Shown here: positions 1-34,206 of the stretch, piece by piece
Numbering within the stretch: position 1 is the stretch's first letter
How the letters are laid out: every line of letters begins with the position of its first letter
Assembly: GCA_902774995.1 (NCBI GenBank)
Contig: CACYKR010000035.1
Coordinates: 1-34,206, forward strand
Reading direction: 5' to 3'
Length of the DNA stretch: 34,206 nt
From: an uncultured Bacteroidales bacterium
GTDB lineage: Bacteria; Bacteroidota; Bacteroidia; Bacteroidales; Paludibacteraceae
The notes under the pieces: model-generated
What the model saw: the letters and a program-made list of their open reading frames with translations, nothing else
The model's database searches: none
What the model was told of the DNA's origin: nothing
Program-made: the position numbers and the translations under genes

Positions 1-629
<629 letters not shown>

Positions 630-645
630 TACAGAACGACGGAGC

Positions 646-698
646 TTCAAACAAAGTCCAAAGGACTCAAACCTTCAAACAAGCCATAAGGCTCAAAC
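646..698. repeat. Hairpin-bearing CAAAC spacer, right flank of S23-like gene
   Basis: Two tight hairpins lie between CAAAC words: AGTCC-aaa-GGACT at 655-667 and AGCC-ataa-GGCT at 682-693. Read on the minus strand this becomes GTTTGA-hairpin-TTGTTTGA, the same grammar as the left flank at 161-238. The two flanks are therefore inverted relative to each other. Confidence 0.75.
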
Positions 699-707
699 TA
701 ATTATAA

Positions 708-1709
708 TTACTCTGCTTTGCCGTCCGAACCGAGGACGTTGATGATTTTGTGCTTGTAGAGCTCGGTCATCAGGTCACGAGCAGGACCACAGTACTTACG
801 CGGATCGAACTCTGCCGGCTTCTCTGCGAACACCTTGCGGACAGCAGCGGTGAACGCCAGACGGCTATCGGAGTCGATGTTGATCTTGCATACTGCGCTC
901 TTGGCAGCCTTGCGCAGTTGCTCCTCAGGAATACCTACTGCGTCAGGCAGTTTGCCGCCGTACTTGTTGATCATATCTACATACTCCTGCGGAACGGAAG
1001 ACGAACCGTGCAGCACGATCGGGAAGCCCGGAAGCTGCTCCATAACAGCATCCAGCACGTCAAATGCCAATGGAGGAGGAACGAGACGGCCGGTCTTCGG
1101 GTCACGGGTGCACTGCTCCGGAGTGAACTTGTATGCACCGTGGCTGGTACCGATGGAGATTGCCAAGCTGTCGCAGCCCGAACGGGTAGCGAAATCAACA
1201 ACCTCTTCCGGTTTGGTATAGTGGCTGACAGCGGACGAAACCTCATCCTCAACACCTGCGAGTACACCAAGTTCTGCCTCAACGGTTACGTCGTACTGGT
1301 GAGCGTAGTCCACTACTTTCTTGGTCAGGGCGATGTTCTCCTCGTAAGGAAGAGAAGAAGCATCAATCATGACAGACGAGAAACCAAAGTCCACGCAGCT
1401 CTTGCAGAGCTCGAAGCTGTCTCCGTGGTCGAGGTGCAGACAGATCTGCGGGTGCTCCCAACCGAGCTCCTTAGCGTACTCAACAGCTCCCTGAGCCATG
1501 TAACGGAGCAGGGTCTGGTTAGCGTAGTTACGAGCGCCTTTGGATACCTGGAGGATAACCGGGCTCTTGGTCTCAGCCGAAGCTTTGATGATAGCCTGGA
1601 GTTGCTCCATGTTGTTGAAATTGAACGCAGGGATAGCATAGCCTCCCTTGATTGCCTTGGCAAACATCTCACGGGTGTTTACGAGGCCTAATTCCTTGTA
1701 AGAAACCAT
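708..1709 (-). CDS. fba: Class II fructose-bisphosphate aldolase
   Basis: Fructose-bisphosphate aldolase of the zinc-dependent class II; it interconverts fructose 1,6-bisphosphate with dihydroxyacetone phosphate and glyceraldehyde 3-phosphate in cytoplasmic glycolysis and gluconeogenesis. The 333-residue protein is of normal length. Visible motifs: LHLDHGDS (Asp94 and zinc-ligand His95), AELG (Glu145), ISIGTSHGAYK (His190), VLHGSSS (zinc-ligand His234) and NIDSDSR (277-283), in the order expected for the family. The gap to the upstream fucose-isomerase-like gene is only 75 bp and holds a 7-bp and an 8-bp tandem repeat but no recognisable promoter, so fba may be read from the promoter at 3684-3714. 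A 313-codon open frame lies antisense to it and is treated as a shadow. Confidence 0.96.
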   Translation of the reverse strand: MVSYKELGLVNTREMFAKAIKGGYAIPAFNFNNMEQLQAIIKASAETKSPVILQVSKGARNYANQTLLRYMAQGAVEYAKELGWEHPQICLHLDHGDSFELCKSCVDFGFSSVMIDASSLPYEENIALTKKVVDYAHQYDVTVEAELGVLAGVEDEVSSAVSHYTKPEEVVDFATRSGCDSLAISIGTSHGAYKFTPEQCTRDPKTGRLVPPPLAFDVLDAVMEQLPGFPIVLHGSSSVPQEYVDMINKYGGKLPDAVGIPEEQLRKAAKSAVCKINIDSDSRLAFTAAVRKVFAEKPAEFDPRKYCGPARDLMTELYKHKIINVLGSDGKAE

Positions 1710-1721
1710 AGTTGTAATAAA

Positions 1722-1742
1722 TTGTTATTTGTTATTAGTTAT
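1722..1742. repeat. 7-bp tandem repeat (TTGTTAT), 3 units
   Basis: TTGTTAT, TTGTTAT and TAGTTAT follow one another at 1722-1742 in the leader of fba. This is one of several 7-bp-period repeats in the window. Confidence 0.7.
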
Positions 1743-1752
1743 TAAAAAATAT

Positions 1753-1788
1753 CTAGTGGACTAGTGAACTAGCGGACTAGTGGACTAG
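1753..1788. repeat. 8-bp tandem repeat (CTAGTGGA), 4.5 units
   Basis: Units CTAGTGGA, CTAGTGAA, CTAGCGGA and CTAGTGGA plus a final CTAG run from 1753 to 1788. The last CTAG supplies the TAG stop codon of the leftward gene ending at 1785, so the repeat begins exactly at that gene's end. Confidence 0.85.
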
Positions 1789-2558
1789 TTTCTAAACTCT
1801 TTTGCGTGATGACCTCTGATGAGCACATGGTGGTTCGCAATGGGGTCTGTCAGGAAATAATTACTTACCTCAGGCGTTGCCTTGATCCATACCTGCGTGC
1901 GGCAGAGGTTAGGTTCATACTGACACCTCTCCAGCGTGACATCCACCGCCAGGAGGCGGTTCATGTCTCCGGATAGTTTGACGAGTGTATAGTCCCCTGT
2001 AGGCAGTTCGCCATGGATAGCCACGCCTATACCCGATTCGAAATGCGTGGTGTACTCGTGCTTCACCGTCATGCCGAGCGGAAGCGTGCAATGGGCGAAG
2101 AGCATCTCTCCGTCAGCGTTGATACGCGCCGGGTTGACCTGAAAGCAGAGTTCGCCGGTGATGCGTTTGCATAGCATCATCGTCAGGAGCGTAGGTATAT
2201 CTCCTTCACAGGCTGCGGGAATACCTTCGTCGTTGAGTTTGGAGAGCGCTATACAACCGGTGTTCTTGACGGTCTTCAGCAGGTCGAAGCATCGGAGCGT
2301 CACGCCTTGCAGGTCATAGCGTAGTACAATCTCTTTGAGGCGTTGGTAAACAGCCTCGGCACCCGCCATGCCCGGGTCCACTTCACCCAGCGAGGTCATC
2401 TCTTCGATGGGGATGTCAACCAGCTCCAGATTCATCCTCTCCTTCACCTCCCGATAGTCCACCGTAGAAGCGATGAGCCAGTCGGAAGGTTTTCCGACAA
2501 CGCCGAGCCGCATCGGCTGGGCGTTATACAGTTTCCTGTTAGAAGGTTTGAATACCAT
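1785..2558 (-). CDS. Fucose-isomerase-like protein, short paralogue
   Basis: A 257-residue protein related to the C-terminal part of the L-fucose/L-arabinose isomerase superfamily. Its residues 16-257 align throughout with residues 120-362 of the upstream neighbour (for example LGEVDPGM, LRCFDL, KNTGC, LSKLNDEGIPA, HFESGIGVAIHGE, RCQYEPNLCRTQ, HHVLI-GHH). It lacks the roughly 100-residue N-terminal domain that the neighbour has. ACEGDIP (117-122) and the C-terminal HHVLIRGHH resemble metal-binding positions of fucose isomerase; that functional reading is inference. Its ATG shares one base with the TAA stop of the upstream gene (TAATG), so translation is probably coupled. Substrate unknown. 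Confidence 0.75.
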   Translation of the reverse strand: MVFKPSNRKLYNAQPMRLGVVGKPSDWLIASTVDYREVKERMNLELVDIPIEEMTSLGEVDPGMAGAEAVYQRLKEIVLRYDLQGVTLRCFDLLKTVKNTGCIALSKLNDEGIPAACEGDIPTLLTMMLCKRITGELCFQVNPARINADGEMLFAHCTLPLGMTVKHEYTTHFESGIGVAIHGELPTGDYTLVKLSGDMNRLLAVDVTLERCQYEPNLCRTQVWIKATPEVSNYFLTDPIANHHVLIRGHHAKEFRN

Positions 2559-3646
2559 TATTCTCTCCAGAATTTAGCGGCATGGTGACCTTTGATCAGT
2601 ACATGGTGGTCGCACAGCGGATAGGTCAGCAGATACTGGCTGACGATAGGTGTGGACTGGATCCATATCTGCGTACGGCATAGGTTCTGCTCGTACTGGC
2701 AGCGGGTCACTTTGACATTGACGGCAAGAAGCCGTTTCATATCGTTGCTCAGCTTGACAAGGGTGTAGTCGCCGGGCTCCACCTCGCCGTGGATAGCTAC
2801 GCCTATGCCGGACTCGAAATGCGTAGTGAACTCATGCGACTTGGTCATCTTGAGTGCAATCGTACATTTCGCCAGGAGTATCTGTCCGTCCGGTTGCACA
2901 CGTGCCGGACTGCCCATCCATCCTATCTCACCCGTCAGTTTCTTGCACGCCATCATCGTCAGGAGTACCGGGATGTCGCTCTCGCAACCGGCAGGAATAC
3001 CTTCGTCGTTGAGCTTGGAAACCGCCACACAACCGGTGTTCTTGACCGTAGTGAAGAGGTCGAAACAACGGAGGGTGATACCGTCCAGTTTGTATTTGGC
3101 AATAATCTCTTTTAACCGCTCGTAGATAGCTTCTGCACCCTTCATTCCCGGGTCCACTTCGCCCAGCGAGGCTATTTCCTCAAAAGGAATGTCTATGAGC
3201 TCGCAATTGGTCTTCGCCAGCACTTCTTTGTAGTCCGTTTGCGAAGCGATGAGCCAGTCGGACGACTTTCCTAATACACCTAATCTCTGCTTCTTCTCAT
3301 TCTTGAGCACTTTCTCCAGCGGAGCACGTGTCAGAGACTCCGTCTCGCTGGGATCGGGAAAAATAATATCCCGGGGATGTTGCATGATCTTCGCCATGCC
3401 TTTGCGCTGACGAATGAAACTCAAAATCTCCAGCGCAGCCGGTAGGGAGTTGCTGAACCCGCTAACCATCAGGTAGATAGGACGTTGCAGGTCAATCTTT
3501 TTCTCGCGAACCAGATCCACGAACTGCGCCTCTGTACCACCGGACAGAACGGCTACGACTTGATTTTCCTCCACAAACTCATCCGAAACCTTGAACGGCA
3601 TGTCGGATACTTCTGTGTGAAGTTGGGAGCAAAGTGTGTACAACAT
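2558..3646 (-). CDS. Fucose-isomerase-like protein, long paralogue
   Basis: A 362-residue protein with an N-terminal domain (about 1-110, containing VAVLSGGTEAQFVDL and LMVSGFSNSLPAALEIL) followed by the domain shared with the downstream paralogue. Family resemblance is to the L-fucose/L-arabinose isomerase fold: CESDIP at 221-226 and the C-terminal HHVLIKGHH could be metal or substrate positions. The start is taken at 3646, about 30 nt after the predicted transcription start; an alternative is Met16 (MPFKVSDEF) at 3601. A clear Bacteroides-type promoter lies just upstream at 3684-3714. Together with its paralogue and fba it may form a sugar-metabolism operon, but no substrate can be named from the sequence. 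Confidence 0.75.
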   Translation of the reverse strand: MLYTLCSQLHTEVSDMPFKVSDEFVEENQVVAVLSGGTEAQFVDLVREKKIDLQRPIYLMVSGFSNSLPAALEILSFIRQRKGMAKIMQHPRDIIFPDPSETESLTRAPLEKVLKNEKKQRLGVLGKSSDWLIASQTDYKEVLAKTNCELIDIPFEEIASLGEVDPGMKGAEAIYERLKEIIAKYKLDGITLRCFDLFTTVKNTGCVAVSKLNDEGIPAGCESDIPVLLTMMACKKLTGEIGWMGSPARVQPDGQILLAKCTIALKMTKSHEFTTHFESGIGVAIHGEVEPGDYTLVKLSNDMKRLLAVNVKVTRCQYEQNLCRTQIWIQSTPIVSQYLLTYPLCDHHVLIKGHHAAKFWRE

Positions 3647-3683
3647 AGAATTAAAAATTAAAGGTTATTACTCAAATCCGCTG

Positions 3684-3714
3684 CAAAATTAGTAAAAAAA
3701 AATCACATACGCAA
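3684..3714 (-). promoter_or_regulatory. Bacteroides-type promoter for isomerase-like/fba unit
   Basis: On the minus strand, TTGCGTATGTGA (TTG at 3714-3712) is followed after 20 nt by TAATTTTG (3691-3684). This fits the Bacteroidetes primary sigma pattern TTG / TAnnTTTG and places the transcript start near 3677, about 30 nt before the ATG. Confidence 0.85.
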
Positions 3715-3819
3715 GTGCGCACGCGTTTTTTGCCAAAAAAAATAATCTGTTACCCATTTGTGAGGTCGCGGTTATATCGCGGTCATATATCGGTTTTGAG
3801 CCGAAATCGGGTGTATTCT

Positions 3820-4335
3820 TTATGCACTTTGATCCGTTTTATTTACACGGAAAGTGAAGTATTTCTGTCCGAAATATGAGAAGGCGACGGTGATGAGTGT
3901 GATGATCATCTTGGATGGCGTAGGATACCACCCTATTATCTCGACGCATAGTTTGAGTCCGAAATAGTTTATAGCCAGGTTCACCGCCACAATAAGCATA
4001 TATCGTCCAAGCTGGCGGTAACTGTTGAGCCGGGAGGCAGTGAAGGTAACATATTTCTGTAGCCAGAATCCGGTGAGTAGCGTTATCGGAAAGACGATAC
4101 AGAGGGTAGCGATGTGCGGGGTGAGGCAGAGGTGAAAGGTGAAAGGTGAAAGGTGAAAGTACACCAGGTCATGTCCAATAACAAAGTTATACAGGAAGAA
4201 GTAAAGCAGCCAGTCGAGTACGAGGTTTCCGCCTCCGCAAGCGGCATATCGAAAGAGCTGTTCCGGCATCCATTTGGCGAACGGACGGTAAAAAAAATCA
4301 ATGATTTGTGTGATTATTTGCGCTAATTTGTGCAT
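3820..4335 (-). CDS. GtrA-like membrane protein
   Basis: A 171-residue integral membrane protein of the GtrA-like family, small four-helix proteins thought to flip or present undecaprenyl- or polyprenyl-linked sugars for polysaccharide modification. Four hydrophobic segments are visible (about 36-54, 74-92, 112-130 and 141-158). Conserved family features include FRYAACGGGNLVLDWLLY, the FWLQKYVTF motif and the C-terminal FGQKYFTFR. The first loop (residues about 58-70, YFHLSPFTFHL) is encoded by four exact 7-bp repeats at 4131-4158 and looks like an insertion. A promoter lies at 4441-4471, leaving a leader of about 100 nt. No glycosyltransferase partner is adjacent. Confidence 0.85.
   Translation of the reverse strand: MHKLAQIITQIIDFFYRPFAKWMPEQLFRYAACGGGNLVLDWLLYFFLYNFVIGHDLVYFHLSPFTFHLCLTPHIATLCIVFPITLLTGFWLQKYVTFTASRLNSYRQLGRYMLIVAVNLAINYFGLKLCVEIIGWYPTPSKMIITLITVAFSYFGQKYFTFRVNKTDQSA
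4131..4158. repeat. 7-bp tandem repeat (GGTGAAA) inside gtrA-like gene
   Basis: Four perfect GGTGAAA copies run from 4131 to 4158. They are read as FHLSPFTFH in the minus-strand protein, in the first extramembrane loop. Confidence 0.9.
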
Positions 4336-4350
4336 TTTATGCGATTTTTC

Positions 4351-4381
4351 TTGCGTAATTCAAAAAAAAGTAGTACTTTTG
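4351..4381 (+). promoter_or_regulatory. Bacteroides-type promoter for rsmA-corA
   Basis: TTGCGTAATTCA (from 4351) is followed after 20 nt by TACTTTTG (4374-4381). It fires rightward toward rsmA, with a leader of about 130 nt. It faces a second promoter firing leftward at 4441-4471, so the two 5' leaders would overlap antisense to each other. Confidence 0.8.
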
Positions 4382-4440
4382 CAGCCGCAAAAGCCGAGTG
4401 CTTGGATGATTTGCGCACATGCCGGTATTCAAATCGGCTA

Positions 4441-4471
4441 CAAAATTAGTAATAATTTTTTAATTGCGCAA
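4441..4471 (-). promoter_or_regulatory. Bacteroides-type promoter for gtrA-like gene
   Basis: On the minus strand TTGCGCAATTAA (TTG at 4471-4469) is followed after 20 nt by TAATTTTG (4448-4441). It fires leftward toward the gtrA-like start at 4335. Its sequence closely mirrors the opposite promoter at 4351-4381, including a trailing AGCCG, so the pair forms an imperfect inverted repeat. Confidence 0.75.
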
Positions 4472-4520
4472 ATATTTTGAACTAAAATTAACAACAGTAT
4501 GGACGATTATCACCCTGACA

Positions 4521-5306
4521 ATGCAACAAGTACATGCCAAAAAATTTCTGGGGCAGCACTTTTTGACGGACTTGACAGTCGCCCGCAGAATTGCTGAAAC
4601 CCTCACATCCGGCCGAACTATTGAAATCGGTCCCGGTATGGGTGTCCTCACCCAGTTTCTCCTTAAAAATCCTGATATACAACTCACGGCGATAGAAATC
4701 GACCGCGAGTCTGTGGCGTATCTCAAAGAGTGGTACCCGGAGTTGGATCTGGTGGAAGGTGATTTTCTGAAGATTGACCTGAACAAGATGATTCCCGAAG
4801 GCGAGTTCAACGTCATCGGCAATTATCCCTATAATATATCCAGCCAGATTTTCTTCAAAGTACTGGAATACAAAGACCGTATTCCCGTGTGCTCAGGTAT
4901 GATCCAGAAGGAAGTGGCGGAACGGATTGCTTCCAAGCCCGGCAAGAAGGCATACGGCATCCTGTCCGTGCTCCTGCAAGCCTATTATGATATAGAATAT
5001 CTGTTTACGGTAGATGAACATGTGTTCAACCCGCCTCCAAAAGTCAAGTCGGCTGTCATCCGCATGACGCGTAACAAACGACGACGGTTGGAGTGCGACG
5101 AAGCGCTCTTCAAGACCGTCGTCAAGACAGCTTTCAACCAGCGGCGAAAACAGATGAGAAACTCGCTACGGAGTTTAGTCGAAAGTCAAAAGTCGAAAGT
5201 CGAAAGCTCAGAACGATTAGAATGGTTCCTGACTCGAAGGCCGGAACAGCTATCTGTAGAAGAATTTATTGAACTAACAACTTTAATTGCAAGCCATCAT
5301 GTCTGA
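4521..5306 (+). CDS. rsmA: 16S rRNA dimethyladenosine transferase RsmA (KsgA)
   Basis: RsmA dimethylates the two adjacent adenines in the 3'-terminal loop of 16S rRNA during 30S maturation, using S-adenosylmethionine. The 261-residue protein shows FLGQHFL near the start, the SAM-binding motif EIGPGMGVLT (35-44), the catalytic NYPY (101-104) and the family motif VFNPPPKVKSAV (168-179). The start is set at the ATG of MQQVHAKKFLGQ, which matches the usual N-terminus; no upstream in-frame ATG exists. The C-terminal region contains VESQKSKVES (220-229), encoded by four 7-bp repeats at 5178-5205, between otherwise normal helices. Its stop overlaps the corA start by 8 nt, implying translational coupling. 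Confidence 0.95.
   Translation: MQQVHAKKFLGQHFLTDLTVARRIAETLTSGRTIEIGPGMGVLTQFLLKNPDIQLTAIEIDRESVAYLKEWYPELDLVEGDFLKIDLNKMIPEGEFNVIGNYPYNISSQIFFKVLEYKDRIPVCSGMIQKEVAERIASKPGKKAYGILSVLLQAYYDIEYLFTVDEHVFNPPPKVKSAVIRMTRNKRRRLECDEALFKTVVKTAFNQRRKQMRNSLRSLVESQKSKVESSERLEWFLTRRPEQLSVEEFIELTTLIASHHV
5178..5205. repeat. 7-bp tandem repeat (GTCGAAA) inside rsmA
   Basis: GTCGAAA, GTCAAAA, GTCGAAA and GTCGAAA run from 5178 to 5205 and are translated as VESQKSKVES. The same unit occurs in three other places in the window. Confidence 0.92.
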
Positions 5307-6249
5307 AATCAAGATATTCTATAAAGACAAGGATAAAATCAAGGTAGCCCGTACCATCTCTACGCTCAAAGAGCTGGACAAGAAAGATATTATCTGGATT
5401 GACCTGCTGGACGTGAGTGACAAGACGGAGGACACCTTGGAGGGCTTTCTGAAGATTGATATTCAGGAAGATGAAGAAATGGAAGAGATCGAGCTCTCGT
5501 CCCGTTATATCCAGACGGACGACAGCATCGTAGCAAACAGTAACTTCCTGAAATCCAATTTTGAGATGGAGCCGGTGAACTTCATCCTCAAAAACAGTAT
5601 TCTGGTCTCTATCCGCGACAACGAGTTGGACACTTTCAACGAGACGTTCATAAAAGTGTTTGTCAACACCCGTAATTTCCCGACGGGCTATCATGTGTTG
5701 GTAGCGCTATTCGAGACGCGTGTGGAAAAGGATGCCGACTTGATTGAGGATACCACGGATATGATTACCGAACTTTCCCAACGCATCAACGCCAACAGCG
5801 ATCACGTGGATGAAGATTTGCTTGTTCAAATCAAGGACCTGCAAGAAAAAGTGACTATCATCCGACAGAACATCATGGATAAACAGCGCGTTATCTCCAA
5901 TATCCTCAAATGCGATTTCTTCCCCGAAGAACTCTATCCGCGTCTGACGATGATTATCAAGGATATCAACTCGCTTTTTGACTATACCCGGTTCGGTTTC
6001 GACCGTCTGGACTACCTCCAGGATACCTTCCTCGGTTTGGTAAACATCGAGCAGAACAAGATAATCAAGATATTCACAGTCATCAATATCATCTTCCTGC
6101 CTCCTACACTTATCGGCAGCCTGTATGGTATGAACTTTGACTTCATGCCGGAACTCCACTGGCGGCTCGGATACCTGTTTGCACTCGGTCTGATGGTGCT
6201 ATCGGTAGTACTTATATTACTGATATTCAGACTGAAAAAATGGTTATAA
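5299..6249 (+). CDS. corA: CorA-family magnesium/cobalt transporter
   Basis: CorA is a pentameric inner-membrane channel for Mg2+ and Co2+. The 316-residue protein has the long acidic cytoplasmic funnel domain, a long helix region (about 140-250, with VHDxxDLxxK-like helical pattern), and two C-terminal transmembrane segments. The signature YGMN (Gly-Met-Asn at 277-279) follows TM1, and the C-terminus ends in a basic FRLKKWL, as expected. The start is the ATG at 5299 (MSEIKIFYKD), which overlaps the end of rsmA by 8 nt; an in-frame ATG at 5287 adds only MQAI. No Mg2+ riboswitch is seen. Confidence 0.93.
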   Translation: MSEIKIFYKDKDKIKVARTISTLKELDKKDIIWIDLLDVSDKTEDTLEGFLKIDIQEDEEMEEIELSSRYIQTDDSIVANSNFLKSNFEMEPVNFILKNSILVSIRDNELDTFNETFIKVFVNTRNFPTGYHVLVALFETRVEKDADLIEDTTDMITELSQRINANSDHVDEDLLVQIKDLQEKVTIIRQNIMDKQRVISNILKCDFFPEELYPRLTMIIKDINSLFDYTRFGFDRLDYLQDTFLGLVNIEQNKIIKIFTVINIIFLPPTLIGSLYGMNFDFMPELHWRLGYLFALGLMVLSVVLILLIFRLKKWL

Positions 6250-6409
6250 ACATATTGTTAACAATGTAAATGGTACCCGGTACAAAACTTGTTCCACATT
6301 GCATTTATCAAAACCATTCACATTCGCTTCACTATAAAAATTACTTGTAAATTATAATAAATCAAAGAATTATTTTATTTATCAACAATTTCTACATACA
6401 TATATATCC
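6250..6409. other. Intergenic leader of nadA
   Basis: This AT-rich stretch contains the palindromes TTGTTAACAA (6256-6265) and GTACCCGGTAC (around 6272-6283). No TAnnTTTG promoter was found, although nadA follows and must be expressed. A regulator site is possible but not supported further. Confidence 0.4.
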
Positions 6410-7354
6410 ATGGATTTAAAAAATAAAGAATATATTGATAATATTAAATCCTTAGCGAAGGAGAAGAAGGCAGTCATTTTTGCGCATTACTATACCCGTC
6501 CGGAAATACAAGAATGTGCCGATTTCATCGGAGATTCTCTCGCTCTTGCGCAACAGGCTACGCGCGTACAAGCGAACATATTAGTAATGTGCGGTGTTCA
6601 TTTCATGGGCGAGACGATGAAGATTCTCTGTCCGGAGAAGAAAGTGTTGATACCGGACATGAATGCCGGTTGTTCTCTGGCAGACAGCTGCAAGGCGGAA
6701 GATCTGGCTGCTTTCAAAGCGCAACACCCCGATCATATGGTGGTGAGTTACGTAAATACGAGTGCGGAGGTGAAGGCGCTGACGGATGTGGTGGTGACCA
6801 GTTCGAATGCCAAGAAGATAGTGGATCAGCTGCCCCAAGACGCGAAGATAATCTTCGGTCCTGATCACAACTTAGGCAGTTATATCAATTCTGTAACAGG
6901 CCGTAATATGCTTCTTTGGAACGGAGCATGTCATGTACACAGCCGTTTTTCCTTAGAGGCACTTCTTGAACTCAAAAAAGAGAACCCCGGTGTAGAGGTG
7001 CTGGCGCATCCCGAATGCAAAGCGCCTATTTTGGCGCAGAGCGACGTAATAGGTTCTACCCAGGCTCTGCTCCAGCATACCATCAAATCGCCCGCCAAAC
7101 GCTTTATAATAGCTACAGAGAGCGGTATTCTGCATGAGATGCAGAAGGCATGTCCAGAGAAAGAGTTTATTCCCGTTCCGCCGGAGGTGACGGAAGGAGT
7201 AGGATGCAGCTGCAACGAGTGCGAGTACATGCGGATGAATACTTTGGAGAAACTCTATGCGTGTCTGCATGACGAGCAGCCCGAAATGGTAGTTGACAAA
7301 GAGGTGGCGGAGAAAGCCGTGAGCTCTATCCAGCGGATGCTACAGATGAGCTAA
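6410..7354 (+). CDS. nadA: Quinolinate synthase NadA
   Basis: NadA is a [4Fe-4S] enzyme that condenses iminoaspartate (from NadB) with dihydroxyacetone phosphate to make quinolinate, a step of de novo NAD synthesis. The 314-residue protein shows FAHYYTRPEIQ near the N-terminus and cysteine candidates for the cluster: Cys88 in MNAGCSLAD, Cys174 in NGACHVH and the C-terminal GCSCNECEYMRMNT (Cys266/268/271). Conserved GPDHNLG (150-156) and ATESGILHEM (235-244) are present. NadB and NadC are not in the window. Its stop overlaps the stop of the convergent endonuclease gene by 4 nt, so the two genes share no terminator space. Confidence 0.95.
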   Translation: MDLKNKEYIDNIKSLAKEKKAVIFAHYYTRPEIQECADFIGDSLALAQQATRVQANILVMCGVHFMGETMKILCPEKKVLIPDMNAGCSLADSCKAEDLAAFKAQHPDHMVVSYVNTSAEVKALTDVVVTSSNAKKIVDQLPQDAKIIFGPDHNLGSYINSVTGRNMLLWNGACHVHSRFSLEALLELKKENPGVEVLAHPECKAPILAQSDVIGSTQALLQHTIKSPAKRFIIATESGILHEMQKACPEKEFIPVPPEVTEGVGCSCNECEYMRMNTLEKLYACLHDEQPEMVVDKEVAEKAVSSIQRMLQMS

Positions 7355-8379
7355 CGGAGCAACAGAACAACGGGCAGATGGTCCGAGAAACCGTTTTGGT
7401 AACGGAAACCGTTGAAGGTACGTTTTGGCTTCAGACCCAAGTATTTCTCATCCGTCTCTTGAATCCATTCAGCATCGTAAATATATACGGTGCTGATTTT
7501 TTGCAGGTTATCGGATGTGTAGAACTGGTCGAGACAAGTCCAGCGTCCCTGATACTTGTGCGTGCCATAGCTTTCGACTTTCGACTTTTGACTTTCTACT
7601 ACCATCCGGTTTATCAAACCTCTCAGGTCGTCTTTCGGTTCGCCGTTCATATCGCCCATGACGATGATTTTTGCGTCCGGGTGAACAGTATAAACGCTGT
7701 CTATAGCGGTTTGCAACACGTCTTTCACGGTCTTGCGTTTCCATTCGCTCTCTGCCGCTCCGTCGCGTTGGGAAGGCAGATGGCAAACAAACAGATGCAA
7801 AGTGTCCTTCTTGTCCACCTTCGCGCAGACATATAGGATGTCCCGGGTTACCAGTTTCTCCTCCCTTGAGGTGGTGAAGAGCTCTGCTCGATCGGACTGC
7901 CGGTGGCCGTCCGTAGAACTCCGGGGTGGGTTTTGTATGCTGAGTTTTTTAGTCCGAATGGTATCTACTCTACTCTTTTTATATATCATTGCGACGTCTA
8001 TTCCTCGCGGGTCTTTGCTCTCATAATGTACAAAATCATACTCGCACCGCCGCAATGTGTAGCATAATTTGCGCAGACAGGCAGCGTTCTCGACTTCCTG
8101 CAGACCCGCTATATCTACTCCATCCCACTCGCCTATATTCGTCAGCACACGGGCGATGTTCTCCACTTTCCGGTTATACCGCGAGTAGCTCCACCGCCGT
8201 TCGCCATCCGGCGTCCATTCCAAATCGTCTTTCGGTTCTCCTGCCACGCTGTCATGCGCAGGATGAAAGAGGTTTTCAACATTATAACTGACGATGCGTA
8301 ACGGCTCGGCAGATATAGTGTTTATACCTGCAAGAGCCATGATAATTATCCATGAAACGCTAAGAATAGCCGTTTTCAT
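7351..8379 (-). CDS. Secreted endonuclease/exonuclease/phosphatase family protein
   Basis: A 342-residue exported hydrolase of the EEP (DNase I-like) superfamily, which cleaves phosphodiester or phosphomonoester bonds with a divalent metal. A hydrophobic signal peptide ends near ISAEP (about residue 24). Motifs in order: VSYNVENLF (30-38), AGLQEVEN (91-98, metal-binding Glu), FVCHLPSQ (197-204), IVMGDMNGEP (239-248) and FSDHLPVV (331-338, catalytic Asp-His). Residues 261-270 (VESQKSKVES) are encoded by a 7-bp repeat at 7572-7599 that lies in a loop after the GDMN motif. It is 12 nt downstream of the lipoprotein esterase gene and probably co-transcribed with it. Confidence 0.88.
   Translation of the reverse strand: MKTAILSVSWIIIMALAGINTISAEPLRIVSYNVENLFHPAHDSVAGEPKDDLEWTPDGERRWSYSRYNRKVENIARVLTNIGEWDGVDIAGLQEVENAACLRKLCYTLRRCEYDFVHYESKDPRGIDVAMIYKKSRVDTIRTKKLSIQNPPRSSTDGHRQSDRAELFTTSREEKLVTRDILYVCAKVDKKDTLHLFVCHLPSQRDGAAESEWKRKTVKDVLQTAIDSVYTVHPDAKIIVMGDMNGEPKDDLRGLINRMVVESQKSKVESYGTHKYQGRWTCLDQFYTSDNLQKISTVYIYDAEWIQETDEKYLGLKPKRTFNGFRYQNGFSDHLPVVLLLR
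7572..7599. repeat. 7-bp tandem repeat (TTTCGAC) inside endonuclease gene
   Basis: TTTCGAC, TTTCGAC, TTTTGAC and TTTCTAC run from 7572 to 7599. On the gene's strand this is the GTCGAAA unit also found in rsmA and sufS, and it is read as VESQKSKVES. Confidence 0.9.
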
Positions 8380-8391
8380 CGGAGAAATAGG

Positions 8392-9177
8392 TTATTTGAA
8401 TATCTTAGGCAAGAACCGGCAGAGGTAGTCCTGCCAGTTGTCCCAGGTATGGCCTCCGGCGGATTCGTAATAGGTGTATTCGAGATGGTTTGCATCCAGC
8501 CAACGGCGGTATTCTTCGTTGAAACTATATAAAAAATCATCCTTGCCTATACCGATCCAGTAAAGCTTGGTGGTTTTCATCTGTTCTTTCACTTCCTCCT
8601 CCCAATGGTTGTATATAGGGTTAGGGTCTAATGGGAGGATAGCTGCCGAAAAAAGACCCACATACGCAAACTGTCCGTGCAGATGGTGGGATACGTGCAT
8701 AGTGTGAAATCCTCCCATGGAGAGACCGGCTATAGCGCGTTCGGATGGTTCGTTGCTAATAGGATATTCGGCTTCCGCTTCTGCCATAAACTGTGGAAAT
8801 AGCCTCTCCCACTCGCCTGTCATAGCATTGGCTTTCTCCTCGTCCGAAGTGGGTCTGGCGGGACAGTTGTCCGGCATGATAACCACCATCTCTTTGACCT
8901 CGCCGGCTTGCAGCAGCGAGTCCATGATCTCCACCAACCTACCCTGTTTGGTCCAGTCGTCCTCATTGCCGTACATTCCATGTTGCAGATAGAGGACAGG
9001 GTATTTGGTACTTGGTACTTTACGATAGTTCTCCGGCAGATAGACACAGCAGGGCGTGCCGTTCAATGTGTCGCGTACTACTGTTCCTGCGTGCAGAGGT
9101 TCAGCACCCTTTGGGCTGCAACCGGTGAAGATTGCTGCGGTCAAAAAAGCCGCAGCGATGTAGAGAATATGTTTCAT
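8392..9177 (-). CDS. Lipoprotein esterase, alpha/beta hydrolase (esterase D/feruloyl type)
   Basis: A 261-residue putative esterase, with a lipoprotein-type signal ending at Cys20 (IFTGC) that suggests envelope anchoring. The fold signature YPVLYLQHGMYG (59-70) and nucleophile elbow GLSMGG (Ser153) are clear. An acid candidate is Asp213/214 in GKDDFLY and the catalytic His is likely His243 in GGHTWDNW. These features match the putative-esterase family that includes feruloyl and acetyl-xylan esterases, so removal of acyl groups from plant polysaccharide is a reasonable guess but not shown. A short degenerate 7-bp repeat (GTATTTG, GTACTTG, GTACTTT at 9001-9021) encodes KVPSTKYP before the conserved core. 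A promoter is not obvious. Confidence 0.85.
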   Translation of the reverse strand: MKHILYIAAAFLTAAIFTGCSPKGAEPLHAGTVVRDTLNGTPCCVYLPENYRKVPSTKYPVLYLQHGMYGNEDDWTKQGRLVEIMDSLLQAGEVKEMVVIMPDNCPARPTSDEEKANAMTGEWERLFPQFMAEAEAEYPISNEPSERAIAGLSMGGFHTMHVSHHLHGQFAYVGLFSAAILPLDPNPIYNHWEEEVKEQMKTTKLYWIGIGKDDFLYSFNEEYRRWLDANHLEYTYYESAGGHTWDNWQDYLCRFLPKIFK

Positions 9178-9448
9178 AATTTAGCAGTCATTTTCATTCG
9201 CATTTCGTTACCATTACGGACGTCACTGTAGCGTTTGAGTTCCGCCGGAAAGGTAGTTAACTATTTCTTCCAGGTATTTTGGGTTAAATCAGCGCACTCT
9301 TGCGCTTGTCTTTATGTCTTTCTCCTTTTTTCCAGCCTTGTCCGAAAGCACCGCTCGGAGATTTATTTTTACCATCATTTCTTTGAATATAAAAGAAAAG
9401 TAAAATACTTTAAATCAGCGAATTATATAGATTCTTTTCTTTTCTTTT

Positions 9449-9483
9449 TTTTAAAAACTATGGTTTTCTGCCAGTTTTTAAAA
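9449..9483 (-). other. AT-rich hairpin downstream of orphan leftward promoter
   Basis: An 11-bp perfect stem TTTTAAAAACT / AGTTTTTAAAA flanks a 13-nt loop. It lies about 110 nt downstream of the orphan promoter at 9598-9628 and could end a short transcript, although the U-run lies inside the stem rather than after it. Confidence 0.4.
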
Positions 9484-9597
9484 GAAAAACTATATAGTGT
9501 ATTTCCTGTATTTTCTTCCTCCGATAGGTTTAATTTCTCCCCGTTTTGCCATTTCCCGTACAGTTTTTTCCAAATCAGCAAATTCAACTTTCGGTTG

Positions 9598-9628
9598 CAA
9601 AGGTACTGCTTTTTTCTGACATACGCAA
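9598..9628 (-). promoter_or_regulatory. Orphan Bacteroides-type promoter
   Basis: On the minus strand TTGCGTATGTCA (TTG at 9628-9626) is followed after 20 nt by TACCTTTG (9605-9598). It is one of the best matches in the window, yet no clear gene follows; the nearest leftward gene starts 410 nt away at 9177. Either it drives that esterase gene with a long leader or it makes a short RNA. Confidence 0.75.
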
Positions 9629-9705
9629 GTATTTTAAGCGATTTGGGTAATTTTTCTTGTCTCGCTCTTCTCTCGGTTGTCTCTTGGTCATAGGTCGGTG
9701 GAAAG

Positions 9706-9761
9706 TGGACAAAATGGCACTCAATATGGACATTTTGGCACACGGGATGGACATTTTGGCA
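9706..9761 (+). promoter_or_regulatory. Three phased direct repeats upstream of sigma-54 site
   Basis: TGGACAAAATGGCAC (9706-9720), TGGACATTTTGGCAC (9727-9741) and TGGACATTTTGGCA (9748-9761) begin exactly 21 bp apart, i.e. two helical turns. They look like binding sites for an activator, placed 13-68 bp upstream of the -24 element. Confidence 0.7.
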
Positions 9762-9773
9762 GAGTTTTGCGTC

Positions 9774-9789
9774 TGGCACAGACATTGCA
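9774..9789 (+). promoter_or_regulatory. Sigma-54 (RpoN) -24/-12 promoter for hsp20
   Basis: TGGCAC (9774-9779), five bases, TTGCA (9785-9789) is an exact match to the RpoN consensus with the diagnostic GG-N10-GC spacing. The predicted start near 9800 leaves a leader of about 115 nt before the hsp20 ATG at 9917. Confidence 0.75.
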
Positions 9790-9916
9790 ATGGATAGGGT
9801 GAAAACGTTTACAACGCGAGCCGCAAAGCATACAAAACTCCTACAGCTCCGCAAACAACGCAAGATTGTTTAACTTGGGTTCTGGCAACAGACCCGCAAA
9901 TTTAGGAGATTTAATT

Positions 9917-10345
9917 ATGACACCTGCAATGTATCGTAGAAACGGATGGTTCCCGACAGTATTTGATGAGTTTCTGAACTCGGATTTAATGAACACCGCA
10001 ATTACAACCGCTCCGTCGGTTAACGTCAAAGAAACCGAGAAAGCGTATATCGTTGAACTGGCAGCGCCGGGCGTAAAGAAAGAGTACTGCCGCGTTCATG
10101 TCGATGAGGATCACAACCTGTGCGTCGCGATCGAGAACAAGTTCGAGCACAAAGAGGAAGACAAACACTCGCACTATCTGCGCCGCGAGTTCTCGTACAC
10201 CAACTATGAGCAGAAATACAGTCTGCCGGATGATGTGAACGAAGAAGAAATCAACGCCAAGGTAGAAGACGGTATTCTGACTATCGAACTGCCGAAACTC
10301 CAGAAAGTAGTCGGCAAGACGACGAAACAGATTGAGATCAAGTAG
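9917..10345 (+). CDS. Hsp20-family small heat-shock protein
   Basis: A 142-residue alpha-crystallin/Hsp20 chaperone that holds unfolding proteins for refolding by the ATP-dependent chaperones. The alpha-crystallin domain spans about residues 32-130: PSVNVKETEKAYIVELAAPGV at its start and the C-terminal signature VEDGILTIELPK, followed by a KQIEIK tail. The start is placed at the ATG at 9917 because a good Shine-Dalgarno (AGGAGA at 9904-9909) precedes it by 7 nt, which is unusual in this phylum; there is no earlier in-frame ATG. Upstream is a sigma-54-type promoter with phased repeats, unlike all other promoters in the window. A 7-bp repeat begins on the last base of its stop codon, followed by a strong terminator. 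Confidence 0.92.
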   Translation: MTPAMYRRNGWFPTVFDEFLNSDLMNTAITTAPSVNVKETEKAYIVELAAPGVKKEYCRVHVDEDHNLCVAIENKFEHKEEDKHSHYLRREFSYTNYEQKYSLPDDVNEEEINAKVEDGILTIELPKLQKVVGKTTKQIEIK

Positions 10346-10365
10346 TCGAAAGTCGAAAGACAAAA
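10345..10365. repeat. 7-bp tandem repeat (GTCGAAA) after hsp20 stop
   Basis: GTCGAAA, GTCGAAA and GACAAAA run from the last base of the hsp20 TAG stop to 10365. It is the same unit as in rsmA, sufS and the endonuclease gene, here outside coding sequence. Confidence 0.85.
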
Positions 10366-10366
10366 G

Positions 10367-10394
10367 AACGGCAACCGGAAGGCTGCCGTTTTTT
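10367..10394 (+). terminator. Rho-independent terminator of hsp20
   Basis: AACGGCA (10367-10373) and TGCCGTT (10384-10390) form a 7-bp stem with a 10-nt loop, followed by a T run. It separates hsp20 from the convergent rubrerythrin gene. Confidence 0.85.
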
Positions 10395-10398
10395 GGTG

Positions 10399-10941
10399 TT
10401 AGTAGTTCTCCAAGAGCAGTTGGAAATAACTCTGCGGATGGTTGCAAACGGGGCACTCGTCGGGTGCCTGCTTGCCGATGACGATATGGCCGCAGTTGGA
10501 GCATTGCCAGATGCAGTCGCCCTCGCGCGAGAAGACCACCTTGTCCTCGATGTTCTGCAGCAGTTTGCGATAACGCTCCTCGTGGTGTTTCTCAATAGCG
10601 CCGACCATCTCGAATTTCTCCGCTATCTCGTCAAAGCCCTCTGCGCGTGCTTCGGCTGCCATGCGTGCGTACATGTCCGTCCACTCGGCGTTCTCGCCTT
10701 CAGCCGCAGCCAGCAGGTTGGCAGCTGTGTCGCTGACCTTGCCGCCGTTCAGGTATTTGTACCATATCTCCGCGTGCTCTTTCTCGTTAGCTGCGGTCTC
10801 TTCGAAGATCTTGCTTATCTGCACGAATCCGTCTTTCTTGGCTTTGGACGCGAAGAAAGTGTACTTGTTGCGTGCCATCGACTCGCCTGCGAAAGCCTCC
10901 ATGAGGTTCTTTTCGGTTTTTGTTCCTTTCAAATCTTTCAT
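10399..10941 (-). CDS. rbr: Rubrerythrin
   Basis: Rubrerythrin is a cytoplasmic non-haem iron peroxidase that reduces hydrogen peroxide in anaerobes. The 180-residue protein has the diiron four-helix ferritin-like domain (Glu20 in AGES, EKEH at 53-56, EKHHEERY at 117-124) and a C-terminal rubredoxin domain with two Cys pairs, CSNC (147-150) and CPVC (163-166), which bind the FeS4 iron. This domain order is the classic rubrerythrin. The start is the ATG of [10 protein letters not shown]; an ATG two codons earlier is possible. A strong promoter lies at 10975-11005. Expression in response to oxygen or peroxide is likely from family knowledge, but no OxyR or PerR site is evident. Confidence 0.95.
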
Positions 10942-10974
10942 AATCATTTTTTTTGATGGTTAATATTTCGGCTG

Positions 10975-11005
10975 CAAAGATACAACAATATTTTGAGATA
11001 CGCAA
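10975..11005 (-). promoter_or_regulatory. Bacteroides-type promoter for rubrerythrin
   Basis: Minus strand TTGCGTATCTCA (TTG at 11005-11003), then after 20 nt TATCTTTG (10982-10975). The predicted start is about 25 nt upstream of the rubrerythrin ATG. Confidence 0.87.
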
Positions 11006-11035
11006 GTTTTTACCGAAAATAATAACCTGCTTGTG

Positions 11036-12112
11036 TTAAATTGAGTTTTTTGAATTTGTACTCGGAACAACGCTAAATCTGCTTTTCAGTCGTAAGAAAG
11101 GCATCTCAAAGTATTTATAAGACAAACCTGCAAGGACGATTGTTAAAACGGTCATTGTGATAAATATAACAATAGAAGCCACACCATTAGGCATAAACTC
11201 AGCCGGTTTGATAATACGAGTGAATATGTATAGCAATAATGGGTGGATAACATAAATACCATAGGATATTTGCCCCAAATAATTCATTACCCGATTTTCC
11301 AATAAAGGTTTACGTAATAATCCGGCCATAATTACAAATAGAGAAATAAACGCAATAAATTCATTGCGCACAGGAGATGGAATGTAATCTGCATATAAGC
11401 CTGAGGTGAAAAACAGTCCCCACGCAATAATAGCTACAATGCGATTGGAGCACAACTTGCAAAACCATTTTGTTTTGCGATAATACATGATGGCCCCGAT
11501 TGCTCCTAACATCATACAATCAAACTGCGTTACGCCTAAAATGCGGTAGGTAATCCCCTTGCCAAGAAAAACATACGCTGCTAATTTGGCAACAAACCAG
11601 CAAACAAACAGAACCGATACAAATGTCAGCACATGTTTCTTGTTATATTTTACCATCCATGGATACCAAAGATAATACTGCTCTTCTACTCCCAAACTCC
11701 AGAAGTGGAAAAGAGGGATAATTCCTAATCCCAATGCATGAGATATGTTGCCGGAAAAGAACGTGTAGAACCATGCCGCATTATCTATTTCGCCGTGAAA
11801 GAGCCATGTCGCTAATAATGCAAGTGCAAAATAGGTATAATAGAGCGGCCAAATACGCAAAATACGGCGCATATAGAATTTCGGGATACTGACATCGTCG
11901 GTTTTACCGATTTCGTTCATTAACAGAAAGGTAATTAGAAAACCACTGATGACGAAGAATGTGGTTACAGGTCCTGAGGGCCAAGGAATATGCCAATTGG
12001 GTGTCACTCCCCATTCGCCGAACGGAGCCCACATATGACCAAACAACACAGTAAGTGCTGCAACTGCGCGGATACCGTTCAAACCGGGTAAATACAACTT
12101 GTTTTGACTCAT
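11036..12112 (-). CDS. Acyltransferase 3 family membrane protein (OafA/YrhL-like)
   Basis: A 358-residue multi-pass inner-membrane acyltransferase; family members O-acetylate or otherwise acylate cell-surface polysaccharides and peptidoglycan. Seen: LPGLNGIRAVAAL with conserved His26 (LFGH), TFFVISGFLITFLL (51-64) and LGVEEQYYLWYP (140-151), the family's core motifs, with about ten hydrophobic segments. The start is set at the ATG ending at 12112 (MSQNKLYLPG); the alternative ATG ending at 12133 lies in the loop of a 10-bp-stem hairpin. The gene is more AT-rich than its neighbours. Its promoter is at 12426-12456, giving a structured leader of about 300 nt. No adjacent polysaccharide gene indicates the substrate. 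Confidence 0.88.
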   Translation of the reverse strand: MSQNKLYLPGLNGIRAVAALTVLFGHMWAPFGEWGVTPNWHIPWPSGPVTTFFVISGFLITFLLMNEIGKTDDVSIPKFYMRRILRIWPLYYTYFALALLATWLFHGEIDNAAWFYTFFSGNISHALGLGIIPLFHFWSLGVEEQYYLWYPWMVKYNKKHVLTFVSVLFVCWFVAKLAAYVFLGKGITYRILGVTQFDCMMLGAIGAIMYYRKTKWFCKLCSNRIVAIIAWGLFFTSGLYADYIPSPVRNEFIAFISLFVIMAGLLRKPLLENRVMNYLGQISYGIYVIHPLLLYIFTRIIKPAEFMPNGVASIVIFITMTVLTIVLAGLSYKYFEMPFLRLKSRFSVVPSTNSKNSI

Positions 12113-12114
12113 AG

Positions 12115-12143
12115 ATTGATAGTTTTTTTGCATAACTATCAAT
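12115..12143 (-). other. 10-bp-stem hairpin at acyltransferase start
   Basis: ATTGATAGTT (12115-12124) and AACTATCAAT (12134-12143) form a perfect 10-bp inverted repeat with a 9-nt loop. It ends 3 nt before the chosen ATG, where it could affect ribosome access. Confidence 0.7.
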
Positions 12144-12176
12144 CGTTTTGGGCACAGAAAAGGTGTGAACTCTCTA

Positions 12177-12339
12177 TTCGCGTTCACGGGAAGCCTGAGA
12201 AAATAAACCCGTCAATATGCCTAGATAAATCCACACCCGATGGATTATTATGGCATATTTGTACGGTTCACAGGTATAGTGAACGCTCTTATTCCGACTT
12301 TAAGAAATCAGTTTCTCAGGCTTTTTTCTCGAACGCGAA
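12177..12339 (-). ncRNA. Candidate structured leader of acyltransferase gene (or small mobile repeat)
   Basis: The ends pair as two successive perfect stems: TTCGCGTTC (12177-12185) with GAACGCGAA (12331-12339), and AAGCCTGAGAAA (12191-12202) with TTTCTCAGGCTT (12312-12323). Inside are two more hairpins: AATATGCC / GGCATATT (12214-12259, with inner ATCCA / TGGAT) and GTTCAC-aggtata-GTGAAC (12266-12284). The result is a multi-branch fold of about 163 nt in the untranslated leader. It could be a cis-regulatory RNA or a small inverted-repeat element; no known riboswitch class is recognised. Confidence 0.45.
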
Positions 12340-12425
12340 ATAATAGTAATGCTTTGTAAATATGTTATTACGCAACGCTTTGCGCTTGTTTTTATCCGTT
12401 TTTACGGCTTCCTAAAATTCAGCTG

Positions 12426-12456
12426 CAAAGGTACTGCTTTTTATGCAATTATGCAA
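12426..12456 (-). promoter_or_regulatory. Bacteroides-type promoter upstream of acyltransferase leader
   Basis: Minus strand TTGCATAATTGC (TTG at 12456-12454), then after 20 nt TACCTTTG (12433-12426). The transcript would start near 12419, about 300 nt before the acyltransferase ATG. Confidence 0.82.
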
Positions 12457-12564
12457 GTTTGTTGCACAAAAAATATACTTTTTTATGCAGTATGGAGTAA
12501 TTATTGTATGAAATACTTGGTCTTCTCTCGGTGATTTAGAGTGCTTTTTTATTGCAGTAGGGAT

Positions 12565-13812
12565 TTAGCTTAACATCATAATAGCTTTCTTCAGCGCTGC
12601 GATAAACGCATCCACATCGTCCTTGTCGTTGTACAGACCAAACGACACTCTCACCGTTCCCGGCACGCCCAGTTCGTCAATCAGCGGTTCGGCACAGTGG
12701 TGTCCCGTACGGACAGCCACGCCCTGCTGGTCCAGCAATGTGCCAATATCAAAAGGATGGATCAGCCATTCCGATGACTTTTGACTTTCGACTTTCGACT
12801 TTTGACTATTATACACATTAAAACTGATCACCCCTGCTTTGGGTTGACCGGCGGCATAGACATGTACGCCCTCGATGGCTGCTAACTGCTGCTCGCAGTA
12901 GTCCGTCAGTTCGCGCTCGTGCGTCTCAATGGTTTCCCAACCGATGGATTGCATGTACTCGACCGCTTTGTGCAGTGCATAAGAGCCCACGAAATTAGGG
13001 GTACCCGCTTCGAACTTATAGGGCAGGTCGTTATAGGTCGTACCCGACCAACGGACATGGTTGATCATCTCGCCTCCACCCTCATGCGGCGGCAGTTGTT
13101 CCAGCCACTCGCGCTTGCCGTACAGTACGCCGATACCCGTCGGACCGTACATCTTATGTCCCGAAAACGCCAGGAAGTCGCAATCCAATGCCTGCACATC
13201 GACCTGCCTATGCGGCACACTCTGCGCACCGTCAATGCACACCGGTATGTTGCGTTCGTGCGCGAGATGAATGATCTCCTCTATAGGATTGATGATTCCT
13301 AATACGTTGCTGACATGCGCCACGGAGACCAGTTTCGTCTTTTCGTTCAGAAGTCCCTTGAAAGCCTCTATGTCGAGCGTTTGATCCTCGCGCAAGGGAA
13401 TATGCCGCAGCACCGCTTTCTTGCGCTCACAGAGCATCTGCCACGGTACAATGTTGGAATGGTGCTCTACGGCAGATACGATAATCTCGTCGCCCTCGTG
13501 AATGAAAGCCTCACCGAAAGAGAAAGCCAAGGCATTGAGACTGTCCGTCGTGCCTTTCGTGAAGATGATCTCGTCGCTACTCTCCGCTCCGATGAACGCT
13601 GCCACAGCTTTTCGCGCCTCCTCATGTTTCATCGTTGCTACTTGGCTCAGATGATGCACGCCGCGGTGGATATTGCTGTTCCAATGGGTGTAAGCCTCCG
13701 TGATGGCATCTATCACCGCCTGCGGCTTCTGGCTCGTAGCGGCATTATCCAAGTACACCAAGGGGCGTCCGTGTACCTTCTCGTTCAATATAGGGAAATC
13801 TGTTCTGTTCAT
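12565..13812 (-). CDS. sufS: SufS-type cysteine desulfurase
   Basis: A PLP-dependent group II cysteine desulfurase (SufS/CsdA) that removes sulfur from cysteine for Fe-S cluster assembly. The 415-residue protein shows VYLDNAATSQKP (19-30), VEHHSNIVPW (115-124), the PLP lysine in FSGHKMYGP (Lys220) and the active-site cysteine in RTGHHCAEP (Cys373). Residues 335-347 contain NSQKSKVESQKSSEW, encoded by a 7-bp repeat at 12779-12806, placed between the FNVY strand and IHPFDIGTLL; it lengthens a loop before the catalytic cysteine segment. SufBCD genes are not adjacent. Its promoter is at 13871-13901. Confidence 0.95.
   Translation of the reverse strand: MNRTDFPILNEKVHGRPLVYLDNAATSQKPQAVIDAITEAYTHWNSNIHRGVHHLSQVATMKHEEARKAVAAFIGAESSDEIIFTKGTTDSLNALAFSFGEAFIHEGDEIIVSAVEHHSNIVPWQMLCERKKAVLRHIPLREDQTLDIEAFKGLLNEKTKLVSVAHVSNVLGIINPIEEIIHLAHERNIPVCIDGAQSVPHRQVDVQALDCDFLAFSGHKMYGPTGIGVLYGKREWLEQLPPHEGGGEMINHVRWSGTTYNDLPYKFEAGTPNFVGSYALHKAVEYMQSIGWETIETHERELTDYCEQQLAAIEGVHVYAAGQPKAGVISFNVYNSQKSKVESQKSSEWLIHPFDIGTLLDQQGVAVRTGHHCAEPLIDELGVPGTVRVSFGLYNDKDDVDAFIAALKKAIMMLS
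12779..12806. repeat. 7-bp tandem repeat (TTTCGAC) inside sufS
   Basis: TTTTGAC, TTTCGAC, TTTCGAC and TTTTGAC run from 12779 to 12806. On the coding strand this is GTCAAAA/GTCGAAA and reads SQKSKVESQKS. Confidence 0.92.
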
Positions 13813-13870
13813 ACAGGTTTACTTGGGTTGGGATCCTTTCAGTTGGTTAAACATGAATCCTTAACGCCTG

Positions 13871-13901
13871 CAAAGGTACAACTTTTTTTTGAGATATGCA
13901 A
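13871..13901 (-). promoter_or_regulatory. Bacteroides-type promoter for sufS
   Basis: Minus strand TTGCATATCTCA (TTG at 13901-13899), then after 20 nt TACCTTTG (13878-13871). The leader to the sufS ATG is about 55 nt. Confidence 0.87.
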
Positions 13902-14011
13902 GTTTTATGGCGATTTTCTTAAATTTGCGCCTTGTAGGAGCTTTCCCCCGAGAGAAAGAAAAAAGAAAAAGAAAAGAACCAAAAGAATAATAAAAAAGAA
14001 AGCCCAGCCCC

Positions 14012-14060
14012 ACCACCACCGTAGGTGGTAGCTACCACCTTTAAAAATAAAGGTGGTGGT
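14012..14060. repeat. Alternating CCACC/GGTGG block with 18-bp palindrome
   Basis: AGGTGGTAGCTACCACCT at 14023-14040 is a perfect palindrome. It overlaps a second perfect stem, ACCACCTTTA-aaaa-TAAAGGTGGT at 14034-14057, and an upstream CACCACCACC at 14011-14020. The modules can pair in mutually exclusive ways. Confidence 0.8.
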
Positions 14061-14197
14061 ACTGCGTATACGCGCGAGGAGATGCCGGTGGCGCGGCGTG
14101 GCATGGCGGTCGGTCTGACTATTTTTAAAGAAGATTTTTAGTTCTATGTGCCGATTTTCAGGATGTCCTTCGGACTTTGTCAGGTCGTTCCCGGGAC

Positions 14198-14248
14198 ATG
14201 GTCCCGTGATGGTCTTGCGCTTCATTCACCTTACCATCACGGGACCAT
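14198..14248. repeat. 16-bp perfect inverted repeat
   Basis: ATGGTCCCGTGATGGT (14198-14213) and its exact reverse complement (14233-14248) enclose 19 nt. A competing hairpin CGGGAC-atg-GTCCCG at 14192-14206 overlaps the left arm. Confidence 0.85.
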
Positions 14249-14399
14249 CTTCTGAGAACTACCTAACGAAAGTACAGTCAGAACATAAGCGGAGTGCCAG
14301 TAAACACTCTGATAGAAGTTGCCAATTATTAAGATTCCTCAATAACGCAACAGGCGGACATCTCTGCCCGCCAGCTGCCTTGGTACTTAGTCCCTTAAC

Positions 14400-14509
14400 T
14401 AACGTGAGTTCGACATGCTCATACTTTCCGAAGAAACCTTCGCTGAATCTGGAATTTGAACAGTCGAATCAGCTTTGTCTCTTCTAAAAATTATATAGAA
14501 CTCACGTTA
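14400..14509. repeat. 12-bp inverted repeat enclosing folded interior
   Basis: TAACGTGAGTTC (14400-14411) pairs with GAACTCACGTTA (14498-14509). The interior holds the hairpin CGAAG-aaac-CTTCG and a GCTGA / TCAGC pairing, suggesting a multi-branch RNA or cruciform. Strand unknown. Confidence 0.55.
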
Positions 14510-14523
14510 ATATATGTCCATAA

Positions 14524-14555
14524 CACAGCGCACGGCATTTGGATGTCGCGCTGTG
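14524..14555 (-). terminator. Possible terminator hairpin after PD-(D/E)XK gene
   Basis: CACAGCGC (14524-14531) pairs with GCGCTGTG (14548-14555). It lies 27 nt beyond the stop of the leftward gene, but no T run follows on that strand, so termination is uncertain. TTAATATAT words flank it on both sides. Confidence 0.45.
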
Positions 14556-14581
14556 CTTGAATTAATATATAGAAACCGAGC

Positions 14582-15172
14582 TTAGACCCAATCTCTCAAG
14601 AATAGTTCGTTGAAGATGTCGCTTTCTGTCTCCTTGTAGCCTAACGATTTGTCCACTATATCAAAAATATTATAGATGTCAAAATCGTTTTCTTTGGCTG
14701 CTTTTGCTAACTGCTTGTAATGGTCATTATTATCATAGTGACAAGTTATCAGCACATAGTGGCGATTATCTTTTGGATAGTCTTTTTTGTCTTGATAATA
14801 TTCATCGAAAATCTGCCTGTAACGCTTTAATTGGTCGTCATGCACTCCTGTGTAATACTTGTCTTCAATCAAAATAGCGTGGTGTTCTTCTCTACCATCT
14901 ATATGCAAATCTACCTCTACCCATAAATCTACATACCGCTCTTGTTTCCAAACGCGTACATCGTCAATGGTTATAATTTTCATGTCCTGCAACCTATCAA
15001 TCAACTTGCAGAGCATATATTTGCAGTAGTGATATAAAAGAGGCTTATTGTCCTTTACAAATGGATATTTTGTGCAACGCAAACTCCAAGACAAAACGTA
15101 ATCCATCATTGTTTCTGCGTGTCCGTCTTTCTCTGAATCATCGCACATTAAGAAAGGTTTGTATTCTGCCAT
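14582..15172 (-). CDS. PD-(D/E)XK nuclease superfamily protein
   Basis: A 196-residue protein with the sequence hallmarks of the PD-(D/E)XK nuclease fold: an acidic position in YVDLWVEVDLHI (Asp82 or Asp88) followed by ILIEDKYYT, giving the E-x-K pair Glu103-Lys105, and then a Gln-containing helix (DDQLKRYRQIF). Such domains occur in restriction, repair and phage-defence proteins, and in many small Bacteroidales proteins of unknown role. The start lies only 6 nt after the stop of the BspA-like gene, so the two are probably co-transcribed. Target and partner are unknown. Confidence 0.75.
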   Translation of the reverse strand: MAEYKPFLMCDDSEKDGHAETMMDYVLSWSLRCTKYPFVKDNKPLLYHYCKYMLCKLIDRLQDMKIITIDDVRVWKQERYVDLWVEVDLHIDGREEHHAILIEDKYYTGVHDDQLKRYRQIFDEYYQDKKDYPKDNRHYVLITCHYDNNDHYKQLAKAAKENDFDIYNIFDIVDKSLGYKETESDIFNELFLRDWV

Positions 15173-15178
15173 AATCTC

Positions 15179-18070
15179 TTATTTTATAAGTTTACCAATA
15201 ATCGAGTATTTCTTGCCATTAGGCATTAGGATGTATATATCACCGTTTTCTATATACTTAGCAGGTCTTTCTGTGGAGTTTTCATAAATATCCTCTATGC
15301 CTTGGCTCTTTGGTGTAGCTGTATAAGTAGCTGTGTATGTAGCATCTCCCGCTACGGGAACAATTTCCGGCGACCACTTATCAAAAGTATAGGTATATTT
15401 GTCGTCCTCTTCTTTTGTCGGAACACCTTTGGGGTAGATAGGCAAAGAGCCATATTCCCACAAACTAGCCGACAAAATACTATCGTCACTCATGAAAGTA
15501 ATCGTATATTTATTTAGTGTAGCATTGTATGTAGCTTTATAAGTAGCATCTTTGGTCACGGTTACAACGCGAGGCGACCAGCCTGCAAAAGTATATGAAT
15601 ACTGCGCATCGCCTGTTTTTTGAGGGTCTGCCGGAATAACCGGTGTTGCACCATATTCATATTCTTGCTCAGCGATAATAGTATCATTTTCATCGACAAA
15701 TCGGACAGTAAATATCTGAGGAGCGAAAATAGCAGTAATTGTTGTGTCCTGTGTCAATGTAATTGTTCGTGGATTCTCAGTTACACCGTCTGACCATTGT
15801 ACGAAATTGTTCCCCCTATAAGGGAATGCAGCAAGAGTTGAAGAACAAACATTTCCCCCCGAAGTAGTATAGCCTCTTAAAGAATCAGAAGAAGAGACAT
15901 TAAATTCATATATATTAGGTTGATATTGTATATTATATCTATTCCAATTTGACATTTGATATGTCTCTAAACTACCGCAAGGAACATAGACGGGAATAGT
16001 ATCAGCTGTAATAGGATGTACATTTGAAATAACAGGTGGTATTTCGGCATGTATTACAATTTCCATTGGCGCGAAAGAAGTCCCCAAACCCCAACGATCA
16101 AAAGCATATATACCAATTTCTGCTATATTACTACCTATTACTACGGAAGATAAAGTACGACACCACGCAAAAGCATACTCTCCTATACTTACGACACTAT
16201 TTGGAATTGAAATAGCGGATAATTTTTCACACTTATAAAATGCATTATTACCAATAAATTGAACCTTGTTAGGGATAACTATAGAATCCAATGAAACGCA
16301 ATAACTGAAACATGCGTCACCAATAGTTAAAACACTATCAGGGATATCAAATGTTTTAAATGGACAACTGGCAAATGCATGATTGCCAAGTGTTGTAATA
16401 CTTTGTGGTAAAGATACGGAGACTAATCCTGAGCCATAAAATGCACTATCACCAATGCTCGTTACAGTATTAGGAATTTCTATTGATTTCAATGCCTTAC
16501 AAGAATAAAACACCTCATCTTCAATATAAGACAATCTATGGGGCAAGATTGCTGATTCCAATTTTTTGCATTTATAAAATGCGCCGGCACCAAGGGTTTC
16601 TACACTTTCAGGAATAGTTACTGACGTAAAATTATTGCAATCTTGGAAAGCATGATCTCCTATATATTTCAAATTATTTGGTAACTCAAATGAAAGCAGC
16701 TTACTACAACCAGCGAAAGCGCGCCGACCTATAGAGTCAACAGTATTAGGGAAAGTAATTGATTTCAAATTAGAACATTCGCCAAAAACAGATGGGCTGA
16801 TACTGGTAACACTATTGGGAATAATAACGGAATCTAATTTAGAACAACCATAAAACGCAGCCGTGTCAATATGTGTTAAGCTATTAGGTAATTGCACTTT
16901 TGTTAGATTCTCACATTGAGAAAAAGCATTCCTTTTTATACTTTTTAATCCTTCTGGTAAATATAACGAATCTAATGGGCATTTACTAAATGACAGCTCT
17001 CCTATAGTATCGAGGCTTCTAGGGAATATTATATTTTTAAGATTAGAGCATCCAAAGAATGCCCAATTACCTATTCGCGTAACACCATTTAACAATGTTA
17101 CGGATGTGATATTTTTTAAATAACTGAATGTATACTCTCCAACACCTTTCACATTACTTCCAATAATAAATTCTTTCACTTGCTGACCGAAGATAGCACC
17201 GATATTAGAACCTCCAAGCCCAGCAAATACTGAATATGTTTTATTAACTAATGAATCTGAGTTTAAGGTAACTGATATCAAACTATCGCAGCCGCTAAAC
17301 GCATTCTTTTCTATATTTACAACACTTTTTCCAATGCTTATAGAATGTAGCTTCTTGCAGTTCAAAAAAGTATTTTCCTTGATAGAAACTACGCTATCAG
17401 GTATCACAATGGATGTGAGATTACTACAGTTCGAAAAAGCTTTGCTTTCTATGCTAACTACTTTATCTGGTAATGTTAAAGATGTGAGATTTTTACAGTT
17501 TGAAAAAGCTCCGCCCCCTATATATAGGGTATTCTCTTTTATTGTATAATTTGTTAGCGTAGTATCAGTAACTTCAATCAAATATGTTCCTGCATAACGA
17601 ATACTATCAATTACAGGCAAACTGCTACAACCCTCAAAAATACTGTTCCCAAAACTCTTGATAGAAGTTGGAAATACCACTGTGTTCAAACTAATACAAT
17701 TTATAAAAGCATTATAACCTATAGTAGCAATACTATTGGGAATGACTACAGATGTGAGTTTCCCACAATTAGCAAAGGCTTCTCTATCTATGCTTGTAAT
17801 GGTATATGTTATCCCATTATTATCAATAGAGGTCGGTATCACAAGGCTAGTGGTATCGCTGTCCCAACAACTACCATAAACAACGCGTTTTCTTTCATAA
17901 TAATAACCATTATAAAAGTCCATTTGTTCAACGTTCTTGTAAGTGACTTTTGCGGTTTGGCTTACAGAGTCTAACTCGTAATACAATACTCCAATTTTGA
18001 CTTTTTGAGCAAATGCTGTTCCCACGCTGGTCATGAGCGCAAGACAAATAATTAAGATTTTTCTTTTCAT
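15179..18070 (-). CDS. BspA-like leucine-rich-repeat surface protein with InlB B-type repeats
   Basis: A 963-residue exported protein. A signal peptide (MKRKILIICLALMTSVG...AFAQ) is followed by more than twenty BspA/TpLRR-type leucine-rich repeats of about 23 residues (consensus like SVVIPNSVTSIGxxAFxxC, roughly 60-690). Three Listeria-Bacteroides (InlB B-type) repeats follow at about 745-925, recognisable by FVQWSDG, YTFAGWSP and YTFDKWSP. The C-terminus, KYIENGDIYILMPNGKKYSIIG, resembles the Por/type IX secretion tail common in Bacteroidales surface proteins. BspA-type proteins bind fibronectin, mucin or other hosts' surfaces; the ligand here is unknown. The gene is markedly AT-richer than its flanks, and repeats of this kind recombine readily. 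A leucine-rich protein precedes the PD-(D/E)XK gene by 6 nt. Confidence 0.92.
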   Translation of the reverse strand: MKRKILIICLALMTSVGTAFAQKVKIGVLYYELDSVSQTAKVTYKNVEQMDFYNGYYYERKRVVYGSCWDSDTTSLVIPTSIDNNGITYTITSIDREAFANCGKLTSVVIPNSIATIGYNAFINCISLNTVVFPTSIKSFGNSIFEGCSSLPVIDSIRYAGTYLIEVTDTTLTNYTIKENTLYIGGGAFSNCKNLTSLTLPDKVVSIESKAFSNCSNLTSIVIPDSVVSIKENTFLNCKKLHSISIGKSVVNIEKNAFSGCDSLISVTLNSDSLVNKTYSVFAGLGGSNIGAIFGQQVKEFIIGSNVKGVGEYTFSYLKNITSVTLLNGVTRIGNWAFFGCSNLKNIIFPRSLDTIGELSFSKCPLDSLYLPEGLKSIKRNAFSQCENLTKVQLPNSLTHIDTAAFYGCSKLDSVIIPNSVTSISPSVFGECSNLKSITFPNTVDSIGRRAFAGCSKLLSFELPNNLKYIGDHAFQDCNNFTSVTIPESVETLGAGAFYKCKKLESAILPHRLSYIEDEVFYSCKALKSIEIPNTVTSIGDSAFYGSGLVSVSLPQSITTLGNHAFASCPFKTFDIPDSVLTIGDACFSYCVSLDSIVIPNKVQFIGNNAFYKCEKLSAISIPNSVVSIGEYAFAWCRTLSSVVIGSNIAEIGIYAFDRWGLGTSFAPMEIVIHAEIPPVISNVHPITADTIPVYVPCGSLETYQMSNWNRYNIQYQPNIYEFNVSSSDSLRGYTTSGGNVCSSTLAAFPYRGNNFVQWSDGVTENPRTITLTQDTTITAIFAPQIFTVRFVDENDTIIAEQEYEYGATPVIPADPQKTGDAQYSYTFAGWSPRVVTVTKDATYKATYNATLNKYTITFMSDDSILSASLWEYGSLPIYPKGVPTKEEDDKYTYTFDKWSPEIVPVAGDATYTATYTATPKSQGIEDIYENSTERPAKYIENGDIYILMPNGKKYSIIGKLIK

Positions 18071-18128
18071 ATTACTATTATTTTGAGGTTAATTATAAAC
18101 AAATACAACAAAAGCGCGAACATTATTC

Positions 18129-18344
18129 ACGCTTATTCTCCAAATAGAGGTTCCTGCAAGACCCTTCAACCAAGAATAAACAATAACGTCCACGCCCGAT
18201 ATGCATAACCCTCCCGCCCTATGAGGGGCGCGAACGGATATTAACATACCCACGAGGACGCTTATTGCACCATCTTGTTTCGGGGTTGAAATTTTGCAGG
18301 ATTCCTATTTGCCAAAACAAGCGTCAATAAACGCCTTTTATTTC
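18129..18344 (+). ncRNA. Candidate structured RNA, 6S-like extended hairpin
   Basis: The two ends of a ~196-nt segment pair in five successive blocks: ACGCTT (18129) with AAGCGT (18319), CAAATAG (18141) with CTATTTG (18305), TCCTGCAA (18152) with TTGCAGGA (18294), TTCAACC (18165) with GGTTGAA (18284), and AATAACGTCC (18182) with GGACGcTTATT (18256). A 10/17-nt asymmetric internal loop separates the last two, and a CGCCC / GGGCG hairpin caps the fold. A weak terminator-like GCGT-caataa-ACGC followed by CTTTTATTT lies at 18321-18344 on the plus strand. An irregular rod with a central bubble is the topology of 6S RNA; that identity is inference. No clear promoter is visible. On the minus strand it would be the leader of the BspA-like gene. 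Confidence 0.45.
18324..18342. repeat. 19-bp direct repeat, copy 1 (3' side of rhuM)
   Basis: TCAATAAACGCCTTTTATT occurs here and again, identically and in the same orientation, at 19342-19360. The two copies bracket the RhuM-family gene, 1018 bp apart. Confidence 0.9.
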
Positions 18345-18349
18345 AATTC

Positions 18350-18460
18350 TATGTTTGTGCTGATTCCTCGTAGTGGGGACTACTCGGGCACTGCACTCGA
18401 TATGCGTTTCATCGCATATCTTCACCTGTTTAACGTCAGTGAGTGACGCACCGTTTTTTA
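18350..18460 (+). ncRNA. Possible small RNA with three hairpins
   Basis: TATGTTTG at 18350-18357 matches the -7 element, but no TTG lies at the proper -33 distance. Downstream are three consecutive hairpins: GTAGT-gggg-ACTAC (18370-18383), GATATGCG-tttcat-CGCATATC (18399-18420) and CGTCA-gtgag-TGACG (18434-18448). TTTTTT follows at 18454-18459, five nt beyond the last stem. It may instead be the 3' untranslated region of rhuM on the other strand. Confidence 0.3.
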
Positions 18461-18483
18461 CGCTGTCGGCGGCAGCGGTATCA

Positions 18484-19338
18484 TTATTTAACCTCTTTCA
18501 GTATCGTTTCAGGGTTTGTGCCCATAAGGGTGATCGCTGACAGCTTCTTGCCCATATCTTTAAGCGAGTGACCGCAATGGTAAAGGCTGTCATCTATTAT
18601 CAGCCATCTGTCATGCGAGGGCGTTGACCATTTATGCGTATTCACGGGTTGCACACCTTTGGTGGTATTGTGCATGTCGCGCAAAGACTTATGTTCGCTA
18701 TCCGAATAGATGTCTGCCGTCACTCCTTTTGCACGCACATCCAACATCTCAAACGTAGCAGCATCTATATACGCATCAATGATAATAACACGTTTTTGCG
18801 CTGTCTTAATCAAACTCTCCAATAGTGCTCGTGCAGCAAAGAACTCACCTTCAAAGAAAACCTGTTCTATCGGCGGTAATGATGTTCGCACAAAGAAATC
18901 AATCTTCTCTTCGTGGTCTGCCAATTGTTTCTGTTGTAAGGCTAATTGATTCTCTATATTTAATAAACGTTGATTAACGGCATAGCCTTTGAGCATGTAG
19001 TCTTTAAGCACTTTATTTGCCCATTGACGGAATTGTGTGCCTCGGATAGAATTGACGCGATAACCAACGGATATAATCATGTCTAAGTTATAAAAGGGAA
19101 CTTCACGCCTCACTTGCCTGTTTCCTTCTATACGAACCTGTGCAATTTTTGCACATGTTGCTGCCTCCTCCAATTCGTGTGTCTTGTATATATTATGGAT
19201 GTGCCTTAAGACAGACGTTCTGTCTGTACCAAACAATTCTGCCATCTGTTGCTGGTTCAGCCAAACAGTCTCATCTTGCAGCCGCACCTCCAATTGGATA
19301 GTGGCATCAGGCTGATATAATACTATCTCGTCCTTCAT
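18484..19338 (-). CDS. RhuM-family protein with PLD-like C-terminal segment
   Basis: A 284-residue protein of the virulence-associated RhuM family. The N-terminal part carries the family's hallmarks: TIQLEVRLQDETVWLNQQQMAELF (5'-half of a winged-helix-like DNA-binding region), TDRTSVLRHI and NLDMIISVGYRVNSIRGTQFRQWA (about 86-109). A central coiled stretch (125-145) leads to a C-terminal region with SHDRWLIIDD and GHSLKDMGKKLSAI, resembling a single phospholipase-D/HKD half-site. RhuM genes are scattered among pathogenicity islands, mobile elements and restriction loci; the molecular function is not established. Identical 19-bp repeats lie just upstream of its ATG and 140 nt past its stop. 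Confidence 0.85.
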   Translation of the reverse strand: MKDEIVLYQPDATIQLEVRLQDETVWLNQQQMAELFGTDRTSVLRHIHNIYKTHELEEAATCAKIAQVRIEGNRQVRREVPFYNLDMIISVGYRVNSIRGTQFRQWANKVLKDYMLKGYAVNQRLLNIENQLALQQKQLADHEEKIDFFVRTSLPPIEQVFFEGEFFAARALLESLIKTAQKRVIIIDAYIDAATFEMLDVRAKGVTADIYSDSEHKSLRDMHNTTKGVQPVNTHKWSTPSHDRWLIIDDSLYHCGHSLKDMGKKLSAITLMGTNPETILKEVK

Positions 19339-19341
19339 TTA

Positions 19342-19360
19342 TCAATAAACGCCTTTTATT
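19342..19360. repeat. 19-bp direct repeat, copy 2 (5' side of rhuM)
   Basis: TCAATAAACGCCTTTTATT, identical to 18324-18342. It ends 3 nt before the rhuM ATG on the minus strand, so it occupies the ribosome-binding region of that gene. Confidence 0.9.
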
Positions 19361-19389
19361 ATGTCCTCCTTTTTACATCGTGAGGGGAT

Positions 19390-19413
19390 GCTTGCTGTTT
19401 TACGTCGGCAAGC
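19390..19413 (-). other. Hairpin between toxin relic and rhuM
   Basis: GCTTGCTG (19390-19397) pairs with CGGCAAGC (19406-19413) with one G-U wobble. It lies 16 nt beyond the stop of the toxin relic and could be its old terminator, though a T run is missing. Confidence 0.4.
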
Positions 19414-19428
19414 GACGAGGGGTATATG

Positions 19429-19563
19429 CTATTTGTAGTGCCCGTAAGCGGAGATTACTAAAACAAGCACTTCTTTATCATGGATTTCGTAAACTAATCT
19501 ATGTTCACGGTTTATGCGTCGTGACCATGTTTCGTTATCGAAAGAACTATATACATACTCGTT
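19429..19563 (-). pseudogene. YoeB/Txe-family toxin relic (C-terminal part only)
   Basis: A frame ending at the TAG at 19429-19431 reads NEYVYSSFDNETWSRRINREHR, then LVYEIHDKEVLVLVISAYGHYK. WSRRINREHRLVYE and the terminal GHY are the conserved C-terminal region of the YoeB/Txe family of ribosome-dependent mRNA interferases. The N-terminal half is absent: the frame overlaps the end of the antitoxin gene out of phase and reaches a stop without any ATG, GTG or TTG in frame. It is therefore a truncated remnant that retains the C-terminal catalytic residues but not the fold. It sits where an intact toxin would, directly after its antitoxin. Confidence 0.75.
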
Positions 19564-19804
19564 CCAGGAATTGAGCCATCGTTTCGTTAGGAAGTTTCTC
19601 TACATAATGCCCCGCAGCAGCTTGAGCACTGGAATGAGCTAATTTGGCTCTGAACTCCTCCTCTGTCATCTCTACTTTAGGTTCTTGGACGCGTGGAGTA
19701 CGAATAGTAGTGATCTTCCATCCCATATTACGTGAGTGGCGCCGCAAGAAAGCCGCGTCAGCACTGGGCAGAGTGATTTGTAATGTTTTCATTGTTGCTT
19801 CCAT
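19547..19804 (-). CDS. Antitoxin-like small protein
   Basis: An 85-residue protein, MEATMKTLQITLPSADAAFL..., with a short beta-strand opening then a basic helix (RRHSRNMGWKIT) and an acidic, Glu-rich tail (EPKVEMTEEEFRAKL). This pattern fits the antitoxins that precede RelE/YoeB-type toxins in Bacteroidales; the truncated toxin immediately downstream supports the reading. The start is set at the ATG ending at 19804; the ATG ending at 19792 (MKTLQITL) is as likely. A strong promoter sits at 19847-19876, so it is probably expressed, as a solitary antitoxin or as an anti-addiction remnant. Confidence 0.72.
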   Translation of the reverse strand: MEATMKTLQITLPSADAAFLRRHSRNMGWKITTIRTPRVQEPKVEMTEEEFRAKLAHSSAQAAAGHYVEKLPNETMAQFLERVCI

Positions 19805-19846
19805 AATTTTCGCCTCCGTAGAAGTTGTTAAATTGATTTTGCGCTG

Positions 19847-19876
19847 CAAAATTACACAAAAAAAACGACATACGCA
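19847..19876 (-). promoter_or_regulatory. Bacteroides-type promoter for antitoxin (and rhuM)
   Basis: Minus strand TTGCGTATGTCG (TTG at 19876-19874), then after 19 nt TAATTTTG (19854-19847). It precedes the antitoxin and could also read through into rhuM. Confidence 0.82.
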
Positions 19877-19932
19877 AGAGTGTATGCCATTTTTGAGCTA
19901 TTTTCTTGTTTCCTACCTTAGGTAGGGGAGAA

Positions 19933-20472
19933 TCAGAGCGTGTTGATATATTCTACGGTGTTGCCCACGGAGGCGAGGTATTGCTGAAAAGCTTCCCGGC
20001 TGATGACTACTGTTCCGCGGCAGTCATTGGGGTGAAAAGAGAGCGTCTCAGCATCCTTCAGACGGCTGTCGAGGAACAGTATCACGTGGTGTTCCGTGTC
20101 GTTGATAAGCCCGAAAGGACTGACGCTGCCCGGCTCTAATCCCAGGTACCGCATCATCCTCTCCGGAGAGGCGAAAGACAGTTTGCCGGGAGCTTTCTTG
20201 CCCTGCGAGACTAGGATATCTTTCAGCCAGTGCTCGATGTCATGGATAGCCAGGTCGTAGTCACAGGGGAAACAAATCAGGTAATGCTGGTCGCCCTTGT
20301 GGTTGCGCATGAAGATGTTCTTGCAATGCACGGAACCGTCGTCGTGCCACCACCGTTTGGCTTCCTCGATGGTCTTGCCCTCGGGGTGGTTGTAGGTAGT
20401 GAAAGGAATACCGTGTTCCTCCAGATAGCGCAGCACTTTCTCCTGCCGCTCGGAAATAATCTCGTAGGTCAT
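19933..20472 (-). CDS. YbaK/ProX-type aminoacyl-tRNA deacylase
   Basis: A 179-residue trans-editing enzyme of the YbaK/ProRS-INS superfamily, which hydrolyses mischarged tRNA such as Ala-tRNA(Pro) or Cys-tRNA(Pro). Seen: the lysine in VHCKNIFM (Lys51), GSVSPFGLIND (115-125) and FHPND (146-150), positions typical of the ProX-type prolyl-tRNA deacylase. The start is the ATG ending at 20472 (MTYEIISERQEKVL); the longer frame upstream overlaps the neighbour's C-terminus and is not coding. It is 14 nt downstream of the MBL hydrolase gene and is the last gene of the long mre-led run. A CCTACC-tta-GGTAGG hairpin lies just past its stop. Confidence 0.9.
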   Translation of the reverse strand: MTYEIISERQEKVLRYLEEHGIPFTTYNHPEGKTIEEAKRWWHDDGSVHCKNIFMRNHKGDQHYLICFPCDYDLAIHDIEHWLKDILVSQGKKAPGKLSFASPERMMRYLGLEPGSVSPFGLINDTEHHVILFLDSRLKDAETLSFHPNDCRGTVVISREAFQQYLASVGNTVEYINTL

Positions 20473-20486
20473 AGTTGTTCTATTTT

Positions 20487-21557
20487 TTACCACTCGATGA
20501 CCGCGCCGATAGGCCGGTCGAGTAGGGTGATGTGGTCTTTCCGGGCTATGGAGCGGGCCACGGAGTCGGGTTCGTTCCACGCATGCGGAGCCAGCGAGAA
20601 CTTGTCATGGTGGACGGTGATATACTGCTTGGCCTGCAGGTCTGTCATCGCCTTCTCCAAGTCTTCGGGCATCATATGGATAAATGCCCAGTTGGGGTTG
20701 TACTGGCCGTTCTCCATAATCGCCAGGTCCACTTCTCCATACTGCTCACGGATGCGCTTGAAACGGTCGTCATACCCTCCGTCTCCGCCGATATAGACCT
20801 TGCGTCCCCGGCTCTCCAGCAGGAACGACGCCCAGAGAGTCTCGTTGGCGCCGAAGAGGCGGTTGGAGAAATGGCGGGTAGGCAGGCAGGTGATATGTAT
20901 ATCTGATTGGGTATTTGATATTTGATATTTGACATTGGATATTTGGGTATGGTCATACCAGTTCATCTCGGTGATGATCTCCGGCGAATAGCCCCAGAGG
21001 GTGAGGTATTCGGCGATGCCGAGCGGACAGACAGCGTGCTTCACTCGCGGTCGCAGGTCACGCAGCGTAGCGTAGTCCAGATGGTCCCAGTGTTCATGCG
21101 TAATCACCAGTAAATCAATATCCGGCATCATATCCGGCGTGTAGTAGTCGGTGCCCGGAAAAGGCTTCATCATCACCGAGGCGGGGAACTCCATCTTCAG
21201 CAGCGGATCAACCAGAACGGTCCTGCCGCCGAGGGTGAAGAGGTACGACGAGTGGCCGAACCAGATAAACCAATCGCTCTCTTTGCTGAGGCTCCGTATA
21301 TCTGTCCGAACGATCTCCAGCGGTTTCTTGGGCACCCGCTCGTGCGTTCTGTCCGTCAGGAATTTCCACATGGCCGCCACTCCCGAAGAGCGTTCTCCGG
21401 TGAACTGCGGGGTAGGGACTTCGTTCCGGAAAAGCCGTCCGGTATGGCCGAAAGGATGGGGACCGAAAGCAGGGTGGTGCAGCACCGCCCAGGCAGTCAG
21501 GAACAGGCCTGCCAAAATCCCGGTAATAATCAGTATGTGTATCATTCGTCCGGTCAT
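20487..21557 (-). CDS. MBL-fold metallohydrolase (UlaG/NAPE-PLD-like)
   Basis: A 356-residue membrane-anchored metallo-beta-lactamase-fold hydrolase. An N-terminal hydrophobic segment (about 5-26) probably anchors it. Metal-binding motifs: THEHWDHLD (153-160, His154, His156, Asp158, His159), a later His in LPTRHFSNR (His229), GGDGGYDD (Asp259) and VHHDKF (His316/317). This pattern and the GHSSYLF strand (101-107) resemble the N-acyl-phosphatidylethanolamine phospholipase D-like branch; substrate unknown. Residues 204-219 (TQISNVKYQISNTQSD) are encoded by a 7-bp repeat at 20905-20946 that lengthens a surface loop. The gap to gldB is 3 nt. Confidence 0.88.
   Translation of the reverse strand: MTGRMIHILIITGILAGLFLTAWAVLHHPAFGPHPFGHTGRLFRNEVPTPQFTGERSSGVAAMWKFLTDRTHERVPKKPLEIVRTDIRSLSKESDWFIWFGHSSYLFTLGGRTVLVDPLLKMEFPASVMMKPFPGTDYYTPDMMPDIDLLVITHEHWDHLDYATLRDLRPRVKHAVCPLGIAEYLTLWGYSPEIITEMNWYDHTQISNVKYQISNTQSDIHITCLPTRHFSNRLFGANETLWASFLLESRGRKVYIGGDGGYDDRFKRIREQYGEVDLAIMENGQYNPNWAFIHMMPEDLEKAMTDLQAKQYITVHHDKFSLAPHAWNEPDSVARSIARKDHITLLDRPIGAVIEW
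20905..20946. repeat. 7-bp tandem repeat (TATTTGA) inside MBL gene
   Basis: GATTGGG, TATTTGA, TATTTGA, TATTTGA, CATTGGA and TATTTGG follow in register from 20905 to 20946, six units of which three are identical. They read as ISNVKYQISNTQS on the coding strand. Confidence 0.88.
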
Positions 21558-21560
21558 CTG

Positions 21561-22493
21561 TTAAGGCTTGTAATAACTCTCCTCCAGGATCTTCTGCGCG
21601 TCCGGTTCAGCCATCAGTTGCTGTAACGTAACGGTCTCGTTATGTTCCATATAGCTCTCTACGATCCGCCATCCGAGCCATATGCCTAACCGTCCGGGGG
21701 CGTCCTGTGAGACCTCCGAGGTGAAAGGACCGTCGTTGAGGTAGCTGGTCAGCACCAGACTCTCGGTCTTGAACAAATCCCGCTTGTCCATCACCAAATG
21801 CCAGATTGCCTGCTCGTTACTAAGGCACCATTTCCACTGCTCTTTCGTCCATCCCATGACTTCGTAGCCCGGTAACTCATCGAAGATCCGGGAGGTAAGG
21901 TACATCACCTTGCCGCGGTAGATCATTTGGTCCAGCAGACGGCTCTTGGTGGAGGTATAAGGCAGGGAGCGGAAGAGGAACGCACTGATGACATCTACCG
22001 GTATGCACTCCGGACGCATGGTCTGTTTCTGGTAGTCATAGACCACGCGGTTGTAGTACTCGTAATCGCTGCCGAGATACATGTCCGCACCGATACCGAT
22101 GAGGTCGTCGCCGAAATAGACGGGGGTCTGGAAACCGGAGATAAAGAGATACAGGGTAGGGATCTCCGTCTCCGGATAGATCGTCTTTTGGAAACCGTAG
22201 GTGGTGTCGCTCAGGAACTGCGGCAGGGCTTGCGCCAGGTAGGCGGTGTCGGAGACAGGGATGCCGAGGATATCCTCTACCCACAGCGGCATGAACACCG
22301 GATAGGTGTCATACAGAACACGGATATCTTGCGCAACAGACGACTCGTGTACATTCATCAACGCATTGTCAAAACGCACTATCTCAATATCTTGCGCCTC
22401 TATATCCTTCGGGAAATAGGTGCGCTCGGAGTGGCAGGAGGTCAGCGCAAGAATAATGAATAACAGGTACTGAATAACGTAATAATTTTTCAT
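21561..22493 (-). CDS. gldB: GldB-family lipoprotein
   Basis: A 310-residue lipoprotein (signal MKNYYVIQYLLFIILALTSC, acylated Cys20) matching the GldB family. Family features seen: IEIVRFDNALMNV, the aromatic VFMPLWVEDILGIP, FGDDLIGIGADMYLGSDYEYY and the C-terminal GRLGIWLGWRIVESYM. GldB was named from gliding motility in Flavobacterium, but homologues are common in non-motile Bacteroidales, where the role is unclear. Here it lies in a run with lolD and tsaE, which suggests an envelope role rather than motility; no other gld genes are present. Confidence 0.88.
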   Translation of the reverse strand: MKNYYVIQYLLFIILALTSCHSERTYFPKDIEAQDIEIVRFDNALMNVHESSVAQDIRVLYDTYPVFMPLWVEDILGIPVSDTAYLAQALPQFLSDTTYGFQKTIYPETEIPTLYLFISGFQTPVYFGDDLIGIGADMYLGSDYEYYNRVVYDYQKQTMRPECIPVDVISAFLFRSLPYTSTKSRLLDQMIYRGKVMYLTSRIFDELPGYEVMGWTKEQWKWCLSNEQAIWHLVMDKRDLFKTESLVLTSYLNDGPFTSEVSQDAPGRLGIWLGWRIVESYMEHNETVTLQQLMAEPDAQKILEESYYKP

Positions 22494-22499
22494 CTTTCA

Positions 22500-22534
22500 A
22501 TCATCAATTATAAATCATCAATCCTCCATCCTGC
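22500..22534. repeat. 7-bp-period repeat (ATCATCA/ATTATAA) between gldB and lolD
   Basis: ATCATCA, ATTATAA, ATCATCA, ATCCTCC and ATCCTGC run in 7-bp register from 22500 to 22534. They cover the lolD stop codon and its last codons, so the gene's end lies inside the repeat. Confidence 0.65.
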
Positions 22535-23171
22535 CGTCTTTGATTTCGATGACACGGTCGGCAATAGAAGCGAGCTCTTTGTCGTGGGTGACCAGCAGAA
22601 TGGTCTGGCCGTAGTCCTTGCGCAACTGCAAGAGCAGGGCTGCCAGCTCTTGCTTGTTCTTCTCGTCCAGACTGCCGGTAGGTTCGTCCGCCAGAATGAT
22701 GTCGGGACTCATCATCAGCGCCCGCGCTGCGGCTACACGCTGTTTCTCACCTCCGGAGAGCTCGTTGGGCTTGTGCCCCATCCGTTCGCTGAGACCTAAA
22801 TCAGTCAGCATTTTCTTGGCACGGGCCAGGTACTCAGACTCTTGCTCACGCGCAATCATCGCCGGGATGCAGACGTTCTCAAGGGCTGTGAACTCCGGCA
22901 GCAGCTGGTGGAACTGGAAGATAAATCCGATATGTTTGTTCCTAAACGCCGCTAACTGCTTGTCGTTAAGCGCGAAGACATCCGCTCCGTCAATGAGCAC
23001 CTTGCCGGACGAAGGTCTGTCCAGCGTACCGATGATCTGGAGCAGGGTGGTCTTACCTGCGCCGGACTTACCGATGATAGCTACTATCTCGCCTTTCTGA
23101 ACGCTGAGGTTCACACCCTTCAGCACTTCCAGCGTGCCGAACGATTTATGTATATCCTGTACTTCTATCAT
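22518..23171 (-). CDS. lolD: LolD-like ABC transporter ATP-binding protein
   Basis: A 217-residue ATPase of the LolD/MacB type, which powers lipoprotein extraction from the inner membrane (LolCDE) or MacB-type efflux. Motifs: Walker [10 protein letters not shown] (34-42), Q-loop [15 protein letters not shown] (85-99), ABC signature ELSGGEKQR (137-145), Walker B IILADEP (158-164) and the H-loop VTHD (194-197). The permease partner is not adjacent, so the LolD name rests on sequence type. Its ATG overlaps the tsaE stop by 4 nt (ATGA). Confidence 0.9.
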
Positions 23172-23668
23172 AGCTCAATCGTTAGTTTGCGGTCGCCGTT
23201 CTCCATCGGCGTGATCTTCACATAGACGGTGTCTTCCGGCAGGAGAGGCTCAATCATCTCCGGCCACTCGATGAAACAGTAGTTGCCGGAATAGAGATAC
23301 TCCTCCGCTCCGAAATCCATCGCCTCGCGGATGTCCTTCAGCCGGTAACAGTCGAAATGATACACCTCACCCTTGCAGGGTTGTTCCACGTCATACACAT
23401 TGACGATGGCGAAAGTAGGACTGTTGACGATGTCGGCGGTACCCATCGCCTCGCATAGCGATTTGATGAACGTCGTCTTGCCGGCACCCATCTGTCCGTC
23501 GAAGGCAAAGACCCGGTGCGGCTCGCACTCCTTCAGAATCTCCAGCGGACTTACTTCTTCCCCCCGCTCATTCAGCAGGACAAGATGGCTTTCAGGTATT
23601 CCATTCCCCTCCCTTGAGGGGAGGTTGGGTGGGGTTATTTCCCTCTTTTTTATCGTATAAATACTCAT
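23168..23668 (-). CDS. tsaE: TsaE, tRNA threonylcarbamoyladenosine ATPase
   Basis: TsaE (YjeE) is the P-loop ATPase of the complex with TsaB and TsaD that makes the t6A modification at position 37 of ANN-decoding tRNAs. The 166-residue protein has Walker [11 protein letters not shown] (58-67), NSPTFAIVN (82-90), VYHFDCYRL (102-110) and IEWPE (133-137), all typical. It carries an unusual N-terminal extension, of which residues 12-22 ([11 protein letters not shown]) come from an inserted palindromic repeat (23602-23635); normal family members would begin near residue 25. TsaB and TsaD are not in the window. It lies 22 nt downstream of uvrC. Confidence 0.9.
23602..23635. repeat. Palindromic CCTCCC-loop-GGGAGG element in tsaE
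   Basis: CCTCCC (23608-23613) and GGGAGG (23619-23624) form a hairpin with loop TTGAG, followed by TTGGGTGGGGTT. It encodes [11 protein letters not shown] near the TsaE N-terminus. The 11-mer CTCCCTTGAGG recurs at 7861-7871 in the endonuclease gene, where it also encodes SRE in the same frame. Confidence 0.7.
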
Positions 23669-23690
23669 AGTCGTGAAAAATATTCAATTC

Positions 23691-25511
23691 TCAGAGCGTT
23701 ATTTTGGACTGAAAATGCTCGTAAAGTGCTGATCCTTTGGTCTTTCCTAGCAATTCTATCCATTCTTCCTTTTGGGCTGCTCCAGCGCGTTTCACAGAGC
23801 CGAAACGGCGCAGTATCTTCTGCTTGGTAGCGGGTCCAACTCCTTGAATATCATCGAGTTGGCTATGTATCTGCGCCTTACTCCGCTTGGATTTATGATA
23901 GGTGATGGCAAATCGGTGTACCTCGTCCTGTATGTTCGTCAGCAGGCGGAACACTTCGCTTGTAACCGGCATGCTTATCTCCGCCGGAGGGAATCCGTAG
24001 AGGAGGGTCTGCGTACGGTGTTTGTCGTTTTTCTTCAGTCCGGCGATAGGGATAGAGAGACCTAACTGGTCCTCAACAGCTTCGCGTATGGCGTGCATCT
24101 GTCCTATACCGCCATCGGCGATGATGAGGTCCGGCATCTGTCCGCCTTCGTCCAGGAGGTGCTGATATCTTCTCCTTACCACCTCGCGCATGGACGCGTA
24201 GTCGTCGGCTCCTTCGACGGTCTTGATCTCAAACCGCTTATAGTCGCTCTTGCTGGGTTTGGCCATGCGATAGACGACGCAGCCGGCCACGGCGTTGGTG
24301 CCTTGTATATTCGAGTTATCGAAACACTCTATCCATCGGGGCAGGGTAGGTAACCCCATCATCTGTTGCAGTTCCGTGAGGATACGCACTCCCCGTTGCT
24401 CGGGGTTGAGTTTGTCCTCCTGTTTGAGGCGGTCCATCTTATACTGACGGACATTTTGCATAGCCAAATCCAGGAGCTTCTTCTTGTCTCCGGAGACAGC
24501 GATATTGACATGCATCGTCTCGTCAAAAACCTCCGGTATGAACGGAACAATCACCTCTTTGGTTCGGCTCTCCAGCCGCTCTCTAAGCTCCATCATTCCC
24601 ATCGCTAACAGCTCTTCTTTCTCCTCGTCCATCTTTCTGCGGTATTCGATAGTCTGCCCCTGTACGATTGAGCCGTTATGCACATGCAGCATGGAGATAT
24701 AGACTTTGTCGTCCTGCTCGTCGTAACCGAAGACATCAATGTCGCCTGCGTGGGTGTTGGTGATGATCGTCTTGCTCTTGAACTGCTCCAGGAGTTCTAT
24801 CTTCCGTTTGATCTCGGCGGCTTCTTCATACTTCATTTCTGCCGATTTCATCGCCATTTCTTCCTCTAACTGGCGGCCTATGTCGTGTGCGTCACCTTTG
24901 ATGAGTTTGCGGGCCTGGTCTATCCATTCGGCATAATGCTCGCTGCCCGGCCGCATCTCGCATATGCCGCAGCAGTTATGGAGATGGTATTTGAGGCAAA
25001 CACGCACTTTGTTTTTCTCGATGGAATCGGGTGTAAGTGGGATATTACAGGTGCGGATAGGGTAGAGTTTGTGAATCAGTTCAAGGACGGTATCTACGGT
25101 ATAGCCGAAGGTATATGGTCCATAATACTCCCCGCTTTTCTTATTGATAGTGCGTGTTTTGAATATACGCGGGTAGGGTTCTCGCGTGATACAGATAGAG
25201 GGGTATGTCTTGCCGTCCTTGAGCAGGATGTTATAATGCGGCTGGTATTGTTTAATGAGATTGTTCTCCAGCAGAAACGCGTCCTGCTCACTATCCACTA
25301 CCACGTAGCGTATATCCGCTATATGGGCTACCAGCTGGCGGGTTTTCGAGGACTGGTGGTCTTTGTTGAAATAACTATTGACGCGCCTGTGCAGGTTCTT
25401 TGCCTTACCGACATAGATAATCTGCCCGTCCTTGTCAAAGTACTGGTAAACCCCCGGATTTTCCGGTATGCGTTTTAATAGCAGGGCAATATGTTTGTCT
25501 TTCTCACTCAT
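23691..25511 (-). CDS. uvrC: UvrC, excinuclease ABC subunit C
   Basis: UvrC makes both incisions around UvrAB-marked DNA lesions. The 606-residue protein has the N-terminal GIY-YIG endonuclease domain (ENPGVYQYF...IIYVGKAKNL, 17-40), a Cys-rich region (CLKYHLHNCCGIC), a central UvrB-binding stretch (about 200-235), the RNase H-like 5'-incision domain (WIECFDNSNIQGTNAVAG and LIIADGGIGQ) and a C-terminal helix-hairpin-helix (DDIQGVGPATKQKIL). Length and order are standard. Its ATG overlaps the apt stop by 8 nt, so the two are coupled. Confidence 0.97.
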   Translation of the reverse strand: MSEKDKHIALLLKRIPENPGVYQYFDKDGQIIYVGKAKNLHRRVNSYFNKDHQSSKTRQLVAHIADIRYVVVDSEQDAFLLENNLIKQYQPHYNILLKDGKTYPSICITREPYPRIFKTRTINKKSGEYYGPYTFGYTVDTVLELIHKLYPIRTCNIPLTPDSIEKNKVRVCLKYHLHNCCGICEMRPGSEHYAEWIDQARKLIKGDAHDIGRQLEEEMAMKSAEMKYEEAAEIKRKIELLEQFKSKTIITNTHAGDIDVFGYDEQDDKVYISMLHVHNGSIVQGQTIEYRRKMDEEKEELLAMGMMELRERLESRTKEVIVPFIPEVFDETMHVNIAVSGDKKKLLDLAMQNVRQYKMDRLKQEDKLNPEQRGVRILTELQQMMGLPTLPRWIECFDNSNIQGTNAVAGCVVYRMAKPSKSDYKRFEIKTVEGADDYASMREVVRRRYQHLLDEGGQMPDLIIADGGIGQMHAIREAVEDQLGLSIPIAGLKKNDKHRTQTLLYGFPPAEISMPVTSEVFRLLTNIQDEVHRFAITYHKSKRSKAQIHSQLDDIQGVGPATKQKILRRFGSVKRAGAAQKEEWIELLGKTKGSALYEHFQSKITL

Positions 25512-26043
25512 CTACCTCAATACCGAACAGGCAATCGATATCTACGCCTCTCTCCTTCAGATATTTTCTGCCGTTCAGACCTTCCAACTCAATAATGCAG
25601 TTGGCGTATATTTTCCTGACGCCTGCTTTCTTAACCAGTTCTACTGCCGCCATCAGAGAGCCACCAGTAGCCAGGATGTCGTCGTGGATAAGGACTACAT
25701 CGTTTTCGTTCAGTGCGCCCTTGTGCATCTCAATAGAGTCCGTACCGTACTCTTTGGTGTAACTGACCGTTATGGTTTCTGCCGGCAGTTTGCCGGGTTT
25801 GCGGATAGGTACAAATCCTGCCCCTATCTCCATAGCTACCGCCGGAGCAATGATAAATCCGCGCGACTCGATACCTACCACCTGATTGATACCAAGCCCT
25901 TTATAGCGTTTTACCATCTCATCCCTCATCCACCGCAGGCATTCCGGTTTTGAAAGCGCCGTAGTGATATCCTTGAATTGTATGCCCTTAATCGGATAGT
26001 CGGGTACATTGCGGATACTTTGTTTTACTTCGTTTGCTGTCAT
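25504..26043 (-). CDS. apt: Adenine phosphoribosyltransferase
   Basis: Apt converts adenine and PRPP to AMP in purine salvage. The 179-residue protein contains IPIKGIQFKDIT-like opening (DYPIKGIQFKDIT, 15-27), GIESRGFI (57-64), RKPGKLP (81-87) and the PRPP-binding loop VVLIHDDILATGG (116-128). All are diagnostic and length is normal. A 100-nt gap separates it from mnmG and contains the parS-like site; no promoter of the usual kind is seen, so it may be read from upstream. Confidence 0.96.
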   Translation of the reverse strand: MTANEVKQSIRNVPDYPIKGIQFKDITTALSKPECLRWMRDEMVKRYKGLGINQVVGIESRGFIIAPAVAMEIGAGFVPIRKPGKLPAETITVSYTKEYGTDSIEMHKGALNENDVVLIHDDILATGGSLMAAVELVKKAGVRKIYANCIIELEGLNGRKYLKERGVDIDCLFGIEVDE

Positions 26044-26054
26044 AAAGTTATTTT

Positions 26055-26090
26055 GTCATTTAGTCATTTACTATTTGTTTATTTATTGTT
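26055..26090. repeat. 7/8-bp-period low-complexity repeat upstream of apt
   Basis: GTCATTTA is repeated twice (26055-26070), followed by TATTTGT, TTATTTA and TTGTTTG-like 7-mers to about 26092. It lies between the apt ATG and the parS-like site. Confidence 0.6.
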
Positions 26091-26106
26091 TGTTCCACGT
26101 GAAACA
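26091..26106. promoter_or_regulatory. parS-like ParB binding site
   Basis: TGTTCCACGTGAAACA matches the bacterial parS consensus TGTTNCACGTGAAACA at every defined position. It lies in the gap between apt and mnmG. parS sites usually cluster near the chromosomal origin, and mnmG (gidA) is a common origin neighbour. ParA and ParB genes are not in the window. Confidence 0.85.
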
Positions 26107-26113
26107 CTCCAAA

Positions 26114-26133
26114 TTAGTTTGCTTGCAAACTAA
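26114..26133 (-). terminator. Hairpin after mnmG
   Basis: TTAGTTTG-cttg-CAAACTAA is a perfect 8-bp stem with 4-nt loop 10 nt past the mnmG stop and 8 nt from the parS-like site. No T run follows, so it may pause rather than end transcription. Confidence 0.45.
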
Positions 26134-26143
26134 AGCACGCGTA

Positions 26144-28009
26144 TTACCGTCCCATAAGCACCAATAGTACGCTAATGTCGTTAGGACTCACGCCCGGTAT
26201 GCGTTGTGCTTCTCCTATGGAGCGCGGACGGATGCGTGTCAGTTTCTGGCGTGCCTCGGTACTGAGACTTTGAACGTCCTCGTAGTTGAACGTCTCGGGA
26301 ATGCGGATCTGCTCCAGGCGTTGCAGTTTGGCGGCCTCCAGCTGCTCGCGCTTGATATATCCTGCGTACTTAATCTGTATCTCGCAACTCTCTGTGATTT
26401 CATCGGATATATCCGCCATCTTTTCTTTGAGGGACGGTAGTACTTCCGACAGCGCCTTGATACCGACCTGCGGGCGGAGGATAAGATCGCTGATTTTGCA
26501 GCCCTCGTGAAGCGGCGTGCTGCCGATAGATTCCAGCCAGGAATCAATCTCTCCCTTATGAACGGTGGTGGACTGCATATATCCGATGAAATCGGCACAA
26601 GTAGCTTGTTTCTGTCTCAGTAAGTTGTACCGATAGCTGTCTGCCAGCCCCATCTCGTAACTGCGGGCAGTAAGCCGTTCGTCGGCATTGTCCTGGCGCA
26701 AGAGGATACGGTACTCGGCACGGGAGGTGAACATCCGATAGGGTTCGTCCACTCCTTTGTTGACCAGGTCGTCTATCAGTACGCCTATGTAACTCTCGTC
26801 CCTGCCCATGGTGAACGGAGCACCGCCGTGGACGTTGATATGTGCGTTCACACCTGCCACCAGTCCCTGGCCGGCTGCCTCTTCATAACCCGTGGTACCG
26901 TTGATCTGTCCGGCGAAGAACAGATTTCTAATCTGTTTGGTCTCCAGCGTGTGGTGCAGTTGGGTGGGGTCGAAGAAGTCGTACTCGATGGCGTATCCGG
27001 GGCGGTACATCACTACGTCTTCCAGTCCTTTGATGGTTTTCAGTCCCGCCAGTTGTACCTGCCACGGCAGGCTGCTGGAGAACCCGTTGACGTAATACTC
27101 ATTACTATCCACCCCTTCGGGTTCGAGGAATATCTGGTGGGCTTCCTTGTCGGCAAAGGTAACAATCTTGGTCTCTATGGAAGGACAGTAACGAGGACCG
27201 ATACTCTTGATTTGTCCGTTGAAAAGGGGAGAATCTGCCAATCCGGCACGCAGTGCCTCGTGCGTAGCAGGATTGGTGTATGTAATCCAACAGGGCATCT
27301 GTTTGAGTTCCCGGTGAACGGTATCCAAGTACGAGAACCGGTGCCAGTCGTTATCGCCGTCCTGGCGGATGAGTTCGTCAAAACGGATAGAGCGTGCGTC
27401 TAAGCGTGCGGGCGTGCCTGTTTTCATCCTGTCGGCTCTGAAGCCGAGCGCTACCAACTGTTCTGTCAGTCCGTAAGAGGCGGGTTCGGAGGTGCGTCCT
27501 CCGGCTATTTGGGTCTTTCCGCAGTGCATAAGGCCGTTCAGGAACGTGCCGTTGGTGAGCACTACGGCTTGCGCCTGCATCTCTATGCCGAGAGCGGTCC
27601 TCACGCCGCAGACCTTATTATCTTTGATAATAAGCGAGACGACTGTATCCTGCCAGATAGTCAGGTTATCGGTATGGGAGAGCACTTTCACCCATTCCTC
27701 GATAAACCGCTTGCGGTCAGACTGACTGCGCGGGGACCACATAGCGGGTCCTTTGCTTTGGTTGAGGAGGCGGAACTGGATAGCACTCCGGTCGGTGACG
27801 ATACCCATCTGTCCTCCGAGAGCGTCTATCTCCCGCACGATCTGGCCTTTGGCAATACCTCCCACGGCCGGATTGCAGCTCATCTGTGCAATCTTGTTCA
27901 TATCCATGGTGATGAGCAGCGTACGGCTACCCATCCGGGCAGCTGCGGATGCTGCCTCACAGCCGGCATGTCCGGCTCCTACTACTATGACATCGTATTT
28001 GAAATTCAT
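26144..28009 (-). CDS. mnmG: MnmG (GidA), tRNA U34 modification enzyme
   Basis: MnmG, with MnmE, adds the carboxymethylaminomethyl group to the wobble uridine 34 of several tRNAs, using FAD, NADH and methylene-tetrahydrofolate. The 621-residue protein begins [19 protein letters not shown] with the FAD-binding GAGHAG (11-16), and shows [23 protein letters not shown] and the redox cysteine region [12 protein letters not shown] typical of GidA. The length is standard. The gap to yraN is 22 nt and the gene is probably part of the mre-led operon. A parS-like site follows its stop. Confidence 0.97.
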
Positions 28010-28031
28010 CCGATCAAATCGACAATTATTG

Positions 28032-28481
28032 TTATTTTCTTCCTATGGTTTTATTGCGGTGCAGCCATCTCCATATGCCCGAGAAGCTGTTAGTGGTTAT
28101 TGTCCGGACATGAGGCGAGAAGGCGTTCTCTATATGGTTGCGGTACGTGATCTCGTGTGTTCCGGCATCGACTATAATACCGATGATGTCAAACCGCGGT
28201 GTTTTCTCTATCTTGCGATATTTGATATAGGCGTTAGCCGCTGCGATGATACGTTTTCTCTTGGTTTCATCGACATATTCCTCCGGCAGTATGTCGCCGT
28301 AAGTGGAGGTCCGTGCCTTCACCTCGACAAAGACTATCTCTTTCCTGTTCTCCGCAATCAGGTCCACCTCCAGATGTCCCATCCGCCAGTTGCGTTCTAT
28401 CACCCGGAGTCTTTTACGCTCCAGTATCTTCGCGGCTTCTTCCTCGCCGAGGATTCCTATGGGGTTGGTGACAAATGCCAT
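28032..28481 (-). CDS. YraN-family (UPF0102) endonuclease-like protein
   Basis: A 149-residue protein of the YraN/UPF0102 family, which has a restriction-endonuclease-like fold. Seen: [12 protein letters not shown] near the N-terminus, then the conserved core [21 protein letters not shown] followed by EVKAR, giving the catalytic-like E-VD-EVK arrangement. Biological role is not established. It starts 9 nt after the rodA stop and sits in the same run. Confidence 0.88.
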
Positions 28482-28490
28482 CGTATCGTC

Positions 28491-29954
28491 TTAGTTCAGT
28501 TGTTCCATACGCGCTGCATCGAGCCTCAAGAGGATAAACAGCAGCAGCGTGAATCCCCATAACGAACTACCTCCATAGCTGAAGAACGGCAGCGGAATAC
28601 CGATTACCGGCAGGAGTCCCAATACCATACCTACATTGATAGTGAGGTGGAAGAGGAAGATAGCTGCCACCGCGTACGCGTATATGCGTGTGGTCATATT
28701 ACGTTGCCTCTCGGCGATGAAGATGAGTCTCAGGATGAAGACCAGATATACCAGCAGTACGGCAACGGATCCTACAAATCCCCATTCCTCGCCTACGGTA
28801 CAGAAGATAAAGTCGGTATCCTGCTCCGGGACGAACTGCAGTTTGGTCTGGGTACCGTTGAGATAACCTTTTCCGAAGAAGCGTCCCGAGCCGATGGCTA
28901 TACGTGCCTGGTTGACGTTATATCCTGCTCCGGCAGGGTCCTCTTTCATACCCAGCAGCACCTCGATACGTATCCGCTGGTGGGGTTGCAGCACTTTCTG
29001 GAAAACGAAATCGCAGGCGTGTGTGTATCCGATACAGAAGAGGGTGAAGGCTGCCACGATCAGCAGGAAATACTTGCGCCAATAGAGGCTGATGAAGGTG
29101 TTATACCCTATCAGCGCCAGCACCACTCCCATGGCCACCCAGTCGAACGGAACGGCTATCCATATATTGACAATCAAGCAGATAGCATAGACGGCTATCA
29201 TGCTGCCTGTCATGATCAGCGCCTGATAACGGATATAATGCTCCTTGCAGATGAAGTATATCTCTACGACGGTGAGCATAAGCATGCAGGTGAGGATACC
29301 GACAGAGCCTGTACCTAACGGCAGCGGCACTCCGCCGAACCGGATACTGATGATAAACAGCGCCACGGCAGCCACGCCCATCCATAGTACGTAGCCGCTC
29401 ATTCCCTGGCGGTAAAAGACGAGCAGGAAGGAGGCAAAGACGAGAGCCGTGCCGGTCTCTTTTTGCAGGACCATGATGATGAGTGCCGGTACGCCGACGA
29501 GTACAAAAGGAACGATGAGATCGTGCCAGGTACGTATCTTATAATCGTACCGTCCCATATATTTGGCGATTGTCAGCGCCACTACGCATTTGGCGAACTC
29601 GGCAGGCTGGAGACTCACCGGACCGAGCGATATCCATGACATAGAACCTTTGATATCGCGTGCCAGGAAAGGTGTTGCCAACAGCAGCAGGAGCATCGCG
29701 CCGTAGGCAATATAGGTCAGCACATCATAGGTCTTGTAGTCTATCATCAGCAGTACGGTGCCCAGCAGTAGCGAGCCCATGAGCCACGTGAACTGCTTTC
29801 CTGCACGGTTGGAGAAATCAAAGATGCTGGTCTGGTCAAAAGTATAGCTTGCGCCATAGATATTGAGCCATCCGAAGACGGCCAAGAGGAGGAACAGGCC
29901 TATCGTGAGCCAGTCCACATGCTGCCATATGTTACCATTTCTTGACGCTCTCAT
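28491..29954 (-). CDS. rodA: RodA, peptidoglycan polymerase (SEDS family)
   Basis: RodA is the SEDS-family glycosyltransferase that polymerises peptidoglycan in the elongasome with PBP2. The 487-residue protein has about ten transmembrane segments, a long extracellular loop, the motif SWISLGPVSLQPAEFAK (105-121) and the C-terminal signature VIGIPLPFFSYGGSSL. These are diagnostic for FtsW/RodA; RodA rather than FtsW is chosen by position after PBP2. It is somewhat longer than the E. coli protein. Its ATG lies 23 nt inside the PBP2 gene. Confidence 0.95.
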   Translation of the reverse strand: MRASRNGNIWQHVDWLTIGLFLLLAVFGWLNIYGASYTFDQTSIFDFSNRAGKQFTWLMGSLLLGTVLLMIDYKTYDVLTYIAYGAMLLLLLATPFLARDIKGSMSWISLGPVSLQPAEFAKCVVALTIAKYMGRYDYKIRTWHDLIVPFVLVGVPALIIMVLQKETGTALVFASFLLVFYRQGMSGYVLWMGVAAVALFIISIRFGGVPLPLGTGSVGILTCMLMLTVVEIYFICKEHYIRYQALIMTGSMIAVYAICLIVNIWIAVPFDWVAMGVVLALIGYNTFISLYWRKYFLLIVAAFTLFCIGYTHACDFVFQKVLQPHQRIRIEVLLGMKEDPAGAGYNVNQARIAIGSGRFFGKGYLNGTQTKLQFVPEQDTDFIFCTVGEEWGFVGSVAVLLVYLVFILRLIFIAERQRNMTTRIYAYAVAAIFLFHLTINVGMVLGLLPVIGIPLPFFSYGGSSLWGFTLLLFILLRLDAARMEQLN

Positions 29955-31770
29955 TGAGTACTGCTGAAGCTATACGGTTTTTCAGGTCTTTGCGTTTCAT
30001 CTCTCCTGTGAGATATTGCTCCATCATCATCGAGGCCACCGGGCACGCCCATGTAGCGCCGAATCCGGCGTTCTCCACTACGACTGCCACTGCTATCTGC
30101 GGGTTCTCCACCGGAGCAAAGCCGATAAAGATAGCGTGGTCCCGTCCGTGGGGGTTCTGCGCCGTACCGGTCTTCCCCGCCATATGGAGGGTGTCGATGG
30201 CGTAATGCCGTCCCGTACCATAGACCATCACGCGGTGCATCCCGTCTTTGACCGCCTCGAAATGCTTCTTTTGGATAGCTATCTCATGCCGGCGTGTCTG
30301 CATAGAGTCGTTCTTGTTGAGGTGGGGCGTGATATAATAGCCTTCGTTGGCAATCGCTGCTGCCTGGTTGGCTAACTGCAGCGGGGTAGCCAGTATCTCT
30401 CCCTGTCCGATACTGAGGGAGCGGATAGTGATGGCTTTCCAGCCGGTCTTGCCGTAGAACTTATCGAAGAGCCGTGTGCTTGGTATGCTGCCGGAAGACT
30501 GCTCGCTGAGGTCCGTGTCGGTGAATTTCTGTCCCAGTCCGAAGCTCATGACCGCCTCTCTCCATAGCTCATAGCGACGGCGGAAGGCTTCGTTGTCCTT
30601 GCCGTACCCGTCTTTCTCCATCAGGTCCCGGAAGGCGCACCAGAAATAGGGGTTGCAGCTCTGCTCCAGCGCTTTGTCCAGCGCCACCGGCGAGCCGTGG
30701 TGGTGGGTACATTTGATAGGTTTGCTACCGGGTCCGGAGCAGGGGTAGAGTGTATAGGGTGTGATGCCTCCCTGCTCGAGACAGACGAGCGCCTGTACGG
30801 TCTTGAAGGTTGAGCCGGGAGGGTACATCGCCTGGGTAGCGCGGTTCATGAGCGGCTTGGTAGGGTCTTTGAGGAGTGCGTTGTAGTTCTTGCTGCGGTC
30901 TTTTCCGACGAGCACTTTCGGGTTCCACGAGGGGTTGGAGACGAGTGCCAGTATCTCTCCGGTCTTGGGTTCGATAGCCACGGCGCTGCCTATCTTGCCT
31001 GCCAGCAGTTCCTCCGCCAGGAGTTGGAGCTTGATATCCAGCGTGGTATGGAGGTCTGTACCGGCTTTGGCGGTGATGTCCAGTTCTCCGTCCTGATAAC
31101 TGCCTTTTATCCTTCCTCGTACATCGCGCATGAGCACTTCCACACCTTTCTCTCCTCGCAGCTCTTTCTCGTATGTCCGCTCCAGTCCGTCCCGTCCGGA
31201 GTAGTCTCCGCGGGCGTAATAAGAGTCCCGGTCTATATCGTTCTGGTTCACCTCCCCTACCGAGCCTAACACATGTGCTGCGGCTTTGTAGGTGTAGTCA
31301 CGCAGCGTCCGTTTCCGAATCTGGATGCCGGGGAAGAGGAAGAGCGATTCCTGCAAGGTAGCTATATCTTCTTTCTTGAGCTGGCTCATGAACACCTGAG
31401 GTGTCCACCGTGAGTAGCCGCGGTTCTTACGCCGGTCTTTGATTTCCGCGATGCGTTCGTCAAACTCGGCACGCGTGATAGAGAGCGTAGCGCAGAAGGC
31501 GGTGGTGTCCCAATCCTTGCCCATCTCCCTCATGGTCATCGTAATCTCATAGATAGGCTGGTTGAAGACGAGCAGTTCGCCGTTGCGGTCGTATATCAGT
31601 CCGCGGGAAGGGTAGATGGTCTGTCTGACCAAGGCGTTGTTATCCGCCTGGTCTTTGGTCGATTGGTCAATGATTTGCAGATAGAAAAGACGTATTATAT
31701 ACACCAATACTATCACAACGGCAATGCCGCTGATGACATATCGGCGATTATAATACTTATCGTTAATCAT
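29932..31770 (-). CDS. mrdA: Penicillin-binding protein 2
   Basis: PBP2 is the class B transpeptidase that cross-links peptidoglycan synthesised by RodA during elongation. The 612-residue protein has an N-terminal membrane anchor (about 11-33), the PBP dimerisation domain (YPSRGLIYDRNGELL, 53-67) and the transpeptidase domain with the nucleophile motif STFK (320-323), SCN (371-373) and KTGTAQ (533-538). It overlaps mreD by 4 nt and rodA by 23 nt, so these three genes are tightly coupled. Confidence 0.96.
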   Translation of the reverse strand: MINDKYYNRRYVISGIAVVIVLVYIIRLFYLQIIDQSTKDQADNNALVRQTIYPSRGLIYDRNGELLVFNQPIYEITMTMREMGKDWDTTAFCATLSITRAEFDERIAEIKDRRKNRGYSRWTPQVFMSQLKKEDIATLQESLFLFPGIQIRKRTLRDYTYKAAAHVLGSVGEVNQNDIDRDSYYARGDYSGRDGLERTYEKELRGEKGVEVLMRDVRGRIKGSYQDGELDITAKAGTDLHTTLDIKLQLLAEELLAGKIGSAVAIEPKTGEILALVSNPSWNPKVLVGKDRSKNYNALLKDPTKPLMNRATQAMYPPGSTFKTVQALVCLEQGGITPYTLYPCSGPGSKPIKCTHHHGSPVALDKALEQSCNPYFWCAFRDLMEKDGYGKDNEAFRRRYELWREAVMSFGLGQKFTDTDLSEQSSGSIPSTRLFDKFYGKTGWKAITIRSLSIGQGEILATPLQLANQAAAIANEGYYITPHLNKNDSMQTRRHEIAIQKKHFEAVKDGMHRVMVYGTGRHYAIDTLHMAGKTGTAQNPHGRDHAIFIGFAPVENPQIAVAVVVENAGFGATWACPVASMMMEQYLTGEMKRKDLKNRIASAVLNESVKKW

Positions 31771-32261
31771 CTGTATGTAAGCGCGTTATATCCGATAATA
31801 CAAAGAATACTGATCAGACTGCTGACGGCTGTCTCTACGAGCACAAAGCCGAAATGCGACCAGCTCCATGCAGCGATTGTGAAGACCGTCAGATGGTGGA
31901 GAATCACCAGAATCACGACATATTTGACGAACGCCTCCATGCCGAGGGTGTGCAGGCTGATCTGCTCGTTGAGCCTGTCTTTGTCATTCACCACGGCACT
32001 CAGCAGATACGGCCGGATGAACATAATGAGGATGCAGGCGGCGGTATGGATGCCGAGGGAGTTGCAGAAGGTATCCATGACTATTCCCGCAGCGGCTCCG
32101 AGGAGCATGTCCACGCTGCGTGGCAGGGTGATGGGCATCATGAGGAGGCACAGCACGTATATATAGGGATGGCAGACGCCGAAGAGCTGCAAATGGTTGA
32201 AAAGCAGCACTTGCAACAGCATCACAATGACATATCGTCCTATTTGTTTAGTCCAGTCCAT
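31767..32261 (-). CDS. mreD: Rod-shape-determining protein MreD
   Basis: A 164-residue inner-membrane protein with about five transmembrane segments, weakly conserved as usual for MreD but placed between mreC and PBP2 in the standard order. It links MreB and MreC to the peptidoglycan synthases. Its start overlaps mreC by 14 nt and its end overlaps PBP2 by 4 nt. Confidence 0.88.
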   Translation of the reverse strand: MDWTKQIGRYVIVMLLQVLLFNHLQLFGVCHPYIYVLCLLMMPITLPRSVDMLLGAAAGIVMDTFCNSLGIHTAACILIMFIRPYLLSAVVNDKDRLNEQISLHTLGMEAFVKYVVILVILHHLTVFTIAAWSWSHFGFVLVETAVSSLISILCIIGYNALTYR

Positions 32262-33039
32262 GTTGCAGTTCCTCCATTTCGTTCAAGTCTTCGTTTTGCA
32301 CGACCTCCACATATTTGAGCCGTTTGAAGTTCGTGTTGAGCCGTACGCGGATGGTATGGTATGAGTCACCATCCTTGAGTGTGCTATTTTCCACGATTCC
32401 AACGGGTATTCCTTCCGGGAAGACGGGGCTCAGTCCGCTGGTGATGATGGTGTCTCCGGGGTTGACCACCATGTGTGCCGCTACGTCGGTGAGCAGCGCA
32501 AAACGGCTGTCTTTCCCGTCCCATTGCAGAGTGCCTATATAGTCGTTTTTGGCAAACCGGCAGCTGAGGTTGGTATGGGTGTTGATGAGCGGCAGGACGA
32601 CGCTGTATTTCCGTCCCACAGTCCTGATGATCCCTACGACTCCTTCGCTGTTCCGTACTCCTTGTCCTCTCCGGATGCCGTCTATCTCTCCGCGGTCGAT
32701 GGTGATATAGTTATGGAGCCGGTCGGTGGTCATCTGTACCGCTTTGGCGCTCATGTGGTGCATGGTAGCGCGGTTATCGGTCGAGTCCATCGCATCTATC
32801 AGGTTGCGCAACCGGGCGTTCTCCTCCGCCAACTGCTCGTTCTGGGTGCGGAGTGAGAAATAGCCTGTAATCTCGCTGATCTGCTGGTGCTGCCATGCTA
32901 CGAACTGGTTCGCCGTACTGAACATGCTGCTGCGGGGATAGGCGCTATTGAGGATAATAAGCAAAAACGCAGCAACTTCCAAGGCTATGAATACCAGGAA
33001 GTTGCTATAATGGAGCAGTATCTTCAGCAAGTTCTGCAT
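32248..33039 (-). CDS. mreC: Rod-shape-determining protein MreC
   Basis: MreC is a periplasmic scaffold that activates PBP2-RodA. The 263-residue protein has one N-terminal transmembrane segment (about 12-32), a coiled-coil stretch (about 52-75, SLRTQNEQLAEENARLRNLI), and a beta-rich domain with GVVGIIRTVGRKYS, GTLQWDG and ITSGLSPVFPEGIPVG, all family features. The gap to mreB is 14 nt. Confidence 0.93.
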   Translation of the reverse strand: MQNLLKILLHYSNFLVFIALEVAAFLLIILNSAYPRSSMFSTANQFVAWQHQQISEITGYFSLRTQNEQLAEENARLRNLIDAMDSTDNRATMHHMSAKAVQMTTDRLHNYITIDRGEIDGIRRGQGVRNSEGVVGIIRTVGRKYSVVLPLINTHTNLSCRFAKNDYIGTLQWDGKDSRFALLTDVAAHMVVNPGDTIITSGLSPVFPEGIPVGIVENSTLKDGDSYHTIRVRLNTNFKRLKYVEVVQNEDLNEMEELQHGLD

Positions 33040-33053
33040 ACTGCTGTGTCTTT

Positions 33054-34073
33054 TTAGCGGAGCAAGAAGCCGAAGTTATTCACGTTCTTGAGTGCAATGC
33101 CGGTTCCTCGTGCAACGGAGTGCAAGGGGTCGTCTGCTACGTGGAACGGAATGGTGATCTTGTCCGTGAGACGTTGTGCCAGACCGTGGAGGAGTGCGCC
33201 ACCTCCGGTGAGGTATATACCGCGTTTGACGATATCGGAGTACAACTCCGGTGGTGTAGCCTCGAGGGCCTGCAGGATAGCGCCTTCGATCTTCGAGACA
33301 CTCTTCTCCAGGCAGTGTGCTATCTCCTGGTAGCTGACGGGCACAGACATAGGCAGTGCGGTCACTTTGTTCGGTCCGATAACCACGAAATCCTCCGGTG
33401 CGTCCTCAAGTTCGGGGAGTGCAGATCCCACCTGGATCTTGATACGCTCTGCCGTCGGTTCGTCGATGCGCAGGTTGTGCATACGTCCCATATACTCGAT
33501 GATATCCTGGTTGAAGTCGTCACCGGCGATCTTGATAGACTTGTTGGAGACGATTCCACCGAGTGAGATGACTGCAATCTCCGTCGTACCACCGCCTATA
33601 TCCACGATCATACATCCGTCGGGGCTCTCTACGTCCACGCCGATACCGATAGCCGCCGCCATAGGTTCGTATATCATATAAACATCGCGTCCTCCGGCAT
33701 GCTCGGAGCTGTCACGCACCGCACGTATCTCCACCTCTGTCGAACCCGACGGGATACAAACCACCATACGGATGGAAGGGGTGAACAGCCGTGCCTGCTT
33801 CGGTATCATCTTGATCATACCGCGGATCATCATCTCGCAAGCGTAGAAATCCGCGATCACACCGTCGCGGAGCGGGCGCACGGTACGAATCATGCTACCT
33901 CCCTTACCGATCATCTGCTGTGCCTTGCGGCCGACGGCCACCATCTTGTTGTCCGCCATGGAGATAGCAACTACCGACGGCTCATCCACTACGATCTTGT
34001 CATCGCACATGATGATCGTGTTCGCTGTTCCCAGGTCGATTGCAATCTCTTGTGTAAAAGAAAAAAGTCCCAT
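33054..34073 (-). CDS. mreB: Rod-shape-determining protein MreB
   Basis: MreB is the bacterial actin homologue that positions the elongasome under the membrane. The 339-residue protein shows the nucleotide-binding phosphate-1 loop IDLGTANT (12-19), ADFYACEMMIRGMI, the phosphate-2 motif IVDIGGGTTEIAVISLGG and the adenosine motif YLTGGGALLHGL. The full length and N-terminus (MGLFSFTQEIAIDLG) are standard. It leads the long run of leftward genes and is preceded by a strong promoter. Confidence 0.97.
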   Translation of the reverse strand: MGLFSFTQEIAIDLGTANTIIMCDDKIVVDEPSVVAISMADNKMVAVGRKAQQMIGKGGSMIRTVRPLRDGVIADFYACEMMIRGMIKMIPKQARLFTPSIRMVVCIPSGSTEVEIRAVRDSSEHAGGRDVYMIYEPMAAAIGIGVDVESPDGCMIVDIGGGTTEIAVISLGGIVSNKSIKIAGDDFNQDIIEYMGRMHNLRIDEPTAERIKIQVGSALPELEDAPEDFVVIGPNKVTALPMSVPVSYQEIAHCLEKSVSKIEGAILQALEATPPELYSDIVKRGIYLTGGGALLHGLAQRLTDKITIPFHVADDPLHSVARGTGIALKNVNNFGFLLR

Positions 34074-34148
34074 AAGTATATTTACGATTTATTCATTTCC
34101 GCCGTACGGTTTCACAGAACACATTAACGCATTCTACAAAAATCCGTG

Positions 34149-34179
34149 CAAAGGTACAACTTTTTTTTGAATTATGCAA
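34149..34179 (-). promoter_or_regulatory. Bacteroides-type promoter for mreB operon
   Basis: Minus strand TTGCATAATTCA (TTG at 34179-34177), then after 20 nt TACCTTTG (34156-34149). The leader to the mreB ATG is about 70 nt. No equally good promoter is found before the end of the run at 19933. Confidence 0.88.
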
Positions 34180-34206
34180 GAGAAAAGGTCAAAAAGCAGT
34201 CATTAT

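Follow-up and report, generated by a model that had tools for sequence, protein, structure and literature searches.

Tandem heptamer arrays with recurring ends inside genes of a rumen Bacteroidales genome

Period-7 arrays in the window and in the genome

The window, i.e. the whole stretch of 34,206 nucleotides that was analysed (contig CACYKR010000035.1, assembly GCA_902774995.1), belongs to a rumen Bacteroidales genome. It carries short tandem arrays in genes and in spacers, given below with their counterparts in the relative G148 where these are informative.

1722–1744, no strand: period-7 array of the TTGTTAT type, in the spacer ahead of an aldolase gene; identical in G148
1753–1789, no strand: period-8 array of CTAGTGGA, also in this spacer; identical in G148
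4130–4159, minus: perfect GGTGAAA x4 inside gtrA (3820–4335, minus); sense CTTTCAC, peptide FHLSPFTFH
5177–5206, plus: GTC(A/G)AAA x4 inside rsmA (4464–5306); peptide VESQKSKVES; bounded by TTA on the left and GC on the right
7571–7600, minus: three exact GTC(A/G)AAA units and a degenerate one inside an Exo_endo_phos_3 (endonuclease/exonuclease) gene (7351–8379, minus)
9000–9020, minus: GGTACTT x3 inside an esterase-like gene (8392–9177; the name is a reading of the ORF)
10344–10367, plus: two exact GTC(A/G)AAA units and a degenerate one, beginning in the hsp20 stop codon
12775–12807, minus: GTC(A/G)AAA x4 inside sufS (12565–13812); peptide NSQKSKVESQKS between VISFN and HPFDIGTLLD
13505–13515, minus: second sufS site, without an array here; in G148 it holds an AATTAAA/AATTACG array in frame (L098 10302–10328)
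20905–20945, minus: TATTTGA array inside a metallo-beta-lactamase-fold gene (20487–21557); peptide ISNVKYQISN
22497–22532, no strand: weak TCAATCA period-7 array (score 11) between two genes; one base differs in G148

The rsmA product has an RrnaAD domain. The first two bases of the array at 10344–10367 are the last two of the TAG stop of the hsp20 ORF (9866–10345). All arrays of the initial annotation were found where it had placed them; its list lacked the period-7 array at 9000–9020 and the 8-bp array at 1753–1789.

At a score of at least 12 the window contains six period-7 arrays, whereas all 40 dinucleotide shuffles had none. Of the other periods from 2 to 30, period 14 gave three arrays, periods 5, 8, 16, 21 and 24 one each and the rest none. 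The same threshold in a 434-kb sample of the genome gave 46 arrays of period 7, followed by period 11 with 15, period 22 with ten, periods 9, 12, 14 and 15 with seven each, period 8 with six, period 6 with two and period 5 with one; a recount keeping short periods gave at most two arrays for periods 3–6. In a second sample (80 named loci, 1.35 Mb, score at least 14) the counts were 82 for period 7, 46 for period 11, 26 for period 8 and 12 for period 14. The pattern GTCRAAA x3 matches the genome 55 times, i.e. at 35 arrays by hand count, in an assembly that is 87% complete and, being a MAG, may have its arrays under-assembled. The reversed control pattern has no match there; among 61 genomes of the genus four contain it once apiece, and 11 of 296 genomes of a phylum sample also have it.

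The period-7 repeats of this genome are thus real and far above chance. The proposal of the initial annotation that some process makes or spreads such repeats is backed by this genome-wide excess and by the insertions described below. Chance or ancestral sequence as the source of the arrays has practically no probability left: the weak array at 22497–22532 would fit chance if taken alone, but the shuffles and the reversed pattern in this genome gave nothing, and common ancestry is already refuted by homologues lacking the residues.

Reading frame and insertion into genes

Of 65 GTC(A/G)AAA arrays, 62 lie within long ORFs and 54 are sense-oriented; four units are the commonest number in the sense in-gene arrays (23/54, hand count). 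When all families of the 434-kb sample are taken together, 21 of the 46 arrays are inside genes, 13 at gene edges and 12 outside. As about 90% of this sample is called coding (by home-made gene calls), genes seem to hold fewer arrays than their share when the families are pooled, although the GTC(A/G)AAA family sits mostly in ORFs. The sense strand of the in-gene arrays is free of stop triplets in 17 of 21 cases, and the antisense strand contains a stop in 19 of 21.

The near-identical peptide in unrelated proteins, noted previously, is confirmed, but it has no value as evidence for a frame: as 7 and 3 share no factor, a heptamer repeat encodes one and the same cyclic heptapeptide whichever frame of its strand is read. 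Nor do the three genes share one frame, as had been claimed; RsmA reads GTC as a codon, while SufS and the endonuclease gene use another phase. The idea that three units (21 bp) preserve the frame also fails, four units being commonest instead. For the same arithmetical reason a stop-free heptamer is open in every frame, and cassettes may therefore be tolerated in genes whatever the frame if their net length preserves it. Selection on peptide or frame as the source of the common peptide is ruled out by this arithmetic together with the right end, which antisense arrays share. Such peptides reflect DNA rather than homology and are therefore a trap for annotation and alignment.

Several in-gene arrays are insertions relative to homologues, located in loops or ends of the proteins. 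In SufS, RsmA and the CCA-adding enzyme the array residues fall at gaps of solved homologues (for RsmA, a 5-residue gap in the best one). At the SufS loop the same residues are absent from relatives, which have a different repeat family or none. The earlier interpretation consequently stands as to spreading and insertion into loops and ends, without its frame arguments.

Orthologous sites in G148, G070 and G073 were compared by eye. In 35 comparisons the GTC type was found in the same register 16 times, another repeat 12 times and no clear repeat 7 times; the flanks are 71–100% identical, so several steps may lie between the observed states. At the Exo_endo_phos_3 site G148 and G093 likewise carry the GTC type, and G173, G069 and G151 a different sequence. 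The site at 9000–9020 differs in all five relatives with both flanks found. The end of hsp20 has other repeats or hairpins in G148, G070 and G073 and a GTC-like array in G075. Between this genome and G148 the second sufS site is empty versus filled, and in rsmA of G148 a hairpin piece is inserted in place of one unit. The units of the TATTTGA array differ in G148 despite 150-nt flanks that are 96–98% identical. Overall, substitution in the arrays is only moderately above that of the whole alignment with G148 (27/331 array columns vs 1292/25737). Indels of at least 3 bp relative to G148 number 21, three of them in the arrays of the window, two of those at one site.

A functional reason for keeping the arrays (peptide in a loop, regulatory RNA site, binding of a protein) is very unlikely. 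The sense orientation (54/65) and the similar polar peptides would agree with this, but the sense bias also fits stop avoidance, the right end is identical in antisense arrays, a given site may hold one family in place of another, and relatives with no array at all are numerous.

Fixed ends, composite cassettes and possible modes of spread

The GTC(A/G)AAA arrays of this genome end in one phase on the right in 26 of 29 cases and on the left in 18 of 29 (null 0.144). Over all loci the fixed phase occurs in 57/66 (right) and 38/66 (left) when orthologous sites are counted apart, and in 38/45 and 25/45 when they are collapsed. The effect thus survives both collapsing and restriction to this genome. 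The last unit is followed by G in all eight antisense arrays, which excludes selection on the peptide as the cause of the fixed end. For the other heptamer families, same-phase pairs after collapsing make up 41/118 (start) and 38/118 (end), against a mean of 0.145 and a maximum of 0.322 in 2000 simulations; uncollapsed, the fractions are 86/269 and 90/269. The end phases of these families are looser than those of GTCRAAA.

Composite cassettes, consisting of an array and a hairpin, recur at unrelated loci. The composite GGGACAG..CTGTCGAAAG is found in 8 contexts, one in a MurD-like gene and one in rsmA of G148, and is preceded by GTCRAAAGTCRAAAC in 6. Heptamer units flank the CGGCTTCAGCCG core in all 4 of its contexts. 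The arrays themselves have 2–7 units with no dyad symmetry seen, and inspection of the 25-nt flanks of 30 arrays by eye revealed no common inverted repeat. The earlier account included neither the fixed ends and composite cassettes nor the replacement of families and the hairpins or other short repeats at the same sites.

Local replication slippage could build each array from a short seed in 7-nt steps favoured by the polymerase. Mrazek and colleagues put forward polymerase-linked slippage for heptameric repeats, and heptamers dominate the long simple repeats of most published genomes (Mrazek 2007, as cited elsewhere). Copy number varies between arrays, site 13 has one unit in G073 against four here (plainly a local change), and two neighbouring units of the gtrA array in G148 carry an identical G-to-T change. 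Slippage alone is nevertheless an unlikely explanation: the same unit occupies 35 places in a genome that lacks the reversed pattern, and fixed ends and composite cassettes at unrelated loci are beyond its reach.

Since arrays with the same start and end stand at unrelated places, the repeats seem to have been copied around the genome and not only grown locally. Probably (we put it at roughly 0.6), short tandem-heptamer cassettes reach new sites in the chromosome by being copied whole, and then change in copy number and units in place. The cassette would most often be GTC(A/G)AAA x3–4 framed by A and G, about 23–32 bp. Its spread between loci may proceed by template switching, gene-conversion-like exchange or transposition in trans; slippage would afterwards alter the number and sequence of units, and purifying selection would leave the insertions in loops, ends and spacers and in the stop-free orientation. 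No donor-to-target copying event was seen directly in the genomes compared, and no responsible enzyme was identified; nor was a target-site duplication, at sites that have no clean empty counterpart.

REP elements are short repeats dispersed in trans, presumably moved by RAYTs. The genome studied here has one RAYT-like gene (L238:1289–2401; PF01797, 25.5 bits, cut-off 23), and a RAYT-like HUH (Y1) transposase might move the arrays in trans. Across 61 genomes of the genus its matches correlate with GTCRAAA matches (Spearman 0.41, p 0.001), and arrays occur in 29/42 genomes with the transposase vs 5/19 without (Fisher p 0.0025); both figures ignore kinship. Other enzymes are uncorrelated with the arrays, which are present in 8/14 genomes with RVT_1 and 26/47 without, and in 5/12 with DDE_Tnp_1 and 29/49 without. 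The involvement of the RAYT-like enzyme is still quite improbable. G029 has 37 matches, and no transposase copy was found in that assembly (82% complete). Hairpins with a different sequence from the arrays (TTGTCCC..GGGACAA and variants) border the transposase genes L238, L240 and L241; the arrays are not palindromic. The 1.5-kb flanks of the gene in this genome have no heptamer array, the nearest listed GTCRAAA arrays on its contig being about 10 kb away. Reverse transcriptase and DDE transposase were rejected as candidates: neither RVT_1 nor DDE_Tnp_1 was found in the 87% complete assembly, and neither correlates with array number.

Relation to known repeats

Tandem heptamer repeats, also named STRR, are already known elsewhere; fixed-end cassettes inside genes go beyond them. 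Heptamers have long been noted in bacteria; the papers cited here give no firm mechanism for them, polymerase-linked slippage being the published guess. The constancy of the ends and the recurrence of cassettes speak for copying, a step that can be sought, and the 178 species genomes of the genus make gain, loss and replacement at one loop traceable. This would be a route for selfish or neutral DNA to add short segments to housekeeping proteins. It is conceivable, although rather unlikely, that we are dealing with self-spreading protein-coding DNA: non-palindromic fixed-end heptamer cassettes moved as units, possibly with hairpins and an HUH enzyme, and repeatedly filling and refilling the same loops of essential genes genus-wide, with a stop-free unit readable in every frame (7 being coprime to 3). 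A literature search, with subscription journals mostly outside its reach, returned no paper on fixed-end heptamers inside genes; six heptamer peptides looked up as letter strings gave no paper.

PMC4692102 describes heptameric SSRs, namely GGGAATC in Xanthomonas, GGGGA(C/T)T in Nostoc and heptamers in Calothrix. They resemble the present arrays as dispersed tandem heptamers of variable length, with one unit at many loci and a preference for four units. Their over-representation in non-coding DNA may have a parallel in the pooled families of the 434-kb sample. The Xanthomonas and Nostoc heptamers are, however, G-rich and under-represented in coding regions, whereas the present arrays have units richer in A and T, fall into many families within a single genome, end in a fixed phase and, as to the GTC(A/G)AAA family, mostly sit inside ORFs (62/65).

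TAACTGA direct repeats of Beggiatoaceae, Cyanobacteria and five Bacteroidetes (MacGregor 2015, PMC4679880) are likewise patchily distributed heptamers, some of them in ORFs, mainly at protein ends; their orientation is limited by stops in all three frames, and no mechanism is known. Their unit is different, and most of them lie directly ahead of start codons. In BOGUAY repetition of related heptamers is rare, whereas many related families coexist here. The unit TAACTGA is absent among the units of 65 arrays of our own sample and of 82 arrays of the named loci.

BrickBuilt, a minisatellite-MITE of Porphyromonas gingivalis, is also a tandem repeat of Bacteroidales spread as a bounded element, but according to PMC4596501 it has a 23-bp unit and inverted-repeat ends and is always intergenic. 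Rickettsia palindromic elements (PMC10969869) are, like the in-gene arrays here, short repeated DNA placed in frame in unrelated genes, where it adds a peptide. They are palindromic and about 150 bp long, in contrast to the 23–32 bp tandem arrays without dyad symmetry found here; hairpin pieces do share the array sites.

Heptamer arrays in the window and in related genomes

The window (34,206 bases, 48% GC) has as its closest named relatives metagenome-assembled Bacteroidales, several of them labelled Paludibacteraceae and many derived from rumen. At score ≥12 it contains six period-7 arrays, whereas 40 dinucleotide shuffles of it yielded no such array. Period 14 is represented by three arrays, periods 5, 8, 16, 21 and 24 by one each, and the rest up to 30 by none. 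The array scan recovered all array coordinates of the initial annotation (the array at 22,497 weakly) and added two:

9000-9020: additional array
1753-1789: additional 8-bp array

The suggestion that 7-bp repeats are generated or spread throughout this genome agrees with the genome-wide excess of this period. A 434-kb sample of the source genome (twenty 20-kb stretches plus the window) harbors 46 period-7 arrays at score ≥12, the second most enriched period being 11 (15 arrays), followed by 22 (10), 9, 12, 14 and 15 (7 each), 8 (6) and 6 (2). An 11-bp repeat (TCGCGGTCATA) is located downstream of gtrA (window 3766-3794) and is one copy different from that in the relative G148. Many related heptamer units coexist in this sample and in the named loci. 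Further interspersed families in the sample (loci L061-L080) include AATGTAC/AAAGGGAC mixtures, CCCCCTCTCAGAGGGGGAG hairpins and TGCAAAGGTAC motifs near A/T runs.

At score ≥14 the density of period-7 arrays per 100 kb is 7.8 in the source genome (400 kb), 21.1, 9.1 and 2.3 in genomes G007 (28 kb), G104 (44 kb) and G051 (43 kb), and 2.5 in a genome of another family of the same class (80 kb); none was found in 80 kb from another family of the same order or in 50 kb of E. coli. Three consecutive GTC(A/G)AAA units (GTCRAAA below) match 55 times in the source genome, which gives 35 arrays after merging by position (our count), and the reversed control pattern has no match there. The triple unit is present in 34 of 61 genus genomes (0 to 72 matches per genome; reversed control, one match in each of four) and in 14 of 295 other genomes of the phylum sample, 12 of these belonging to a single genus of the same class, of which 17 members were sampled. 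Because the reversed control pattern matches in 11 of 296 phylum-sample genomes, specificity is lower outside the genus.

Coding context and insertion into host genes

Of 65 GTCRAAA arrays with at least two units, 54 are sense within a long ORF, 8 are antisense and 3 lie in no such ORF; this count treats orthologous sites of different species as separate and includes one locus, L195, that does not belong to the genus. Arrays over all families are depleted inside genes: 21 lie inside genes, 13 at gene edges and 12 outside in the source-genome sample, about 90% of which was called coding by a home-made gene caller. Stop triplets are absent from the sense strand of 17/21 in-gene arrays of this sample and present in the antisense strand of 19/21. 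The corresponding values in the named loci are 28/49 and 40/49, so that the stop-avoidance bias is weaker there. For TAACTGA repeats, MacGregor (PMC4679880) reasoned in the same way from stop triplets.

The initial annotation stated that the arrays of RsmA, SufS and the endonuclease are read in the same frame and give a near-identical peptide. The peptide stands; the common frame does not, as the phase in RsmA differs from that in the other two genes. With a period coprime to 3, every frame encodes one and the same cyclic heptapeptide, and near-identical peptides therefore follow from the DNA.

The interpretation of in-gene repeats as insertions is supported by comparison with solved homologues. 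Against the best of these, SufS shows a 14-residue gap at its array and RsmA a 5-residue gap. The CCA-adding/poly A polymerase-like gene (L029:3-1280, contig C34 of the source genome) carries three GTCRAAA arrays, two of which fall in gaps (10 and 8 residues) relative to 4wby, the third being outside the aligned stretch. Further hosts are RimO-like (UPF0004, Radical_SAM, TRAM_2), MurE-like and MurD-like Mur ligases and 4-alpha-glucanotransferase; the names RimO, MurE and CCA are our reading of the domains. The SufS loop, readable by pattern in 58 of 80 named loci (22 missed), points the same way: among the loci read, those nearest to the window contain varied heptamer families (GTCRAAA, AATCACC, TCAACTC, AATCACA, ATCAGAA and others), and the more distant ones mostly short forms such as NVYNGEELIHPFD.

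The search of relatives G148, G070 and G073 covered 17 of 20 array sites of the source genome; two had no match, and for the other 15 at least 35 orthologous sites were compared by eye. Of the 35 read, 16 have a GTC-type repeat in register, in one case as a single unit and in some cases with degenerate units or with a hairpin; 12 contain another repeat family and 7 are without clear repeat. In the alignment of the window with G148, differences affect 5.0% of all columns and 8.2% of those in arrays. Of 21 indels of at least 3 bases, 3 lie in arrays (0.9% of the window), and the hsp20 site accounts for two of these. G148 has an in-frame AATTAAA/AATTACG array inserted in sufS and a second in-frame insertion in RsmA (locus L081), a CCCTCCC..GGGAGGG hairpin encoding about PPQPSLQGREK, where the window (4601-4640) is shorter. 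The window ORF 23168-23668 has near its start PPNLPSREG, which looks like the peptide of a GC-rich hairpin repeat inserted there. A 92-base stretch (window 18266-18358) is absent from G148, and window 240-650 holds a gene for 23S rRNA intervening-sequence protein (PF05635).

Fixed array ends and composite cassettes

The chief new finding concerns the array ends: arrays begin and end in one phase. Across all loci, GTCRAAA arrays break exactly one base past the last full unit in 57/66 cases and one base ahead of the first unit in 38/66, the expectation for random end phase being 0.144. The values are 26/29 and 18/29 in the source genome alone, and 38/45 and 25/45 when each site shared between species is counted once. 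The commonest form is TA-(GTCRAAA)2-4-GC or -GA. In the 8 antisense arrays, too, G invariably follows the last unit, so the fixed end is not imposed by the protein. Over all other families, with same sites collapsed, same-unit array pairs agree in start phase in 41/118 and in end phase in 38/118 cases (2000 simulations: mean 0.145, maximum 0.322).

A hairpin joined to the unit, GGGACAG..CTGTCGAAAG, was seen in 8 contexts across the loci examined and is preceded by GTCRAAAGTCRAAAC in six, two of which (L229, L232) look orthologous. By exact search, 4 of the 61 genus genomes contain it, the source genome three times. One context is the rsmA array of G148, with the cassette in place of one unit. 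A longer core with CGGCTTCAGCCG lies between heptamer units in each of its 4 contexts, one of which is the SufS loop of genome G018. Such recurring cassettes are hard to obtain by slippage separately at each locus.

Known repeats and the origin of the arrays

In most surveyed genomes, long simple repeats are most often heptamers, and slippage linked to the polymerase footprint was proposed as their origin (Mrazek 2007, as presented in citing work). The same citing work calls units in multiples of three likeliest within genes; period 7 is common inside genes here. The closest described heptamers are the Xanthomonas/Nostoc and TAACTGA repeats, and the closest in-frame selfish DNA is the Rickettsia palindromic elements. 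The arrays share the features of heptameric repeats in part; on the features tested they are neither Rickettsia palindromic elements nor REP.

The most likely reading (probability roughly 0.6) is that a cassette would first be copied from one locus to another by a putative copying machine and would afterwards change at its new site through slippage and mutation. Two candidates rejected as this machine, the reverse transcriptase and DDE_Tnp_1 families, were not found in the source assembly (2.18 Mb, 114 contigs, 87% complete) and are uncorrelated with array number across 61 genomes. It is improbable that the arrays are moved by a RAYT-like (REP-associated) Y1 protein, because the hairpins flanking its gene are of another type, although its occurrence correlates with array number (Spearman 0.41, p 0.001; 61 genomes, kinship uncorrected):

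L238:1289-2401 (contig C1 of the source genome): RAYT-like Y1 transposase gene, flanked by TTGTCCC-GATGA-GGGACAA-type hairpins and a 91-bp direct repeat

The product contains the HUH-type motif MPDHVHI. Variant hairpins are located beside the RAYT-like copies of loci L240 and L241.
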